Source: Sunxiuqinia dokdonensis (lineage in GTDB: Bacteria > Bacteroidota > Bacteroidia > Bacteroidales > Prolixibacteraceae). Taken from it: a stretch of 64,000 nt of DNA. Shown here one piece after another: positions 1-64,000 of the stretch. Position 1 is the first letter of the stretch. Every line of letters starts with the position of its first letter. The DNA lies in the NCBI RefSeq assembly GCF_001270965.1, contig NZ_LGIA01000205.1:1-64000 (forward strand), written 5' to 3'. Position numbers and translations under genes: made by a program. Below the pieces are notes generated by a model. The model was not told the DNA's origin. It did not search any database and worked only from the letters and a program-made list of their open reading frames with translations.

Positions 1-2
1 TA

Positions 3-617
3 CTGTTATCGATTCCAATCTATGGATGTACTGAGAAAGTAGATTCTTATGATGTTTATAATGATGTATTATTACAAGTTATCGGAACAGAACGATATCA
101 TGTGCCTTTTGTAACCATATTTGATTATGACTCAATAACTCAGAAAAAAATATGGAATGATTTTATTGAAGCTAAAAATAGACCTGTCAATAATCGAAGG
201 TTATTTCTGGCAATTTATGACACTTTAGATTTTCATGCTTGGGATTTGGAGAAAGTAAGAGACTTAGCTAATAAGGTTTCTTCTAAGGATAGCATTTTAA
301 TTTATAAGCTTATTAGAGCAAACTCAAAAAAAGAACTAGTTGACCTAAAAAGGATGCCCGTGATTGGAAGATATGAACTCTATCAGGCTACTCACGGAAA
401 AGAGTTAGGTTTGCGAGACTTTTTCAAAGACAATAAAAATCAGTATTCCGAGGTTGGAATGATACGGCTTTCAAATGTCGTTTTTGGCGAAAATAAAGAA
501 ACAGGTTGCTTCTTTTATGAGATTATTGACCCAGGAGGACATGGGCATCCATCTAAAATCATATTTGTTGAGAAAACATTTAATAAGTGGACAATAGCAA
601 GAGAAGATTATTTTTAA
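3..617 (+). CDS. Hypothetical lipoprotein, 5' end cut by the window
   Basis: The reading frame is open from the first bases of the window, so the Met at 102 is probably not the start. The upstream residues read LLSIPIYGC followed by TEKVDSYD, which looks like the end of a lipoprotein signal peptide with the lipidated Cys encoded at 27-29. The mature protein is about 195 residues, polar, with no domain I recognise. The gene is clearly more AT-rich than everything to its right (many AAA, ATT and TTA codons), and a gene-free repeat-rich stretch follows it. Both fit a recently acquired or fast-evolving accessory gene, but this is inference. The function is unknown. Confidence 0.65.
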   Translation: MLSIPIYGCTEKVDSYDVYNDVLLQVIGTERYHVPFVTIFDYDSITQKKIWNDFIEAKNRPVNNRRLFLAIYDTLDFHAWDLEKVRDLANKVSSKDSILIYKLIRANSKKELVDLKRMPVIGRYELYQATHGKELGLRDFFKDNKNQYSEVGMIRLSNVVFGENKETGCFFYEIIDPGGHGHPSKIIFVEKTFNKWTIAREDYF

Positions 618-763
618 AGAAAAAACTGCTTACAATAAATAGGGCTTTAAGCGGCACGAAGTGCCCAGCTTTGAGCCCCGGTTGAACTACAATCCGGAGC
701 GCTGGAGCTTTGCTATGGACTTACCAATTTCTTTTTTGTTTTTTCGGGTTTTCCTTTTCAGGG

Positions 764-792
764 CAGATCCCGATCTTCATCGGGATGACGGC
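764..792. repeat. 29-nt hairpin repeat, copy A
   Basis: CAGATCCCGATCTTCATCGG followed by GATGACGGC. The core TCCCGAT-CTTC-ATCGGGA is a perfect 7-bp stem with a 4-nt loop. It is identical over 29 nt to copy B at 1069-1097. A short, exactly conserved hairpin in a non-coding stretch resembles REP-like interspersed elements. Confidence 0.8.
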
Positions 793-1068
793 TTGCGCTG
801 GAGTCGCTTCAAAAATGGGTGCCTGGCTACTGATCGGATGCCTCGAACTTATTTGATCAGTAAAAACATGTCGGCTTTTTGAACCGATCGCGTTTTCGAT
901 GCCCGCGGCATCGGATGTTTATAGGAACACAGAATCAGGGAGAGATGCGATCCCTGATGGGATCGAACGGCTCGCTTCCTTGCAGCTTTTCTATAAACCT
1001 ATAAATCCGCTGGATTTGAAATTGAAATATCGTTGGGTGACTACGAAGCTTGATCCCTATTTTTCGTA

Positions 1069-1097
1069 CAGATCCCGATCTTCATCGGGATGACGGC
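1069..1097. repeat. 29-nt hairpin repeat, copy B
   Basis: Exact second copy, same orientation, of the element at 764-792, 305 bp downstream. The flanks differ apart from a T-rich stretch just upstream of both copies, so this is a repeated element and not a longer duplication. Confidence 0.8.
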
Positions 1098-1135
1098 CTA
1101 GGTTGATGCCGCCTTAAAAGATGCTGTTGGTTTAT

Positions 1136-1164
1136 TGATCCGATGACCTCAATTCATCGGATCA
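1136..1164. repeat. Long inverted repeat, 11-bp stem
   Basis: TGATCCGATGA (1136-1146) and TCATCGGATCA (1154-1164) pair perfectly around a 7-nt loop, and TTCTTTT follows. It could act as a terminator for plus-strand transcripts or be another repeat relic; the U-tract is imperfect. Confidence 0.55.
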
Positions 1165-1252
1165 TTCTTTTCATGTAGCTTTCAGAAATAAATAACATCG
1201 GAAATTTTGAAGTCGGGTTGATTTAGGCGAATTTCGAACAAAAATTTAAACA

Positions 1253-2044
1253 ATGGATCTACAGCATATTTGCAAAACAATGGAGGCGGTCGCCAAATCG
1301 GCCGGACAGTTTATTCGCGAAGAGCGGTTGAAAATTACCAACGATGATATTGAGCTGAAGGGAAAAGCCAGCCTGGTCACGTACGTCGATAAAAACGCGG
1401 AGAAGATGATTGTGGCCGAATTGGAGAAATTAATTCCGGAAGCGGGATTTATTACCGAAGAAGGAACAGCTACCGAAGATGGCGAAAAACTGAAATGGGT
1501 GATCGATCCGCTGGACGGCACAACCAACTTTATTCATGGAATTTTTCCACATTCGGTTTCCATTGGCTTGATTGATGGTGACGAACCCGTTGCCGGTGTG
1601 GTGTACGAGATAGGGCAGGATGAACTTTTTTCGGCCTGGAAAGGTGGCGGCGCGTGGTTGAACGGAAATCTTATTTCGGTTTCGAAAAGCAGCACCCACG
1701 AAGATGTTTTGCTGGCCACGGGTTTTCCGTACTACAATTTTGAGATGCTGAACGATTACCTGCGTTTGCTGGAGTTTTTCATGATGGAAACGCGCGGCAT
1801 GCGCCGCATGGGATCGGCCGCGGTGGACATGGTTTATGTGGCTTGCGGACGTTTTGATGGTTTTTTCGAGCATGCCCTGCATTCGTGGGACGTGGCTGCC
1901 GGAATTATCATTCTGAAAGAAGCTGGCGGAAAGGTTTGTGACTTTAAGGGAGGCGACAACTATTTGCACGGAAAGGAAATTATCGCATCGAACGAGAATT
2001 ATTTCCCAGCCTTTTTTGAAAAAGTAAATCAGCACCTGGGCTAG
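1253..2044 (+). CDS. suhB: Inositol monophosphatase family protein
   Basis: 263 residues, the usual length for this Mg-dependent phosphatase family (inositol-1-phosphatase/SuhB, related to CysQ and fructose-1,6-bisphosphatases). The metal-binding motifs are present: ITEEG at about 67-71, DPLDGTTNF at 85-93, and SWDVAAG with EAGG near the C-terminus. It is a soluble cytoplasmic enzyme expected to hydrolyse inositol monophosphate or similar sugar phosphates; the true substrate cannot be read from sequence. The ATG at 1253 fits the family N-terminus. A small coiled protein follows 62 bp downstream on the same strand. The symbol is by family likeness. Confidence 0.88.
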   Translation: MDLQHICKTMEAVAKSAGQFIREERLKITNDDIELKGKASLVTYVDKNAEKMIVAELEKLIPEAGFITEEGTATEDGEKLKWVIDPLDGTTNFIHGIFPHSVSIGLIDGDEPVAGVVYEIGQDELFSAWKGGGAWLNGNLISVSKSSTHEDVLLATGFPYYNFEMLNDYLRLLEFFMMETRGMRRMGSAAVDMVYVACGRFDGFFEHALHSWDVAAGIIILKEAGGKVCDFKGGDNYLHGKEIIASNENYFPAFFEKVNQHLG

Positions 2045-2106
2045 TTTTTTTCTGTTGGATGTTGTACAAAGTCGGCCAATAGACTAAATTGCACAAAAAA
2101 GCAACA

Positions 2107-2577
2107 ATGGCTGAAAAAGAAATTGCCCTACTCAAGAAACAGCAAGAAAAGCTGACTGAAAAAAGCTTCGATCTGGAAGCCTGGAAAAACCAGACCACCC
2201 TTTTTCTTCAACGTATTTTTGGTGCAGACCACAACATTGTGAAGATGATTGCCGACTTGAAGTACGATTATTCGAGCTGGACTTTACGCGACGCTACGGG
2301 AAATGAAAAAACCGATGACCCCGTGAAAATGCAGGCTGATGAAATTTTGGAGGCCGCGATTATGGAGCTCGAAAACCTGGGGCTGCCGCAACAGGAATCT
2401 TCGGCCGAAAAAGCGTGGGAATTGATGGAGGAAGAACTAACCGGCAAGCAGTTCAAGGAAATCAAAGCCATCATCGATTCAGGAAAGAAAAACAAACTGG
2501 CCAAAGTGCAGGAAGTGCTGAACCGCTTGGAGAAGGAAAACCTGATCAGCATTCTTTCCCGGATTCTGATTTCATGA
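2107..2577 (+). CDS. Conserved hypothetical coiled-coil protein
   Basis: About 156 residues when started at the ATG at 2107; an in-frame TTG at 2089 is possible but less likely. The first 30 residues are Lys/Glu/Gln-rich and predicted coiled coil (AEKEIALLKKQQEKL). A middle segment with KYDYSSW follows, then a helical, charged C-terminus. There is no signal peptide or membrane segment, so it is likely cytoplasmic. I do not recognise a named domain. It ends 13 bp before the glycosyltransferase start. Confidence 0.65.
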   Translation: MAEKEIALLKKQQEKLTEKSFDLEAWKNQTTLFLQRIFGADHNIVKMIADLKYDYSSWTLRDATGNEKTDDPVKMQADEILEAAIMELENLGLPQQESSAEKAWELMEEELTGKQFKEIKAIIDSGKKNKLAKVQEVLNRLEKENLISILSRILIS

Positions 2578-2578
2578 C

Positions 2579-2586
2579 TATCTTTG
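2579..2586 (+). promoter_or_regulatory. -7 promoter box TATCTTTG before the GT2 gene
   Basis: TATCTTTG matches the Bacteroidetes -7 consensus TAnnTTTG exactly. It ends only 4 nt before the ATG at 2591, so transcription would start on or next to the start codon and give a leaderless message. No clear -33 TTTG is visible. Confidence 0.4.
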
Positions 2587-2590
2587 CGGC

Positions 2591-3619
2591 ATGAATTCAT
2601 CCCGTGTTGCCATTGTTATTCTCAACTGGAACGGCCGAAAGCTGCTCGAACAGTATCTCCCCTCAGTCATTCAGCATAGTCAGGGCGATGATGTTGAGGT
2701 GATTGTTGCCGACAACCAGTCCACTGACGAATCCGTTTCCTTTCTCCGGGAAAACTTTCCGCAGGTAAAAATCTTACAGCTCGATCAGAACTACGGGTTT
2801 GCCAAGGGCTATAACGTGGCCCTTCAACAAATACAAGCGAAGTATTATATTTTACTGAATTCGGATGTGGAGGTAACGTCCAACTGGATCGCTCCGCTGA
2901 TTGACTTGATGGAGCGGGATGAAACCGTGGCGGCAGTTCAACCCAAAGTGTTAAGTTGGCAACGGAAAGATGAGTTTGAGTACGCCGGAGCAGCCGGAGG
3001 TTTTATCGACAAGCTGGGCTATCCGTTTTGTCGCGGACGAATTTTTAATGTGCTGGAGAAAGACGAAGGGCAGTTTGACCAGGTGACAGATATTTTTTGG
3101 GCAACCGGAGCTTGCATGGCCGTTCGGGCCGATTGTTTTCACCAGGCGGGAGGTTTTGATGCCGATTTTTGGGCACACATGGAAGAAATTGATTTGTGCT
3201 GGCGCCTGAAAAACAGAGGCTACAAAATTCAGTTCACCCCTTTCAGCAAAGTTTACCATTTGGGTGGTGGATCGCTGTCGTATGATAATCCGAAGAAATT
3301 ATTTCTGAATTTCCGAAACAGCCTGTGGTTGTTGTACAAAAATCTTCCGAGACACAAGTTTTACAAAGTGATTGTGCTACGGATGCTGCTCGACGGAGTG
3401 GCCGCATTTAAGCTGCTGAGCGAAGGAAACACCGACGGCTTCACGAGCGTCATTCGGGCGCATTGGGCTTTTTACCGATTGCACCGGCAAATTCGCCACA
3501 AACGCGAGGAACTGAAAAAAATGGCGACTCCAATTTGGCCCGATGAAGTGCTGTGTAAAAGCATCATCTGGAAGTTTTACATCGAAGGCAAAAAAACATT
3601 TCGTGAAGTTGAGCAGTAG
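2591..3619 (+). CDS. Glycosyltransferase family 2
   Basis: 342 residues, GT-A fold. The nucleotide-sugar-binding start VAIVILNWNG (6-15) is followed by VADNQSTDES (39-48), the DxD-like NSDVEV (90-95) and EEIDLCWR (198-205), all typical of the rhamnosyltransferase-like branch of GT2 that builds O-antigen or exopolysaccharide. The C-terminal 100 residues are basic and amphipathic and probably associate with the inner membrane. It stands apart from any polysaccharide cluster, so the product cannot be named. The start at 2591 places the conserved beta-strand at the expected distance from the N-terminus. Confidence 0.88.
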   Translation: MNSSRVAIVILNWNGRKLLEQYLPSVIQHSQGDDVEVIVADNQSTDESVSFLRENFPQVKILQLDQNYGFAKGYNVALQQIQAKYYILLNSDVEVTSNWIAPLIDLMERDETVAAVQPKVLSWQRKDEFEYAGAAGGFIDKLGYPFCRGRIFNVLEKDEGQFDQVTDIFWATGACMAVRADCFHQAGGFDADFWAHMEEIDLCWRLKNRGYKIQFTPFSKVYHLGGGSLSYDNPKKLFLNFRNSLWLLYKNLPRHKFYKVIVLRMLLDGVAAFKLLSEGNTDGFTSVIRAHWAFYRLHRQIRHKREELKKMATPIWPDEVLCKSIIWKFYIEGKKTFREVEQ

Positions 3620-3690
3620 AAATCCGTTTGGCTGATCTTCTTCAAGTGATAAATCCTTTGTATCTTGATCAAAATTAATTCGTTCCCGCT

Positions 3691-4656
3691 ATGGCTTTAA
3701 TTCACGCGTACAACATTTATCCTGCATCAAAAAAAGTTGAACCGCTTACAGAAGACCAAATTAACGATTCGATTCCGGAGCACGCGTACCAATGGTTGCA
3801 GTTTGATTTAAATGCGCCGGGCACGCCTGCCTTAATTCATTCGCTCGAAGGCGCCGACGAATTATTTTCCGATGCTTTGCTGAAAGAGGAAACCCGCCCG
3901 CGAATGTCGATTTCAAACGACGACATGCTGTTGATCCTGCGTGGTGTCAACCTGGCCGAAGGAGCCGATCCGGAAGATATGGTTTCGGTCCGCTTGCTGA
4001 TTACAAAGAACCGGATTTTCAGCACCCAGCGACGAAATGTTTTGTCAGTCGACGATGTCATTCAGCAACTTGAAGCAGGAAATCCGCCAAAATCAACCGG
4101 ACACTTCCTGGTTTTTCTTTGTGAGCGATTGGTTTTCCGAATGAGCGATGTGATGGAAGACATTGAAGACCGGTCGGCCGAGATTGAAGAACTGGTGTTG
4201 GACGATGAAGAGCATGATTATCGGAATGAAATTCATAACCTCCGTCGGCAGATCATTCAATTGAAACGATTTTTGGTGCCGGAGCGGGATGCCATGTTGA
4301 AGATTCAACTCGAAAAAACCACTTGGATCAATGTAAAACAACAGCTTCGCTTTCGCGAAATTACTGATCAACTCATACGCTACCTCGAAATGCTGGATGC
4401 CTCGCGCGACATGGGAACCGTAAGCCAGGAAACCCTTTACAACCGTCAGAATGAACAAATGAACAAGCGCATGTATGTGCTAACCATTGTGGCTGCTTTC
4501 TTTTTGCCGCTTGGTTTTTTCACCGGTCTGCTTGGGGTAAACCTGGCCGGCATCCCAAAAGCTGAGAGTCCGTTTGCCTTCGCCGCATTTTTTGTGGTTT
4601 TACTACTGATCGTTGGCTTCCAGTTTTGGCTGTTTAAAAGAAAAAGGTTTTTATAG
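3691..4656 (+). CDS. zntB: CorA/ZntB-family divalent metal transporter
   Basis: 321 residues. A long acidic, helical cytoplasmic domain (1-255) precedes two C-terminal membrane helices (about 261-281 and 296-315) and a basic tail KRKRF. The signature after the first helix is GVN (282-284) where CorA has GMN. The context GVNLAGIP is characteristic of the ZntB branch, which moves Zn(2+), so zinc is favoured over magnesium. The family forms pentamers in the inner membrane. The gene is transcribed alone, followed within 35 bp by a minisatellite. The symbol is by family likeness. Confidence 0.82.
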   Translation: MALIHAYNIYPASKKVEPLTEDQINDSIPEHAYQWLQFDLNAPGTPALIHSLEGADELFSDALLKEETRPRMSISNDDMLLILRGVNLAEGADPEDMVSVRLLITKNRIFSTQRRNVLSVDDVIQQLEAGNPPKSTGHFLVFLCERLVFRMSDVMEDIEDRSAEIEELVLDDEEHDYRNEIHNLRRQIIQLKRFLVPERDAMLKIQLEKTTWINVKQQLRFREITDQLIRYLEMLDASRDMGTVSQETLYNRQNEQMNKRMYVLTIVAAFFLPLGFFTGLLGVNLAGIPKAESPFAFAAFFVVLLLIVGFQFWLFKRKRFL

Positions 4657-4689
4657 GCTGATTCGATTTCGTCGAATTCAAGAAAAATT

Positions 4690-4920
4690 GCAGCACATTA
4701 AGCGGTCGTTGCAGCGCAGTCAGTGGTCGTTGCAGCACTGTAAGTGGTCGTTGCAGTCCTGTCAGCGGTCGTTGCAGCGCTGTAAGTGGTCGTTGTAGTG
4801 CAGTAAGAGGTCGTTGCAGCACTGTAATCAGTCGTTGCAGTCCAGTCAGCAGTCGTTGCAATCCAGTCAGTGGTCGTTGCAGCCCAGTCAGCGGTTGTTG
4901 TAACGCAGTCAGCGGTTGTT
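4690..4920. repeat. 21-bp minisatellite, 11 units
   Basis: Eleven uninterrupted units of exactly 21 bp with the typical form GCAGCxCAGTCAGTGGTCGTT. GTCGTTGC (GTTGTTG in the last units) is the best-kept part and the middle varies. It lies between the convergent zntB and hsp20 genes. Because 21 is a multiple of 3, open frames on both strands give heptapeptide repeats (for example LQRPLTA on the minus strand); I take these as by-products of the repeat. Confidence 0.92.
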
Positions 4921-4975
4921 GTTTAATTGACCGGGCCTAATCTTCTTCTGAATGGAGAACTTTGGTCTTTAGTCA

Positions 4976-5002
4976 ATAAAAAAGCCCCGCATTTGCGAGG
5001 CC
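4976..5002 (-). terminator. Rho-independent terminator of hsp20
   Basis: Read on the minus strand: GCCTCGC, a short loop, GCGGGGC (one mismatch in the stem), then a run of T. It lies 37 bp after the hsp20 stop codon. Confidence 0.7.
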
Positions 5003-5038
5003 TTTCTGCTAACTAAACTAAAACCTAAACCAATAAAC

Positions 5039-5473
5039 TTATGAAATTTCAATCATTCGCGAAGCTTGTTTCTTATATGTTTCCAGCTTCGGAAGTGAGA
5101 TTTTCAGCACACCGTTTTTATGCGTTGCCTTAATCTCGTTGGCATCAACACCTTCCGGGAGGCGGAATGAGCGGCTAAACGATGTGTAATTAAACTCGCT
5201 GAACACCACTTTTTCTCCGTCCTTTTCTTCTTTTGTTTCTTTCTTTTCGGAAGAAACGGTTAGCACATTGTCTTTTAAGTCGACATGGAAATCGCTTTTT
5301 TCCAATCCCGGAGCGGCCACTTCAATTTCAAAATGGTCTTTTTTCTCGTAAACATTCACGGCTGGATTGGAGCTCCATTCTGGCTTCTCAAAAACATCAT
5401 TCCAGAAGTTTCTTCCAAAGAAATCATCGAATAAACCCGGAACATTTCGTTTGTTTCTCATTAATGGTAACAT
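5039..5473 (-). CDS. hsp20: Small heat shock protein, Hsp20/alpha-crystallin family
   Basis: 144 residues, the usual length. An N-terminal arm with Phe-rich LFDDFFGRNFW (14-24) precedes the alpha-crystallin domain (about 36-138), with AAPGLEKSDFHVDL and the closing NGVLKISLPK. It is an ATP-independent cytoplasmic holdase that binds unfolding proteins as an oligomer. The start ATG at 5473 has a strong Shine-Dalgarno sequence (AGGAGG), unusual in this phylum. It stands alone with its own terminator and is divergent from the riboswitch-TonB receptor unit. Heat or stress control is expected from the family but no clear operator is seen. Confidence 0.93.
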   Translation of the reverse strand: MLPLMRNKRNVPGLFDDFFGRNFWNDVFEKPEWSSNPAVNVYEKKDHFEIEVAAPGLEKSDFHVDLKDNVLTVSSEKKETKEEKDGEKVVFSEFNYTSFSRSFRLPEGVDANEIKATHKNGVLKISLPKLETYKKQASRMIEIS

Positions 5474-5481
5474 GGCTAAAT

Positions 5482-5490
5482 CCTCCTATT
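5482..5490 (-). promoter_or_regulatory. Strong ribosome binding site of hsp20
   Basis: Reading the minus strand, AGGAGG stands about 9 nt before the ATG (TAGGAGGATTTAGCCATG). Bacteroidota rarely use such full anti-Shine-Dalgarno pairing, so this site stands out among the genes here. Confidence 0.7.
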
Positions 5491-5704
5491 CTTTTGTTTA
5501 ACTTTTAACGACTACACCTGAGAATAATCAAAGCGTGTACCAAGGCGAATCCTTGCCGATTCTAGTGAAATTTAATCCAGATAAGGAGACAATTTGACTG
5601 GATTGAAGTCAAAATTTCATTGTTTAATTGGTTGATGCTGAAATATTTTCATGTTTTCGAATGGATGTTCCCTAATTTAGAATGCAGGGTGTGCTTTTCT
5701 TTTC

Positions 5705-5712
5705 TAACTTTG
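5705..5712 (+). promoter_or_regulatory. -7 promoter box TAACTTTG before the TPP riboswitch
   Basis: TAACTTTG matches TAnnTTTG. A transcript started about 6 nt downstream would begin exactly at the first stem of the TPP riboswitch, which supports both calls. Confidence 0.55.
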
Positions 5713-5715
5713 CAG

Positions 5716-5812
5716 CGTTGTTTACGCAATGGGGTGTCCAAAAATAAACGGACTGAGATCATACCCAAAGAACCTGATCCGGTTAGTACCGGCGTAGGGA
5801 GGGCGAAAGGAA
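5716..5812 (+). promoter_or_regulatory. TPP (thiamin pyrophosphate) riboswitch, THI element
   Basis: The conserved THI-box parts appear in order: GGGGTGTCC, GGACTGAGATCATACCC, and AACCTGATCCGGTTAGTACC followed by GGCGTAGGGAGG. These make the pyrimidine-sensor CTGAGA loop and the pyrophosphate-sensor helix. The element lies about 50 nt before the ATG of the TonB-dependent receptor. By family knowledge it should lower expression when intracellular TPP is high. No intrinsic terminator is obvious between it and the ATG, so control at translation start is more likely. Confidence 0.95.
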
Positions 5813-5860
5813 TTCAATTCCTACCTCATTGGTTATTTTATTAACCAAAATTATCACAAA

Positions 5861-8311
5861 ATGAAACGTTTAGGATTAATGCTGCTGATGCAGTGTTTGT
5901 TTGTGTATTCATTCGCACAGTTTTCGGTCAGCGGAAAAGTGACGGATGAATCGGGTGAAGAATTGGTTGGTGCCAACCTGGTTTTGTCGGGCAGCTACCG
6001 GGGCACGTCGACCAACGAAAATGGTGCTTTCCAGTTTCGGCATGTTAAAGCAGGAAATTACACTTTGAAAGTTTCCTACATGGGTTTCGAGAGTCGGAGT
6101 TTGAACCTGCAAGTCGATGGCGATACCGAGTTGGGCATTGAGCTGAAACCGCTGCACATCATGGCCGAGGAAGTGCTGGTTTCAGCCACACGGGCAGGCG
6201 ACAAAACGCCGGTAGCCAAAACAACGGTTGACCGGTCGACCATTGAAAGCCGGAATATGGGGCAGGATATTCCCTACCTGCTAACCATGACTCCCTCGTA
6301 TGTGGCCACGTCGGATGCCGGGGCTGGTATTGGATACACCAATTTCCGGATTCGCGGAACGGACCTGAACCGGATCAACGTGACGGTGAACGGAATCCCG
6401 ATGAACGACGCGGAGTCGCACGGAACCTGGTTTGTGGATATTCCCGACTTGGCCGGCTCGGTTGAGAACATCCAGGTGCAGCGCGGGGTGGGGACATCGA
6501 CCAACGGTGCCGCTGCTTTTGGAGCCACCATCAACCTGCAAACGTCGACGCTTAATTCGGAGGCTTACGCCGAGTACCGCACTTCGGCTGGTTCGTTTAA
6601 TACGCTGAAAAATTCGGTGGCGGCAGGCACCGGCTTGATCAACGACCACTTTACCTTCGATGTTCGATTGTCGAAAGTGAATTCCGATGGCTTTGTCGAT
6701 CGGGCTTCAGCCGATTTGAAATCCTTTTTTACCTCGGCTGGTTATTATTCTGAAAACACCATTCTGAAAGTGAATGTGTTTTCGGGTTTCGAAGAAACCT
6801 ACCAGGCATGGTATGGCGTTCCCTCAGTCCGGTTGGAAAATGACGCCGAAGGAATGCAACGCTACCTCGACCATTGGCTGTGGTCAGGATCAGCTCGTGA
6901 AAATGAAATTCGGTATGACGGATTAATCAATTCGGATTCGCGAACCTACAACTTCTACACTTACGAAAACGAAGTGGACCACTACCAGCAAGATCACTAC
7001 CAGTTACATTTCTCGCATCAGTTTAGTGATTATCTGAATTTGAATGCTGCCTTGCATTATACTTATGGTCGTGGCTACTACGAAAATTACAAGTATGACG
7101 AAGAGTATGCCGACTATCAGATGATTGCTCCTGACGGGATGGACGAAACGGACATGGTGGTTCGCAAATGGCTGGACAACGATTTTTACGGAACCACTTT
7201 TTCGCTGAATTACGATAAAAACAGATCTACTTTCACCTTTGGTGGTGGTTATAACACGTACGATGGTGATCATTTTGGACAAGTGATTTGGGCGCAATAC
7301 ATGGGCGAAAACGAAAAAGACCATGAGTGGTATCGCGGAACTGGTGTGAAAAAAGATTTTAATGCTTTTGGAAAGTACAATTACCAGCTTTCGGAAGCAG
7401 TGAGTTTGTATGCCGATTTGCAGTACCGGAACATCGATTATTCAATTGATGGCATTGACGATGATTTACGTGATTTGACGCAATCGCATCAGTTCAACTT
7501 TTTCAACCCCAAATTTGGAATCTTTTACCGACCAAACGATTCGCAGGAAGCTTACCTGAGCTTTGCCCGTGCCAACCGCGAGCCCAATCGCAGCAACTTT
7601 GTGGATGTTGATCCGGGAGATAGAATTCCGGTATCCGAAACCCTGAATGATTTTGAGGCAGGTTATACCTACCGGACATCCAACTTTTTGCTGGCTGCAA
7701 ACCTCTATTACATGGATTATAAAGATCAGCTGATTCAAACCGGCGAGTTGAATGATGTTGGTTCGTCGTTGATGATGAACGTGGATGAAAGTTACCGGGC
7801 TGGAATTGAACTAACTGGAGGTTTGAAATTGACACGTAGTTTGAGCTGGGATGCCAATGCCACCTTCAGTCAAAATAAAATCAAAAACTTTACCGAGTAT
7901 GTTGATAATTGGGACACCGGCGAACAGGATGCCTTTGAATTGGGTGAAACCGATCTGGCTTTTTCGCCCAATGTGATTGTTAACAGCCAATGGAAATTTG
8001 CTCCCGCCAAAGGTATTAACATCAGCTTGTTGTCCAGCTATGTGGGCGATCAGTACATCGACAACACGTCGAGCGACGATCGCAAGCTGGATGCCTGGTT
8101 TGTGAACAACCTGAAAGTGGAGTACGGCTGGAAGATATCCTTATTTGAGGAGGTGAAGCTGCACGTGATGGTGAATAACCTGTTTGATGCGGAATACGAA
8201 AGCAACGCCTGGGTGTATTCCTACCAGTTGGGGGGTGACCGTTACAAAATGGACGGCTATTATCCGCAGGCCGGAACACATTTCTTTGTCGGAATTGATT
8301 TCAAGTTTTAA
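5861..8311 (+). CDS. TonB-dependent receptor under TPP riboswitch control, probable thiamin uptake
   Basis: 816 residues. It has a signal peptide (1-20, ending SFAQ), a CarboxypepD-regulatory-like beta-sandwich (about 22-100), a TonB plug with FRIRGTDLNRINVTVNGIPM (about 162-181) and a 22-strand-type barrel ending in an aromatic residue (FKF). Such receptors move scarce ligands over the outer membrane with TonB-ExbBD energy. The TPP riboswitch just upstream indicates thiamin, its phosphates or a precursor as ligand; this is inference from regulation. No inner-membrane partner (PnuT or an ABC system) or thiamin kinase is adjacent, so the receptor is a stand-alone unit here. It is convergent with the carbonic anhydrase gene. 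Confidence 0.88.
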   Translation: MKRLGLMLLMQCLFVYSFAQFSVSGKVTDESGEELVGANLVLSGSYRGTSTNENGAFQFRHVKAGNYTLKVSYMGFESRSLNLQVDGDTELGIELKPLHIMAEEVLVSATRAGDKTPVAKTTVDRSTIESRNMGQDIPYLLTMTPSYVATSDAGAGIGYTNFRIRGTDLNRINVTVNGIPMNDAESHGTWFVDIPDLAGSVENIQVQRGVGTSTNGAAAFGATINLQTSTLNSEAYAEYRTSAGSFNTLKNSVAAGTGLINDHFTFDVRLSKVNSDGFVDRASADLKSFFTSAGYYSENTILKVNVFSGFEETYQAWYGVPSVRLENDAEGMQRYLDHWLWSGSARENEIRYDGLINSDSRTYNFYTYENEVDHYQQDHYQLHFSHQFSDYLNLNAALHYTYGRGYYENYKYDEEYADYQMIAPDGMDETDMVVRKWLDNDFYGTTFSLNYDKNRSTFTFGGGYNTYDGDHFGQVIWAQYMGENEKDHEWYRGTGVKKDFNAFGKYNYQLSEAVSLYADLQYRNIDYSIDGIDDDLRDLTQSHQFNFFNPKFGIFYRPNDSQEAYLSFARANREPNRSNFVDVDPGDRIPVSETLNDFEAGYTYRTSNFLLAANLYYMDYKDQLIQTGELNDVGSSLMMNVDESYRAGIELTGGLKLTRSLSWDANATFSQNKIKNFTEYVDNWDTGEQDAFELGETDLAFSPNVIVNSQWKFAPAKGINISLLSSYVGDQYIDNTSSDDRKLDAWFVNNLKVEYGWKISLFEEVKLHVMVNNLFDAEYESNAWVYSYQLGGDRYKMDGYYPQAGTHFFVGIDFKF

Positions 8312-8321
8312 ATTGACAGAT

Positions 8322-8352
8322 AATCCCCGGGCCGTTCCAGGTTCCGGGGGTT
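8322..8352. terminator. Shared hairpin terminator between convergent genes
   Basis: AATCCCCGG (8322-8330) pairs with CCGGGGGTT (8344-8352) with one G-T pair and is followed by TATT. It closes the TonB receptor on the plus strand and overlaps the stop codon of the carbonic anhydrase gene on the minus strand. The T-tract is weak. Confidence 0.5.
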
Positions 8353-8893
8353 ATTCAACTTCAATTTGAGCAAGGTTGTTATTGGCAACATTGTAGAAAA
8401 GCGGGGCAACCGTTACTTTGGGGTAGCGCCTGCGCAGCCGGCCGGCTTCAGCCACTAAAAAATCAACCGCATCGCCGATCTCAAAAAATGGCGAAAGATT
8501 TTCAAAATGCATTTGAGCCGTTTCGGCCTCCCATCCAGCATTGGCAGCCATTCCGCTGATAAATTTTTCCTTCCTGTTTTCGAGTTGAACCATTTCGCAG
8601 TTGGAGTGGCCAATTAACGCAATGTGCTGCACGCCACCAACCCCGATGGCGTAAGAAACCTGAAATTCGTGATAAAACAGGTTGGCTCCTCCCGAACGAA
8701 TGATGTAAGCAAAATTATCTGGCACCCACAGGTTTTTCCGGTTGTCCATGCACATGCCAATCAGCATTTTTGGATTTTCATGGGTGCTAAATGTCCTATT
8801 CAGATTCTGGTACTCCAGCAATAAACCGATGGGTGTGTTCCGATATTTAGGTAAAATATCCTCCTGCTCATTTACTTCAATCAGTCGTGTCAT
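8351..8893 (-). CDS. Beta-class carbonic anhydrase
   Basis: 180 residues. The zinc ligands and dyad of beta-carbonic anhydrases are present: CMDNR (48-52, giving Cys, Asp and Arg) and HSNC (96-99), with the linking segment IIRSGGAN. It should interconvert CO2 and bicarbonate in the cytoplasm, supplying bicarbonate to carboxylases or balancing pH. The protein is somewhat short but not truncated at either conserved end. It is transcribed alone, convergent with the riboswitch-controlled receptor. Confidence 0.85.
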   Translation of the reverse strand: MTRLIEVNEQEDILPKYRNTPIGLLLEYQNLNRTFSTHENPKMLIGMCMDNRKNLWVPDNFAYIIRSGGANLFYHEFQVSYAIGVGGVQHIALIGHSNCEMVQLENRKEKFISGMAANAGWEAETAQMHFENLSPFFEIGDAVDFLVAEAGRLRRRYPKVTVAPLFYNVANNNLAQIEVE

Positions 8894-8961
8894 TTTATCT
8901 TGCCAATTCGTTTTTTACTGCAACCAACGCAACTGCTAAAGGTTCAAAAAATCAATATAAA

Positions 8962-9072
8962 ATGATTTCCACTTACGCAACTATTTGTTCTGTTCTGGCT
9001 GTGATCATTGTCATTTTGGTCATTGATCGTCTTAATTCAACTAAAAGATCATCTCTAGTGACAATTGAATGA
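8962..9072 (+). CDS. Possible 36-residue single-pass membrane protein
   Basis: Starting at ATG 8962, the frame encodes MISTYATICSVLAVIIVILV and then a charged tail with DRLNSTKR. This is one clean hydrophobic helix of about 17 residues with a positive-inside tail, the layout of a bacterial small membrane protein. It lies alone between carbonic anhydrase and the SUI1 gene with no Shine-Dalgarno sequence. The frame stays open upstream to 8887 but the added residues are not convincing. It could be chance. Confidence 0.3.
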   Translation: MISTYATICSVLAVIIVILVIDRLNSTKRSSLVTIE

Positions 9073-9144
9073 CGTGGGGTAATTTTGCTGATATTCATCA
9101 AACAAAAGAATGGTGACTGGCCGTACCTCCTTGAATTTTCTTGT

Positions 9145-9152
9145 TACTTTTG
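9145..9152 (+). promoter_or_regulatory. -7 promoter box TACTTTTG before the SUI1-family gene
   Basis: TACTTTTG matches TAnnTTTG exactly, 28 nt before the ATG at 9181. No clear -33 element is seen. Confidence 0.4.
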
Positions 9153-9180
9153 AGGGTTTGAACGGATAAAGGAAACGATT

Positions 9181-9525
9181 ATGGCAAAAGATTGGAAAGA
9201 AAGGTTAGGCGTGGTTTATTCTACTAATCCTGATTTTGGTTACGAGAAAGCCGAAGCTGCTGATCAGGAAACCCTGCCGCCGAACAAGCAGGATTTGCGC
9301 GTGAGTTTGGACAAAAAGAACCGGAAAGGGAAAGCCGTGACGCTGGTGACTGGTTTTGTTGGAACAGACGATAACCTGAAAGCGCTGGGCAAACTGTTGA
9401 AGTCGAAATGCGGGGTAGGCGGATCTGCCAAAGATGGCGAAGTGATGATTCAGGGCGATTTTCGCGATAAAGTCATGCAGATTCTTCAAGCGGAAGGCTA
9501 TAAGGCCAAGCGGTCGGGAGGTTGA
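9181..9525 (+). CDS. yciH: SUI1/YciH-family translation initiation factor
   Basis: 114 residues. The C-terminal two thirds (about 38-108) match the SUI1/eIF1 fold, with KKNRKGKAVTLVTGF, then CGVGGSAKDGEVMIQGD and a final helix. The N-terminal 35 residues are a flexible leader. In bacteria such proteins bind the small ribosomal subunit and may sharpen start-codon choice, but their role is not settled. It is cytoplasmic. The mazG gene follows 84 bp downstream with its own -7 box, so the two are probably separate units. Confidence 0.88.
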   Translation: MAKDWKERLGVVYSTNPDFGYEKAEAADQETLPPNKQDLRVSLDKKNRKGKAVTLVTGFVGTDDNLKALGKLLKSKCGVGGSAKDGEVMIQGDFRDKVMQILQAEGYKAKRSGG

Positions 9526-9574
9526 TCCGCGGTTTTCTTTGACGAGCTTTTCTCTTCGCTTTCAGGAAAGATTG

Positions 9575-9582
9575 TAATTTTG
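9575..9582 (+). promoter_or_regulatory. -7 promoter box TAATTTTG before mazG
   Basis: TAATTTTG fits TAnnTTTG, 27 nt before the ATG at 9610, the same spacing as at the preceding gene. Confidence 0.4.
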
Positions 9583-9609
9583 CCCAATTCAAACTAAAAC
9601 ACCGTATTG

Positions 9610-10386
9610 ATGAAAGATAAATTGGAAGCTTTTGGAAAACTATTACAAATTATGGATGAACTACGCGAGCAGTGCCCCTGGGACAGGGAGCAGACTTTTG
9701 AGTCGTTGCGCAGGCTCACCATCGAAGAAACCTATGAACTGGGCGATGCCATTTTGCAGGCCGATCTTCAGGAAATTAAAAAGGAGCTGGGCGATTTGCT
9801 GCTGCACATTGTGTTTTATGCCAAGATTGGTTCAGAACAAAAGGCTTTCGACATGACGGATGTGATCAACAGTTTGAACGAAAAACTGATTTACCGGCAT
9901 CCGCATATTTATGGCGAGGTGGATGTGAACAATGCCCGCGAAGTGGAGCAAAACTGGGAAGCCTTGAAACTGAAGGAAAAAGGCCGGAAAAAGAAAACGG
10001 TGCTGGAAGGTGTTCCTGCTTCATTGCCGGCTTTGGTTAAGGCGAACCGCATCCAGGAGAAAGCCAGCGGTGTGGGTTTCGATTGGGAACATCCGGACCA
10101 GGTGTGGGACAAAGTGAAGGAAGAGGTCAGTGAGTTGCAGCACGAGTTAACGGAAAACAACCGTGATAAAATTGAAGCTGAATTTGGCGACTTGTTTTTT
10201 GCGATGGTCAACGCCGCCCGGTTATATGGAGTCGATCCGGAAGCGGCACTGGAACGCACCAACCTGAAGTTTATCAAACGTTTTAATTACCTCGAAAGCC
10301 AAACCCTAAAAAAAGGGAAAGACCTGAAAAATATGCCCCTATCCGAAATGGATCGTTATTGGGAGGAAGCGAAAAGGATGGAATAG
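9610..10386 (+). CDS. mazG: Nucleoside triphosphate pyrophosphohydrolase MazG
   Basis: About 258 residues from the ATG at 9610 (a TTG lies one codon earlier). Two MazG all-alpha domains are seen. The N-terminal one (about 25-100) has CPWDREQTFESLRR, EETYE and KKELGDLLLH; the C-terminal one (about 160-235) has EEVSEL and EAEFGDLFFAMVN. The Glu/Asp residues bind Mg. The enzyme hydrolyses NTPs or dNTPs to monophosphate and pyrophosphate and cleans the nucleotide pool. Length and two-domain layout match full-length bacterial MazG. It is convergent with the DUF2007 gene, with stop codons only 2 bp apart. Confidence 0.93.
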   Translation: MKDKLEAFGKLLQIMDELREQCPWDREQTFESLRRLTIEETYELGDAILQADLQEIKKELGDLLLHIVFYAKIGSEQKAFDMTDVINSLNEKLIYRHPHIYGEVDVNNAREVEQNWEALKLKEKGRKKKTVLEGVPASLPALVKANRIQEKASGVGFDWEHPDQVWDKVKEEVSELQHELTENNRDKIEAEFGDLFFAMVNAARLYGVDPEAALERTNLKFIKRFNYLESQTLKKGKDLKNMPLSEMDRYWEEAKRME

Positions 10387-10388
10387 AT

Positions 10389-10616
10389 TTATTCCTGAAA
10401 CTCATTCAGAACAGGTTCGGCCAAACTCAGGTCTCCTTCGCGAATGTAAAGGTCAACGCCGGTTGGGGTACTGCCGGCAAATCCGGCTGCAATGCCCGAC
10501 TGAAAATCATTTTGAATAATGGCCGAAATGCCTGTTTCTTCCAGTTTGGCTTTTAGTAAAATAACCGAAACTTCACTTCCGGAAAAGACACGGATCAGAT
10601 TTTCTTCGCTTTTCAT
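10389..10616 (-). CDS. DUF2007 domain protein
   Basis: 75 residues when started at the ATG at 10616; a longer frame reaches 10667 but its extra residues lie outside the domain. The sequence ENLIRVFSGSEVSVILLKAK leads into a small alpha-beta fold, ending VDLYIREGDLSLAEPVLNEF. This fits DUF2007, often annotated as a putative signal-transducing protein related to PII-like folds. No ligand is known. It is cytoplasmic and transcribed alone. Confidence 0.7.
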   Translation of the reverse strand: MKSEENLIRVFSGSEVSVILLKAKLEETGISAIIQNDFQSGIAAGFAGSTPTGVDLYIREGDLSLAEPVLNEFQE

Positions 10617-10829
10617 TGTATGGTAGTTTTTTAAAAGTGGGTTTTTAACAGAGTCCAATTTAGTCAAATTTCATGGCTGAACATTCGTTCCGACGGACTT
10701 TTTTTAAGGTCAAAAAAAGAGGGAGTCCAAGCTACCACCCCCTTTTGCTGAATAATCAGAAAAAGCAGACTCTTTCACGGTAACCTGATCCTCCCTCAAC
10801 CTTTGTAAAGGAATCTAGTTATAAAGCAC

Positions 10830-11786
10830 TTATAAGTCAGCTAAGATAGAAAGATCGATATTGAGATTAACTTGACTGTTGGCTTCAACACTAACGTTGT
10901 TGAGCAGCAAACCACTGATTGAGCTTGATGCCTGAACCATGCCGGTAAAAGCAATTTGCCCGTTGGCATCTTCCTCGTACGAAGCGACATGAACTTCATA
11001 TTCGCCTTCTTCAAGGAAGGAAAGCTTGTAGCTGCCATCGGTTGCAACTTTGGCACTTGTTTCGGCATTGGCGAACATCACCTGGCTATTGCCTTGTCCT
11101 TGCGTTTCGGTTTCTGCATCGAAACTTCCTTTTTTGTAGGCATAGATTACCAGTTCGCCTTCCGCTTCGGTGTGGTTATTTATTTCGCCGTTAATTGCAC
11201 CACACTCATCTTCCTGGACGATGCGCAGCGAGTTGGTTAATTCGGCACTGGTTACAAATTTGTATTCACTGTCGCCGCCGTCTTCATTGCGGACGATGGC
11301 TTTGCGCAGGTCAAAGTCAATGACCAGGTCTGTCATGCCATTGGCTTCCACCTGAAATGGCTTGTTGAAGGTCACTTCGGTTGTGCTGCTGCTTGCTGCC
11401 TCCAGGGCATGCTTATTATCATCGTCGGTCAGCACGTAGCAGCCGGGCGAATTTCCTTCGGCATCATTTTCGTAGTCGAGCACCAGGCTCACGCTGTTGT
11501 ATGATTCTGCTTCGAGCGTTTCGTTCACCAAAAGTTTGGTGTTGCCATTTTGATAGGCCGAAATTTCTATGGTTTGCGCGGTGAAACCTTCCACCACTTG
11601 CCCGTCAATTTTTACTTCGGAAATGGTAACGAATGTTCCCTGAATATTGGCATCATCCGAAGGTGCATCGGTCACTTTTACATTGAGTTCGCCATGCTGC
11701 TTTTCCACATCATCATCATCCGAACAACTGATTGCAACCATCGAGAAAATAAATAGTACGAGTAAAATTGAAATTTTTGTTTTCAT
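10830..11786 (-). CDS. DUF4382 domain lipoprotein
   Basis: 318 residues. The signal peptide has lipobox VAISC (Cys21) followed by SDDDD, typical of Bacteroidota surface-directed lipoproteins. Residues about 33-180 form a DUF4382 domain, starting GELNVKVTDAPSDDA and holding the internal VVIDFDLRKAIV-like strand. The C-terminal part (about 195-315) looks like a carboxypeptidase-regulatory-like beta-sandwich (GEINNHTEAEG to GSYKLSFLEEGEYEVHV). It is strongly acidic. The function is unknown; such proteins are thought to act at the cell surface. Confidence 0.82.
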   Translation of the reverse strand: MKTKISILLVLFIFSMVAISCSDDDDVEKQHGELNVKVTDAPSDDANIQGTFVTISEVKIDGQVVEGFTAQTIEISAYQNGNTKLLVNETLEAESYNSVSLVLDYENDAEGNSPGCYVLTDDDNKHALEAASSSTTEVTFNKPFQVEANGMTDLVIDFDLRKAIVRNEDGGDSEYKFVTSAELTNSLRIVQEDECGAINGEINNHTEAEGELVIYAYKKGSFDAETETQGQGNSQVMFANAETSAKVATDGSYKLSFLEEGEYEVHVASYEEDANGQIAFTGMVQASSSISGLLLNNVSVEANSQVNLNIDLSILADL

Positions 11787-12151
11787 CTTTTCTAAGTTTT
11801 AGAATTGAGTTTAACACTTTCGTTTCTTCATGTAATTTTTCTCACTTCACATGTGTAACCGGTGATTTAGGTGTCCCTAACAAATAAAATTTTCACATGT
11901 TCAATAAATCTTTCGATTTTAAAGAATCGATAAAGGGGGAGACGCAATGGCTGTGCCAAACGTATTTGATTCTACAACATGCAGTTTGTCAGGCGGGTGG
12001 TGAGTTGCCAGATCAATTTTGATTATCAATATGAATCCGTAATTTTCAAATTGAGACTATTTCGTCTGATTTGTGAATATTCTGAATTCGTTGATTGGTG
12101 AGTGGGGGAGAAGTGGAGATTTTAGCGGGATGGAATTGAGGGAGCAAAATG
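11787..12151. other. Intergenic stretch upstream of the DUF4382 gene
   Basis: About 365 bases with no gene I can support. It is mixed AT-rich sequence that must carry the promoter of the minus-strand DUF4382 gene. I see no riboswitch, tRNA or strong repeat. Confidence 0.5.
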
Positions 12152-12176
12152 AAAGGAGGCTGTCGGGCCTCCTTTT
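12152..12176. terminator. Hairpin terminator after the CDGSH gene
   Basis: AAAGGAGGC (12152-12160) and GCCTCCTTTT (12167-12176) form a 9-bp stem around 6 nt. It stands 22 bp beyond the stop codon of the minus-strand CDGSH gene. Confidence 0.65.
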
Positions 12177-12197
12177 ATCTTGTTGGTTTTGATGATC

Positions 12198-12437
12198 TTA
12201 AAGTTTGTTGTGCGATCCGTCACAAAATGGCGGGTTGTCGGTTTGTTTGCACCGGCACCAAAATACCGATTGCACTTCTTCAATCTTCACCTCTTTGGGT
12301 GTAAATTCGGTGCCTTTGTGCGATCCGTCGCAAAATGGCTGGTTGTTGCTTCTGCCACAAGCACACCAGAAGTAGGTGCCGGGCTGCATTTCCATCATCA
12401 ATGGACTTTTCTCTGCTACTTTTCCTTTCTTCATCAT
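12198..12437 (-). CDS. Double CDGSH iron-sulfur protein
   Basis: 79 residues with two CDGSH motifs, each a C-x-C-x8-C-x3-H ligand set: Cys25, Cys27, Cys36, His40 and Cys61, Cys63, Cys72, His76. Each set should bind a [2Fe-2S] cluster with 3-Cys 1-His ligation, as in the mitoNEET family and tandem bacterial types. It is probably a soluble electron-transfer or cluster-sensing protein. Unlike mitoNEET it has no membrane anchor. It lies just downstream of the exported propeller gene on the same strand (52 bp gap) and could be co-transcribed with it. Confidence 0.9.
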   Translation of the reverse strand: MMKKGKVAEKSPLMMEMQPGTYFWCACGRSNNQPFCDGSHKGTEFTPKEVKIEEVQSVFWCRCKQTDNPPFCDGSHNKL

Positions 12438-12489
12438 TTTTGGTTTTTCGATTATTTATTGCTGAAATGAAATGTTCGCAGACAAGTTA

Positions 12490-13320
12490 TCACTTTTCAA
12501 TTCGATAAGCAACTACCTGGTTATCGAAGAAAGTAGGAACTAAGAGCAGGTCGAGTTCTTTGGCGAAGAAGACATCGGCCGTGTTGATTTCTTCTTCGGT
12601 CGAGTCCCACATTTTTGTCATTTCACCGTCTTCGAGGTAAAAAATTCGCCCGGCCCAGTTCGAAAACACGAAGTTGCCGTCGTTGTCTTTTTCAAGGCCA
12701 TCAATTCCTTGGCAGCCGCTTTGCATCTCGGTCATTTCTTTTGTTTTTACATCGGCCACATGAATTTTGTCTGATCCAATGTAGAGTTTTCCTTTTTCGG
12801 TATACAGTCCGTTGATGCCTTGAAACTGGTCACTTTCTTTCCAAACTTCAAATTTTCCGTTGGTCAGGGCGTGCACCTTATTGGTTCGGCTGTCGGTGAC
12901 GAAGATTGTACCGTTGCTGCAGGCCGCCACATCATTCAAAAAGATGGAGCCTGGCGCTGGGTAGCGGTTGGCGATTTGACCATCGCTCAGCTTAATTTCA
13001 ACCAGCTCATCTACATCCGATACGTACAATTTGCCGTCGTAAACAGCCATGCCTTTGGGAGCGCTCAGGCCCGTTGCCCATTTCATCTCTTTCACCGTTC
13101 CGTCGGTGTTCAGCAGGGTGATAAAGCCATTGCCATCTTTTTCTGAAGGATTGTCATTGATGTTGGCCACAAAGATCACATCAAGGTCGGCGTCGTAATA
13201 GACTGACTCGGGCGTTTTCATGTTTGGTCCGGTACGCCAAACTTCAACCAGTTTTTGACTGTAGCTGCTGATTGAAAAAAATAGAATAAATACAGCGATA
13301 AATGTTTTTTTTGGATTCAT
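12490..13320 (-). CDS. Exported SMP-30/gluconolactonase-like beta-propeller protein
   Basis: 276 residues with a signal peptide (1-21, ending SISSYSQ), so exported to the periplasm or beyond. The rest is a repeated-strand propeller with blades such as APKGMAVYDGKLYVSD, NDVAACSNGTIFVTDS, GINGLYTEKGKLYIGS and IDGLEKDNDGNFVFSNW. It resembles the SMP-30/strictosidine synthase-like six-bladed group. The acidic residues that could bind a divalent metal (for example Asn-Asp before VAACSNG) are present. The substrate is unknown. A lactonase and a sugar dehydrogenase lie nearby on the other strand. Confidence 0.72.
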   Translation of the reverse strand: MNPKKTFIAVFILFFSISSYSQKLVEVWRTGPNMKTPESVYYDADLDVIFVANINDNPSEKDGNGFITLLNTDGTVKEMKWATGLSAPKGMAVYDGKLYVSDVDELVEIKLSDGQIANRYPAPGSIFLNDVAACSNGTIFVTDSRTNKVHALTNGKFEVWKESDQFQGINGLYTEKGKLYIGSDKIHVADVKTKEMTEMQSGCQGIDGLEKDNDGNFVFSNWAGRIFYLEDGEMTKMWDSTEEEINTADVFFAKELDLLLVPTFFDNQVVAYRIEK

Positions 13321-13397
13321 TTCCTTTATTTTTAGGTTTCATTCTAATCCATTTAACAAGAGACTAACCTTTTGGTTTGGTTCCGAAAATCTGACAT

Positions 13398-14522
13398 ATG
13401 AAAAAAACAGATCTGTTCATTCCGTTGATAACCATTTTATTGGTTTCGTGCAGTCCCAAAAAAGAAACCTTACTGTATGTTGGAACCTACACCGAGAATG
13501 AAAGCGAAGGAATTTACACTTACCAGTTTGACCAGGAAACCGGCGAGCTGGCCTTGAAACTGGTAACGCCAAATAAGGAAAATCCGTCGTTTCTCACCAC
13601 TTCGCCCGATCGTAAGTACCTGTATGCGGTGTCGGAGGTTACTGAAAGCCCGGGCATGGACAGTGGCTCGGTAACGGCCTACCGGATAACGGCCTCGGGC
13701 GCCCTCGAAAAAATCAACCAAAAGGCTACAAAGGGCTATCATCCTTGTCATGTGGAGGTGTCGCCTGATGGTAATTTTGTGGTTGCTTCAAATTACAGCA
13801 GCGGCACCCTTAGTTTTTATCGGGTGGACCAAGATGGCGGGCTGAGCGATTCCTTTCAGCAGATCCAGCATGAAGGAACGGGGCCAGACACCATCCGTCA
13901 AAAGCAGCCCCACGCGCATTCGGCTTTGTTCGACGCTTCGGGCGAATGGCTTGTCTCGGCTGATTTGGGCAACGATAAACTCGAATTCTACCAGTACAAC
14001 GAAGCTACCGCTCAGTTTCAGGAAGCGGAGAAACCTTTCGTTGCTATGGAGCCCGGCGCCGGACCGCGTCACTTCACCTTTTCGCCCGACGGGCAGTTTA
14101 TTTATGTGATGAATGAGCTGAATTCGACGGTGAGCGTGCTGAAAAAGCAAGGCGAACATTTTGAGTTGCAGGAGAGCGTTTCGGCCTTGCCTGCGGGCTT
14201 TGCGGGCGACAGCTATGGTGCGGATATTCACTTGAGTGCCGATGGCCGCTTTGTGTACAGCTCGAACCGGGGACACAACTCCATCGCCGTGTTTGGCCGC
14301 GAGCCCGATGGCAGCATTCGTCTGATTGAAACCGTTTCGGTGGAGGGCGAATGGCCCCGCAACTTCGCCCTGACGCCCAATGGCAGCTTCCTTTTGGTGG
14401 CCAACCAGCACAGCAACAACGTGACCGTGTTCCGCGTTGATCCGCAGGCAGGAACCCTGTCCTATACCGGCAAAAGTGTGGACATTCCCAATCCGGTTTG
14501 CCTTCAGTTTCTTAGCCGCTGA
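13398..14522 (+). CDS. Lactonase-family seven-bladed propeller lipoprotein (6-phosphogluconolactonase-like)
   Basis: 374 residues. The signal peptide has lipobox LLVSC (Cys18), so the protein is anchored in an envelope membrane. The family features follow: YVGTYTENESEGIYTY near the N-terminus, SPDRKYLYAVSE, PCHVEVSPDGNFVVASNYSSG, PRHFTFSPDGQFIYVMNE and the closing blade GEWPRNFALTPNG. The family (Pgl/YbhE type) hydrolyses sugar lactones. The envelope location argues against cytoplasmic 6-phosphogluconolactone and for a periplasmic lactone. A 15-unit minisatellite starts 13 bp after its stop. Confidence 0.83.
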   Translation: MKKTDLFIPLITILLVSCSPKKETLLYVGTYTENESEGIYTYQFDQETGELALKLVTPNKENPSFLTTSPDRKYLYAVSEVTESPGMDSGSVTAYRITASGALEKINQKATKGYHPCHVEVSPDGNFVVASNYSSGTLSFYRVDQDGGLSDSFQQIQHEGTGPDTIRQKQPHAHSALFDASGEWLVSADLGNDKLEFYQYNEATAQFQEAEKPFVAMEPGAGPRHFTFSPDGQFIYVMNELNSTVSVLKKQGEHFELQESVSALPAGFAGDSYGADIHLSADGRFVYSSNRGHNSIAVFGREPDGSIRLIETVSVEGEWPRNFALTPNGSFLLVANQHSNNVTVFRVDPQAGTLSYTGKSVDIPNPVCLQFLSR

Positions 14523-14535
14523 TCCCAATTCCCTA

Positions 14536-14858
14536 ACAGCAGGGGCTTGCGCCTTGTTTGCATGAGTTTCTGAATCATCTGCAAGCGCTTGGTTGTCATC
14601 CGCAGGAGCTTGGTTGTCATCCGCAAGAGTTTGGTTGTGGTCCGACAGAGCTTGCGCCTCGCCCGAAAGAGCTTGCACCTCGCCCGACAGAGCTTGCGCC
14701 TCGCCCGAAAGAGCTTGCACCTCGCCCGACAGAGCTTGCACCTCATCCGACAGAGCTTGCGCCTCGTCCGACAGAGCTTGCGCCTCGTCCGACAGAGCTT
14801 GCGAATCGTCCGCAGGAGCTTGCGAATCGTTTGCATGGGCCTGTCCCTCATCCGACGG
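14536..14858. repeat. 21-bp minisatellite, about 15 units
   Basis: Fifteen units of 21 bp plus a partial one. The typical unit is TCCGACAGAGCTTGCGCCTCG. The central units (14641-14808) are nearly identical and the edges are degraded, as expected from unequal exchange. No stop codon falls in the unit in most frames, so long overlapping frames exist on both strands (for example heptads of SDEAQAL); I treat these as artefacts. It is unrelated in sequence to the 21-bp array at 4690-4920. Confidence 0.92.
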
Positions 14859-15096
14859 TAATGGGTGCTCAATAGTGAGGACAAGGAGCTTGTGGATACC
14901 AATGCAAGAAGCCTGTTGGGGAAAGCAAGGGGCGCTTTGGGGTAGATTGACGGAGCGAAAAAGTTGACCGGCGTTCATTTCAAATTCACTTTTGCTCCAT
15001 TTCTCTATTCAATTGATTTGGCATTATTAACAAAAAAGCCTTAACTTTTCATTCGTGCTTTTGTTGGTGTGAAAGATAATCTAAAGCTTAAATACA

Positions 15097-16506
15097 ATGA
15101 ATCAAAACATGATGAATCAGTCGGTTGCCCTGCTTGTTTCGCTTTTTGTATTCGGAAGTTGTACAACTAACGGACAACATAGCGAGCAGCAAATGCAGCA
15201 AGCTGCTGAAAACTACCAGAATTTCTGCGCCGGATGTCATGGCAACAATCTCGAAAGATTTGAAGACAAGGAATGGATGTATGGCGATGACAATGCCGCG
15301 ATCATTCACAGCATTACCTATGGACAGGACGAAATGGGCATGCCTGCTTTCGAAGCCACTTTTTCGGAAGACGAGATTTCAGCCCTGGCCGACTATGTGA
15401 AAAAGGGCCTGCCCGAAGACAAAGAATCCCTGAAGCCAGCCTTGTCAGCAAACCAGGTGGTGGAGTCGGAAGAGCAGAAGTTTATTGTTGATACGGTGGT
15501 TTCGGGCTTGGGTGTGCCTTGGGGACTGGAGTTCCTTCCCAACGGCGATCTGCTCATTGCCGAGCGCTCCGCTAAATTGTACCGTTTTACCAATTATGAG
15601 TTGCAGGAAATTACCGGACTGCCCGAGATTATGGTGAAAGGGCAGGGGGGGCTGATGGATTTGGAACTGCACCCGAACTACGAAGAAAATGGCTGGCTGT
15701 ATTTGTCGTATTCCGGCTATGCCGATGATAATAAAGATGAAGGTTGCACCAATGTGATGCGAGCCCGGCTCGATGGCAATCAACTGGTGGACCAGGAAGT
15801 GATTTTCAACGGTTTTCCCGATTCGAACCGGGGACAACACTGGGGTTGCAAACTTGAATTTGATAAAGATGGTTATCTTTTCTTTGGAATCGGCGATCGC
15901 GGCAACCGGGATGTTAATCCGCAAACCTTAACGAATCACTCAGGTAAAATTCACCGGATTTATGATGATGGATCCATCCCTGAAGATAATCCGTTTATCG
16001 ACACGCCCAATGCGCAACCCAGCATCTATTCCTATGGACACCGTAATCCGCAGGGAACCTGCATGCATCCCGAGACAGGCGAAATTTGGGAAACAGAACA
16101 CGGCCCGCGGGGTGGCGATGAGCTGAACCTGATTAAGCCGGGATTAAATTACGGCTGGCCTGTTATTTCCTACGGCATCAACTACGACGGCACTAGCTTT
16201 ACCGATATCACCGAGAAAGAAGGTATGGAACAACCCATTATTTATTGGGACCCGTCGATTGCTCCTTGCGGAACCACTTTTGTGAAAGGTGATCGCTACG
16301 AGAATTGGAAGAATAATATTTTGGTTGGATCACTCCGTTTTATGTATGTTGAACGGGTGGTGCTGGATGGAAATACCGTAACGCACCAGGAAAAATTGCT
16401 GGAAGGAATCGGCCGGGTGCGCAACGTAGAAATGAGTCCTGATGGCTATGTTTATGTTGCGATTGAAAATCCAGGGAAAATAGTCCGATTGATTCCTGTT
16501 CCTTAA
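15097..16506 (+). CDS. Cytochrome c-PQQ-type sugar dehydrogenase fusion lipoprotein
   Basis: 469 residues. The lipobox is FGSC (Cys22). A small cytochrome c domain follows, with heme motif CAGCH (44-48) and a likely axial Met in DEMGMPAF (about 88-95). From about 130 to the end lies a glucose/sorbosone dehydrogenase propeller with GLGVPWGLEFLPNGDLLIAE, GGLMDLELHP, GQHWGC, SYGHRNPQG, ETEHGPRGGDELN and NYGWPV. This resembles the Asd/YliI PQQ-dependent aldose dehydrogenases. Electrons from the sugar would pass to the attached heme. The product lactone could feed the lactonase encoded upstream. It is a single gene closed by a strong terminator. Confidence 0.88.
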   Translation: MNQNMMNQSVALLVSLFVFGSCTTNGQHSEQQMQQAAENYQNFCAGCHGNNLERFEDKEWMYGDDNAAIIHSITYGQDEMGMPAFEATFSEDEISALADYVKKGLPEDKESLKPALSANQVVESEEQKFIVDTVVSGLGVPWGLEFLPNGDLLIAERSAKLYRFTNYELQEITGLPEIMVKGQGGLMDLELHPNYEENGWLYLSYSGYADDNKDEGCTNVMRARLDGNQLVDQEVIFNGFPDSNRGQHWGCKLEFDKDGYLFFGIGDRGNRDVNPQTLTNHSGKIHRIYDDGSIPEDNPFIDTPNAQPSIYSYGHRNPQGTCMHPETGEIWETEHGPRGGDELNLIKPGLNYGWPVISYGINYDGTSFTDITEKEGMEQPIIYWDPSIAPCGTTFVKGDRYENWKNNILVGSLRFMYVERVVLDGNTVTHQEKLLEGIGRVRNVEMSPDGYVYVAIENPGKIVRLIPVP

Positions 16507-16542
16507 TTCAACTCATTTTTTTTACGAATTTCGCATGGATAG

Positions 16543-16573
16543 AAAAAAACTCCCCGGATTCCGGGGAGTTTTT
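16543..16573. terminator. Bidirectional rho-independent terminator
   Basis: A perfect hairpin AACTCCCCGG-ATT-CCGGGGAGTT has an A-run before and a T-run after. It lies between two converging genes, the sugar dehydrogenase (plus) and the ammonium transporter (minus), and serves both. Confidence 0.92.
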
Positions 16574-16601
16574 CAGTATCTGGAAGTGACGTTTGCAAAA
16601 G

Positions 16602-17936
16602 TTATTTTTCGCTTTTATATTCAAAATCATACGACTCATTGTGTTGACTCAGGTCCAGACCAATTTTTTCTGATTGGGCCGAAACACGCAATGGAACAAT
16701 CATATCGGTCACTTTGTACAGCAGATATGAACCACCAAACGTGAAGATTCCAACAATCACCAAAGCCAGCAGATGATAAAGGAAGGTGGTGAGCTCACCG
16801 TGGATTAGACCCACTTCCTGTGCAAAAACGGCGGTAAGCAGCATGCCAACAATACCACCCATCCCGTGTGCAGGAAATACATCCAAGGTATCATCCAGCC
16901 TTGTTTTGGAGCGAAGTTCAATGGCATAGTTGCTGATTAGTGCGGCAACGACACCAATAAAAATACTGGCACCAACATTGACAAATCCAGCCGCCGGAGT
17001 AATGGCTACCAAACCAACAACCAAGCCGATGGATGCTCCCATACCGGTTGGTTTTTTCCCTTTGGCCATATCGTAAAGCAAGTAAGCAAGCATGGCTGCA
17101 GCCGAGGCCGTGTTGGTGTTCATCAGCGCCAGGGCAGCCGTTGAATTTGCTCCCAGAGCCGATCCCGCATTAAACCCAAACCAGCCAAACCAAAGCATTC
17201 CGGCACCAAGCAATACGAATGGGATGTTGGCCGGCTTGAATTCCTTTCCAAAATCTTTGCGTTTGCCCAAAAACAGGGCGCCCGCCAAAGCCGCAAAACC
17301 AGCAGACATGTGGACGACTGTTCCTCCGGCAAAGTCAAGTACGCCCCAGTTTCTCAGGAATCCGTTTGGATGCCAGGTCCAGTGGGCCAGGGGCGCATAA
17401 ATGAACAGCGAAAATAGAACCATGAATAACATGTAAGCCCGAAAGCGAACGCGGCCCGCAAATGATCCGGTAATCAGGGCGGGTGTGATAATCGCAAATT
17501 TCAATTGGAACATCGCAAACAAAGCCAGCGGAAAAGTTGGTGCCAAATCGGGATGCGTGGCCCCACTGACGCCTCTAAACATGAAAAAAGTCCAGGGGTT
17601 TCCAACTAAGCCAAATCCGTCAGGGCCAACGCTGTCGCCAAAAGCCAGGCTGAATCCGAGAATGACCCACAACACACTGATTAAACCCATGGCGATGTAG
17701 CTTTGCAGCATCGTCGATAGAATATTTCGGGACTGGATCATACCGCCGTAGAAGAAAGCGAGTCCGGGGGTCATCAATAAAACCAAGGCCGTGGCTGTCA
17801 ACATCCAGGCCGAATCGCCTGAGTCAATGTTGGGGTCATCTAAGCCGCCAAAGCCGCTTGGGAAGAATACGCCAATCACGGCCGTAATAATTAATAGCAA
17901 GAGAATAAAAAGCCAACTACTTTTACCATTTTTCAT
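16602..17936 (-). CDS. amtB: Ammonium transporter, Amt/MEP/Rh family
   Basis: 444 residues. An N-terminal hydrophobic segment may be a cleaved signal. The eleven-helix Amt body follows, with DSAWMLTATALVLLMTPGLA, FYGGMIQSRN, the pore histidines in AHWTWHPNG and FPAHGMGG, and a cytoplasmic tail ending LSQHNESYDFEYKSEK. It conducts ammonium over the inner membrane as a trimer. No glnK (PII) gene adjoins it, unlike many bacteria. An Lrp/AsnC regulator is divergently transcribed across a 335-bp gap and is the obvious candidate to control it. Confidence 0.94.
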   Translation of the reverse strand: MKNGKSSWLFILLLLIITAVIGVFFPSGFGGLDDPNIDSGDSAWMLTATALVLLMTPGLAFFYGGMIQSRNILSTMLQSYIAMGLISVLWVILGFSLAFGDSVGPDGFGLVGNPWTFFMFRGVSGATHPDLAPTFPLALFAMFQLKFAIITPALITGSFAGRVRFRAYMLFMVLFSLFIYAPLAHWTWHPNGFLRNWGVLDFAGGTVVHMSAGFAALAGALFLGKRKDFGKEFKPANIPFVLLGAGMLWFGWFGFNAGSALGANSTAALALMNTNTASAAAMLAYLLYDMAKGKKPTGMGASIGLVVGLVAITPAAGFVNVGASIFIGVVAALISNYAIELRSKTRLDDTLDVFPAHGMGGIVGMLLTAVFAQEVGLIHGELTTFLYHLLALVIVGIFTFGGSYLLYKVTDMIVPLRVSAQSEKIGLDLSQHNESYDFEYKSEK

Positions 17937-18143
17937 CTGTTAAAATATTTAAGTTACCTACAATTACATGCGAAGTTGAAGAAAATAATTTCAGCCTTTA
18001 TCGATATGATATTTAATCGGCGTCAAAAATAGCAAAAATAAATAAAAACAAAAATAATGCTTTCAAAATGTCAGTATTGCGACCTGTTGTGTTGCTTTTG
18101 TTTTGAATGGGGATAAAGATTGAAAAGTTAACGGTTTGTTTTT

Positions 18144-18164
18144 GAGAACTTTCGTTCGGTTCTC
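18144..18164. promoter_or_regulatory. Candidate operator, dyad GAGAAC-N9-GTTCTC
   Basis: Perfect 6-bp half-sites 15 bp apart centre to centre, between the divergent amtB and Lrp promoters. Binding by the Lrp protein is inference. Confidence 0.35.
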
Positions 18165-18223
18165 TCGCTTACATCAGATTTTACATCAAGCAAGATTCGC
18201 TGCTGGAAATTTAACTATTTGTT

Positions 18224-18231
18224 TAAATTTG
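18224..18231 (+). promoter_or_regulatory. -7 promoter box TAAATTTG of the Lrp gene
   Basis: Exact TAnnTTTG match, 40 nt before the ATG at 18272. Confidence 0.45.
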
Positions 18232-18271
18232 CGTATTTTTGTGAGCTATAATTCAAGGCTGAAGAATAACT

Positions 18272-18739
18272 ATGACACTAAGAAACAACTTGGACCAGAC
18301 TGATTTGCATATTCTGGACATTATCACAAACAATGCCCGCATCCCTTTTAAAGATGTTGCCAATGAAGTTGGGATTTCACGGGCCGCCGTTCACCAACGC
18401 GTGAACCGAATGATTGATATGAAAGTCATTACTGGTTCGGGTTATCACATCGATCCCCGGAAAGTGGATTTTAAGACCTGCACCTACGTTGGAATTTTTC
18501 TTGAAAAAGGTGGTTACTATGAGGATGTAGCCCGACAGTTGCAAGATATTCAGGAGATTGTGGAGTGTCACTACACAACCGGGCAGTATGCTATTTTTGT
18601 GAAAGTTTATGCCCGCGACAATGAGCACTTAAAGGAAATTTTAAGCGAAAAAGTTCAGAAAATTTCTGGAATATCCAGTACCGAGACCTTTATCTCGCTG
18701 GAAGAAACTTTTAAGCGCCAGGTGCCAATTCAGGAGTGA
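18272..18739 (+). CDS. Lrp/AsnC family transcriptional regulator
   Basis: 155 residues. The N-terminal AsnC-type helix-turn-helix (about 8-60) reads LDQTDLHILDIITNNARIPFKD, with VGISRAAVHQRVNRM as recognition helix. The C-terminal RAM/ACT-like ligand domain (about 70-148) includes VGIFLEKGG, VECHYTTGQYAIFVKVYA and ISSTETFISLE. Such regulators form dimers to octamers and respond to amino acids or nitrogen status. It is divergent from the ammonium transporter. Its last 10 bp overlap the end of the convergent rlmB gene. Confidence 0.92.
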   Translation: MTLRNNLDQTDLHILDIITNNARIPFKDVANEVGISRAAVHQRVNRMIDMKVITGSGYHIDPRKVDFKTCTYVGIFLEKGGYYEDVARQLQDIQEIVECHYTTGQYAIFVKVYARDNEHLKEILSEKVQKISGISSTETFISLEETFKRQVPIQE

Positions 18740-19491
18740 GCGAGCCGTTGTCTGACGGCTTCATACACCAACAAGCCGGCGGCAACGGAAACATTCAACG
18801 ATTCAATTTTGCCAAGAATAGGAATTTGCAGTTGTGTATCTGCCAGTTTTAAAATTTGCTGGTCAATTCCTTTTTCCTCCGATCCCATAACAATGGCTAA
18901 TGGGCCCGTGAAATCAGCCTGCGTGTAATTGTCTGGCGATTTTTCAGTGGCAGCGGCTATTTTTAAGCCTGATTCTTTTAAAAAGACAAGGCTTTTTTTC
19001 AAGTCTTTGCTGCGGCAAACCGGAACCAGGTGTAAAGCTCCGGCTGAGGTTTTTACGGCATCGGCATTGATTCGGGCAGCTCCTCGCTCCGGAATGACGA
19101 TGGCATCAACCCCGGCACATTCGGCGGTACGCACGATGGCTCCAAAATTACGAACGTCGGTTACCTGGTCCAAAACCAAAATCAACGGGTTTTTGCCGGC
19201 TTCGAATACCTGGGGCAGAAAATTCTCCAATTCATAAAAGGTAACTGGCGAAATAAAAGCCAATACGCCTTGGTGGTTTTTGCGGGTAATCCGGTTAATT
19301 TTTTCCTGTGGAACGTATTGAAACGGAATTTGATGTTCCCGGATTTTTTCAAACAACTCCTTAAAAAGATCGCCTCCCGGCCCTTTCTTTAGCAAGATTT
19401 TATCAATTTCTTTTCCTGAATCGATGGCTTCAATAACCGCGCGAATGCCGAAGATAAAGTCGTCCGTATTTTTTTGTGCTTTGTTGTACAT
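18730..19491 (-). CDS. rlmB: 23S rRNA (guanosine-2'-O)-methyltransferase RlmB, SpoU family
   Basis: 253 residues. An N-terminal substrate-binding domain (about 10-85, FIFGIRAVIEAIDSGKEIDK) precedes a trefoil-knot SPOUT domain with motif 1 NFGAIVRTAECAG, motif 2 LAIVMGSEEKGI and motif 3 IPILGKIESLNVSVAAGLL. It methylates the 2'-OH of a conserved guanosine in the peptidyl-transferase region of 23S rRNA (G2251 in E. coli). The start lies 1 bp after the stop of the ABC-F gene, so the two are co-transcribed as a ribosome-related pair. RlmB is preferred over TrmH because of the N-terminal domain. Confidence 0.9.
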   Translation of the reverse strand: MYNKAQKNTDDFIFGIRAVIEAIDSGKEIDKILLKKGPGGDLFKELFEKIREHQIPFQYVPQEKINRITRKNHQGVLAFISPVTFYELENFLPQVFEAGKNPLILVLDQVTDVRNFGAIVRTAECAGVDAIVIPERGAARINADAVKTSAGALHLVPVCRSKDLKKSLVFLKESGLKIAAATEKSPDNYTQADFTGPLAIVMGSEEKGIDQQILKLADTQLQIPILGKIESLNVSVAAGLLVYEAVRQRLAHS

Positions 19492-19492
19492 A

Positions 19493-21442
19493 CTACCAGG
19501 TTTTCTGTGATTTTAATGATTCGTATTCTTCCAGGTTTTTTTCCCAGCCTTGCATAATCTCCGACAGTTTTGTCTTGAGTTGTTCGTATTGTTCAAAAAT
19601 GGCGTGGTCGCTTGCCGTTTCGGGTTTGCTCATTTTCTCGTCCATCGCTTCAATCTGGTTTTCCAGTGCGGTGATGTCTTCTTCGGCTTGTTCAATTTGC
19701 TTTTCAAGCCGGCTGATGTTTTTGTTTATTTCTTTGCGTTCTTCGTAGCTCAGCTTGGTTTCGGGCTGCTGTGGTTTTTCCTTTTTTTCTGAAACTGCGT
19801 CGGGTTTACTTTTCATCTCCAGCTCTTTCATCGACTCCATTTTCTTGCGTTTCAGGAAGTCGTAAATGCCACCCAAATGTTGCTTGATCTTCCGATCTTT
19901 AAACTCATAGATGCAGTTCACCAGTCCATCTAAAAATTCGCGGTCGTGCGACACAACCAAAACTGTTCCTTCGTAGCTGGCCAGGGCTTGTTTCAGGATT
20001 TCTTTCGAACGCATGTCCAGGTGGTTGGTAGGTTCGTCCATCACCAAAAAGTTAACCGGTTCCAACATCAGCCGGATCATGGCCAGGCGCGAACGTTCGC
20101 CACCCGACAGTACTTTTACTTTTTTGTCCACATCGTCGCCCGAAAACATGAATGCCCCGAGAATATCGCGGATTTTCGTGCGTACATCGCCAACTGCAAT
20201 CTGGTCAATGGTTTCGAGCACCGACAGGTTTTCGTCCAGGCGCTGGGCCTGGTCTTGCGCAAAATAGCCAATCTTCACATTGTGCCCGATTTTCATTGTT
20301 CCCTGGTATTCCAGCTCATTCAGAATAATACGGGCCAGTGTGGTTTTTCCTTCGCCATTTTTCCCAACAAAAGCCACTTTTTCGCCGCGCTCAATCATCA
20401 GGTGAATGTCGTCGAGCACCAGTAAATCACCATACTTTTTGGTCAGGTGTTTGCATTCGGCAACGATGGTTCCCGAGCGTTCCGGCGGTTGAAACCGAAT
20501 ATTCAGGCGCGAATTGTCTTCCTCATCAATCTCGATCCGGTCGAGCTTGTCGAGCATTTTCGCACGCGATTGCACCTGCACCGACTTGCTTGCTTTGTAC
20601 CGGAAACGCTCAATGAATTTCTCGGTATCTTCGATCATTTTTTGCTGATTCTTGAAAGATGCCAGTTGGGTTTCGCGGTGTTCCTCGCGTAATACAAGGT
20701 AACGGGAATAGTTGGCTTTGTAGTCGTAAATTTTGCCCAGCGAAATCTCGATGGTTCGGTTGGTCACCGCGTCCAAAAAAGCCCGGTCGTGCGACACGAG
20801 CACCACGGCTCCGGCATAGCCCTTCAGAAAATCTTCGAGCCATTGAATCGATTCAATATCCAAGTGGTTGGTGGGCTCATCGAGCAAAAAGACATCTGGT
20901 TTTTTCAGCAAGATTTTGGCCAGCTCGATACGCATGCGCCAGCCACCGCTAAACTCGGACGTGGCACGCGAAAAATCACTTCGCTTAAAACCCAGACCCG
21001 TGAGTGTTTGCTCAATTTCGGCTTCAAAATTACTCCCGCCAACCATTTGGTACCGGTCGTTCAGTTCGGTTACCTGGGTGATCAGGTCCATGTAATAGTC
21101 TGATTCGTAGTCCTCACGGGTTGATATTTGGTGGTTGATGTGGTCAATTTTCTTTTTGATGTGCAGAATCTCATCAAAAGCTTTTTTGGTTTCTTCAAAC
21201 ACCGAATAGTTGTCGGCAAGCTGCATGTGCTGCGGCAAATAGCCCACACGAATATCTTTCGGAACGACAACTGAACCTTCGCTGGGCGGTTGTTGCCCGG
21301 CAATAATTTTAAGCAGGGTCGATTTTCCCGCGCCGTTTTTTCCGGCCAACCCAATACGGTCTTTCGGGGTAATCAAAAACGAAATCTTCTTTAAAAGCTC
21401 AAATCCACCAAAACTGACGACTAACTGATCAACTGAAATCAT
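19493..21442 (-). CDS. ABC-F family ATPase (ribosome-associated, Uup/YdiF type)
   Basis: About 649 residues from MISVDQLVVSFGG (ATG at 21442). A start 24 bp upstream is less likely because a -7 box lies at its edge. Two ABC domains have no membrane part: Walker A GKNGAGKSTLL and GKNGEGKTTLA, signatures FSGGWRMR and LSGGERSR, Walker B VFLLDEPTNHLD and FLVMDEPTNHLD. The ABC-F interdomain linker lies between them. The C-terminal 90 residues are a coiled coil (KEINKNISRLEKQIEQAEED) as in Uup. Such proteins enter the ribosomal E-site and ease stalled translation; some give antibiotic resistance. It heads the operon with rlmB. Confidence 0.92.
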   Translation of the reverse strand: MISVDQLVVSFGGFELLKKISFLITPKDRIGLAGKNGAGKSTLLKIIAGQQPPSEGSVVVPKDIRVGYLPQHMQLADNYSVFEETKKAFDEILHIKKKIDHINHQISTREDYESDYYMDLITQVTELNDRYQMVGGSNFEAEIEQTLTGLGFKRSDFSRATSEFSGGWRMRIELAKILLKKPDVFLLDEPTNHLDIESIQWLEDFLKGYAGAVVLVSHDRAFLDAVTNRTIEISLGKIYDYKANYSRYLVLREEHRETQLASFKNQQKMIEDTEKFIERFRYKASKSVQVQSRAKMLDKLDRIEIDEEDNSRLNIRFQPPERSGTIVAECKHLTKKYGDLLVLDDIHLMIERGEKVAFVGKNGEGKTTLARIILNELEYQGTMKIGHNVKIGYFAQDQAQRLDENLSVLETIDQIAVGDVRTKIRDILGAFMFSGDDVDKKVKVLSGGERSRLAMIRLMLEPVNFLVMDEPTNHLDMRSKEILKQALASYEGTVLVVSHDREFLDGLVNCIYEFKDRKIKQHLGGIYDFLKRKKMESMKELEMKSKPDAVSEKKEKPQQPETKLSYEERKEINKNISRLEKQIEQAEEDITALENQIEAMDEKMSKPETASDHAIFEQYEQLKTKLSEIMQGWEKNLEEYESLKSQKTW

Positions 21443-21463
21443 AACAATTATAAAAATGAAGTG

Positions 21464-21471
21464 CAAAGATA
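21464..21471 (-). promoter_or_regulatory. -7 promoter box TATCTTTG of the ABC-F gene
   Basis: On the minus strand TATCTTTG matches TAnnTTTG and ends about 21 nt before the ATG at 21442. It supports that start over the upstream Met. Confidence 0.5.
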
Positions 21472-21634
21472 AGACAATCCAACAGAAATTCTCGGATTAT
21501 TCCGTTCGTCCAAAATACACCGCTTTCTCTGGGAGTTTGGCGAATAGAAATTAAGCATCCTGAGGGATTGCATCAAATCCGGCTATCGTCAAAAATGAAG
21601 CCTTTAAAGAGCCGCGGCGTGTCGTTCATTTTCC

Positions 21635-21642
21635 TATTTTTG
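21635..21642 (+). promoter_or_regulatory. -7 promoter box TATTTTTG of rlmD
   Basis: Exact TAnnTTTG match, 18 nt before the ATG at 21661. It lies inside the longer open frame that starts at 21568 and so argues for the 21661 start. Confidence 0.45.
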
Positions 21643-21660
21643 CACCAAATTTTGATGATT

Positions 21661-23070
21661 ATGGGACGCAGCCGGAGAAATAAACCTTTTTATGAGCAAG
21701 TAACGATCAGCGATATTGGCGCCGAAGGAAAAGCCATTGCCCGGGTGAATGAGAAAGTGGTGTTTACCACGCATGCCATTCCCGGAGATGTGGTGGATTT
21801 GCAGGTGACCAAGAAAAGGAAAAGTTACGAGGAAGCCCGCGTGGTGCGTGTGCATCAGGAATCGGCCGACCGTGTGGCTGCTTTTTGCGCCTACTTCGGC
21901 GTTTGCGGCGGTTGCAAGTGGCAGTTTCTTCCCTACGAAAAGCAGTTGTTCTACAAGCAAAAACAGGTGGGCGATCAGCTCAAGCGACTGGGAAAAATTG
22001 AATTGCCGGAACTGAATCCCATCCTCGGCTCAGCAGAAGACACGTTTTACCGAAACAAACTGGAGTTTAGCTTTTCAAACAATCGCTGGCTGACTTCCGA
22101 AGAACTGGGTTCGGATAAAGTGCCGCAAACCATGAATGTGCTGGGCTTTCACATTCCGCGGATGTTCGACAAAATTATCGATATTGAGAAGTGCTGGCTG
22201 CAGCCGGATCCGTCGAACGAAATCCGAAATTTTATCCGGGCTTATGCGCAGGAAAATAAACTGGAGTTTTTTGATATCAAAAATCAGCAGGGCTTTTTGC
22301 GCAACATGATTATTCGGACGACTTCAACGGGAGAAACCATGTTGATTGTTGCGTTTTTTCAGGAAGATGTTGAAAAGCGCGAAGGATTGTTAGATGCGAT
22401 TATTGGCCGATTTCCAAATTTGACCTCACTGATGTACGTCATTAACAGCAAGGGGAATGATACCATTACTGATCAGGAAGTGATTTTGTACAAAGGACGT
22501 GATCATATTTTTGAGGAAATGGAAGGCCTGCGTTTTAAGATTGGGCCGAAAAGTTTTTACCAAACCAACTCGGAGCAGGCTTATGAGTTGTACAAAGTTG
22601 CCCGCGATTTTGCTGGCCTAACGGGCGATGAAGTGGTTTACGATTTGTACACCGGCACCGGAACCATCGCCAACTTTGTGGCTTCGAAAGCGAAAAAGGT
22701 GGTGGGCATTGAATATGTTCCCGAAGCCATTGATGATGCCAAAATCAATTCCGAAATCAATCAGATAGCCAATACCAATTTTTTTGCAGGCGATATGAAA
22801 GCCGTTTTAAACGAGGCGTTTATTGCTGAGAATGGCCGGCCCGATGTGATTATTACGGATCCGCCGCGTGCCGGAATGCACGAAGATGTCGTCAAAACCA
22901 TTCTGAATGTGGCGCCGCAAAAAGTGGTTTACGTGAGCTGTAACCCGGCATCGCAGGCTCGCGACCTGGCCATGATGGACGAAAATTACCGGGTGGAACA
23001 GATTCAGCCGGTCGATATGTTTCCGCACACCCATCATGTTGAAAACGTGGTGCTGCTGGTTCGCAGATAG
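21661..23070 (+). CDS. rlmD: 23S rRNA (uracil-C5)-methyltransferase, RlmD/RumA type
   Basis: 469 residues from MGRSRRNKPFYEQ; the frame is open further upstream but that part overlaps the promoter. An N-terminal TRAM RNA-binding domain (about 8-62) precedes a [4Fe-4S] site with CAYFGVCGGC and a fourth Cys in EKCWLQP. The SAM-binding Rossmann domain has YDLYTGTGTIANFVAS and TDPPRAGMHEDV, with the catalytic Cys in VYVSCNPASQARDL. It makes m5U in 23S rRNA (position 1939 in E. coli). It is transcribed alone, divergent from the ABC-F/rlmB operon. Confidence 0.92.
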   Translation: MGRSRRNKPFYEQVTISDIGAEGKAIARVNEKVVFTTHAIPGDVVDLQVTKKRKSYEEARVVRVHQESADRVAAFCAYFGVCGGCKWQFLPYEKQLFYKQKQVGDQLKRLGKIELPELNPILGSAEDTFYRNKLEFSFSNNRWLTSEELGSDKVPQTMNVLGFHIPRMFDKIIDIEKCWLQPDPSNEIRNFIRAYAQENKLEFFDIKNQQGFLRNMIIRTTSTGETMLIVAFFQEDVEKREGLLDAIIGRFPNLTSLMYVINSKGNDTITDQEVILYKGRDHIFEEMEGLRFKIGPKSFYQTNSEQAYELYKVARDFAGLTGDEVVYDLYTGTGTIANFVASKAKKVVGIEYVPEAIDDAKINSEINQIANTNFFAGDMKAVLNEAFIAENGRPDVIITDPPRAGMHEDVVKTILNVAPQKVVYVSCNPASQARDLAMMDENYRVEQIQPVDMFPHTHHVENVVLLVRR

Positions 23071-23121
23071 GGTAAACTTTTTGATGGGCGGCTTGTTTTA
23101 AACTCACAAAAAACTGAAATT

Positions 23122-23889
23122 ATGCTCGTACTTATTTCACCAGCCAAATCGTTGGATTTTGAATCGAAACCGGTTACGGAGACTTATTCGCAAGCTGTCT
23201 TTCTTAAAGAAGCCCGAGTCATCAATAAAAGTCTGAAAAAGCTTTCACCTAAAGAGTTATCTAAATTGATGGGCATTTCGGCCAAGTTGGGAGAACTGAA
23301 CTTTGAGCGCAACCAAAGCTGGAAAACGCCTTTCAAACCCGATAATGCCAAGCAGGCCATCTTGGCTTTTACAGGCGATGTTTACCAGGGAATGGACGCG
23401 GCGACTTTCTCTGAAAATGACTTTGAAGTAGCCCAGCAAACGATCCGGATTTTGTCAGGATTGTATGGTGTGTTGAAACCCCTGGATTTGATTCAGGCCT
23501 ATCGGTTGGAAATGGGAACGAAATTTGGCGTTGAAGGCGCGGAGAACTTGTATGGCTTTTGGAAGGAAAAAGTGACGAAAGCGATTAATAAAGATTTGAA
23601 GGAGGCGGGTGGCCCGGTGATTAACCTCGCTTCAAATGAATATTTCAAGGCAGTGGATTCGAAAAAAATAAAAGCCGAAATTATTTCACCCGCCTTTAAA
23701 GATTTGAAAGATGGCCAATACAAGATGATTTCGTTTTATGCCAAAAAGGCCCGTGGCTTGATGAGCCGGTTTATTGTGCAGAACAAACTGACCGATCCGG
23801 AAGATCTGAAAGCTTTTGATCTAGAAGGCTATTACTTCAATAATGAATTGTCGAAAGGCAAAGATTGGGTTTTTACACGCGATCATTGA
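23122..23889 (+). CDS. yaaA: Peroxide stress protein YaaA (UPF0246/DUF328)
   Basis: 255 residues, the full family length. Hallmarks are the start MLVLISPAKSLDFES, the middle FTGDVYQGMDAATFSENDFE and ILSGLYGVLKPLDLIQAYRLEMG, and the late ISFYAKKARGLMSRF. In E. coli YaaA lowers free iron during peroxide stress and binds DNA; the enzyme activity is unsettled. It is cytoplasmic. It lies 51 bp after rlmD and may share its transcript. Confidence 0.93.
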   Translation: MLVLISPAKSLDFESKPVTETYSQAVFLKEARVINKSLKKLSPKELSKLMGISAKLGELNFERNQSWKTPFKPDNAKQAILAFTGDVYQGMDAATFSENDFEVAQQTIRILSGLYGVLKPLDLIQAYRLEMGTKFGVEGAENLYGFWKEKVTKAINKDLKEAGGPVINLASNEYFKAVDSKKIKAEIISPAFKDLKDGQYKMISFYAKKARGLMSRFIVQNKLTDPEDLKAFDLEGYYFNNELSKGKDWVFTRDH

Positions 23890-24021
23890 GGAAGTTTCGA
23901 GTTTCGAGTTTAAAGTTTCATCAAGCAGCTGGCGGGTGAGTTGGAATACAGGATGAGTATGTGTGTCAAAAATCAAGTATCTGTTATCTGAAAATCCAGT
24001 ATCACGGATCAAGTCATATCG

Positions 24022-24987
24022 CTAGAAGCAATATTCCGCAGCGAGGTATGACTCGACGTAATCCTGAATGGCATCTTCCAGGCTGATGAACGGTTGGTTG
24101 TAGCCGGCTTGCCTGAGCTTGTCGATTTTGGCACAGGTGTAATACTGGTAATTATTGCGAATATCTTTTGGTGTGTCTACAAAACGGATGTCCGCTTCAA
24201 TTTTCATGGCCTTGAAAACTGCCCGGCTGAGGTCAAGATAAGTGCGGGCCACACCGGTTCCGACATTAAAAATCCCCGAAATCTGTTGATTGTTCATGAA
24301 GTGAAGCATCACCTGGGCCACATCTTCCACATAGATAAAATCGCGGGCTTGTTCACCATCTCGAAAGTCGGGACGGTGGGAGCGGAAAAGTGTCATCTTT
24401 TGGGTTTCGCTGATTCGGTTAAACGCTTGATAAACGACCGATGCCATTCGTCCTTTGTGGTATTCGTTGGGCCCAAAAACATTGAAAAACTTCAATCCTG
24501 CCCAAAAAGGTGGCTGTTGTTTCTGAGCTAATGCCCAAAGGTCAAAATCATGCTTCGACTGGGCGTAACAATTCAAGGGTTTGAAATTGTCAATCAATTG
24601 GTGATCATCGTCGAAGCCAAATTCGCCATCGCCGTAGGTTGAAGCCGATGATGCATAAATCAAAGGCAGGCCATATTCGACACAGCTGGTCCAAATTCGT
24701 TGCGAATAGTCAAAGTTGAGCTTTTTGTAGCTGTCCGGGTCTTGTCCGATCGTGTCGGTCCGGGCACCTAAATGAATCACAAGTTCAACCAATCGGTGAT
24801 TATCATCGAGCCATTCGAAAAATTCGTCCCGGTCAATAAGTTTGCTGTAATTTTTTGAAATGTAGTTTGATATTTTCAAAGGATCGGTGAATTGATCAAC
24901 CAAAATCAGGTCATGGTATCCTTCCTGGTTTAACTTACCAGCCATGTAGCTTCCAATAAAACCTGCAGCTCCCGTAACAACAATCAT
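24022..24987 (-). CDS. hldD: ADP-L-glycero-D-manno-heptose-6-epimerase
   Basis: 321 residues, extended SDR fold. The NADP-binding motif is TGAAGFIGSYMAGKLN (5-20). The catalytic Ser region is YASSASTYGDG, YAQSK holds the Tyr and Lys, and LKFFNVFGPNEYHKG with FRDGEQARDFIYVEDV is typical of the HldD branch. It makes ADP-L-glycero-heptose for the lipopolysaccharide inner core. It is not next to other core genes. The 130 bp between it and yaaA hold only short TTTCGAG repeats. Confidence 0.9.
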   Translation of the reverse strand: MIVVTGAAGFIGSYMAGKLNQEGYHDLILVDQFTDPLKISNYISKNYSKLIDRDEFFEWLDDNHRLVELVIHLGARTDTIGQDPDSYKKLNFDYSQRIWTSCVEYGLPLIYASSASTYGDGEFGFDDDHQLIDNFKPLNCYAQSKHDFDLWALAQKQQPPFWAGLKFFNVFGPNEYHKGRMASVVYQAFNRISETQKMTLFRSHRPDFRDGEQARDFIYVEDVAQVMLHFMNNQQISGIFNVGTGVARTYLDLSRAVFKAMKIEADIRFVDTPKDIRNNYQYYTCAKIDKLRQAGYNQPFISLEDAIQDYVESYLAAEYCF

Positions 24988-25238
24988 ATCAACTGATTTT
25001 CTTCTCTACTTTTATGCGATCAACACAAGGCAAACTTAAAAAATGTTAAAATATTGTTATCCCGTTGAAAAATAATTTCCGAAAGAAGCCGAACACCAAT
25101 TTGCCTTTTGTGACAGTACAAAAATAGAAATTTATCCCACGCCTGAAACCGGATTCGTGTCTTATGCCGGAATTGTTCTGTTTTAGAATGATTTACCCTT
25201 TGTTGTTCTTGTAAAATCAGATTATAACGATAAGTTTA

Positions 25239-25246
25239 TACTTTTG
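25239..25246 (+). promoter_or_regulatory. -7 promoter box TACTTTTG of folE
   Basis: Exact TAnnTTTG match, 34 nt before the ATG at 25281. Confidence 0.45.
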
Positions 25247-25280
25247 TTGGTAGAATTAACTGAACACATACACATTGGAT

Positions 25281-25904
25281 ATGGAAGATTCATTTAACGG
25301 GAAGAAAAGCGGCTATCGGCGTATTGAAAAATTTGATCGCCTGCATACTGAGAAGATCAGCGAGCATTACCGTGAAATTATTGATTTGCTTGGAGAAGAT
25401 GTGACACGTGAAGGATTGCAGAAAACACCGCTGCGGGTAGCCAAGGCCATGCAGTTTTTGCTTCAAGGGTACGAGCAGGATCCCGAAGCCATGTTGCGCT
25501 CGGCCATGTTTAAAGAAGACTACCGTCAGATGGTGATTGTGAAAGACATTGAAATTTATTCGATGTGCGAACATCACATGCTTCCATTTATCGGCAAGGC
25601 ACACGTGGGCTATATTCCCGATGGTTATATTACCGGTTTGAGTAAGATTGCGCGGGTGGTCGATGCTTTTTCGCGGCGCTTGCAGGTTCAGGAACGGCTC
25701 ACCTTGCAGATCAAGGAGTGTATTCAGAACACGCTGAACCCGCTCGGGGTAGCCGTGGTGATAGAAGCCCAGCACCTGTGCATGCAAATGCGGGGCATTC
25801 AGAAACAGCACTCCATTACCACAACCTCTGACTTTACCGGGGCATTTCAGCGCGTGGCCACCCGTGAAGAATTTATCAAACTAATCAGCTCCAAGCTTTC
25901 GTAG
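25281..25904 (+). CDS. folE: GTP cyclohydrolase I
   Basis: 207 residues from the ATG at 25281 (an in-frame TTG lies 6 bp earlier). It shows [20 protein letters not shown], the zinc and active-site segment [39 protein letters not shown] and [16 protein letters not shown] with the second zinc Cys. It converts GTP to 7,8-dihydroneopterin triphosphate, the first step to folate or, through QueD, queuosine. It acts as a cytoplasmic decamer. Length and motifs are complete. It is transcribed alone. Confidence 0.96.
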
Positions 25905-26152
25905 TTTCTGAATAAAAATTGCTGGTGATCCGTTTGGCCAAAGTAGCCAGCAAGATGCGGATCAATTGAGCTGGACAAGGCAAACGGTAACGGAATATTA
26001 TCTGAAAAATCACTTTCAAATCATACGAGTACGAACAATTTTATATTATTTTAGCTAAAAATTTTACAGATAGATACCGGAATGGGTATTGGCCACTGAT
26101 GCAGAGACTAACATTTAAAAGAAAAAATAATCGATCATTAAAAACCATAAAC

Positions 26153-26980
26153 ATGAAAAGAACAAGAACATACAAATTCGTTTCTTTGGCGATCTTGTCA
26201 GGGCTGTTTGCCTTTGGATTTAGCTCGTGTACGGGCAAAAAAGAAAAAAAGACAGATCCTGAAGTGGTTGAGGAAACAATAAAAGAAGAAATTAAGGAGT
26301 ACTCCTATCCGATAGCTTCAGCCTTTGATGTCACTGAAATGTTGAACGAAATTGAGGCAAGCTACATCGTCGGATTGACCAATGATCCTGAAAAAGCAGG
26401 TGCTTATTTCTCAGAAAAAGACCGTGCAGTGAATTTGGGAATTTACACTGCCGACTTGGCTTACGCAACCACCTACAATCAAAAATCAGACGTGCAGAAT
26501 TACTTTAAAGCCAGCGAAACATTGGTTCGTGAATTGGATTTAACCGGTGCATTTCAGGAAGATTTGCCAGACCAGATTGAAGCGAACCTGGACAACAAGG
26601 AAAAATTGGTTGAAATTATTACCAACATGTTTCAAAACGCCTACTCCTATCTCAATCAGCAGGGACGGGCGGAAGTTTCGTATCTGGTGCTCTCCGGGAG
26701 TGTGATTGAAGGCTTGTATCTGACAACAAACGTGTCGGAAAATACCTTCCAAAATCCAAAGTTGATTGAAGCGATTCTGTTTCAGGAAGAGCCGCTGATG
26801 AAACTGGAGGAAATGATGGAGCCCTACAAAGACACCGAAATACTTGGTGATCTGTATGCCGATATTGCCAGTGTCAATGCCGTTTACGCCTTGGAAGAAG
26901 GATCAACGTCCATGACGAAAGAGCAAGTTGTTAAGTTGACTGATTTGATCGCATCTATTCGGAATAAGTTTGTTCAGTAA
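26153..26980 (+). CDS. Conserved hypothetical lipoprotein
   Basis: 275 residues from MKRTRTYKF; the frame is open upstream but the 18 extra residues are basic and precede the signal peptide. The lipobox gives Cys26 (FSSC), followed by a Lys/Glu-rich linker TGKKEKKTDPEVVEETIKEE. The rest is mostly helical, with NLGIYTADLAYATTYNQKSD and YLVLSGSVIEGLYLTTNV as the best-defined parts. I know of no named domain or function. It lies 93 bp upstream of a large ABC transporter on the same strand, so the two may act together. Confidence 0.75.
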   Translation: MKRTRTYKFVSLAILSGLFAFGFSSCTGKKEKKTDPEVVEETIKEEIKEYSYPIASAFDVTEMLNEIEASYIVGLTNDPEKAGAYFSEKDRAVNLGIYTADLAYATTYNQKSDVQNYFKASETLVRELDLTGAFQEDLPDQIEANLDNKEKLVEIITNMFQNAYSYLNQQGRAEVSYLVLSGSVIEGLYLTTNVSENTFQNPKLIEAILFQEEPLMKLEEMMEPYKDTEILGDLYADIASVNAVYALEEGSTSMTKEQVVKLTDLIASIRNKFVQ

Positions 26981-27073
26981 AGCACCATGCTTTTAAAATA
27001 TAAAACGGGTTTTTGTTGTTCCGCTTTTAGATCAGGAATGCAGAAATCCGTTTTTTCTTAAACTCCCAGCCTT

Positions 27074-30000
27074 ATGTATGAAGGTATCATCGAAACGTTG
27101 ATCCGGTTGTTTGCCATCATTACCGACTACCACAATGAAGATTCCAAAAAGATTTCTTCGGAGCTGGTGGAGTCGTTTTTGCATGAGAACTTCAACCGTG
27201 AACTGGTGGATGTATATCATCAGCATTACCTCGAGTTTGTTGAGCATTACCACATTACCAACCGTGATATTTTGTATGAACAGAACGGTAACGGGCAGAA
27301 GTTTATCAACAAGTCGTACCTGAATGAAATTTGTGGCGAGATCGTTGCGCAGTTCGATCTGGGGACACGATTTATGATTGTCGCTCAGCTTTTAAACTTC
27401 ATCAAAAAAGAGGGCGATTTTAAGCTCGACGACCTCAAAACAGTAAACTTGGTCGCGCGCGGTTTGAAGATCAATTCGAAAGAATACGACAGCCTGTACC
27501 GGTTTCACCTTTATTCCATCCAAAAAGTCAAAGACAAGGCCAGTCTGTTTGTGGTGAATGGCAACGAAAGTTATCACGACAAGGAGATCAAGCACCTTTA
27601 CCGCGAAAATCAGCAGGTGGAGCTCGAATTGATACGCATTGCCAGCATCAATACGCTGTTTTTTAAATACTGGGGGCCGCGAAACATGTATATGAACGGA
27701 CATCGTTTAACCCAGCACCGTTTGTATGTTTTTCCTCCGGGAGCCATTCTGAAAACCTCACGGATTATTCCCATCTACTACAGCAGCGTCATGACCCGTT
27801 TCATCCAGGAAAAGGGCAAGCCGCGTATCGTGCTGAATGTGGAAAACATTGAATACCGTTTCACCCGGAAAAACTACGGCCTGCATCCCTTCAGTTTTCA
27901 GGAGCGCTCGGGCGATTTGGTGGGTATTTTGGGGGGCAGTGGCGTTGGAAAGACAACCCTGCTGAATGTGCTCAACGGGAAGCTGAAGCCCAACGCCGGA
28001 ACCATTACCATCAACGGGTACGATCTGCATGATCCGGATAATGAGGAATTGTTGAAAGGTGTCATTGGTTACGTGCCCCAAGACGACCTGCTGCTGGAAG
28101 AGCTGACCGTGTACAAAAACCTGGAATTCAACGCCCGGTTTTGTTTTGGCGATATGAACGACGAGCAGATTGAAGCAAAGATCGATCAGGCGCTGAATGA
28201 TTTTGACTTGGTTGAAGCCCGTGATTTGGTGGTTGGAAGCCCGCTGAAAAAGATATTGAGCGGCGGCCAGCGAAAGCGCCTGAACATTGCCTTGGAACTG
28301 ATGCGCGAACCCTCCATTCTGTTTGTCGATGAGCCGACCTCGGGTTTGTCCTCGGCCGATTCGGAAAAGGTGATGTACCTGCTGAAAAAGCAATGCCTGA
28401 AGGGCAAGCTGGTGTTTGCCAACATTCACCAACCATCCAGCGATATCTACAAGCTCTTTGACCGAATGATCGTGATGGACAAAGGGGGTAGGGTGGTGTT
28501 CTTTGGAAACCCGATGGATGCCATTGTGTACTTCAAGAATGAGGCAAACTACGTCAATCCGGACGAAAGCGAATGTTTGAGCTGTGGAAATGTGAAGACG
28601 GAACAGCCGCTTCGGATTATTGAAACCCGCATGGTGAATCCGTTTGGCAAAAGCATCCGACGGCGGAAGATTTCGCCCGAAGATTGGTACGAACGCTATA
28701 AGAAGCATGTGGAGCCACGTGTGCTCGACTTCATGATCACCAATCCGGCAGAGAAAGAGGTCTTTCCGGATGTGTACTTCAAGGTGCCCGACTGGTTCCG
28801 GCAGTTGAAGTTGTTTATTCAACGCGACTTTGCCACCAAACGTTCAAACCGGCAGTATCTGGCCATTGCGCTGCTTGAGGCACCTTTGCTGGCCTTGATT
28901 CTGGGCTTCTTCTCAAAATACTCGGACAATGGAACTTACTGGCTGGCTAACAACGACAATTTACCGGCTTTTCTTTTTATGAGCGTCGTCGTTGCCTTGT
29001 TTATCGGACTTAGTATTAGCGCCGAAGAAATTTTTAAAGACCGCAAAATTCTCAAACGCGAGGAGTTCCTCGATTTAAGTCGCGGAGCCTACATTTCATC
29101 CAAAATATTGATGCTCTTTCTCATTTCGGCTGTTCAGGTGATTTCCTTTGTGCTCATCGGCCATCATATGCTCGAAATCCAGGGGCTGACCTTTTCAACC
29201 TGGGCCATTCTGTTTTCAACGGCCTGTTTTGCCAATTTGCTCGGCCTCAATCTGTCTGCCGGTTTAAATTCGGCTGTGGCCATTTACATTTTGATTCCGC
29301 TTATGCTGGTTCCGCAACTGCTGCTCAGCGGAGTCATCATCGATTTTAATAAAATGCATCCGTCGTTAAGCAGCTACAACCGCACACCGCTGATTGGCGA
29401 TGTCATGGTTTCGCGCTGGTCGTACGAGGCGTTGGCGGTCAACCACTTCAAAAACAACGCCTACCGGAAGATGATTTTCAAGGAGGAGCAAGTAAAGAAT
29501 GATTTGGGTTTTCAAGCGTTTTACTGGATTCCGGAAGTGGAGAAGTATCTGATTTCGTACAAGTTATTGAATCAGAATAACCGGCTCAAGGAAGCAGAAA
29601 CACTGTCGCCCGTGCTCAAAAATTCTTTTGCCGATTTGTTTGAAGGCGTGGGGCAGTTTAACGATTCTATTCACCTGGCTTACGAGTCGATCGGTACGAG
29701 CAATTTCAACCCGGATTTTGGTAAAATGTTGACTGATTATCTGAGTCTTTCGCAGGAAAGCTACAAGCAAAGATATGGAGAAGCCTCGCGTGTGTTGGAG
29801 CAAAAGTACGAGGATTTATTGGGCAGATTTGGAGGAGACAACGAACAGCTGCTTGCGTTTAAACAACAGCATACCAACAAGAAAATGGAAAGCCTGGTGC
29901 GCGACAAATATAGCGTTCACAAAACATACGTATTTGATAACCGGATTTTTCAGGGCGACGAGCCTGTCTACAGGCCGCCCGCTCAAACCAATGGAGCTGC

Positions 30001-30241
30001 GCATTTCTATGCCAGCTATAAATTGTTGGGTGAATGGAGGATTGACACCATCTTTTATAATATTGGTGTGATGTGGCTGTTGACTTTTTTGCTGATGGTG
30101 GCCCTGTACTTCGACTTGCTCCGTAAGGCGCTCACCTACGTCGAAAACTGGCGACTGGCACGTCAGGCCCGCCTCCGCGACCATATCTTTTATAATCCCA
30201 TGGCTTTTATGAAAGGCGAAACGAAGGACCGGCGCAAATGA
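27074..30241 (+). CDS. Large ABCG-like ABC transporter with extra N-terminal and extracytoplasmic domains
   Basis: 1055 residues. Residues 1-250 are a helical, charged domain I cannot name. The ATPase follows (about 252-480): Walker A GGSGVGKTT (287-295), signature LSGGQ (395-399), Walker B ILFVDEP (415-421). A CLSCG pair stands at 501-505. The ABC-2 permease has helices at about 596-613, 630-649, 677-697, 708-728 and 734-755, then a soluble segment of some 260 residues, and a last helix near 1018-1037. Nucleotide-binding domain before membrane domain is the ABCG order. The substrate is unknown. A lipoprotein gene precedes it on the same strand. Confidence 0.82.
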   Translation: MYEGIIETLIRLFAIITDYHNEDSKKISSELVESFLHENFNRELVDVYHQHYLEFVEHYHITNRDILYEQNGNGQKFINKSYLNEICGEIVAQFDLGTRFMIVAQLLNFIKKEGDFKLDDLKTVNLVARGLKINSKEYDSLYRFHLYSIQKVKDKASLFVVNGNESYHDKEIKHLYRENQQVELELIRIASINTLFFKYWGPRNMYMNGHRLTQHRLYVFPPGAILKTSRIIPIYYSSVMTRFIQEKGKPRIVLNVENIEYRFTRKNYGLHPFSFQERSGDLVGILGGSGVGKTTLLNVLNGKLKPNAGTITINGYDLHDPDNEELLKGVIGYVPQDDLLLEELTVYKNLEFNARFCFGDMNDEQIEAKIDQALNDFDLVEARDLVVGSPLKKILSGGQRKRLNIALELMREPSILFVDEPTSGLSSADSEKVMYLLKKQCLKGKLVFANIHQPSSDIYKLFDRMIVMDKGGRVVFFGNPMDAIVYFKNEANYVNPDESECLSCGNVKTEQPLRIIETRMVNPFGKSIRRRKISPEDWYERYKKHVEPRVLDFMITNPAEKEVFPDVYFKVPDWFRQLKLFIQRDFATKRSNRQYLAIALLEAPLLALILGFFSKYSDNGTYWLANNDNLPAFLFMSVVVALFIGLSISAEEIFKDRKILKREEFLDLSRGAYISSKILMLFLISAVQVISFVLIGHHMLEIQGLTFSTWAILFSTACFANLLGLNLSAGLNSAVAIYILIPLMLVPQLLLSGVIIDFNKMHPSLSSYNRTPLIGDVMVSRWSYEALAVNHFKNNAYRKMIFKEEQVKNDLGFQAFYWIPEVEKYLISYKLLNQNNRLKEAETLSPVLKNSFADLFEGVGQFNDSIHLAYESIGTSNFNPDFGKMLTDYLSLSQESYKQRYGEASRVLEQKYEDLLGRFGGDNEQLLAFKQQHTNKKMESLVRDKYSVHKTYVFDNRIFQGDEPVYRPPAQTNGAAHFYASYKLLGEWRIDTIFYNIGVMWLLTFLLMVALYFDLLRKALTYVENWRLARQARLRDHIFYNPMAFMKGETKDRRK

Positions 30242-30636
30242 TGGAAAGGAAACGTTTGATCCTCGGTTTGTATGCGGAGGAATTTTTCTCATGGCGATGA
30301 TTTAAGTAGTGCGAATAATTTAGTGTCCTGTTTCGAGTCTTTAACAATTTGTGATCGAAGTGAAACCGAAAATATCAAATAGGTCCGTGACCTTATTTTC
30401 ATCAGGAAGGACTTTTAATTCCATCAGGAAGAAAATAAAATTCCATCAGGAAGAAAATAAAATTCCATCGGGGAGAAAATAAATTTCCATCGGGAAGAAA
30501 ATAGAACGCTATCGGGAAGGAAATTTCATGTCGTCAGGACATAAAAAAGATCAACCGGAAAGCGAGTGGTCGAATCTGATCGACTCTTTGAACTCTCAGC
30601 GTCCATCGGGCGCTTACTTGAAAAAGATTCCAAGGA
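30242..30636. other. Intergenic region holding the 22-bp minisatellite
   Basis: 395 bp between the convergent ABC-transporter and metallo-hydrolase genes. Apart from the tandem array at 30399-30552 I see no gene, RNA or clear terminator. Confidence 0.6.
30399..30552. repeat. 22-bp minisatellite, about 7 units
   Basis: Six clear units of 22 bp (starts at 30399, 30421, 30443, 30465, 30487, 30509) and a degraded seventh. The second and third are identical (CCATCAGGAAGAAAATAAAA plus TT). Units 4-6 carry ATCGGG in place of ATCAGG. It lies in the gap between convergent genes and is unrelated in sequence to the two 21-bp arrays. Confidence 0.88.
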
Positions 30637-31749
30637 TTATTCTTTCCACCATTCGGGGGTTGGCAGCGACTTGTCCAAGTCAAAGACCTCGCCAATCTGA
30701 GGGGTGCCGATGGCCAGGTTCCGGTTATTACCGGCCTGCAGAAGCCGTTCAATCGGTTCGGTCCACGGATGGATGCTCAGCTTGTATTTTCCCCAGTGAA
30801 TGGGCAGGAGCGATTGAGCTCCGAGGTCGTTTGCCGCCCGGATCACTTCTTCGGGCAGCATGTGGATGTAGGGCCAGTATTGGCTGTATTGTCCACATTC
30901 GAGCATCACCAGGTCGAAAGGGCCGTATTGCTCGCCAATGGTTTTAAAGCCCGGATAGTAGCCCGAATCGGCTCCAAAGAACACACGGTTTTCAGGCCCT
31001 GTAATGACCCACGAAGCCCAAAGGGTTGAAAAGCGGTTGGTCAACCCGCGACCTGAGAAATGGCGTGCCGGCGTAGCGGTTAGCCGAATGTTCTCGGTAA
31101 ATTGAAAGCTTTCCCACCAATCCAGTTCGGTGATTCGTTCGGGCGCGATTCCCCAGCGTTCCAAATGGGCGCCTACGCCCAGCGCGGTAACGAATGGCAG
31201 ATCCTGGTCTTTTAAACTTCGGATGGTCTTATAATCCAGGTGGTCGTAATGGTCGTGCGACAGGAGCACCAGGTCAATTTTCGGCAGGTTTTCCCAATGG
31301 TAGTTTTCGGAATAGGGGAAAGCTTTGGTGCCGACAAACGAAAAGGGTGAAACACGTTGGCTGAACACCGGGTCGGTTAAAATAACTTGTCCGTCCATCT
31401 CAATCAGGACGGTGGAATGCCCCAGCCAACAGATTTTTACGCCGTCGGTTTGCTGGTGAAAAGCGGCCCGGTCAACGGGCATGGTCTGGATGGTTGTAGT
31501 GGGTACCCGGTCGCCTTTGGTGAATAAAAATTCCTTCATAACTCTCAGGAAAGGCATATCTTCGGTTTGCATAGCGGTTGCTACCGGATTCTGAAATTTG
31601 CCATCTTTGAAATTCGGTGATTGTTGAATGCGTTGCATACGTTCACCGGTGGGCGAAGCGCCAAACGATGGATTCAGACGAACAATAAGAACAACGAGTA
31701 CGGCCAGCGCGATGAGGATGGTCAACAGGATCATGATTATTTTGCCCAT
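30637..31749 (-). CDS. Membrane-anchored MBL-fold metallo-hydrolase (UlaG/NAPE-PLD-like)
   Basis: 370 residues from the ATG at 31749; a longer frame runs 34 residues upstream into the sigma-gene terminator and is not credible. One N-terminal helix (IIMILLTILIALAVLVVLIV) anchors it in the membrane. The metallo-beta-lactamase domain follows: CWLGHSTVLIEMDG, LTDPVF, the metal site SHDHYDHLD, ATPARHFSGRG, FGADSGYYPGF and a late MLPEE...PIHWGKYKL. The pattern resembles the group with NAPE-phospholipase D and UlaG lactonases. The substrate is not known; a membrane-lipid or lactone phosphodiester is possible. Confidence 0.82.
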   Translation of the reverse strand: MGKIIMILLTILIALAVLVVLIVRLNPSFGASPTGERMQRIQQSPNFKDGKFQNPVATAMQTEDMPFLRVMKEFLFTKGDRVPTTTIQTMPVDRAAFHQQTDGVKICWLGHSTVLIEMDGQVILTDPVFSQRVSPFSFVGTKAFPYSENYHWENLPKIDLVLLSHDHYDHLDYKTIRSLKDQDLPFVTALGVGAHLERWGIAPERITELDWWESFQFTENIRLTATPARHFSGRGLTNRFSTLWASWVITGPENRVFFGADSGYYPGFKTIGEQYGPFDLVMLECGQYSQYWPYIHMLPEEVIRAANDLGAQSLLPIHWGKYKLSIHPWTEPIERLLQAGNNRNLAIGTPQIGEVFDLDKSLPTPEWWKE

Positions 31750-31814
31750 AATGTGATTGGTATGCGGATGCTTTTTGAAGGAAACAAACGGACTTGGCCG
31801 CTTGTTTTTGAAGC

Positions 31815-31842
31815 AAAAAAAAACCGCCTCTTTAGGCGGTTC
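31815..31842 (-). terminator. Rho-independent terminator of the primary sigma gene
   Basis: On the minus strand AACCGCC-TAAAGA-GGCGGTT is followed by a run of nine T. It lies 13 bp beyond the sigma-factor stop codon. Confidence 0.93.
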
Positions 31843-31854
31843 TGTATGCATCTT

Positions 31855-32715
31855 TTATCCAAGATAAGTTTTCAATAATTTACTTCTCGAGGTGTGCCGT
31901 AGCCGGCGGATAGCTTTTTCCTTAATTTGACGTACCCTTTCTCTGGTCAGTCCGAAGCGTTCTCCGATTTCCTCCAGTGTCATCTCCTGGCAGCCAATTC
32001 CGAAAAACATCCGGATGATGTCGCTTTCGCGTTCGGTAAGGGTAGCCAGTGCGCGCTCAATTTCGCGGGCAAGCGACTCCATCATCAGGCTGCGGTCGGC
32101 ATTGGGCGAATCGTTGTTGATCAGTACATCCAGCAAGCTGTTGTCTTCTCCTTCAACAAATGGCGCATCAACAGAAATGTGCCGACCAGATACCCGCAAG
32201 GTGTCGGCCACTTTTTCGGGAGGCAATTCCAGCGAGTCGGCCAATTCTTCAGGTGATGGTTTACGTTCGTTTTCCTGTTCGAATTTCGAAAATGCCTTGT
32301 TGATTTTATTCAACGAACCTACCTGGTTAAGCGGTAATCGAACAATACGCGACTGTTCAGCCAAAGCCTGAAGGATAGACTGACGAATCCACCACACGGC
32401 ATAGGAAATAAATTTGAACCCGCGGGTTTCGTCAAACTTTTCAGCTGCCTTTATCAGTCCAAGATTTCCCTCGTTAATCAAGTCGGGAAGGCTTAAGCCT
32501 TGGTTTTGGTACTGCTTGGCAACCGAAACGACGAACCTTAAGTTCGCGCGGGTCAGTTTTTCCAATGCTGCCTGATCGCCTTTTTTAATCCGCTGTGCCA
32601 ACTCAACTTCCTCTTCAACAGTAATCAGATCCTCTTTGCCAATTTCCTGCAAATACTTGTCAAGAGAAGCACTTTCACGGTTGGTAATCGATTTTGTAAT
32701 CTTTAATTGTCTCAT
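31855..32715 (-). CDS. rpoD: Primary RNA polymerase sigma factor (sigma-70/RpoD)
   Basis: 286 residues, the short form without region 1.1 that is usual for the Bacteroidota housekeeping sigma. Region 1.2 is [16 protein letters not shown]. Region 2 carries [20 protein letters not shown] and [20 protein letters not shown]. Region 3 is [20 protein letters not shown]. Region 4 ends in [20 protein letters not shown]. It directs RNA polymerase to TTTG/TAnnTTTG promoters, and its own promoter matches that rule. It is monocistronic with a strong terminator. Confidence 0.95.
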
Positions 32716-32738
32716 ATACCCTTCTAAAAAAAATCGTG

Positions 32739-32770
32739 CAAATATAGACTTTTCAAGTCAATAATTCAAA
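32739..32770 (-). promoter_or_regulatory. Consensus promoter of rpoD, TTTG-N20-TATATTTG
   Basis: On the minus strand, TTTG (complement 32767-32770), a 20-nt spacer and TATATTTG (complement 32739-32746) give both elements of the Bacteroidetes housekeeping promoter at the right spacing. It is about 24 nt before the ATG and is the best promoter match in the window. Confidence 0.75.
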
Positions 32771-32831
32771 CTAATGAACCGCTTTGGCTAAAGCATTGAG
32801 CTTTGTTAATTCTAAGTAAACGATCGAAATA

Positions 32832-34277
32832 CTAATTCATGCCGAATACAAAGTATGCCGGTTCTCCATTTGGATACAATCCTTCGATCAATACGCCTCC
32901 TTTAGCCTGGTTTATAATGCGTTTTAAATCATTAACCGCGCTAACCTCTTCCTTGTTCACATCGGTTATAATAAAACCTTCCTTTAAACCAGCATCTTTT
33001 AGTTTGCCTTTGTCCAGGTTGGTGATTTTAATTCCATGGCTTAAGCGAAGTTGGTATTTCTCGTTTTCTGTCAGTTCATCAAATTTAGCGCCAAGAAAAC
33101 TATTGTCGCTCGCTTTGACGATTTCTGTATCTCCGTGCATGTTACGGAGGGTCACCGTGAATTGTTTCGGTTTGTTATCTCTTTTTATCAAAACTTTTAC
33201 CTTGTCGCCTGGCCTGTGTTGACTGACTTGTTCTTGAAGTTGAGCGGTGGAATTGACGTTCACACCATTGATACTTAAGATAACATCTTCATCCTGAATG
33301 CCTGCTTCTTCCGCTGCACTATTTTCATTCACCTTGGCAACAAATACACCTTCAATCTTATCCAAATCGTATTTTTTTGCGATTTCAGCGTTGACATCGC
33401 CGATGTTTACGCCGAGTAATGCACGCTGAACTTGTCCAAACTCTTTCAAGTCGGTATAGACTTTTTCTACAATCGAAGCCGGAACGGCAAATGAGTATCC
33501 GCTGTATGAACCGGTTCTGGATGCGATAGCGGTATTGATCCCGACAAGTTCACCATTCATGTTGACCAAGGCCCCACCACTGTTTCCCGGGTTTACAGCC
33601 GCATCCGTTTGAATGAATGATTCAATTCCCATATCAACCCGATTGATGCCGATGTTACGACTTTTGGCACTTACAATGCCTGCGGTAACGGTTGAAGTCA
33701 GGTTAAACGGGTTACCGACGGCCAGCACCCATTCGCCAAGTTTTAAAGCATCAGAGTTTCCAAACTGAAGGTGCGGTAGATTGTCAATGTCAATCTTTAG
33801 AACCGCTAAATCGGTTGTTGGATCGGCACCAATCAACTTGGCCTCGTATTGCCGGTTGTCATTCAGCACCACCTGAATGTCGTCAGCACCGTCAATAACA
33901 TGGTTGTTGGTCACAATATATCCATCTTCACTTAAAATGACCCCTGATCCGGCACCTTGCCTGATTTGTGGCGGTTGCTGCTGGTAGCGGTCGCCGTAAA
34001 ACCACTCGTAAAATGGGTTACTGTGGTATTGACGGGCCTCTTGCTTCGACGATACTTTTACGTGGACTACAGCGTGTACCGAGCTGCCTGCCGCATAGGT
34101 CAGGTCGGGGGCTTCGCCCTGGGGAGCCGAGGGTAAACTGGCGTATCGCATGGGCTGTTCTTGCTGAATAGTGACAACCTGCGGTTCGTTGAAAAAACTG
34201 GTATATGCCCAGATGGCTATAAATGCACTGAAAAGTGCCACAGCAAATGTGAGTCCTACTCTTTTATAATCTTTCAT
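32832..34277 (-). CDS. degP: Do/DegQ (HtrA) family periplasmic serine protease
   Basis: 481 residues. One N-terminal membrane or signal segment (about 8-28) precedes a trypsin-like domain with catalytic His126 (TNNHVIDG), Asp156 (TTDLAVLKID) and Ser233 (GNSGGALVN). Two PDZ domains follow (about 275-370 and 390-478), the first with GVFVAKVNENSAAEEAGIQ and GDKVKVLIKRD. It degrades or refolds damaged envelope proteins, with the PDZ domains sensing unfolded C-termini. All catalytic residues are intact. It is transcribed alone. The choice between DegP, DegQ and DegS cannot be made; two PDZ domains exclude DegS. Confidence 0.92.
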   Translation of the reverse strand: MKDYKRVGLTFAVALFSAFIAIWAYTSFFNEPQVVTIQQEQPMRYASLPSAPQGEAPDLTYAAGSSVHAVVHVKVSSKQEARQYHSNPFYEWFYGDRYQQQPPQIRQGAGSGVILSEDGYIVTNNHVIDGADDIQVVLNDNRQYEAKLIGADPTTDLAVLKIDIDNLPHLQFGNSDALKLGEWVLAVGNPFNLTSTVTAGIVSAKSRNIGINRVDMGIESFIQTDAAVNPGNSGGALVNMNGELVGINTAIASRTGSYSGYSFAVPASIVEKVYTDLKEFGQVQRALLGVNIGDVNAEIAKKYDLDKIEGVFVAKVNENSAAEEAGIQDEDVILSINGVNVNSTAQLQEQVSQHRPGDKVKVLIKRDNKPKQFTVTLRNMHGDTEIVKASDNSFLGAKFDELTENEKYQLRLSHGIKITNLDKGKLKDAGLKEGFIITDVNKEEVSAVNDLKRIINQAKGGVLIEGLYPNGEPAYFVFGMN

Positions 34278-34541
34278 CTTCTTCTGTGTATTTAAAGATT
34301 AATAGTTATTTTTTTTGAACGTGCTAATTTAACGCATAAAGAGTGCCAGTGTTTTTGGGTTTTTGTTTCATTTGAATTGTTTAACAAGTTTTAACAGCGA
34401 TTTTGGATTGCAAGTAGCAATAAGTCAGTCTTTTTCGTTTTTATTGTCTTGAGGGCTAAAGCCTATCTGGTTGGATGACAATATGGTAAGGAAGTGTCCG
34501 GCTGGTTTTCAAAAAAACTGACATTATTTCATTAATATCGT

Positions 34542-34549
34542 TAACTTTG
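34542..34549 (+). promoter_or_regulatory. -7 promoter box TAACTTTG of the Cache histidine kinase
   Basis: Exact TAnnTTTG match, 36 nt before the ATG at 34586. It overlaps the TTG at 34547, which rules that codon out as a start. Confidence 0.5.
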
Positions 34550-34585
34550 GTGCAAGGGTCGGCTGTGCAGTCTAATTCTTTTTCA

Positions 34586-36613
34586 ATGGGGCAGAACATC
34601 AATAAAAACCAGAATACGTCCAGGAGACTAACCGTTTATTTTAAGAGAATTGTGATCAGTTCTACTTTGTTGATGACGGTGTTTGTCGCTACGGTCATCA
34701 GTGTTCACGAAATTTTGATTTTTCGTGACATTGCCCGCCAGCAAGAGGAATTGCATTTGGAAGAACACAAGGAGTTTGTTCGCGATTTAATCAATATCGA
34801 AGTTGAATACATCCGCACTCAAAAACGTTTTTTTGACGAACGCGTCATGAACAATGTCAAGCAAAACGTTTTTAGCGCCTACAACCTGGCCGAAAAAATT
34901 CATACCGATTATCGAACTAAGTTGAACGATGCTGAGTTGAAACAGCTGATTATTGATGCCATTTCGGTGCTCGAAACTTCGAATGACTACATGCAGGTCT
35001 TCGTTAATGACCTGAATGGGGAAGGCGTTTTCTACCCCGGAAATCCGGATTATCGGGGAGTTGACCTGTTGATGCATAAAGATATGAACGGCAACCAGGT
35101 TGTTCAGCGCGAACTTGATCTGTTGGAACAGTCAGCCGAAGGTTATGTACGCTATATTGATGGAAACCATTTGTCGGATGGTGATGATCTGCCCGAAAAC
35201 AAGGTCGTTTTTGTCAAGAAGTTTCCGCAATTGAACTGGTATTTTGGTTCGAAAACCTACCTTGAGGATTATTACGATGAATTCAGAAATGAAATAGCCA
35301 GCAAGGTGAGTGCCGATCATTTTCGATATGGAGGCTACGTATTTATTAATGAGATGGACGGCGATCCGGTGGTGATGGATGGAATTCCGTATGAGGGGGA
35401 TTTTAACTTGCTGGATGGCACCGATCCCGAAAAAATGGCTGTATTTGAATTGGAGCTGGAAACGATTGCCAACTCGCCTGATGGTGACTTTTTTTCGTAC
35501 GAATGGAATAAAATTGGTGAAACCGAGAAAGTGCCCAAGGTCTCTTTTGTCAAGCCGGTTTATGAATGTAATTGGTTGGTTGGCGGCGGTTTTTACCTCG
35601 ACGATATTTGGAGTGAAATAGCCCTGCAGCAGCAGCAATTGAAAAGAGACTTGATTCAGAACTTGCTCATTATTCTGATTATTTTGTTGGTGGTGATTGC
35701 TATTGAGTCGTTGATTATTTATCGTTTTAATTCAAATTTCAGGGCTGATTTCGAAAACTTCACCCGGTTTTTTAAAGCCGGAAAGTCGGGTTACCAGGCA
35801 ATTGATATGGATAACCTGTATTTCGATGAGTTTAAGGAGATGGGCGCGGTGGCCAACGACATGATCCTTGAGCGTAAAAAAATTCACAGCCAACTGGTGT
35901 TGGAGCAAGAAAAAGCCCAGGAGTCGGACCGGTTGAAGACAGCTTTTTTGGCCAATATGTCGCATGAGATTCGTACGCCAATGAATGCCATCCTCGGCTT
36001 CTCCGGCCTTTTGAATGAGCAGGAGCTGTCGGAAAACGATCGAAAAACGTACCTCAGGCTCATTCAAAAAAATGGCGAGTTCTTGCTTCAGTTGATCAAC
36101 GATATCATGGATATTTCGAAAATTGAGTCCGATCAGCTGACCATTATTCCAAACGATTTTCTATTGAACGACCTGCTCAGTGAAATTCAAATCCAGTATG
36201 GCGAAATGATGAAAAGTCAAGCTCATAAGAAGGTTCATTTTGAATTGAAAAATACACTTCCGGATCATTATATAGTGCGAACTGATAAATTGAGACTGAA
36301 GCAGGTATTGGATAACTTAATTGGGAATGCCTTTAAATTTACACCGGACGGAACCATTATTTTGCGGGTTGCCAAGCTTGGTTCGTGGTTGCATTTTAAT
36401 GTGGTGGATACAGGAATTGGTATTGCCAGTGAAGACATTGAAGATATTTTCAAACGATTTACCCAGGCCCGGACGCATGCATCGGAAACGTATGGCGGAA
36501 CCGGATTGGGTCTGGCAATATCACAAAAAATTGTGCATCTCCTTGGAGGCGATATTGGTGTGAAATCGAGTCCGGGTAAAGGGTCTGATTTCTATTTCTA
36601 TATTCCCGGATAA
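34586..36613 (+). CDS. Sensor histidine kinase with periplasmic Cache domain
   Basis: 675 residues. A first membrane helix (about 22-43) leads to a 300-residue periplasmic sensor whose repeated pattern (GYVRYIDG ... FPQLNWYFGSKTYLEDYY and FFSYEWNK ... CNWLVGGGFYLDDIW) is that of paired Cache domains. A second helix (about 358-380) and a HAMP-less linker follow. The HisKA box is ANMSHEIRTPMNAILGFSG, with phospho-His about 460. The HATPase has DTGIGIASEDIEDIFKRF and GGTGLGLAIS. There is no receiver domain, so it is a classical kinase. No response regulator is adjacent; the nearest is at 44131. Cache domains sense small organic acids or amino acids. Confidence 0.88.
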   Translation: MGQNINKNQNTSRRLTVYFKRIVISSTLLMTVFVATVISVHEILIFRDIARQQEELHLEEHKEFVRDLINIEVEYIRTQKRFFDERVMNNVKQNVFSAYNLAEKIHTDYRTKLNDAELKQLIIDAISVLETSNDYMQVFVNDLNGEGVFYPGNPDYRGVDLLMHKDMNGNQVVQRELDLLEQSAEGYVRYIDGNHLSDGDDLPENKVVFVKKFPQLNWYFGSKTYLEDYYDEFRNEIASKVSADHFRYGGYVFINEMDGDPVVMDGIPYEGDFNLLDGTDPEKMAVFELELETIANSPDGDFFSYEWNKIGETEKVPKVSFVKPVYECNWLVGGGFYLDDIWSEIALQQQQLKRDLIQNLLIILIILLVVIAIESLIIYRFNSNFRADFENFTRFFKAGKSGYQAIDMDNLYFDEFKEMGAVANDMILERKKIHSQLVLEQEKAQESDRLKTAFLANMSHEIRTPMNAILGFSGLLNEQELSENDRKTYLRLIQKNGEFLLQLINDIMDISKIESDQLTIIPNDFLLNDLLSEIQIQYGEMMKSQAHKKVHFELKNTLPDHYIVRTDKLRLKQVLDNLIGNAFKFTPDGTIILRVAKLGSWLHFNVVDTGIGIASEDIEDIFKRFTQARTHASETYGGTGLGLAISQKIVHLLGGDIGVKSSPGKGSDFYFYIPG

Positions 36614-36636
36614 CAGCAGCGAATGTTGGTGGAGGT

Positions 36637-38598
36637 TTAAAATGATTGGTTTGAAGGAAGAGTCACCCGGAACGTTGAGCCTTCACCCTCCTTGCTTTTA
36701 ATTTCCATACGCCCCTTATTCTTCTCGATGAAATCAGAACACAGGCGCAGGCCAATTCCTGTTCCTTTTTCGTTTTGGGTCCCAACTGCACTGATTGTAT
36801 TTTTATTCTCCAGAATTTGTGTGATGATTTCTTTACTCATTCCCGTGCCCGAATCCGCGACAGTTAGGCTTACCAGATTGGCATGCTGTGTTGTTTTTAT
36901 GCTTATGTTGCCTTCAGGAAAAGTAAATTTGATCGCATTGGAGAGCAAATTACGAACCACGGATTTAATCATTTCACGATCAGCATACACGCAGTGTTCT
37001 TCTTCGATATGAACGGTTATTTGAAGATTTTTATCGCGGATGGGGGCTGCAAACAGCTTGAGTGTGTGGCCAACGACTTCAGCTAAAGATACCGGTTCTG
37101 GTTTGACAATAAGTCGGCCGGTTTGACTACGGACCCAATTGAGCAGATTCTCGAGCAAATTATACGAATTGTCTACAATGTCGGCTGATTCTTCGATAAT
37201 GGCCCTGAGTTCTTTTGGGTCTTGAATGTCTTGTTGTTTGATCAAGTCAAATACACTTTTAACACCACCAATCGGCCCTTTTAAATCGTGGCTGATCAAA
37301 GAAAACATCCGGTCTTTCTGCTCATTGAGTTCCATTAAGTACTGCTGTGCCTGCTCGTGCTCGAACCATAGCTTAATAAGCATAATGATGATGAGAAGCA
37401 GCAAGATAACCAGAATGTAAATGAAAGACTGGTGTTGCTCTTGTTTGGCAATTTCCTGCTCCAGAAGAACATTCTCCTTTTCCTTATTTTCAAGCGCATG
37501 TTGATGCTCTACATAAGCCAGTTTTAGATCATTTTCGTAGTTGAAAATGCTATCTCTTAGTACGATGTGCTTTTTGTAATGCTCCAGTGCTTTTCCCGGT
37601 TTATGGAGTAGTTCATACAACTCGGATATATTTTTCTGTTGTTCTTCCTCGAGTTCAACGATTTCCTGTTCGGTGGCAATTTCCAGTGATTTTAAATTGA
37701 ATTTGAGTGCTTCTGCGTATTCTTGCTTCTTCTTGTAATAGTCGCCAATGATACCATAGGCGTCAGCCGCCCGGTCAAGCAGGCCTTCGTCGAGCGCTAT
37801 TTCCAGCGCTTCATTGGCTAGTGTTAGGGCTTTCTCATCCTCATTTTGTTGTTGCGCAATATAGGCCAGCAGGTTGGCCGATGCTGATGTGCCAATCTTA
37901 AAATCCTTTGTCTTAGCGTAGTTTCTGGCTTCATTCAAAACGGGAATACTTTCCTGGTATTGACCCTTGAGAACGAGTAACCGGGCGATGTTTAGTCCCA
38001 GGTAGATTGAGGCGAGCGTGTCGTTGCTGTTTTTTGCGATTTCCTTGCCTGTGGAATAAGCATCAATGGCTTTACTGGTGTCGCTGATGGCGGCGTAAAT
38101 GTTACCCAGGTTATTATACGTTTTTGAAATTTCCCGTTGATTGCCGATCTCCTTGCGAATCGGGAGTGCTTGTAAATAACATTCCAAGGCCCGGGCATAG
38201 TTTCCGCTGACTTTATATACAACGCCCATGTCATTGAGACAGTTGGCAAGATGTTCGGGCCGATCGAGCGTTTGTAGTTTAGCGAGTGACCGCTCGAAAT
38301 AATTTTGTGCCGAATCGAGTTGACCGGCCTGGTGAAATTGTTTGGCCATGAGGTACCAACTATCAGCAATTTCGAAAGCATTGTTGATTTTCCGGGCCAG
38401 GAAGTTTGCTTCCCGGAGATAATCCAAACGGGGTGCCGGTAGTGAATCAATTTCGCCTGCTCCCAGCTTCTTGAGTGCTTCAATAGCCACCAAATCATTG
38501 GTGCTTTCCGCCTGAATCAATAGGCTGTCACCCGTCTGGGCCAATCCATTGATCGGAATCAGAAAAAACAGAAGGATGGGGTAGAAGAAGGATCTCAT
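36637..38598 (-). CDS. TPR-containing sensor histidine kinase
   Basis: 653 residues with a signal peptide (1-21). Tetratricopeptide repeats (about 75-350) include NCLNDMGVVYKVSGNYARALECYLQA and TYNNLGNIYAAISDTSKAID, lying outside the inner membrane. A coiled segment (355-390), one membrane helix (392-411), HisKA with phospho-His437 (MFSLISHDLKGPIGG) and HATPase (VADSGTGMSKEI, GTGIGLRLCSDFIEKNKG) follow. This layout is common in Bacteroidota. Its start codon overlaps the stop of the TlpA gene by 4 bp, so the two are translationally coupled. No partner regulator is next to it. Confidence 0.88.
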   Translation of the reverse strand: MRSFFYPILLFFLIPINGLAQTGDSLLIQAESTNDLVAIEALKKLGAGEIDSLPAPRLDYLREANFLARKINNAFEIADSWYLMAKQFHQAGQLDSAQNYFERSLAKLQTLDRPEHLANCLNDMGVVYKVSGNYARALECYLQALPIRKEIGNQREISKTYNNLGNIYAAISDTSKAIDAYSTGKEIAKNSNDTLASIYLGLNIARLLVLKGQYQESIPVLNEARNYAKTKDFKIGTSASANLLAYIAQQQNEDEKALTLANEALEIALDEGLLDRAADAYGIIGDYYKKKQEYAEALKFNLKSLEIATEQEIVELEEEQQKNISELYELLHKPGKALEHYKKHIVLRDSIFNYENDLKLAYVEHQHALENKEKENVLLEQEIAKQEQHQSFIYILVILLLLIIIMLIKLWFEHEQAQQYLMELNEQKDRMFSLISHDLKGPIGGVKSVFDLIKQQDIQDPKELRAIIEESADIVDNSYNLLENLLNWVRSQTGRLIVKPEPVSLAEVVGHTLKLFAAPIRDKNLQITVHIEEEHCVYADREMIKSVVRNLLSNAIKFTFPEGNISIKTTQHANLVSLTVADSGTGMSKEIITQILENKNTISAVGTQNEKGTGIGLRLCSDFIEKNKGRMEIKSKEGEGSTFRVTLPSNQSF

Positions 38599-39128
38599 TT
38601 TTTTAGCTGGGCCTTCAAAATGCTTTTTAATTCATCAAATTCCTTTTCTTGAAAGCCAACGGAGCTGTAAATGATGGTTCCATCGCGGTCGATCAAAAAA
38701 TTGCGTGGAATGAATTGTGATGCAAATTTGGAATAAATCTCCCGTGTCGGGTCGGCCATCAGGTTAAATGTGTAACCCTTGTCTTGTTTGAATTTGGCTA
38801 CCTCTTCGGCTGTATGTTCCCGGCCGATGACCATCAATGTGAAATCAGGGTGGTCTTTGTATTGCTCAAAAATATCAGTTTGCACATGAGGCAGCTCTTT
38901 GAGGCACGGGCCACACCAGGTGGCAAAAAAATTGATCATAATGACTTGACCCTTGAGGTCGGCCACTGATTTTGGCTGCCCATTGGCGTCGGAGAATTCA
39001 AAGGCAGGTACTTGCTGGCCAACTTTCACGAGTGTTGACTTTTCTTCATCAGTTTGGCCAAAAACCAAAAGCGATGAGCCGAGTACCATGAACAATACGA
39101 ATAACAGATTTAGGCTTTTCAGTTGCAT
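38595..39128 (-). CDS. TlpA-like thioredoxin-fold protein, exported
   Basis: 177 residues with a signal peptide (1-25, ending LVFGQ). The thioredoxin-like domain of the TlpA/AhpC-TSA type shows VPAFEFSDANGQPKSVADLKG, the active site FFATWCGPCLKELP and FIPRNFLIDRDGTIIYSS with the cis-Pro region. It is probably a periplasmic disulfide reductase or a redox partner. It is first in a two-gene operon with the TPR histidine kinase, which suggests that envelope redox state may feed into signalling; that is inference. Confidence 0.88.
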   Translation of the reverse strand: MQLKSLNLLFVLFMVLGSSLLVFGQTDEEKSTLVKVGQQVPAFEFSDANGQPKSVADLKGQVIMINFFATWCGPCLKELPHVQTDIFEQYKDHPDFTLMVIGREHTAEEVAKFKQDKGYTFNLMADPTREIYSKFASQFIPRNFLIDRDGTIIYSSVGFQEKEFDELKSILKAQLKK

Positions 39129-39173
39129 TACCGAATTTTTTTGAGTTTAACGATCATTTGCGAAAAGGCATAA

Positions 39174-39203
39174 TAAAACTTCCGGAGAACCACTCCGGAA
39201 GTT
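39174..39203 (-). terminator. Rho-independent terminator of purC
   Basis: A perfect 11-bp stem AACTTCCGGAG / CTCCGGAAGTT around 5 nt, followed on the minus strand by TTTATT. It lies 26 bp beyond the purC stop. Confidence 0.88.
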
Positions 39204-39228
39204 CTGTGCAATTATTTTGTTTGAATGT

Positions 39229-40176
39229 TTACAGGGAAACCAGAAAAGCGTTTACGTTTTGTTCAATCCGATTCTGAATTTCTTCAATTTCTGATTTCAC
39301 AAACGAATCGCCTGTGATGTTCTCGAACAACTCGATGTAGCGTTCGGATACCGAGCTCACAAAATTGGCATCCATTGCAGGCACTTTTTGCCCGTCTTTT
39401 CCTTGGAAACCGTTTTCAATCAGCCATTGACGCACAAACTCTTTCGAGAGCTGTTTTTGTCCTTCTCCTTTTTTCTGACGCTCTTCGTAACCATCGGCAT
39501 AAAAATAGCGCGACGAATCGGGCGTATGAATTTCATCAATCAGGTAGATTTTGCCGTCTTTCTTTCCAAATTCATATTTGGTATCCACCAGAATCAGGCC
39601 TTTTTCCGCAGCCATTTCCGATCCGCGCTGAAACAGCCGACGGGTGTAATCTTCGAGCATTTCGTATTCTTCCTTGCTCACCAAACCCTGTTCAATAATG
39701 GCTTCGCGCGAAATATCTTCGTCGTGGCCTTCGTCGGCTTTGGTGGTTGGTGTCAACAGTGGTTGCTCAAATTTTTGGTTTTCCACCATGCCGTCGGGCA
39801 TCGGAACACCACAGATACTGCGCTTTCCGTCGCGGTACTCGCGCCACGCATGTCCGGTCAGGTAGCCACGAATTACCATTTCAACTTTAAATGGCTCGCA
39901 ATGGTGACCAACCGTGACGTTGGGGTCAGGCGTTGCAATTTTCCAGTTGGGAACAATGTCAGCTGTCGCGTCTAAAAATTTAGCGGCAATCTGGTTTAAT
40001 ACTTGTCCCTTGTAAGGGATTCCCTCGGGCAGAACCACGTCAAATGCGGAGATGCGGTCAGAAACGACCATTACTAAATACTCATCGTTAATGTTGTAAA
40101 CATCCCTCACTTTTCCATGATAGACATCTTTTTGCTTCGGAAAATTAAAATCGGTTCTTGTCAGTGCTTTTGTCAT
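39229..40176 (-). CDS. purC: Phosphoribosylaminoimidazole-succinocarboxamide synthase
   Basis: 315 residues, the longer SAICAR synthetase form. Motifs are [44 protein letters not shown] broken by normal spacing, [31 protein letters not shown] and [12 protein letters not shown]. It joins CAIR and aspartate with ATP in purine synthesis, in the cytoplasm. Its start overlaps the stop of phoH by 4 bp (ATGA), so the pair forms an operon ending at the hairpin just downstream. Confidence 0.95.
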
Positions 40177-41171
40177 TTTCTGTCGTTTTTATCTTTTTTG
40201 AGTGCTTCTTTTTTGGCTAATTCTTTTTTGTAATAGGCGTCGTAGGCGTTTACAATATCACGCACCAGTCGATGACGAACAATGTCGTTGGCATCGAAAT
40301 AAACAAAGGAAATGTCCTTGATGTTTTTCAGAATTTTTTTGGCCTGAACCAGACCGGACTGATGGACGGACGGCAGGTCAATCTGGGTTTCATCGCCAGT
40401 GATGATGAATTTGGCATTCATCCCCATACGGGTCAGGAACATCTTCAGCTGGTTGAGGGTGGTGTTTTGAGCTTCGTCCAGAATGACAAAGGCATCGCTA
40501 AGGGTTCGTCCGCGCATAAAAGCCAGCGGGGCAATCTGAATGATGCCGTCTTTCATAAATTCTTCCAGCTTTTTGGCCGGAATCATGTCCTGCAGGGCAT
40601 CGTAGAGCGGCTGCAGGTACGGGTCAATTTTTTCCTTCAAATCGCCGGGCAAAAAGCCAAGCCGTTCGCCGGCCTCAACGGCCGGGCGGCTTAAGATGAT
40701 GCGCTTGATTTCGCGGTTCTTCAACGCCCGGACTGCCAGCGCGATGGCCGTGTAGGTTTTTCCGGTTCCGGCCGGGCCAATCGCAAAAATCAGGTCCGAG
40801 GTCCGGCTTTTTTCTACCAAAACCCGCTGGTTTGGCGTTTTGGCGCGAATGGGCTTGCCATTAATTCCGTGGAGTAAAACCTCTTTTGAGTTTTCAATCT
40901 CAGATTCGATTTGCGAAAAATCATTATTCATCACTTGTTTAATTGTGTCGACGCTCAACACATTAAACTGGTTGTAATGATCGAGCAGCAAGTGGAACTT
41001 TTTTTCAAAAGCATCACTTTCCACTTCATCGCCCTGGATGATCAGCTGGTTGCCGCGGCTTACAATATTTAGTTTTGGGAAAAATGTTTTTATCAGGTCA
41101 ATTTTCGTGTTGTTTACACCGTAAAACTCCAATGGATCAACACCTTCCAGAAATATTTGCTTCTCAAACAT
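40173..41171 (-). CDS. phoH: PhoH family P-loop ATPase
   Basis: 332 residues. An N-terminal KH-like portion (about 1-100) precedes the PhoH ATPase, with Walker A GPAGTGKT (132-139), [33 protein letters not shown] and Walker [21 protein letters not shown], then [13 protein letters not shown]. The family binds RNA and is often linked with the endonuclease YbeY; the exact role is unsettled. It is cytoplasmic. It is upstream of and coupled to purC. Confidence 0.92.
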
Positions 41172-41275
41172 AGACTTGTTTCAAGTTCGTAATGCTAACA
41201 ACAAAAATAGCAAAAATGTTGGGAGTTGCCGGAAAAAGAATTTCCATGTCTTCTGTTTCTAATAAAGCTGTGGCC

Positions 41276-42733
41276 CTATTTTTTCGCTATTTCAACCAGC
41301 AAATCTTCCACGAGTTTAATGGCTTCGGTCTGGCTGCACGAAAAATTATTCAGAAAAATGGCAAATAAAATGGCTTGGTTATTTTGGGTGATTATTTCAC
41401 CGGCGTAGCAGCGCACCCGGGTCATACTTCCACTTTTGGCACGTAAACTTTGTCCGGGAAAATTAAGCGGGTTAAAAAAGTAGAGCGTTCCGTTGGGAAC
41501 GTAGGGCAGACTGGTGAAGAACAGATCACTGTGCAAGCTTCTGTTCTTCATAAAATAGAGGATTTCAACCATCTGTCTGGTGGTGATTGCGTTGAAGTGC
41601 GATAAGCCGCTTCCGTCAGCCAGGAAACAGCCGTCCAGTGAGATGCCTCTTTTTTCCCAAAAGTCGGCAATGACATCCAGCCCTTTTTTAGTCGATCCTT
41701 CGCCGTGAGTTAACCATGCCAGGTATTTCAGCAGGTGTTCGGCAAAAAGATTAACACTTTCGTGGTTGGTAACCCGGATAATATCGATTAGTTTAGGTGA
41801 AACCGTATGGGCCAATGGATGAAGTGTCAAGTTGTCTGGCTCTTTTTTTTCATGAATGAAGCCCGCCACGCTCAGGCCCGTTTCTGTTAGCCGGTTTTTT
41901 AGTTCCCAAGCCAGTAATAACGGCGGATTTGGAACTGCGGCTTTGATAACAAAGTCGTTCCGCCCTTTGGGAATTGTTCCGCGAATGATGTGCTTGTCCG
42001 ACTTTGGCGCGCCAAACACATAAGCCAAATCGCGGTTGATATTGGATGACTTCACTTGATTTTCTAGTTCCAAGCCGGGAATAAAAGGACTGGTATGTTT
42101 GATTCGGGTGGGCTGGCCAGCCTGTGGTGGCGACGCAAAGTGAATTTTGTACAGGTTGTCGTACACCGATAAGCCACTGGCGCCGGCTCCGTAGTAGTTG
42201 CCAAGGTCTTCCCAAATCCAGGTGTTCGGAATCATTTGATCTTCGAAAATCGTGGCATCGGTTACCAGGTTTCCGGCAATGTGAACGATGTTTTTCTCAT
42301 GAAGGGCTTTCAACCAGTGGTTTAGAAAGTGGTTGTCGAGGTAATGTTCCTTGAAATAGTCGGATCCCAAAGTCGGATCGCCTCCTCCAACAATAATCAA
42401 ATCGCCAAAGAGTGTGTCGTTTTTTATTTCTCCCGAATAGGCCAGCTGGGTTTCGAACCGAAAGTCGGGGCCCAGTATTTCAAGAGCCGTGGCTGTGGTA
42501 ATCAGTTTGAGCGTAGATCCCGGCACCAGGCTTAATTGAGGATCGGTTTGTGCCAGCACTTCACCGGTTTCAGTGTCCTGCAAAAAAACGCCAATGCCTG
42601 CGTGTTGCAGGGCGGGGTTATTTTTCCAGGCTTCAACCTTATTTTTGAGCGATTTGTGGATTTGCTGCGCGGCGCCCGGCATAACCATACAGAACAGGAA
42701 CAATATTGCGGGAATGAAGCTTCGATTTGTCAT
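41276..42733 (-). CDS. dacB: D-alanyl-D-alanine carboxypeptidase/endopeptidase, PBP4 (DacB) type
   Basis: 485 residues with a signal peptide (1-23). The penicillin-binding motifs are STLK (73-76, nucleophile Ser73), SVN in NHESVNLFAEHLLK and KSG in LRAKSGSM, with the large insertion between motifs 1 and 2 typical of class C PBP4. It also has the family's DGSGLSHFN. It trims peptidoglycan stem peptides or cross-links in the periplasm. It is transcribed alone between phoH and the fluoride channel gene. Confidence 0.92.
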   Translation of the reverse strand: MTNRSFIPAILFLFCMVMPGAAQQIHKSLKNKVEAWKNNPALQHAGIGVFLQDTETGEVLAQTDPQLSLVPGSTLKLITTATALEILGPDFRFETQLAYSGEIKNDTLFGDLIIVGGGDPTLGSDYFKEHYLDNHFLNHWLKALHEKNIVHIAGNLVTDATIFEDQMIPNTWIWEDLGNYYGAGASGLSVYDNLYKIHFASPPQAGQPTRIKHTSPFIPGLELENQVKSSNINRDLAYVFGAPKSDKHIIRGTIPKGRNDFVIKAAVPNPPLLLAWELKNRLTETGLSVAGFIHEKKEPDNLTLHPLAHTVSPKLIDIIRVTNHESVNLFAEHLLKYLAWLTHGEGSTKKGLDVIADFWEKRGISLDGCFLADGSGLSHFNAITTRQMVEILYFMKNRSLHSDLFFTSLPYVPNGTLYFFNPLNFPGQSLRAKSGSMTRVRCYAGEIITQNNQAILFAIFLNNFSCSQTEAIKLVEDLLVEIAKK

Positions 42734-42872
42734 AGCGTTTGATTTACCCCACGTGGCTTATCGGCGCTTGTCTGTTAATTCCATTGTTTCTTCGCCGTGC
42801 CATGGAGAAAACGAAAATATAAATATTCGATCAGCTAGCAGGTCTTGTTCGGAGAAAAGTCACCAATAATTG

Positions 42873-42880
42873 TAAATTTG
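42873..42880 (+). promoter_or_regulatory. -7 promoter box TAAATTTG of crcB
   Basis: Exact TAnnTTTG match, 39 nt before the ATG at 42920. It lies inside the longer open frame from 42845 and supports the later start. No fluoride riboswitch is visible in the leader. Confidence 0.45.
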
Positions 42881-42919
42881 CTGGGAACTTATTCATTTCA
42901 ACAGAAAAAATTTGAAGTC

Positions 42920-43303
42920 ATGTTGAAGACCATCCTGATTGTTGGCACCGGCGGTTTTTTGGGCAGTGTGGCCCGCTACCTAACACAGATTGCAGTTGAG
43001 CGATGGCTGCACAGCGCTTTTCCTTGGGGAACTTTTGTGGCCAACATGGCCGGATGTTTTATCATCGGACTGGTGTTCGCCTTTTCGGAACGCGGAAATT
43101 TACTCACCCCGGAATGGCGAATTTTTTTTACCGTCGGATTTTGTGGCGGATTTACAACCTTCTCATCCTTCGCGTATAACAACCTGACCATGTTGTCGGA
43201 AAACAATCTGTTCCAGCTGTTCGGCAATGTGGGCTTGAGTGTGGTTCTCGGCATTTTTGCGGTTTACCTCGGAATTGTTGCTGTACGATTAGTCTACGCC
43301 TGA
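42920..43303 (+). CDS. crcB: Fluoride channel FluC/CrcB
   Basis: 127 residues, the standard size, from MLKTILIVGTGGFLGSVARY. Four membrane helices are clear. Family residues include GGFLGSVARYL, PWGTFVANMAGCFIIGLV with the pore Asn, and GFCGGFTTFSSFAYN, which carries the Na(+)-site Gly/Thr and the Phe-box. Dual-topology dimers export toxic fluoride. A DUF190 gene, a frequent neighbour of crcB in other bacteria, lies 2.9 kb downstream rather than adjacent. Confidence 0.94.
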   Translation: MLKTILIVGTGGFLGSVARYLTQIAVERWLHSAFPWGTFVANMAGCFIIGLVFAFSERGNLLTPEWRIFFTVGFCGGFTTFSSFAYNNLTMLSENNLFQLFGNVGLSVVLGIFAVYLGIVAVRLVYA

Positions 43304-43376
43304 TTTTCGTTTTTTGAAATTACCGGGCAAATAAAGATCGGATTGACTCATTTCGTTTATTCGCCCCGATGAATAA

Positions 43377-43393
43377 TGTAGAAACTTTCTACA
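43377..43393. promoter_or_regulatory. 17-nt perfect palindrome in the crcB-to-43590 gap
   Basis: TGTAGAAACTTTCTACA is symmetric around one base. It lies about 200 bp before the small exported protein gene at 43590. It may be an operator or a short hairpin; nothing else in the gap explains it. Confidence 0.35.
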
Positions 43394-43589
43394 TCTACAC
43401 GGGTAATCCCCATGCGAAATAGCGGGTTTTGTGCTTGTTTTATTTGTGTTTTATTGCCTTTAAGATTTTTGTAATCAGTGGTTTATTGCTTTTAAACGAC
43501 TGGGGTGTCTTTTTTTGGCACATTTATCCCTTATTGGTAGGGTGTAGAATTTTAAATATAAATGTTGAATCAAAAAAATTGAAAGAGTT

Positions 43590-43937
43590 ATGAAAAAAGG
43601 AATGATAATGACAGCCGCAGTAATTGTTCTCGGAATTAGTTTACCATCCGGAGTAATGGCAGAAAATACCAACCAAAACGTGGTCGTTGCCCAGCAGGAA
43701 GTTCAGTACGAAAAAATGAATGTTGAGGATCTGCCCGAAGCAGTTACCCAAGCCATTTCTGAAGGCTACGCCGACTACACCCTTTCGGAAGCGTATATGG
43801 GAACTGACGGAAGTTACAAAGTTAAGTTGACCAAAGGAGATGAAAAAGTTAAGGTGTTTTTCAATGCCAGCGGAGAGTTTCTGAAAATTGAACAAGGAGA
43901 CGATCAAGCTGGTGACGAAGAAGTACCTGTTGAATAA
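43590..43937 (+). CDS. Small exported PepSY-like protein
   Basis: 115 residues with a signal peptide (1-24, ending GVMA). The mature part has DLPEAVTQAISEGYADYTLSE and an alternating SYKVKLTKGDEKVKVFFNASGEF, a helix plus beta-sheet pattern like PepSY-like/BLIP-type domains common in Bacteroidota. The C-terminus is acidic. Such proteins are periplasmic with unknown partners. A strong terminator follows, so it is monocistronic. It lies just upstream of the sigma-54 response regulator. Confidence 0.7.
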   Translation: MKKGMIMTAAVIVLGISLPSGVMAENTNQNVVVAQQEVQYEKMNVEDLPEAVTQAISEGYADYTLSEAYMGTDGSYKVKLTKGDEKVKVFFNASGEFLKIEQGDDQAGDEEVPVE

Positions 43938-43991
43938 AATAGCAGGAAATCATCTGTTACTTGGATGCTAATTGAGAGTAAGTGTCTTTGG

Positions 43992-44033
43992 CCCCTGTCG
44001 AAAAGAAGAAATTCTAGTTGACAGGGGTTTTTT
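43992..44033 (+). terminator. Rho-independent terminator after the PepSY-like gene
   Basis: CCCCTGTC (from 43992) pairs with GACAGGGG (44020-44027) and is followed by six T. An inner AT-rich portion extends the stem. Confidence 0.85.
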
Positions 44034-44130
44034 ATTAAACATTTTGTTGATGGATGAGCTTATACTAATTGTAACGATTACCCGTTAAAAATTGTAGTTC
44101 CCGAACATTCAACGTGTATGGAGATATTTT

Positions 44131-45474
44131 ATGGCTAGCATTCTGATAATAGATGATGATGTTACTTTTTGTTTAATGCTGAAAACCCTGCTTGAAAAAA
44201 ATAGTTACAGGGTAACGACTGCATTTTCACCGGTCGATGCGAAACGATTAATTCAGAGCATGGCTTATGATGTGGTGCTTACCGATTTACGTATGCCCGA
44301 AATCAGCGGGATGGAGTTAATTCGTTGGGTGAAAAAGCAGTCGCCTAAAACGCAGATTGTGATGATGACCGGCTATGCCGACATTGGTACAGCCATTGAA
44401 TCAATCAAAAAAGGCGCTTTCAACTACATTCCCAAGCCACTAAGTCCGGACGAAGTGCTGAATGTGGTTAAAGAAGCGCTGGATGCATCGAGCGACAATT
44501 CTTCCAAGGAGCAGATTTCAAAAGCTGAGCTTCTTCAGTCTGATTATCAGGAAGGAGTGAGCAGCCAGTCCCGAAAAATGAGTCAGCACATCCAGTTGGT
44601 GGCTCCAACGCCCATTTCAGTTTTGATTGTCGGCGAAAGCGGAACCGGGAAAGAATATGTGGCCAAGTTGATTCACGCAAAAAGTAAACGGGCAGGCAAG
44701 CCATTTGTAGCGGTTGATTGCGGCGCCATTCCAAAGGAATTGGTAGCGAGTGAGTTTTTTGGTCATGTAAAAGGTTCATTTACAGGAGCTATAGCCGATA
44801 AGGTCGGTAATTTTGAGGCCGCCAATGGTGGCACCTTGTTTTTGGATGAGGTCGGCAATTTGCCATACAACAGCCAGATTCAGTTGTTACGCGTGCTTCA
44901 GGAGCGGCTGATTAAACCTGTGGGAAGCAACAGGGAAATTACCGTCGATGTGCGCATCATTGCAGCAACCAACGAAAATTTGCTCTCCGCCCAGGATAAG
45001 GGCGAGTTTCGCGAAGATCTTTACCACCGGCTCAATGAGTTTCAGATTAACGTCCCTCCACTTCGGGCACGCCAGCAAGACATCATGTATTTTGCGCACT
45101 ATTTTTTAGAGCAGTCCAATCGTTATCTTGACAAGTCGGTTCAGGGATTTGATAAAAGTCTGGAGCCGGTCTTCATGAATTACTCCTGGCCGGGCAACCT
45201 GCGCGAAATGAAAAACGTCATCAAGCGGGCCACCTTGTTAGCGCACGGCAAATGGATCACCTTAAATGAAATTCCTGCTGAAATTTATTCCGGTTCGCAA
45301 ACCAGCCATTTCGCCTTGTACAATGAGAAGGATGAAAATGAGTCGATTTTGAAGGCGCTGGAAGCCACCAATTATAACAAGAGTCAGGCAGCCCGTCTGT
45401 TGAAAATTGATCGGAAAACCCTGTACAACAAACTGAAAACTTACAAGATTCAGCTGCCTGAGCGAGACAAGTAA
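44131..45474 (+). CDS. Sigma-54-dependent response regulator, NtrC family
   Basis: 447 residues. The receiver domain (1-120) has phospho-acceptor Asp52 (VVLTDLRMPE), then MTGYAD and the conserved Lys in IPKPLS. The AAA+ domain (about 145-375) has Walker A GESGTGKE (168-175), the sigma-54 contact loop GSFTGA (215-220, where GAFTGA is usual) and GGTLFLDEVGN. The Fis-type helix-turn-helix (404-440) is NYNKSQAARLLKIDRKTLYNKL. It should activate transcription with sigma-54 when phosphorylated. No cognate kinase is adjacent; an HPt protein lies 115 bp beyond on the other strand. Confidence 0.92.
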   Translation: MASILIIDDDVTFCLMLKTLLEKNSYRVTTAFSPVDAKRLIQSMAYDVVLTDLRMPEISGMELIRWVKKQSPKTQIVMMTGYADIGTAIESIKKGAFNYIPKPLSPDEVLNVVKEALDASSDNSSKEQISKAELLQSDYQEGVSSQSRKMSQHIQLVAPTPISVLIVGESGTGKEYVAKLIHAKSKRAGKPFVAVDCGAIPKELVASEFFGHVKGSFTGAIADKVGNFEAANGGTLFLDEVGNLPYNSQIQLLRVLQERLIKPVGSNREITVDVRIIAATNENLLSAQDKGEFREDLYHRLNEFQINVPPLRARQQDIMYFAHYFLEQSNRYLDKSVQGFDKSLEPVFMNYSWPGNLREMKNVIKRATLLAHGKWITLNEIPAEIYSGSQTSHFALYNEKDENESILKALEATNYNKSQAARLLKIDRKTLYNKLKTYKIQLPERDK

Positions 45475-45588
45475 GCTCGCCTTCCCGGGCGCTGAGTGCG
45501 CGCCCGGTGATTGTTATTCCAGGTGGTTTAATCATTGTTGGTCGTTTCTAAACCATTCAGACGAATGATAAATTCCGAGATCCTTATT

Positions 45589-45969
45589 TCAAGGGGTGTT
45601 GTTCAGCTGATAGTCCGCTTGAATTGTTTTTACCAGTTCCTTCGCCTGGCGTAAAGCTACTTCTGCTGTTTCCCGCCATTGCTTGTCGTTCAATCGGTTT
45701 TCCTCCAGTTCATATAGATGTTGGGCAAGCCCGGTGGCGTCCAGTTGCAAAAACATGGAGCGCATTTTATGGGCCAGTTCGGCCAGGTCATTCCTATGCC
45801 TTTCGCTAAGCAAGTTTTCGAATTCTTGCAGGTTTTGCCGGGTTGACTGAATAAACGAATCCAGAATTAAACGCAAGCTGGTCTGGTCGCCTTGAGCAAA
45901 TGCTTGTATTTTTTTTACGCTGTAGGCCAAATGGTCAGGCGTTTGGTTGTCGTCTCTGTTTGTCATCAC
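45589..45969 (-). CDS. HPt (histidine phosphotransfer) domain protein
   Basis: 126 residues, all helical. The phosphotransfer site is AELAHKMRSMFLQL with His67, in a four-helix bundle (about 15-120). Stand-alone HPt proteins pass phosphate from the receiver of a hybrid kinase to a response regulator. Being convergent with the NtrC-type regulator suggests a phosphorelay to it, but a hybrid kinase is not in the window. Confidence 0.8.
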   Translation of the reverse strand: MMTNRDDNQTPDHLAYSVKKIQAFAQGDQTSLRLILDSFIQSTRQNLQEFENLLSERHRNDLAELAHKMRSMFLQLDATGLAQHLYELEENRLNDKQWRETAEVALRQAKELVKTIQADYQLNNTP

Positions 45970-46230
45970 GGATTGCTGTTTGGTAAATGGGTTCGTCTAA
46001 AACCTAAATCTTATACGGTTCTACTTGGTAACAAGCCGGTTGGGTAAATTGTTAGTTAATGATCCTTTTATTCCACATTTTCAGGTGTTTGAAGTAACAT
46101 GTTCCGGCTGCGGTTAGTATAACTTAGAGCACTGAAGCACAACAAGCGAGCACGTAAACTTTTGAAATGAAGGAGGATTCTTGAGTGCTGCTTCCTTCAA
46201 ATGCCAATTAAAACTTAAAAGTACAATGTA

Positions 46231-46596
46231 ATGAAAGGGAAAGCGAGTTTGCTGAAAGTTTATATTTCAGAATCGGACAAAATCGGTTCGTCTCCCTTAT
46301 ACGAGGAAATTGTGGCCGAGGCACGCAACCAGGGATTGGGCGGAGCGACTGTCCTTCGCGGAATACTGTCGTTCGGAGCAAGTCATTCCATTCACACCAT
46401 GAAGATTTTCGCACTTTCGAGTCACCTACCCGTGGTGGTGGAAATTGTGGATACGGAGCCGAATATCAAAAAATTTGCAGTCCGGGTGAGCGAACTGATT
46501 GACCAATCGAAAAAAGGAGCATTGGTCACCATTCAGCCTGTCGAGGTGATGGAGTACAAGCCGGGCGATAAGTATAATCAATTTAAATCGTTCTGA
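46231..46596 (+). CDS. DUF190 domain protein
   Basis: 121 residues. It has the family's KGKASLLKVYISESDKIGSSPLYEEIV, ARNQGLGGATVLRGILSFGA and LPVVVEIVDTEPNIKKF in a PII-like alpha-beta fold. DUF190 proteins often sit beside crcB and are thought to take part in fluoride or metal signalling, but this is not proven. Here crcB is 2.9 kb upstream with other genes between. It is cytoplasmic. Confidence 0.88.
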   Translation: MKGKASLLKVYISESDKIGSSPLYEEIVAEARNQGLGGATVLRGILSFGASHSIHTMKIFALSSHLPVVVEIVDTEPNIKKFAVRVSELIDQSKKGALVTIQPVEVMEYKPGDKYNQFKSF

Positions 46597-46762
46597 AAGT
46601 TCACGATTTAGACCCCGGCGAATCCCTGCTTGTTTTCATGGCGGGTAAATTTCGATTGACCAAATAAAGCTGAACAGTGAATCTTGACTCTTTTGAGGTA
46701 TGGAGGAGTTAAATTTAGGTTATTCATCGGGGCAATCATACATAAATATCGACTGGATTTTC

Positions 46763-46770
46763 TATCTTTG
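46763..46770 (+). promoter_or_regulatory. -7 promoter box TATCTTTG of eno
   Basis: Exact TAnnTTTG match, 62 nt before the enolase ATG. No good -33 element is seen. Confidence 0.5.
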
Positions 46771-46829
46771 CAACGGTTTTTTTAAATCGAAATTTAAGAT
46801 CATTAATAAGTTTAATATCAAAACCATAA

Positions 46830-48134
<1,305 letters not shown>

Positions 48135-48156
48135 TTCTTGACGAACCGATATAACA

Positions 48157-48190
48157 AGAGCCGCTTTCTGAACAGAGAGCGGCTTTTTTT
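48157..48190 (+). terminator. Rho-independent terminator of eno
   Basis: GAGCCGCT / AGCGGCT hairpin around about 12 nt, then a run of seven T, 25 bp after the enolase stop. Confidence 0.9.
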
Positions 48191-48209
48191 GTGTCGGGCA
48201 AAGTTGATA

Positions 48210-48695
48210 CTATCGTTTGGCTCGTTTATTTGCCGGAATGTTGATCACACCCGCGCCATCAACCAGCCATCTGCCATCTTCAAGAGTTAACCTTAAGCTC
48301 AGCCTAAAGTCCGGCCAGTCAACTCCTTTCACAAGGACGTAAGTTGAATCCTGCTTGTCGACTTCAAATCCTTTGTCCGGATAATCCTGGGCATCAAAAA
48401 TCGGATCAAATCCAAGTCCGAGTTGCGGATCATTTTTTTCAGCTGCAACCAGCATGTTTTCCAGTTCCAACTTGAAGCCGGTTGTCACAACGGATTGGCT
48501 GTTGACCCAATCCAACAGTCCGATGTTCGGATTTTTGGCATTACAAAACACGACATAATTGTTGATGAACTGAATGGCAACTTCGCAGTTAGGTTCAACC
48601 TGAATGACAGTGTTTCCCTTGATGTTTTCGCTGGTTGAGTTGGCTGGCTGACAAGCCCATAATGCCACTCCGAGAATAATCATCTCAATTTTCAT
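48210..48695 (-). CDS. Hypothetical lipoprotein
   Basis: 161 residues. A short signal peptide has lipobox ALWAC (Cys15). The mature protein has CEVAIQFINNYVVFCNAKN and a C-terminal strand pattern ending LTLEDGRWLVDGAGVINIP. This resembles DUF3828-like and other NTF2-like small exported proteins; the link is tentative. The start is 11 bp after the GH5 stop, so it is the last gene of a three-gene minus-strand group. Confidence 0.65.
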   Translation of the reverse strand: MKIEMIILGVALWACQPANSTSENIKGNTVIQVEPNCEVAIQFINNYVVFCNAKNPNIGLLDWVNSQSVVTTGFKLELENMLVAAEKNDPQLGLGFDPIFDAQDYPDKGFEVDKQDSTYVLVKGVDWPDFRLSLRLTLEDGRWLVDGAGVINIPANKRAKR

Positions 48696-48706
48696 TCTAG
48701 TTTCTC

Positions 48707-49876
48707 TTAATGTTTTTGGAGGAGCGTGAGCAGTTTTCGGTCGAGTTGGTGTCCGTGCCAGTCTTCATAGGCCACATCTTCGCGATTCGAATCGAGCAGG
48801 CCAAACTCGCCCCTGAAATTCCACAGGCCCCAGCCAATGTTGTTTTCTGTCAGAATGTTCAACACGTCGCCAAACCAAGCCAGGAAAACATCGTGTGGTG
48901 TTTTGATCCAGCAACCACATTCGCCGCAATGAACGCCCACGCCCTGTTTGGCCAGGTCAATCCAAGGTTGATAAAAGTCTTCCAAATCTTTTTTGCTGTA
49001 ATAACGGCCGTCAATCATTCCGGGCCACTTCGGATCGGGGAGGTTGTCGGGGTCTTTGAATGCCCAGGGCGCTTTGTAATGCGAAATGTAGTGCGGAAAA
49101 TAGCCCCGGCAACTCTGGGCAATATCCAGGTCTGCAATTTCGGGGATCACGGAGCTGCCGGTATCGTTGCCATCGGCAATGACGAGGTGATTTGGATTGG
49201 CCTTGCGAATGGCCTTTGAAGCATTGAGAGCGACTTTTCGGTAAACGTCACCCGGTACTGAGCTTCTTTTCGAGTGCTGGTCGTTCATATCTTCGCGCAT
49301 GCCGGGCTCGTTCACCAGGTCAAAGCTCACCTGCTCATTGGTCAAATCCTTGTAACGGTTTCCCCAAAAGTTCCAGTGAAAATTGAAGGCATCCTGGGCG
49401 TCCTGATCTTTCCATAAATTGTAGGGCTCATGAAATCCGGAATTGACACAGTAGCCTGGTGCCCGATGGAGGTTGAGGCTCATATGCAAATGATACTTGT
49501 TTGCGAGCATCACCAGCCTGTCCACTTCTTCCACTTTCTTTTCATCAATTTTGTACACTTCATCGGGCGTAATTTTTCGACTGTAATCAATATCGAGATA
49601 ACGCGGATAAGCCATGGGCAGGCGAACAAAATCAAACCCCCAGTCTCGCATCCAGCGAAAATCATCTTCGGTGGTTTTGTTTTGATGATTGCCGGGGCGG
49701 GGCTCCGGCGAAAACAAGTCGAGCAGGTTGAAGCCCCGCCACCGGGGCAACTTGGTTTGCGCGGGCAACAACATACCGGCTGCCGAAAGTGGGCCGCCAG
49801 CCAATCCCACCAGGGAGGTGGCTACGCCTGCATGTTTCAAAAAATTTCGTCGATTAAGTGGATTGTTTTTTATCAT
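48707..49876 (-). CDS. GH5-like cellulase-family glycoside hydrolase with Tat signal
   Basis: 389 residues from MIKNNPLNRRNFLK (ATG at 49876). The twin-arginine signal RRNFLKHAG leads to a cleavage region near residue 40, so it should be exported folded. The TIM-barrel shows RGFNLLDLFSPEP, FDFVRLPMAYPRYL, HLHMSLNLHRAPGY, the acid/base in VSFDLVNEPGM and the nucleophile Glu in GVHCGECGCW, with WGLWNFRGEFGLLDS at the end. Both catalytic Glu are present. It could be an endo- or exo-beta-glucanase or mannanase. The neighbours Yip1 and lipoprotein give no clue to substrate, and it is outside the pectin operon. Confidence 0.85.
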   Translation of the reverse strand: MIKNNPLNRRNFLKHAGVATSLVGLAGGPLSAAGMLLPAQTKLPRWRGFNLLDLFSPEPRPGNHQNKTTEDDFRWMRDWGFDFVRLPMAYPRYLDIDYSRKITPDEVYKIDEKKVEEVDRLVMLANKYHLHMSLNLHRAPGYCVNSGFHEPYNLWKDQDAQDAFNFHWNFWGNRYKDLTNEQVSFDLVNEPGMREDMNDQHSKRSSVPGDVYRKVALNASKAIRKANPNHLVIADGNDTGSSVIPEIADLDIAQSCRGYFPHYISHYKAPWAFKDPDNLPDPKWPGMIDGRYYSKKDLEDFYQPWIDLAKQGVGVHCGECGCWIKTPHDVFLAWFGDVLNILTENNIGWGLWNFRGEFGLLDSNREDVAYEDWHGHQLDRKLLTLLQKH

Positions 49877-49920
49877 GATAGATTTAGTGCTTGCTTCAAA
49901 CCGATGATTCACTTATTTCC

Positions 49921-50487
49921 TTAACTGAGCAAAATCATTCGCACCAGTTCGGCAATTCCAGCCGTAATAAGAACCGTCAAAAGTGCATAACCATACGAAA
50001 ACTTGTTAAAATAAGATAGTCCATAAGTCAAATTCCTGATGGCAAGAATCCAGACAACAAAATACGTGACCGGATGACTATAGAACAGCAGATCGAGGTT
50101 CTGGGTGATTACAGCTGGAATAATTAAAATCAGCCCGATAGCCAGGTAGATCAGATAGGGAATCAATGAATAAGCGACAACCAGCTGAATTTGAGTTTTG
50201 TTTGCTTCTCCCTTAAAGATTTTGCCTACCCCCCAATAAGTCAGTGGCAATACAAACCGAATGACGATTATTCCAGCTAGCGCGAGTGTGACGACTCCGA
50301 CTAGCAGTCCCGCAAGTTTGCTATCGTCAAATAATCCCAGGTATTTTTTGAGATGGGAAATCCCCATACCTATTGTAATTAAAGCCACAAGGAGGTTCAT
50401 TGTGAATCGATTTTCTGATTCATCTTTTGTTGCCAAATACTCAAATGTCGCAAGTGGAGAAATCCAGATAGAAAGAAGTGGTCTCAT
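49921..50487 (-). CDS. Yip1-family membrane protein
   Basis: 188 residues. The N-terminus ISPLATFEYLATKDE is typical of bacterial Yip1-domain proteins. Five hydrophobic helices follow (about 28-46, 58-88, 100-127, 135-153 and 168-187). It is an inner-membrane protein of unknown function. It is the first gene of the group with GH5 (44 bp gap) and the small lipoprotein. Confidence 0.75.
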   Translation of the reverse strand: MRPLLSIWISPLATFEYLATKDESENRFTMNLLVALITIGMGISHLKKYLGLFDDSKLAGLLVGVVTLALAGIIVIRFVLPLTYWGVGKIFKGEANKTQIQLVVAYSLIPYLIYLAIGLILIIPAVITQNLDLLFYSHPVTYFVVWILAIRNLTYGLSYFNKFSYGYALLTVLITAGIAELVRMILLS

Positions 50488-50680
50488 TCCGTATTAGATT
50501 AGTGGTTGTTCAGGCTATGCAAGATACGATTTTTATAATAAACAGAGCCGTTGTTCCATGTTTTGTCCTGTTGGCGGTGTCCTGTTTGGTTTCAATTCTT
50601 CCAAGCCGGTGTTGGCTGAGTTTATCCTCGCTGTTTTTACTTGGTTTCTCCTTTGTTTAAACTAGCTTTCTACTATTGAG

Positions 50681-50713
50681 CTAACAGAAACCTAACAGAA
50701 ACCTAACAGAAAG
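50681..50713. repeat. Three 11-bp direct repeats
   Basis: CTAACAGAAAC, CTAACAGAAAC and CTAACAGAAAG follow each other without a gap. A period of 11 is close to one helical turn. Confidence 0.75.
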
Positions 50714-51008
50714 TATGGATTTGATCCGGCTGGTGTTCAGTCAGGATTTCGCTTGAGTTGGACGCCCGGGCTGCTCGAAATACCGGTCACAAACAGGAGG
50801 CAGATTCAGAAGTAAGTCTGGAGCGACCTGCCTGTGGAGAGGTTTGGCTTGCCTGCAGGGGGCCGTTTGAAAAAACAAGGGAGGGAAATAGCGAAAAATG
50901 CTCTCCAATGTTGCTATGGAAATTGAGGGTGTCGGCACTGGGTGAATACTGTCTAATGTTTTGTTAGTCAGTTTGTTGGTTTTGCTGCGCTTCATTTCTT
51001 TGGTTCTT

Positions 51009-51084
51009 TTTGGGAAAAATAGCCCCCTGTTTTGGGAAATATATCCCGCCACTGGGACGCGCATCAATGCTCTTTGGGAATAAT
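51009..51084 (+). promoter_or_regulatory. Three phased direct repeats TTTGGGAAwwAT, candidate operator
   Basis: TTTGGGAAAAAT (51009-51020), TTTGGGAAATAT (51031-51042) and TTTGGGAATAAT (51073-51084) are in the same orientation with start-to-start distances of 22 and 42 bp, about two and four helical turns. They lie 210-290 bp before the first pectin gene. Direct repeats on one DNA face are typical of sites for response-regulator-type activators such as the hybrid two-component regulators of polysaccharide loci; that link is inference. Confidence 0.5.
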
Positions 51085-51146
51085 CTGACGCGCGTCTTCC
51101 CGTTTTCAATCTATTTTAGTAGGTGTAAAACTACGGGCAGAAACTT

Positions 51147-51251
51147 ATGGATAAAATGCATAAAGACTTGAAACGACTTTCCTGGATTATCGCGATGGTT
51201 GTGATTGGATTAGTTGTCGCATTGATCGTCCTGGTTAATATCATGTTTTGA
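51147..51251 (+). CDS. Possible 34-residue membrane peptide ahead of the pectin operon
   Basis: From ATG 51147 the frame encodes MDKMHKDLKRLSWIIAMVVI and goes on hydrophobic to NIMF. That is a basic N-terminus followed by one helix of about 21 residues (WIIAMVVIGLVVALIVLVNI). It lies 44 bp before the GH105 gene and downstream of the putative operator, so it would be the first ORF of the operon message. No Shine-Dalgarno sequence is seen. The clean topology makes it more likely real than random, but homologues are not known to me. Confidence 0.4.
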   Translation: MDKMHKDLKRLSWIIAMVVIGLVVALIVLVNIMF

Positions 51252-51295
51252 TTTGACCGAAACAAGTTGATGCCTCCTAATTTAAACATTGTGTT

Positions 51296-52510
51296 ATGAA
51301 CTTAATGAAATTGAAAAGAACTTACCTGTTTTTTGTGCTCATCGGCTTGGTATTTAGCCAATGCACGGCGTCAAAGAAAGCTGAGGAATCAGCAGAATCT
51401 CCCAGCGGACTTGAAATGGCCAAACGGATGGCCGACTCGGAAATGGTTCATTTCCCAAAAGCTTCAACCGTTGATTTTAATCCCGAAGGCAAATGGAGCT
51501 ATACGCCCGGTTTGGTGTCCATGGCCATGATGGAAATCCATGCAGCGACAGGGGATGATAAATATTATGAGTACGCAAAGGGTTACGCCGACCAGTTTAT
51601 TAATGAAGAAGGCGTTGTTACGCAGTACAAACGAAGCGACTTCAATATTGACAACATCAATTCGGGGAAATTCCTCTTCGATTTGTATGAAAAGACTGGC
51701 GATGAACGCTATAAGAAAGCCATTTTTCAGTTGCGTGACCAGCTGAACGACCATCCGCGCACTTCGGAAGGTGGCTTTTGGCACAAGCAACGCTACCCGC
51801 ACCAAATGTGGCTCGATGGCCTTTACATGGGCGCACCGTTTTATGCCGAGTTTGGCAAAACATTCGGCGAGCCTTCCGCCTTCGATGATGTGGTTAACCA
51901 GTTTGTTACCGTTCATAAACATACCTACGACCCCGAAACCGGCTTGAATTACCATGCCTGGGACGAAAGCCGCGAGCAACGCTGGTCTGATCCCGAAACC
52001 GGACAGTCGCCACACTTCTGGGGGCGTGCGATGGGCTGGTATGCCATGGCCCTGGTTGATGTGTTGGACTATATCCCTTCGGACCATCCGGGACGGGAAG
52101 ATGTCATGGATATTTTAAAAGAAGTAGCCGCCGGAATCAAAAAATTTCAGGATGAAGAAACCGGCCTGTGGTACCAGGTACTGGACCAGGGCGATCGCGA
52201 GGGGAACTACCTGGAATCGTCGGTTTCCAGCATGTTTACCTACACTTTGTTGAAAGCCACCCGTTTGAATTACATCGATCAGCAATATCGCGCAGTAGCA
52301 GAGAGAGCATACGATGGTATGCTGAAGAACTTCATCAAGGAAAATGAAAACGGCACCATTAGTCTGACCGATGTGTGCTCGGTTGCCGGGCTGGGCGGTG
52401 ATCCCTACCGCGACGGATCCTACGAATATTACATCAGCGAGCCAGTCAGGGATAATGATCCCAAAGGTGTTGGACCTTTTATTCTGGCTAGTTTGGAAAT
52501 GAATAAATAA
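51296..52510 (+). CDS. GH105 unsaturated rhamnogalacturonyl/galacturonyl hydrolase
   Basis: 404 residues. A signal peptide ends near Cys23 (VFSQC), possibly lipidated although Gln at -1 is unusual. The (alpha/alpha)6 barrel shows WSYTPGLVSMAMMEIHAATG, RYPHQMWLDGLYMGAPFYAEFG with the catalytic Asp of the YteR/YesR family, SPHFWGRAMGWYAMALVDVLDYIP and LESSVSSMFTYTLLKA. It removes the 4,5-unsaturated sugar left by pectate or rhamnogalacturonan lyases from oligomer ends. It is the first enzyme of the locus; susC starts 25 bp later, so they share a transcript. Confidence 0.92.
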   Translation: MNLMKLKRTYLFFVLIGLVFSQCTASKKAEESAESPSGLEMAKRMADSEMVHFPKASTVDFNPEGKWSYTPGLVSMAMMEIHAATGDDKYYEYAKGYADQFINEEGVVTQYKRSDFNIDNINSGKFLFDLYEKTGDERYKKAIFQLRDQLNDHPRTSEGGFWHKQRYPHQMWLDGLYMGAPFYAEFGKTFGEPSAFDDVVNQFVTVHKHTYDPETGLNYHAWDESREQRWSDPETGQSPHFWGRAMGWYAMALVDVLDYIPSDHPGREDVMDILKEVAAGIKKFQDEETGLWYQVLDQGDREGNYLESSVSSMFTYTLLKATRLNYIDQQYRAVAERAYDGMLKNFIKENENGTISLTDVCSVAGLGGDPYRDGSYEYYISEPVRDNDPKGVGPFILASLEMNK

Positions 52511-52535
52511 ATAAATCAAACCTAATCTTAAAAGT

Positions 52536-55500
52536 ATGACAGACTTTAAAAAAGAAAAGCAAAGAGGTCTACGCATGAAAACTTTTCGCGTAGGAGTACT
52601 TGTCTTGGGTCTCTTTTTTATGGTGACCAGTAGCTTGTTTGCCCAACAGGTTACGGTTAATGGAACAGTGATCGATGCCAGTACAAATGAACCTGTTCCC
52701 GGAGCCAATGTGGTGATGAAGGGAACAACAAACGGAACCATTACCAATTTTGATGGAGAGTTTCAGCTTTCAGTTCCGTCGGATGCCACCCTGCAGATTT
52801 CCTTTATTGGCTATGCGCCACAGGAAATCGCAGTGAATGGAAGGACAACCATCAACGTGTCGCTGGAAACGGACACCAGAGAATTGGATGAAGTCGTGGC
52901 CATTGGCTATGGCACCATTAAGAAGCGCGATATCACGGGTTCGGTCGCTTCGGTTTCCGGAGACGACCTTCAGACCATTCCGGTAGCCAGCGCAGCCGAA
53001 GCCATTACCGGTAAACTGGCTGGTGTTCAGGTGTTATCTACCGAAGGTTCACCCGACGCTGAAATGCGAATCCGCGTGCGTGGTGGAGGTTCTATCACAC
53101 AGGACAACTCTCCTTTATTTATTGTTGACGGATTTCCGGTCAACAGCATTTCCGACATTGCACCTTCCGATATTCAATCGATCGATGTTTTGAAGGATGC
53201 GTCATCAACGGCTATTTATGGATCACGTGGTGCCAATGGGGTAATTATAGTAACCACCAAAAGCGGCCAGGCCGGGAAAGTGACCGTCGGATACAATGCC
53301 TACTATGGTTTCAAACGGATTGCCAACAAACTCGATGTTCTGGACGTGGAAGACTACGTGAACTGGCAATATGAATATGCCGTTTTGGATAACGGAATTG
53401 AAGAGCTGGAGTCGTATGAACGGTATTACGGCGCCTGGCAGGACAAGGACATGTATGCCGGTAAAGTTGGAAACAACTGGCAGGAACAGGTGTACGGTCG
53501 TACCGGTGAAGTGTTTAATCACGACCTGAGTGTGCGCGGTGGAAGCGATAAAATGACCTATTCGTTCAACTACGCCCACATTGATGAAAAAGCAATCATG
53601 GTTGGTTCAGACTACAAGCGGAATAACCTTTCGTTGAAGATGAACCACAAGCCGAATGATAAAGTTGAACTGGCTTATTCCTTCCGTTACTCTGACACCA
53701 AGGTCAACGGTGGTGGAGCCAACGAGCAGAATGAAGTGTCTTCGGCCGACTCGCGCCTGAAGCACAGTGTCACCTACTCACCAATCCCATTGGGAGGCTT
53801 AACGACTGGCGAAACCGATGAATCAATTGCCAGTTACCTGGTGAATCCGATAATTGCTGCTGCCGATAACGATCGTGAGCAATTTCGCAAAAACTACAAC
53901 ATGGCGGCCAGCTTTTCATGGGATATCATCGATAACCTGAATTTTAAGTCGGAAGTTGGCCTGGATAACTATAATTACAATGACAATCGTTTTTACGGGT
54001 TGACAACTTACTATGTGTCCAACACGCCGACTGCTGAAAATCAAGGAATGCCAGCTGTAATTCTGCGCGACCGCAAGCAGGAGCGTTTCCGCAATACGAA
54101 TACCCTTTCGTATGATTTCAACGATTTATTTGACGACGACCACAGCCTGAATCTTCTGGTCGGGCAGGAGTTGATCGAAACCAAAACCAATCAGCTTACT
54201 TCTGTGATTCATGGTTTCCCAACGCTATTTACCTTTGGTCAGGCCTTGAAATTGACCACCCAGGGCACACCGCAATCAACCGATAACAATTACAGTCCGG
54301 ATGACAAATTGCTGTCGGGTTTTGCCCGTGCAAGTTACGACTACAAAAGTAAGTACCTGGTTTCGGCAACGTTCCGCGCCGACGGTTCGAGCAAGTTTTC
54401 GGACGGTAACCGCTGGGGATATTTCCCATCAGCCGCGGTGGCGTGGCGTGTTTCTTCGGAAGATTTTATGGAATTAACTTCCAACTGGCTGGACGACCTG
54501 AAATTGCGTGTCAGCTATGGTACCGCCGGTAACAACAACATTCCTTCGGGACAGATGACACAATCATTCGAATCGCGAAACAGCTCTTGGATGAATGGAT
54601 TCGACAGCTACTGGGCAGCGTCAAAAACCATGGCCAATCCCGATTTGAAATGGGAAACAACGTATACCCGGAACGTTGGTCTCGACTTTGCCCTCTTCAA
54701 CAGCCGCCTGAGTGGAAACTTCGAAGCCTATTTAAACAATACCAAAGACCTGCTGATTGAATTTCCGGTAGCAGGAACCGGTTACGATACGCAGTTCCGG
54801 AATATGGGTGAAACCGAAAACAAGGGGATTGAGCTTTCATTAAACTACATCGTTCTTGATAAGAAAGATTATGGCTTAAGCTTCAACTTCAATATTGGAT
54901 TCAATAAAAACGAGATCAAGTCGCTGGGTATTATGGAAGACTTTGGCGAAACAACAACCTGGGCTTCAACCGAAATTGGCGATGACTTCTGGATTTCCGA
55001 AGGAGGTTCGGTAGGCGAAATGTATGGTTACCTGTCTGACGGACGTTATGAGGTTTCCGACTTTGAAGGATATGACGAAACCAGCGAAACCTGGATTTTG
55101 AAGGATGGGGTGGCCAATGTGAATAACATTGTTGGAACACCAGCGCCGGGTGTGATGAAACTGAAGAATATCACCGGTGACGATGAAATGTTGACAATCG
55201 ACGACAGGACGATTATTGGCGATGCCAACCCGCTGCATACTGGGGGTTTCACGCTCAATGGGCGCGTTTATGGCTTCGATATGGCCGCCGTGTTTAACTG
55301 GAGTTATGGCAATGATATCTACAATGCCAACAAAATAGAATATACTTCGTCAACAGCACGCTACCAATATCGCAACATGATTGACATCATGGCGGAAGGC
55401 AATCGCTGGACCAATATTGATGAGGCAACCGGTCAACTGGTTACCGATCCGGCGACTTTGGCCAGCATGAATGCCAACACCACCATGTGGTCACCCTATA

Positions 55501-55784
55501 TGGATCGTTATGTATTTAGCGACTGGGCGGTTGAAGATGGTTCATTCCTACGTTTGAGCACCCTGACCTTGGGGTATACCTTACCTTCGGACTTGACTAA
55601 AAAAATGAACATTCAGAACCTGAGGTTTTATGTCACAGGCTACAACGTATGGTTGCTTACCAACTACTCTGGATTTGATCCCGAAGTTTCAACAAGGAGG
55701 AAAACAGCGCTGACTCCCGGGGTTGATTATTCAGCCTATCCACGAAGCAGACAACTTGTTTTCGGCTTAAACCTTAATTTTTAA
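52536..55784 (+). CDS. susC: SusC/RagA-family TonB-linked outer membrane transporter
   Basis: 1082 residues. The start is either 52536 or the Met at 52575 (MKTFRVGVL), which begins the signal peptide proper (ending LFAQQ). A CarboxypepD-like domain (about 40-115, VNGTVIDASTNEPVPGANVVM), a SusC-type plug with EVVAIGYGTIKKRDITGSVA, LAGVQVLSTEGSPDAEMRIRVRG and VLKDASSTAIYGSRGANGVIIVTTK, and a large barrel ending FGLNLNF follow. It imports oligosaccharides through the outer membrane with its SusD lid. The locus indicates pectic oligogalacturonides. susD starts 12 bp later. Confidence 0.96.
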   Translation: MTDFKKEKQRGLRMKTFRVGVLVLGLFFMVTSSLFAQQVTVNGTVIDASTNEPVPGANVVMKGTTNGTITNFDGEFQLSVPSDATLQISFIGYAPQEIAVNGRTTINVSLETDTRELDEVVAIGYGTIKKRDITGSVASVSGDDLQTIPVASAAEAITGKLAGVQVLSTEGSPDAEMRIRVRGGGSITQDNSPLFIVDGFPVNSISDIAPSDIQSIDVLKDASSTAIYGSRGANGVIIVTTKSGQAGKVTVGYNAYYGFKRIANKLDVLDVEDYVNWQYEYAVLDNGIEELESYERYYGAWQDKDMYAGKVGNNWQEQVYGRTGEVFNHDLSVRGGSDKMTYSFNYAHIDEKAIMVGSDYKRNNLSLKMNHKPNDKVELAYSFRYSDTKVNGGGANEQNEVSSADSRLKHSVTYSPIPLGGLTTGETDESIASYLVNPIIAAADNDREQFRKNYNMAASFSWDIIDNLNFKSEVGLDNYNYNDNRFYGLTTYYVSNTPTAENQGMPAVILRDRKQERFRNTNTLSYDFNDLFDDDHSLNLLVGQELIETKTNQLTSVIHGFPTLFTFGQALKLTTQGTPQSTDNNYSPDDKLLSGFARASYDYKSKYLVSATFRADGSSKFSDGNRWGYFPSAAVAWRVSSEDFMELTSNWLDDLKLRVSYGTAGNNNIPSGQMTQSFESRNSSWMNGFDSYWAASKTMANPDLKWETTYTRNVGLDFALFNSRLSGNFEAYLNNTKDLLIEFPVAGTGYDTQFRNMGETENKGIELSLNYIVLDKKDYGLSFNFNIGFNKNEIKSLGIMEDFGETTTWASTEIGDDFWISEGGSVGEMYGYLSDGRYEVSDFEGYDETSETWILKDGVANVNNIVGTPAPGVMKLKNITGDDEMLTIDDRTIIGDANPLHTGGFTLNGRVYGFDMAAVFNWSYGNDIYNANKIEYTSSTARYQYRNMIDIMAEGNRWTNIDEATGQLVTDPATLASMNANTTMWSPYMDRYVFSDWAVEDGSFLRLSTLTLGYTLPSDLTKKMNIQNLRFYVTGYNVWLLTNYSGFDPEVSTRRKTALTPGVDYSAYPRSRQLVFGLNLNF

Positions 55785-55796
55785 ACTGAATTGAAT

Positions 55797-57581
55797 ATGA
55801 AAAAAATAGTATATATCATCGGAATCTTTGTTGCGGCACTCACGGTGTCATGCAGCGACGACTACCTGGATGCCCCCACCAAATCATCGCTCGACGAGTC
55901 TGTCATTTTTTCGACTCCTGACTTGGCGAAAGGTGCAGTTGACGGGATTAAAATTCCTTTCGCAGAAACCAACTCCTACCGCGGGCGTTTCATCCCATGG
56001 TACGGAATGAATACCGATGCCGAATGGTACAACTCTTCGGAGAATACAGGAGCCAATGCTGATTTGGTAACCTACAATGCTGCTCCAAGCAACTCAAATA
56101 TGAACAGTACCAACAATGCCTGGGCTAAAATGTACGAAGGCATCGAGCGGGCTAACATCTGTATTCGTGGCTTAAGGACCTATGGAAATCCGGAACCCGG
56201 AACGGAACTGGGTTATTTGCTGGGTGAAGCCCTGACTTTGCGGGCGGTTTATTATTCCGACCTGGTCAAAGCATGGGGCGACGTGGTTGCCCGCTTCGAT
56301 CCAATTTCAACCGAAACACTTTACCTGCCCAAATCAGATCGTGATACGATTTACAAGCAGCTGCTTGTTGATTTGGAAGAAGCCGCTACCTTGGTGCCCT
56401 GGCCAAACACAAACAATGCTACCAGTACGGTGGAACGCGTCAATAAAGCCTTTGTAAAAGGTTTGCGTGCCCGCATTGCATTGGCTGCTGGTGGATTTTC
56501 TCAGCGTCCGGACGGGATTCGGAAGAGTAATGATCCGGATCTGGCTTCAAATGAAATGTATGCTCTGGCTCTTCAGGAATGTGTTGACGTGATCAACAGC
56601 GGCTCAGCCAGGCTGGAGCCGATGTTTGAAACAGTATTTAAGAAGAATAACCGGGATATTATTGCAGCTGGTGGCGAAACCCTTTGGGAAATTCCTTTTG
56701 CCGACGGACGTGGCCGCGTGGTGTTTACCTTTGGTATCCGCCATCGTAGTGTTGATCAACACACCGGACAAGCCCGCGGGGGACAGGCAGGACCAGTACC
56801 GAACTTGTTTTACGACTATGATCTAGCTGATACCCGCCGCGATGTAACGTGTGTGCCTTATGAGTGGGGAACAGCCAACACGGATGGATTTGCCCAGCAG
56901 CAGCTTTTGGAGTTAGACACCTGGCAGTTTGGTAAATATCGTTACGAATGGATGGATCGTTATGTGACTTCAACCAACGACGACGGTGTCAATAAATTAT
57001 ACATGCGCTATGCGGAGATTGTCCTGATGGCAGCCGAAGCAGCCAACGAATTGCAAGGGCCGACAGCCGCAGCTCCCTACCTAAAAATGATTCGTCAGCG
57101 GGCCTTTCCTGCCAGTGAGTGGGCCACCAAGGTTGATGCTTATGTCAATGCTTTGACCACCAAAGAAGCCATGTTTGACGCGATTGTGGAGGAACACAAA
57201 TTTGAGTTTACAGGTGAAATGCTCCGCAAAGAAGCTTTGATTCGCTGGAATCTACTGAAAGACAAATTGGATGAATCAAAAGCCAAAATGTACGATCTGC
57301 GTGCCCAGACGGGAGACTATGCCGATGTCCCAACAACTCTTTATTACAGTTATGCTGAAGATGGTGAATCGCTGGTGATCTACGGATTAAACCGGGGTGA
57401 AACTGAAGATAAATCAGCAGAGTACGAGTTTAACGAAACATGGGTGGCACCGGCTGAACTGGAAGACACCAAAATTGAATCAATTTATGCACGAAACCCC
57501 AACGAATATCAGTACTGGCCAATCTGGCAAGTATTCCTGGATGCCAGTAACGGGCAATTGACAAACGATTATGGTTACTAA
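55797..57581 (+). CDS. susD: SusD/RagB-family surface glycan-binding lipoprotein
   Basis: 594 residues from the ATG at 55797. The lipobox TVSC gives Cys19, followed by SDDYLDAPTKSS, the standard SusD opening. The SusD-like helical domain shows YEGIERANICIRGL, LTLRAVYYSDLVKAWGDV and YMRYAEIVLMAAEAANELQG. The C-terminal part has EEHKFEFTGEMLRKEALIRWNLLKDKL. It forms the hinged lid on SusC at the cell surface and captures glycan. It ends 13 bp before the next lipoprotein gene. Confidence 0.95.
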   Translation: MKKIVYIIGIFVAALTVSCSDDYLDAPTKSSLDESVIFSTPDLAKGAVDGIKIPFAETNSYRGRFIPWYGMNTDAEWYNSSENTGANADLVTYNAAPSNSNMNSTNNAWAKMYEGIERANICIRGLRTYGNPEPGTELGYLLGEALTLRAVYYSDLVKAWGDVVARFDPISTETLYLPKSDRDTIYKQLLVDLEEAATLVPWPNTNNATSTVERVNKAFVKGLRARIALAAGGFSQRPDGIRKSNDPDLASNEMYALALQECVDVINSGSARLEPMFETVFKKNNRDIIAAGGETLWEIPFADGRGRVVFTFGIRHRSVDQHTGQARGGQAGPVPNLFYDYDLADTRRDVTCVPYEWGTANTDGFAQQQLLELDTWQFGKYRYEWMDRYVTSTNDDGVNKLYMRYAEIVLMAAEAANELQGPTAAAPYLKMIRQRAFPASEWATKVDAYVNALTTKEAMFDAIVEEHKFEFTGEMLRKEALIRWNLLKDKLDESKAKMYDLRAQTGDYADVPTTLYYSYAEDGESLVIYGLNRGETEDKSAEYEFNETWVAPAELEDTKIESIYARNPNEYQYWPIWQVFLDASNGQLTNDYGY

Positions 57582-57594
57582 TAAATTGACAGGT

Positions 57595-59178
57595 ATGAAA
57601 AATAGAATAAAAAATATAGGATTTATCATTGGGTTGTTCTCCTTGCTTTTTGTAGCATGCGAGGACAAGATTGACCCAATTGTGGAAGAAATTCAATTCG
57701 AACGGGTGTTTACGCCCCTCGAACTGACGACTAGGATCAGAAATATGACTACAGCTGAGATTAGCTGGAACCTTCGGGAGGATGCGGACTCCTATGTCAT
57801 TGAAATCAGTGAAGATAGCCTGCTGTTTGGCAGCATTATCCAAACGGTAGAGGTTGCTCCCGATGAAGTGCCGGTTAGTATTGTGCTTGAAGGTCAAACA
57901 CAGTATTCAGCACGGGTGAAGGGAGTGAGCGATGCTGGAATTGCCGACTCCAAGTGGGCAGAAGTCGCGTTTAAAACCGATGCGGAAAATATTTTTGCAC
58001 CATTGGCTGGCGAAAATATTACAGCAAGCAGTGTGACCATTAATTGGCCAGCCGGAGAATCAGCAGATAAATTCGTTATTCTTCCAGGCAATACAGAAAG
58101 GGCAATTACCGCTGATGAGATTGCAGCCGGTGAAGCAACCATTACAGGATTGAATAGTGAAACAGAATATACCATCAGGATGGTACGGGGAACCAAGCAG
58201 CGTGGCGAGGTGACTTTCACCACCTTGGTTGATATTGGCGATGCTACTGCCGTTTATCCTGATGACGACTTAAGCGCCATGGTGGCCGCCGCTGCCGAAG
58301 GCGATGTGTTGGTTTTGTTCCCGGGCGAGTTTATGGTTCATACGGGTACATTGACACTGAACAAGTCTATTTCTATCAGAGGACTTTACCCATACGACAA
58401 GCCAATTGTTCATATCCAGTTTGTTCTGGAAGATGGTGTTCAGAATGTGGAAATCGCTGATTTGGAAATGGCCGGTTCGTATACCGACCCTGAAACCAGT
58501 TTAGCAACCATTCTTGATCACGCTTTCCAATACAATACTTCAGATGTAAGCTATGGCTCTCTGACGGTCACTGGCTGTAATATTCACGACTACAACAAGT
58601 CGCTGTTTGCCGGTTCTTCAAGCATTGCATCCACCATTGAATCTATTTCGTTGGACAACTCGGTTGTAACCAATATTTTAACCGATGGTGCCGATGGTAT
58701 TGACTTTAGGGGAGCTTACGTGGCGAGTCTGAGTTTGACCAACAGTACGTTCAATAATGTTGCTCCTGGACGTGACTTCATTCGATTGGATGACACCTCA
58801 GGAACATACCCGGGAAGAGTAACTGATGTTGTGATCGACCACTGTACACTGTATGGCGTATCGAACAGCACGTCCAGAAGAATTTTGTACGTACGGTTTG
58901 TTGATAATACACTGACTGTTACCAACACCATCATTGCCGAAACAGTGGGGTATTACACCAACCAATCGAGATCAGCCCAACCGGAATGCTCAAGAAATAA
59001 TTATTTTAACGCACCCGGATTTTACACCGACGCTTATACGTCTGGCGCTAAAATTGACCTTTCTACCAACTTCACAACCGAAGATCCTGGTTTTACTGAT
59101 GATGCGAATGGTGACTTTACGATAAGCAATCAGAATTTGATTGACTTTAGCGTAGGAGATCCACGCTGGAGAAATTAA
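57595..59178 (+). CDS. DUF4957/DUF5123-like surface lipoprotein with Fn3 domains
   Basis: 527 residues from MKNRIKNIG; a Met 24 bp upstream would overlap susD. The lipobox FVAC gives Cys22. Two fibronectin type III-like modules (about 38-125 and 130-210) include TTAEISWNLREDADSYVIEISE and ASSVTINWPAGESADKFVIL. The rest (about 215-527) is a right-handed parallel beta-helix of the DUF4957/DUF5123 type, with repeats such as GVQNVEIADLEMAGSY and SLSLTNSTFNNVAPGRDFIRLDD. Its place right after SusCD suggests a surface pectin-binding or pectin-acting protein. It might be a lyase-like enzyme, but no catalytic set is evident. Confidence 0.8.
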   Translation: MKNRIKNIGFIIGLFSLLFVACEDKIDPIVEEIQFERVFTPLELTTRIRNMTTAEISWNLREDADSYVIEISEDSLLFGSIIQTVEVAPDEVPVSIVLEGQTQYSARVKGVSDAGIADSKWAEVAFKTDAENIFAPLAGENITASSVTINWPAGESADKFVILPGNTERAITADEIAAGEATITGLNSETEYTIRMVRGTKQRGEVTFTTLVDIGDATAVYPDDDLSAMVAAAAEGDVLVLFPGEFMVHTGTLTLNKSISIRGLYPYDKPIVHIQFVLEDGVQNVEIADLEMAGSYTDPETSLATILDHAFQYNTSDVSYGSLTVTGCNIHDYNKSLFAGSSSIASTIESISLDNSVVTNILTDGADGIDFRGAYVASLSLTNSTFNNVAPGRDFIRLDDTSGTYPGRVTDVVIDHCTLYGVSNSTSRRILYVRFVDNTLTVTNTIIAETVGYYTNQSRSAQPECSRNNYFNAPGFYTDAYTSGAKIDLSTNFTTEDPGFTDDANGDFTISNQNLIDFSVGDPRWRN

Positions 59179-59313
59179 CGATTGAGCTTGAAACTTAAAT
59201 ACTGAACCGAAGTTTTCGCACCAACCGTGCGGAAACTTCCGGTTCTTTTTATACATGATAAATTTTCTCTGGACGAACCAGTTCGTCTGCTTAATCAATT
59301 TTGAATCAATTCA

Positions 59314-60729
59314 ATGAAACGTATTACTTTTTTACTCGTTGTTTTTTTGCTGATTGGGCTGGAATCGTTATCTGGCTTTACCCAGAGTTCCAAAGTGCCT
59401 GCTTTCCCTGGCGCTGAAGGTGGTGGCAAATTTACCACCGGAGGACGCGGTGGCGCGGTGTATTATGTGGACAATCTGAATGACAAAGGCAACGGAAGTT
59501 TTCGTAAGGCCATTGAAAAAGAAGGCCCACGAACCATTGTGTTTCGCGTTTCGGGCAATATTGAATTGAGTAAGCCCATTCACATCAAGAATGGCGATCT
59601 CACCATTGCCGGGCAAACCGCTCCGGGCGAAGGTATTTGCTTGGTAAACTACGGAATCAGGGTTGATGCTGATAATGTCATCATCCGCTTCATTCGTGTG
59701 CGGCCGGGCGACACCATGGAAAAAGCACAGGATGCTGTGACCGGCACCTGGCATAAAAACATTATTCTGGACCACTGTAGCATGAGCTGGTCAACCGACG
59801 AAGTCGCGTCGTTTTACAACAACACCAATTTTACCATGCAATGGTGCATCCTCAGCGAAAGCCTTTATAAGTCGGTTCATCAAAAAGGAGAGCATGGCTA
59901 TGGCGCTATTTGGGGCGGACAAAACGCCTCGTTTCATCACAATCTTTTTTCTGATCATACCAGCCGAAACCCCCGCTTTTGTGGTTCGCGTTATTCAGGA
60001 GAACCCGAAACCGAATCAACCGACTTCCGCAACAATGTGATTTACAATTGGGGATTTAACACGGCTTATGGCGGCGAAGAAGGTTATTACAACCTCATCA
60101 ACAATTATTACAAACCGGGTCAGGCCACTAAAAAAGATGTTCAAAACCGGATACTGGATTTAACTCAAAAATTTTATGACCCCAAAGTGCGGCCCGATAC
60201 CATGCATGCCGGGTGGTTTTTTATCGAAGGAAACCAGGTGCATGGCGACGCTAAAACCTCGGCAGACAACTGGACTTTCGGTGTTCAGGGAAAAGGCGTG
60301 GATGAGGCCGCCAAGCTGAAGTCGAAACTGGACGAGCCGGTGGCACACACCGCAGTTTACACGCATTCGGCTAAAGAAGCCTACAAACTGGTTCTGAAAT
60401 ATGCCGGTGCCTCCTTGAATCGGGATGCAGTGGACCAGCGAATTTTAAAGGAAGTTAAAACTGGCAAGGAGCGCTGTGGATCAACCTATGGCGATGGCCA
60501 GAAAGGAGTTGTCGACTCGCAGGCTGATGTGGGTGGCTGGCCGCAGCTGGCCGCAGCTTCGGCGCCCAAAGACAGCGACAACGACGGCATGCCCGATCAA
60601 TGGGAACAGATCAATGCCCTGAATCCAGCTGATCCGGCAGACAGCGCCGGGCTTCAGTTGCACGCCGGATACACCAATCTGGAAGTCTATCTGAATTCGT
60701 TGGTGGCCAAATGTTTCCCAAAGAATTAA
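59314..60729 (+). CDS. Pectate lyase, PL1-like (first tandem copy)
   Basis: 471 residues with a signal peptide (1-24, ending SGFTQ). The parallel beta-helix starts FPGAEGGGKFTTGGRGGAVY and shows the PL1-like DHCSMSWSTDEVASF, HHNLFSDHTSRNPRF and FRNNVIYNWG, giving Ca-binding Asp and the catalytic Arg region. Near the end, DSDNDGMPDQWE is a calcium-binding thrombospondin-3-like motif. It cuts polygalacturonate by beta-elimination to unsaturated oligomers. It has no C-terminal sorting domain, unlike the next gene, to which it is clearly paralogous. Confidence 0.9.
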   Translation: MKRITFLLVVFLLIGLESLSGFTQSSKVPAFPGAEGGGKFTTGGRGGAVYYVDNLNDKGNGSFRKAIEKEGPRTIVFRVSGNIELSKPIHIKNGDLTIAGQTAPGEGICLVNYGIRVDADNVIIRFIRVRPGDTMEKAQDAVTGTWHKNIILDHCSMSWSTDEVASFYNNTNFTMQWCILSESLYKSVHQKGEHGYGAIWGGQNASFHHNLFSDHTSRNPRFCGSRYSGEPETESTDFRNNVIYNWGFNTAYGGEEGYYNLINNYYKPGQATKKDVQNRILDLTQKFYDPKVRPDTMHAGWFFIEGNQVHGDAKTSADNWTFGVQGKGVDEAAKLKSKLDEPVAHTAVYTHSAKEAYKLVLKYAGASLNRDAVDQRILKEVKTGKERCGSTYGDGQKGVVDSQADVGGWPQLAAASAPKDSDNDGMPDQWEQINALNPADPADSAGLQLHAGYTNLEVYLNSLVAKCFPKN

Positions 60730-60771
60730 AAAAATTGCGATAAACGAAGAGATAATTAGAGGAGAATTGGA

Positions 60772-62478
60772 ATGATGATGAATGCCCAAATCGGTCGGTT
60801 TTTTCTAGTCCTGTTTAGCTTGTTCCTAGCTGGCGCGGGCGTAGCACAGGAAAGCCAGATCCCAGCTTTTCCGGGAGCTGAAGGACATGGGCGATACACC
60901 ACCGGCGGACGTGGTGGGCAAGTCATTTATGTAACGAATTTGGAAGATAACGCCAGTCCCGGATCCCTGCGTTATGCGGTGAATCAAACCGGCGCCCGGC
61001 TGATACTGTTCAAAATATCGGGAACCATTCGATTGAAATCTGCTTTGAAAATCACCAAGGGCGACCTCACAATTGCCGGCCAAACAGCGCCCGGCGATGG
61101 CATTTGCCTGCGCGACTATCCGGTGGAAATTCAGGCCGACAATGTCATTTTACGCTACCTGCGTTTTCGGATGGGTGATGAGACGAACCAGGAAGCTGAT
61201 GCGTTGTGGGGTCGAAACCGAAAAAACATCATCATCGATCACTGTTCCATTAGCTGGTCGACCGACGAATGTGCTTCGTTTTACGACAATGAAAACTTCA
61301 CCTTGCAATGGAGTATTGTCTCCGAAAGTCTTAGAAATTCAGTGCATGACAAAGGAGCGCATGGCTATGGCGGAATCTGGGGAGGCCGGAATGCTTCGTT
61401 TCATCATAATCTGCTGTCCAGTCACGACAGCCGGAATCCACGATTTAACGGGAGCCGTTATTCGAACCGGTCCGATGATGAACTGGTTGATTTTCGGAAT
61501 AACGTAATCTATAACTGGGGAAGCAACAGCGCTTATGCCGCAGAAGGGGGCCAATACAATTTGGTCAATAATTACTATAAACCCGGGCCGGCAACTGCAT
61601 CTTCCAAAACAACCCGGATTATTGAACCCTATGCTGATAATGGCTCAAATAACCAGCCTGCCGGAACCTACGGAAGGTTTTATGTGGAAGGGAATAAGTT
61701 AACGGCCAGCACCGTGGTTTCGGGCGATAACTGGCAGGGTGTTCACATGCACTCCAGCTTTTCAACTTATGCGCCGGGGGTTACCAAAGGCGATTTGAAA
61801 CTGGATTCGGAACTGCCCACCAACGGAGTGACTACTCATTCGGCCGAGAAAGCCTATGAGAAAGTCTTGGATTTTGCGGGAGCCAGCCTGGTGCGCGATA
61901 CGGTTGACAAACGGGTAATTCACGATGCACGTACTGGAACGGCAAGCATTACTGACGGCGGAAACGGGAGCACCAACGGAATCATCGATACGCAAACTGC
62001 GGTGGGCGGATGGCCCGAACTGCAATCGACGGAAGCGCCGGCTGACACGGATGGAGACGGCATGCCCGACGTTTGGGAAACGGCCAATGATCTGAATCCG
62101 AACAGTGCAAGCGACGCCAAGCTGACCAACCTGGACGGAAAGTACACCAATGTTGAGGTTTACCTCTACAGCCTGGTGGCCGCCATGACCGAGAATCAAA
62201 AGGAGGATGGCGTGACCACTTCAATTAAACAAGTAGAAAAGCGCCATCAGCCCTTGCAGGTGTATTACAATCCTGTGACCAGTGAGCTAAGCGTAAACCA
62301 CGATTTTAAAATTGAAAAGCTACAGATCTATTCAATCACCGGAATTCTGATTTATTCCGAAGTGGTGAATCAGAAAAACTTACAACTTAAAATCCCGAAC
62401 AGTCAACAGGGAATTTACCTGTTGCGCATTCAGAATGAGAAGAAGCAGGTCTACGCTGAAAAATTTAGAAATTATTAA
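60772..62478 (+). CDS. Pectate lyase, PL1-like, with type IX secretion C-terminal domain (second tandem copy)
   Basis: 568 residues with a signal peptide (to about 25, GVAQE). The catalytic part (about 28-470) parallels the preceding lyase: FPGAEGHGRYTTGGRGGQVIY, DHCSISWSTDECASF, HHNLLSSHDSRNPRF and DTDGDGMPDVWE. Residues about 495-568 form a T9SS type A sorting domain (LQIYSITGILIYSEVV, then GIYLLRIQNEKKQVYAEKF). It should therefore be exported through the outer membrane by the Por system and anchored or released. GAGGAG lies about 8 nt before the ATG. The pectinesterase gene starts 9 bp later. Confidence 0.92.
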   Translation: MMMNAQIGRFFLVLFSLFLAGAGVAQESQIPAFPGAEGHGRYTTGGRGGQVIYVTNLEDNASPGSLRYAVNQTGARLILFKISGTIRLKSALKITKGDLTIAGQTAPGDGICLRDYPVEIQADNVILRYLRFRMGDETNQEADALWGRNRKNIIIDHCSISWSTDECASFYDNENFTLQWSIVSESLRNSVHDKGAHGYGGIWGGRNASFHHNLLSSHDSRNPRFNGSRYSNRSDDELVDFRNNVIYNWGSNSAYAAEGGQYNLVNNYYKPGPATASSKTTRIIEPYADNGSNNQPAGTYGRFYVEGNKLTASTVVSGDNWQGVHMHSSFSTYAPGVTKGDLKLDSELPTNGVTTHSAEKAYEKVLDFAGASLVRDTVDKRVIHDARTGTASITDGGNGSTNGIIDTQTAVGGWPELQSTEAPADTDGDGMPDVWETANDLNPNSASDAKLTNLDGKYTNVEVYLYSLVAAMTENQKEDGVTTSIKQVEKRHQPLQVYYNPVTSELSVNHDFKIEKLQIYSITGILIYSEVVNQKNLQLKIPNSQQGIYLLRIQNEKKQVYAEKFRNY

Positions 62479-62487
62479 ACGAAAGAA

Positions 62488-63474
62488 ATGAATTGGAAAA
62501 AATCGATACGACTTCTGGCACTGACTATCGTTTGGAACGCAGGAAGCGCTTTTGCCACAAATGATTTTGATCTGGTTGTCTCAAAAGATGGCGATGGCGA
62601 TTTTACAACGGTTCAAGAAGCCATTAATGCGGTGCCGGATTTCAGAAAAAATACGACCACCATTTTCATCAAGAATGGTATTTATAAGGAAAAATTGATC
62701 CTGCCGGCATCGAAAAATCAAGTGACTTTCATTGGCGAAAGTGTGGAAAAAACCATCATCACCAACGACGACTATGCTTCAAAATTGAACCGGTTTGGCG
62801 AAGAAATGGGCACCACCGGATCGTCGGGCTTTTTTGTGTTTGGCAATGATTTTACCGCCGAAAATATCACCTTCGAAAATTCAGCCGGGCCGGTAGGGCA
62901 GGCGGTTGCCGTGCGAGTTGACGGCGACCGCATTTTCTTTAATAACTGTCGGTTTCTAGGTTTTCAGGATACCTTGTATCCGCATGGCGAAAACAGCCGT
63001 CAGTATTACAAAAATTGCTACATCGAAGGAACGGTCGATTTTATTTTTGGTTGGTCAACCGCTGTTTTTGAAGATTGTGAGATTTTCTGCAAATCGGCGG
63101 GCTATGTCACGGCGGCTTCTACGCTCGAAGAAAGCCCCTTTGGCTTTGTTTTTCTGAATTGCAAAATTACCGGCAGCGCCCCGGCTCGTTCGGTTTACCT
63201 GGGACGTCCCTGGCGTCCGTTCGCGAAAACCGCTTTCATAGCATGCGAGCTTGGCGAAATCATCAAAGAAGAGGGCTGGCACAACTGGGGAAAGAAGGAC
63301 GCGGAAACAACAGCCACGTATGTAGAATATAAAAACACCGGAGCAGGCGCAAGGCCCGAAAAACGGGTGCCGTGGTCGTCGCAACTAACACAGGAGGAAC
63401 GTGCAAAATTTACCTTGAAAAATATCTTCGATGGGTGGATTCTGCGAGAACCCCTAAATATTGAATCAAAATGA
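62488..63474 (+). CDS. Pectinesterase, CE8 family
   Basis: 328 residues with a signal peptide (to about 23, SAFA). The beta-helix shows SKDGDGDFTTVQEAINAVPD and ITFENSAGPVGQAVAVRVDGD with the oxyanion Gln. The catalytic Asp pair lies in LGFQDTLYPHG and EGTVDFIFGWSTAVFEDC, and the substrate Arg in YLGRPWRPFAKTAFI. It removes methyl esters from homogalacturonan so that the pectate lyases can act. Its stop overlaps the next start by 4 bp (ATGA), so it is translationally coupled to the GH43 gene. Confidence 0.93.
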   Translation: MNWKKSIRLLALTIVWNAGSAFATNDFDLVVSKDGDGDFTTVQEAINAVPDFRKNTTTIFIKNGIYKEKLILPASKNQVTFIGESVEKTIITNDDYASKLNRFGEEMGTTGSSGFFVFGNDFTAENITFENSAGPVGQAVAVRVDGDRIFFNNCRFLGFQDTLYPHGENSRQYYKNCYIEGTVDFIFGWSTAVFEDCEIFCKSAGYVTAASTLEESPFGFVFLNCKITGSAPARSVYLGRPWRPFAKTAFIACELGEIIKEEGWHNWGKKDAETTATYVEYKNTGAGARPEKRVPWSSQLTQEERAKFTLKNIFDGWILREPLNIESK

Positions 63475-64000
63475 AACGAAAAGCAAAATTTTATCTGATG
63501 CTGATTGCCGGATTCGCGGCTGTTTCAGCACAGGCACAAACCAATGAGCTATCCAAGGTGTGGATTGCCGACAATGGCGATGGAACCTATAAAAACCCGA
63601 TTCTCCATGCCGATTATTCCGATCCGGATGTGGCAAGAGTGGGTGACGATTATTATATGACCTCTTCATCGTTTAACTGCGTGCCAGGCTTGCCGGTGCT
63701 GCACTCAAAAGATTTGGTGAACTGGGAACTGATCAGTTATGCGCTTCCCAAACAACCCCCTTTTGATGTGTTTGACCAGCCCCAGCATGGCAACGGGGTT
63801 TGGGCACCTTGTATCCGCTACCACGAAGGCGAATTCTACATCTTTTATCCCGATCCCGATTTTGGGATTTACCTGACCAAAGCGACAGATCCGAAAGGAC
63901 CGTGGTCGGAACCTGTTTTGGTGCGTGGTGGCGAAGGCCTGATTGATCCTTCGCCACTTTGGGATGATGATGGCAAGGCTTACCTGGTGTACGCTTTTGC
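63471..64000 (+). CDS. GH43-family glycoside hydrolase, 3' end outside the window
   Basis: The first 176 residues are present. A signal peptide (1-22, ending SAQAQ) precedes the five-bladed propeller start: YKNPILHADYSDPDVARVGD with the catalytic base Asp, YYMTSSSFNCVPGLPVLHSKDLVNW, GVWAPCIRYHEGEFYIFYPDPD and LIDPSPLWDDDGKAYLVYAF with the pKa-modulating Asp. GH43 enzymes are arabinofuranosidases, xylosidases or galactosidases; in a pectin locus an arabinan or galactan side-chain role, or a galacturonan-related one, is most likely. The general acid Glu lies beyond the window. Confidence 0.9.
   Translation, partial: MKRKAKFYLMLIAGFAAVSAQAQTNELSKVWIADNGDGTYKNPILHADYSDPDVARVGDDYYMTSSSFNCVPGLPVLHSKDLVNWELISYALPKQPPFDVFDQPQHGNGVWAPCIRYHEGEFYIFYPDPDFGIYLTKATDPKGPWSEPVLVRGGEGLIDPSPLWDDDGKAYLVYAF

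Follow-up and report, generated by a model that had tools for sequence, protein, structure and literature searches.

Why do three tandem arrays without common sequence have repeat units of almost the same length, two turns of the DNA helix? We addressed this question for three arrays in a stretch of 64,000 nucleotides from Sunxiuqinia dokdonensis, hereafter termed the window. The arrays and their neighboring genes are the following (a dot indicates that no strand is assigned).

3691..4656, strand +: CorA-like Mg2+ transporter gene upstream of array 1 (Pfam PF01544, E 6e-62)
4688..4921, strand. : array 1, 21-bp unit, 11.1 copies (TRF), flanked by the convergent CorA (+) and Hsp20 (-) genes
5039..5473, strand -: Hsp20 family gene, convergent to array 1 (Pfam PF00011, E 2e-27)
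13398..14522, strand +: lactonase (7-bladed beta-propeller) gene upstream of array 2 (Pfam PF10282, E 3.8e-119)
14575..14824, strand. : array 2, 21-bp unit, adjoining sub-arrays of 3.8 and 8.8 copies (TRF), 3' of the lactonase gene
27074..30241, strand +: ABC transporter gene upstream of array 3 (Pfam PF00005, PF01061)
30393..30524, strand. : array 3, 22-bp unit, about 5 copies (TRF), flanked by the convergent ABC transporter (+) and beta-lactamase-fold (-) genes
30637..31851, strand -: beta-lactamase-superfamily gene, convergent to array 3 (Pfam PF12706; start uncertain, 31851 or 31749)

The three arrays were confirmed to be real and to lie between genes. The window contained a 60-base stretch with 45 matches at 7 of the lags between 4 and 120, while 20 second-order Markov shuffles of it yielded no such stretch. 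The unit lengths of 21, 21, and 22 bp given in the initial annotation were reproduced by TRF, and no sequence common to the units of the three arrays was visible when they were compared by eye. Their location 3' of genes was likewise correct, with 31, 52, and 151 bases separating the stop codon from arrays 1, 2, and 3, respectively. For arrays 1 and 3 the second, convergent gene also has its 3' end facing the array. The only match in the Rfam search was a TPP riboswitch at positions 5720-5817.

Period and placement in the genome sample

We analyzed a non-randomly chosen sample of 1.0 Mb of the 4.96 Mb genome (about 20%), of which 83% is coding; locus L012, which duplicates the window, was excluded. 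A period-neutral 60-base scan identified 32 tandem regions, 19 with periods of 21, 22, 40-42, or 63 bp and eight with a 7-bp period. When a 20-base scan was applied at lags 8-63, 19 of the 70 places found were at 20-22 bp, none at 17-19, four at 23-25, and 10 at 41-43; the distribution peaks sharply at 20-22 bp and shows an echo at 41-43 bp. The TRF histogram placed 28 of 68 arrays at 20-22 bp; since it is biased toward two-copy repeats near 20 bp, the period claim is based on the two scans. The unit length common to the three arrays is therefore not a chance feature of the window, and the proposal of the initial annotation that a common process sets the period is supported. Neither a broad distribution of periods nor arrays equally common inside genes, the outcomes it had named as contrary, was found in this sample.

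Relative to genes called by codon usage, 18 of the 19 arrays with periods of 21, 22, 40-42, or 63 bp were intergenic, the single overlap being at L038. Between co-directional genes the array was closer to the upstream stop codon in nine of 11 cases (P = 0.065, sign test; P = 0.025, Wilcoxon), and convergent gene pairs held five of 18 arrays compared to 2.1 expected (P = 0.047). The 3' bias is moderate.

Several unrelated sequences with equal unit size, 20-23 nt and repeated at least four times, were found within this one genome. No common short word stood out when the consensus units of the arrays were compared by eye. An internal sub-repeat of 7 or 10-11 bp within the unit was tested and rejected; in the 21-bp class, identity at lag 7 averaged 0.244, without a 7-bp sub-repeat. 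No 21-bp arrays were found in five plasmid stretches of other taxa (250 kb; one tandem region, period 27) or in three cyanobacterial plasmid stretches (150 kb; one region, period 6).

Related arrays and the corresponding sites in relatives

Each window array has two to three related stretches at unlinked places of its own genome (C161 and C148 for array 1; C174, C212, and C156 for array 2; C190 and C146 for array 3). The statement that the arrays are not of common descent therefore holds between families, but not within them. The three window families were found to be species-specific: no arrays of these families were detected among the first-look candidates scored in six other genomes of the genus, one of which is 71% complete. 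For array 3, these genomes had a lone unit, in G003, and a weak match, in G002. No 20-22-bp array was present at the CorA loci of relatives (L072-L075, L138-L141), and none was detected by TRF 3' of the lactonase gene in the flanks examined at 17 loci of other genomes (L079-L095). At the array 3 site the closest relative, G003, carries one full unit, identical at 21 of 22 positions, plus a partial one. Most simply read, array 3 would have arisen by local tandem duplication of a sequence present in this state in G003.

These observations fit neutral minisatellites, for which the copying machinery of the lineage would duplicate sequence between genes, preferentially in steps of about two helical turns set, for example, by staggered nicks or by slippage fixed by an enzyme footprint, and no selection would follow. 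Relatives lack arrays at the matching sites examined, the G003 site has a single unit, many unrelated sequences are involved, and arrays are scarce in genes and near gene starts, as tolerated junk would be. We hold this explanation to be a real, if tentative, possibility.

The dispersal of array families over unlinked places could also mean that the arrays are what is left of a miniature transposable element which, like BrickBuilt of Porphyromonas gingivalis, had a minisatellite inside it. Family 2 agrees with this to the extent that a stretch of about 280 bp, including the end of the lactonase gene, is shared along with the array. The three arrays of family 1, however, have nothing but the array in common within 1.5 kb on either side, the window arrays are flanked by only short, imperfect inverted repeats, and the unit sequence differs from family to family. 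A search for element ends, i.e., terminal inverted repeats or a shared leader and tail, gave none for family 1 and the three window arrays. Such an origin is exceedingly improbable.

Conservation within the repeat units

We compared the units of each array and determined the share of the conservation variance carried by the second harmonic (10.5 bp), relative to column permutations (expected share 0.10). Fifteen of the 19 arrays entered the harmonic set, while L028, L031, L039, and L071 were kept apart (low base-lag identity or period 40-41). L038 was included in this set and in the 17 arrays used for slippage simulation, and excluded from the set of 14. A unit with one conserved and one variable half, tested first, was not supported (Stouffer z 1.0; 15 arrays), and short-range clustering of conservation was observed (z 4.4; 15 arrays). 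The 10.5-bp share was 0.297 (z 8.0; 14 arrays) in a test that is exploratory, the pattern having been noticed in and then tested on the same arrays. The rhythm was also found with one array per family (z 6.9; 11 arrays), with array ends trimmed by 21 bases (z 6.0; 13 arrays), and in a TRF-called set that largely overlaps the main one (z 5.2; 14 arrays). When the phase was taken from half of the units, held-out identity fell from 0.79 at the crest of the 10.5-bp wave to 0.54 at its trough (16 arrays). The 21-bp harmonic was somewhat raised too (z 2.0; held-out identity 0.75 to 0.59).

Restricted to the three window arrays, the test gave z 1.7 (P = 0.066), and array 3 was without rhythm (share 0.03). 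Outside the discovery set, where many of the 13 arrays are low in copy number, at least twice the expected share was found in four (L181, L028, L037, and L190) and not in L104, L031, L039, L071, and five weak arrays. Unlinked sister arrays had matching conservation profiles (r 0.52-0.65, P = 0.0002-0.0074) for two of the three families, a similarity that may be partly inherited; the third family showed no agreement between loci (r -0.15).

Coding repeats would account for both lengths at once, as 21 nt encode one heptad, and the period of 21 nt and the rhythm of 10.5 nt would both follow from a helix that is amphipathic or forms a coiled coil. Array 1, alone among the window arrays, had an excess of differences in the third position in both open frames (third-position fraction 0.46 and 0.48, with a synonymous share of 0.63 and 0.52). 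The minus strand of array 2 reads as a heptad-like repeat within a 396-aa antisense ORF that matches bZIP weakly, below the Pfam cut-off; the ORF is open because stop-free repeats stay open by themselves. Against coding, open frames were as frequent as in column-permuted controls for all 17 arrays (lowest P = 0.16), array 3 lacks any open frame, three of the 17 arrays have a period of 22, nearly all arrays lie outside called genes as described above, and the codon harmonic was not raised (0.086 in 15 and 0.074 in 14 arrays, 0.10 expected). Sister arrays of array 1 (L040, L043) lacked the third-position excess. We rejected coding heptads, which are very improbable. The earlier assertion that none of the arrays is coding is supported, though not proved.

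Arrays of RNA or DNA hairpins acting as terminators or mRNA stabilizers are improbable. Compared with column-permuted controls, folding was far more stable for three of the 19 arrays (L022, L024:8351, and L028) irrespective of the strand (z -2.3 to -5.9) and for L040 on one strand (z -1.9). The window arrays (z -1.0 to +1.7) and the other 12 had no folding excess, and the rhythm was equally strong when the hairpin-forming L022 and L024:8351 were left out (z 8.3; 12 arrays). No array matched an Rfam family at gathering scores, by which Rfam elements were rejected. Hairpins were rejected as a general explanation, and a hairpin type of transcription termination, one role considered in the initial annotation, found no support for the window arrays.

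The rhythm bears on neutral copying as well. Simulated slippage with mutation yielded a share of 0.099, and the observed 0.265 (17 arrays) was never reached in 20,000 draws; the profile agreement of unlinked arrays in two of three families also speaks against this explanation. In its favor, the rhythm is weakly supported out of sample, and it could still be imitated by a helical mutation bias beneath a bound protein. Neither codons nor hairpins nor simulated slippage account for the rhythm.

For most arrays of the set, conservation within the unit is concentrated in two patches, each about 5 bp long and spaced by one turn, so that the bases conserved along an array tend to lie on one face of the helix. 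As read from the units, geometry rather than sequence appears to be kept across unrelated arrays. The arrays belong to a described, unexplained class of 20-23-nt repeats. Our preferred reading, with a probability of roughly 0.45, is that they form a one-face, iteron-like docking track for protein. The putative protein or proteins, suggested by the conservation rhythm, would bind adjacent major grooves on one helix face, aligned unit after unit along the array as initiators are on plasmid iterons. Units of 20-22 bp would be favored because neighboring copies stay in phase. A bound track behind genes or between convergent genes might conceivably act as a barrier to transcription or supercoiling. 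Counting against a docking track, so many unrelated sequences could be served only by a large number of proteins or by a single one with very low sequence specificity.

A broader version, which we consider on the unlikely side, is an intergenic element class defined by geometry, where selection or a copying machine would keep two one-face patches per two-turn unit whatever the sequence, and a protein filament or row of dimers could run along it. If so, the rhythm would be the first functional signature of constant-size 20-23-nt repeats, as far as the papers searched show.

Relation to known repeat systems

Cyanobacteria have short tandemly repeated heptamers. The arrays resemble these in that 21 is three times seven and that 7-bp arrays also occur in this genome, but differ in that the 21-bp class has no 7-bp periodicity inside its unit. 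Plasmid iterons are tandem direct repeats about two turns apart, and the initiator binds each unit via two successive major grooves on one face. The present arrays share the direct repeats at about two helical turns; unlike iterons, which serve one origin, they are many and unrelated, and the one iteron initiator family searched, PF01051 (Rep3_N), was absent from this genome (G000). For iteron-type paired patches on one face, the possible counterpart here is the conservation rhythm, with mixed results out of sample.

BrickBuilt of P. gingivalis consists of intergenic 23-nt tandem repeats at many loci, in one family with terminal inverted repeats (PMC4596501). Common to both are the Bacteroidota host and intergenic tandem repeats of about the same size at many loci, whereas here there are several families and shared ends were not found.

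The initial annotation recognized no described element class. Such a class is, however, described by Subirana and Messeguer, who in the sections consulted report tandem repeats of 20-23 nt, constant in size and variable in sequence, from many bacteria, leave their function open, point out that the unit spans two helical turns, and propose that a protein polymerises on the DNA (PMC8161180). The published puzzle is one unit size for unrelated sequences in unrelated bacteria. If the conserved bases truly lie on one face, this puzzle becomes testable and the fixed size would be explained by neighboring sites being in phase; absence of the rhythm from other genomes would make fixed-step copying the favored answer. 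In either case the question has been sharpened. The 20-23-nt class itself is already known, and what is new here is the exploratory observation of a 10.5-bp rhythm of bases conserved between units. Judged by the same sections of that paper, the arrays resemble its repeats in equal unit length, in having several families per genome, and in being mostly non-coding and species-specific, and they differ in their Sunxiuqinia-like Bacteroidota host, in the site of a relative that has one unit, and in the 10.5-bp rhythm.

Three arrays and their surroundings

Three tandem arrays of near-identical period lie within the window at the positions given in the initial annotation, and all three were recovered by TRF:

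4688-4921: array 1, 21 bp, 11.1 copies; upstream gene CorA
14575-14824: array 2, 21 bp, 3.8 + 8.8 copies; upstream gene lactonase
30393-30524: array 3, 22 bp, about 5 copies; upstream gene ABC transporter

A convergent gene also borders array 1 (Hsp20) and array 3 (beta-lactamase fold). A 60-base stretch with 45 matches was found at seven lags between 4 and 120 in the unshuffled window, and at no lag in that range in 20 second-order Markov shuffles of it. Three other features were seen downstream of array 1:

4984-5001 (-): hairpin followed by six T behind the Hsp20 gene, intrinsic-terminator-like by eye; not listed by a scan over 4500-5100
5720-5817 (+): TPP riboswitch (Rfam RF00059, 70.4 bits)
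5861-8311: large open reading frame directly downstream of the riboswitch, outer-membrane receptor-like by eye

Period, position and coding in a sample of the genome

The genome (4.96 Mb, 225 contigs) was sampled as 60 stretches, 1,004,315 bases, picked by contig number and size and hence non-random. A period-neutral scan (45 matches in 60 bases at lag p, an equal demand on every period) gave 32 tandem regions, 19 of which had periods of 21 (eight), 22 (three), 40 (one), 41 (one), 42 (five) or 63 bp (one), hereafter the class. The remaining periods were 7 (eight), 14 (one), 25 (two), 81 (one) and 113 bp (one). A short direct-repeat scan (17 of 20 matches, lags 8-63) found 70 places: 19 had lags of 20-22 and 10 had lags of 41-43; lags of 17-19 were absent and lags of 23-25 occurred four times. 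The observation of a shared period in the window is correct, and the period peaks in both scans of the sample, a generality exceeding what could have been known from the window. The 7-bp and 14-bp arrays form a second repeat class, whose clusters lie in part where about 2 kb of sequence contains no called gene:

L018 (contig C5) 5681-9735 and 14652-14758: 7-/14-bp array clusters
L047 (contig C25) 85-1134: 7-/14-bp array cluster

Genes were called with a purpose-made hexamer-based caller, the 754 genes covering 83% of the sample; 18 of the 19 class arrays were intergenic (binomial P ~2e-13). Co-directional genes flanked 11 of the 18, with nine of these closer to the stop codon of the preceding gene (sign test P 0.065, Wilcoxon P 0.025), while five had convergent flanks against 2.1 expected (P 0.047) and two divergent flanks against 4.1 expected (P 0.18). 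This positional bias may reflect only tolerance of arrays away from promoters.

Whether the arrays are coding is important, because a coiled-coil heptad would yield the same 21-nt period and a 10.5-nt rhythm. Open reading frames through 17 arrays, three of them with period 22, were not in excess over column-permuted copies (lowest P 0.16), and array 3 had no open frame. This supports the proposed non-coding nature, but in the two open frames of array 1 the share of differences at third positions was 0.46 and 0.48, opposite to a non-coding reading. Its sister arrays gave no excess (L040 0.28, L043 0.36-0.38), and one frame of L038, an array overlapping a called gene, gave 0.44.

Conservation rhythm within the units

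Units within an array are not identical: across 15 arrays the mean per-column majority was 0.71-0.83. The differences are unevenly spread, most arrays in the set having two conserved runs alternating with two variable runs per unit. The second harmonic (10.5 bp) held 0.283 of the variance of the conservation profile compared to 0.10 after column permutation (15 arrays, z 7.6), the rhythm having been first spotted and then tested on these same arrays. Its share was 0.297 in the 14 arrays overlapping no called gene (z 8.0), and it persisted after trimming (z 7.5 and 6.0), with a single array per family (z 6.9), without two hairpin-forming arrays (z 8.3), without the window arrays (z 8.1) and in arrays chosen by TRF (z 5.2). 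With the phase set from half of the units, held-out identity ran from 0.79 to 0.54. The three window arrays alone gave z 1.7 (shares 0.29, 0.26 and 0.03 for arrays 1, 2 and 3), and 4 of 13 arrays outside the set reached twice the expected share.

The codon harmonic did not rise over the array set, and no 10-11-bp repeat was found within the sequence itself. A fixed-step copying process with no subsequent selection is a serious rival to the protein-track reading set out below; simulated duplication and mutation gave a flat spectrum with no rhythm. The same positions were conserved between unlinked arrays in two of three families, to which inherited variation could add, while the third showed no profile agreement between loci.

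In two arrays (L024 8351-8579 and L022 15795-16010) the units are inverted repeats that fold much more stably than their permuted counterparts (z -2.3 to -5.4). Between units of L024 the two arms both differ, and by eye they frequently still match.

Relatives and turnover

The class is patchy among relatives, whose stretches were small and non-randomly picked. By the period-neutral scan, G001, a member of the same genus, had two class regions among three in 200 kb (periods 21 and 41; too few to separate its density from that of our genome), and G002 had one among three in 189 kb (period 42). None was found in G005 (400 kb) or in the closest relative, G003 (113 kb). In 200 kb of G017, from another genus of the family, 1 of 9 qualified (period 63). 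Two long tandem regions of G017 (L196 2425-3522, period 108; L201 2136-3146, period 99) are perhaps repeat proteins, their periods being multiples of 3.

In L072-L075 the sequence downstream of CorA contained no 20-22-bp array by TRF, nor did that following the gene at eight ABC loci (L108-L115). The available flanks of the lactonase gene at 17 loci from other genomes (L079-L095) had none either, apart from a 21-bp repeat in two copies upstream of the L079 gene. Downstream repeats of 11 and 12 bp (2.5 copies) occurred in L115 and L075. The 60-base scan found no array in CorA loci L138-L141, L138 and L074 being apparently one genome. Three Sunxiuqinia proteins share 76-79% identity with the CorA of the window. 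The array-1 site in relatives is not a clean empty site, the CorA-Hsp20 matches being 738-818 bases apart in G001, G004, G005 and G006 compared to about 340, array included, in our genome.

At the array-3 site, G003 (ABC protein 93% identical) has one full unit that matches at 21 of 22 bases, followed 27 bases further along by a second, partial copy. The simplest account is that array 3 expanded in our genome through local duplication; it may instead have been lost in G003.

Relatives of at least about three units' length lie elsewhere in the genome for array 1 (C161, C148; sequence inspected), array 2 (C174, sequence inspected; C212, C156) and array 3 (C190, C146). The same searches found no arrays of these families in six further genomes of this genus; array 3 matched the single unit in G003 and one weak place in G002 (E 7.6e-4). 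Within 1.5 kb, family 1 members have the array alone in common, while family 2 shares about 280 bp including the final 48-49 lactonase codons. At L104 1215-1644 (C174) a relative of array 2 lies beside a duplicated lactonase gene end (49 codons, 80% identical) with the rest of the gene missing, a partial segmental copy bearing array and gene end.

A two-turn unit with two patches one turn apart would place the conserved bases on one helix face, a geometry that would suit a protein gripping two successive major grooves and stacking on its neighbour. From the position behind genes, we guess that such a putative track might serve as a barrier to transcription or supercoiling. The classic example of a protein gripping successive grooves and stacking is seen on plasmid iterons. 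The initiator family PF01051 is absent from our genome, and the arrays are therefore not iterons of the PF01051 kind.

The initial annotation recognised no described element class, which does not hold: the class is already known, yet unexplained, and is described in PMC8161180. There, tandem repeats of constant size and variable sequence (units of 20-21 or 52 nt for Bacillus and of 20-23 nt for many other groups; earlier survey in PMC6749651) are mostly species-specific and largely non-coding, two helix turns are remarked upon, and polymerising proteins or small RNAs are proposed. Our searches of open-licence papers gave no report of a 10.5-bp conservation rhythm in such repeats, and conservation on one helical face is a lead that deserves a proper test.
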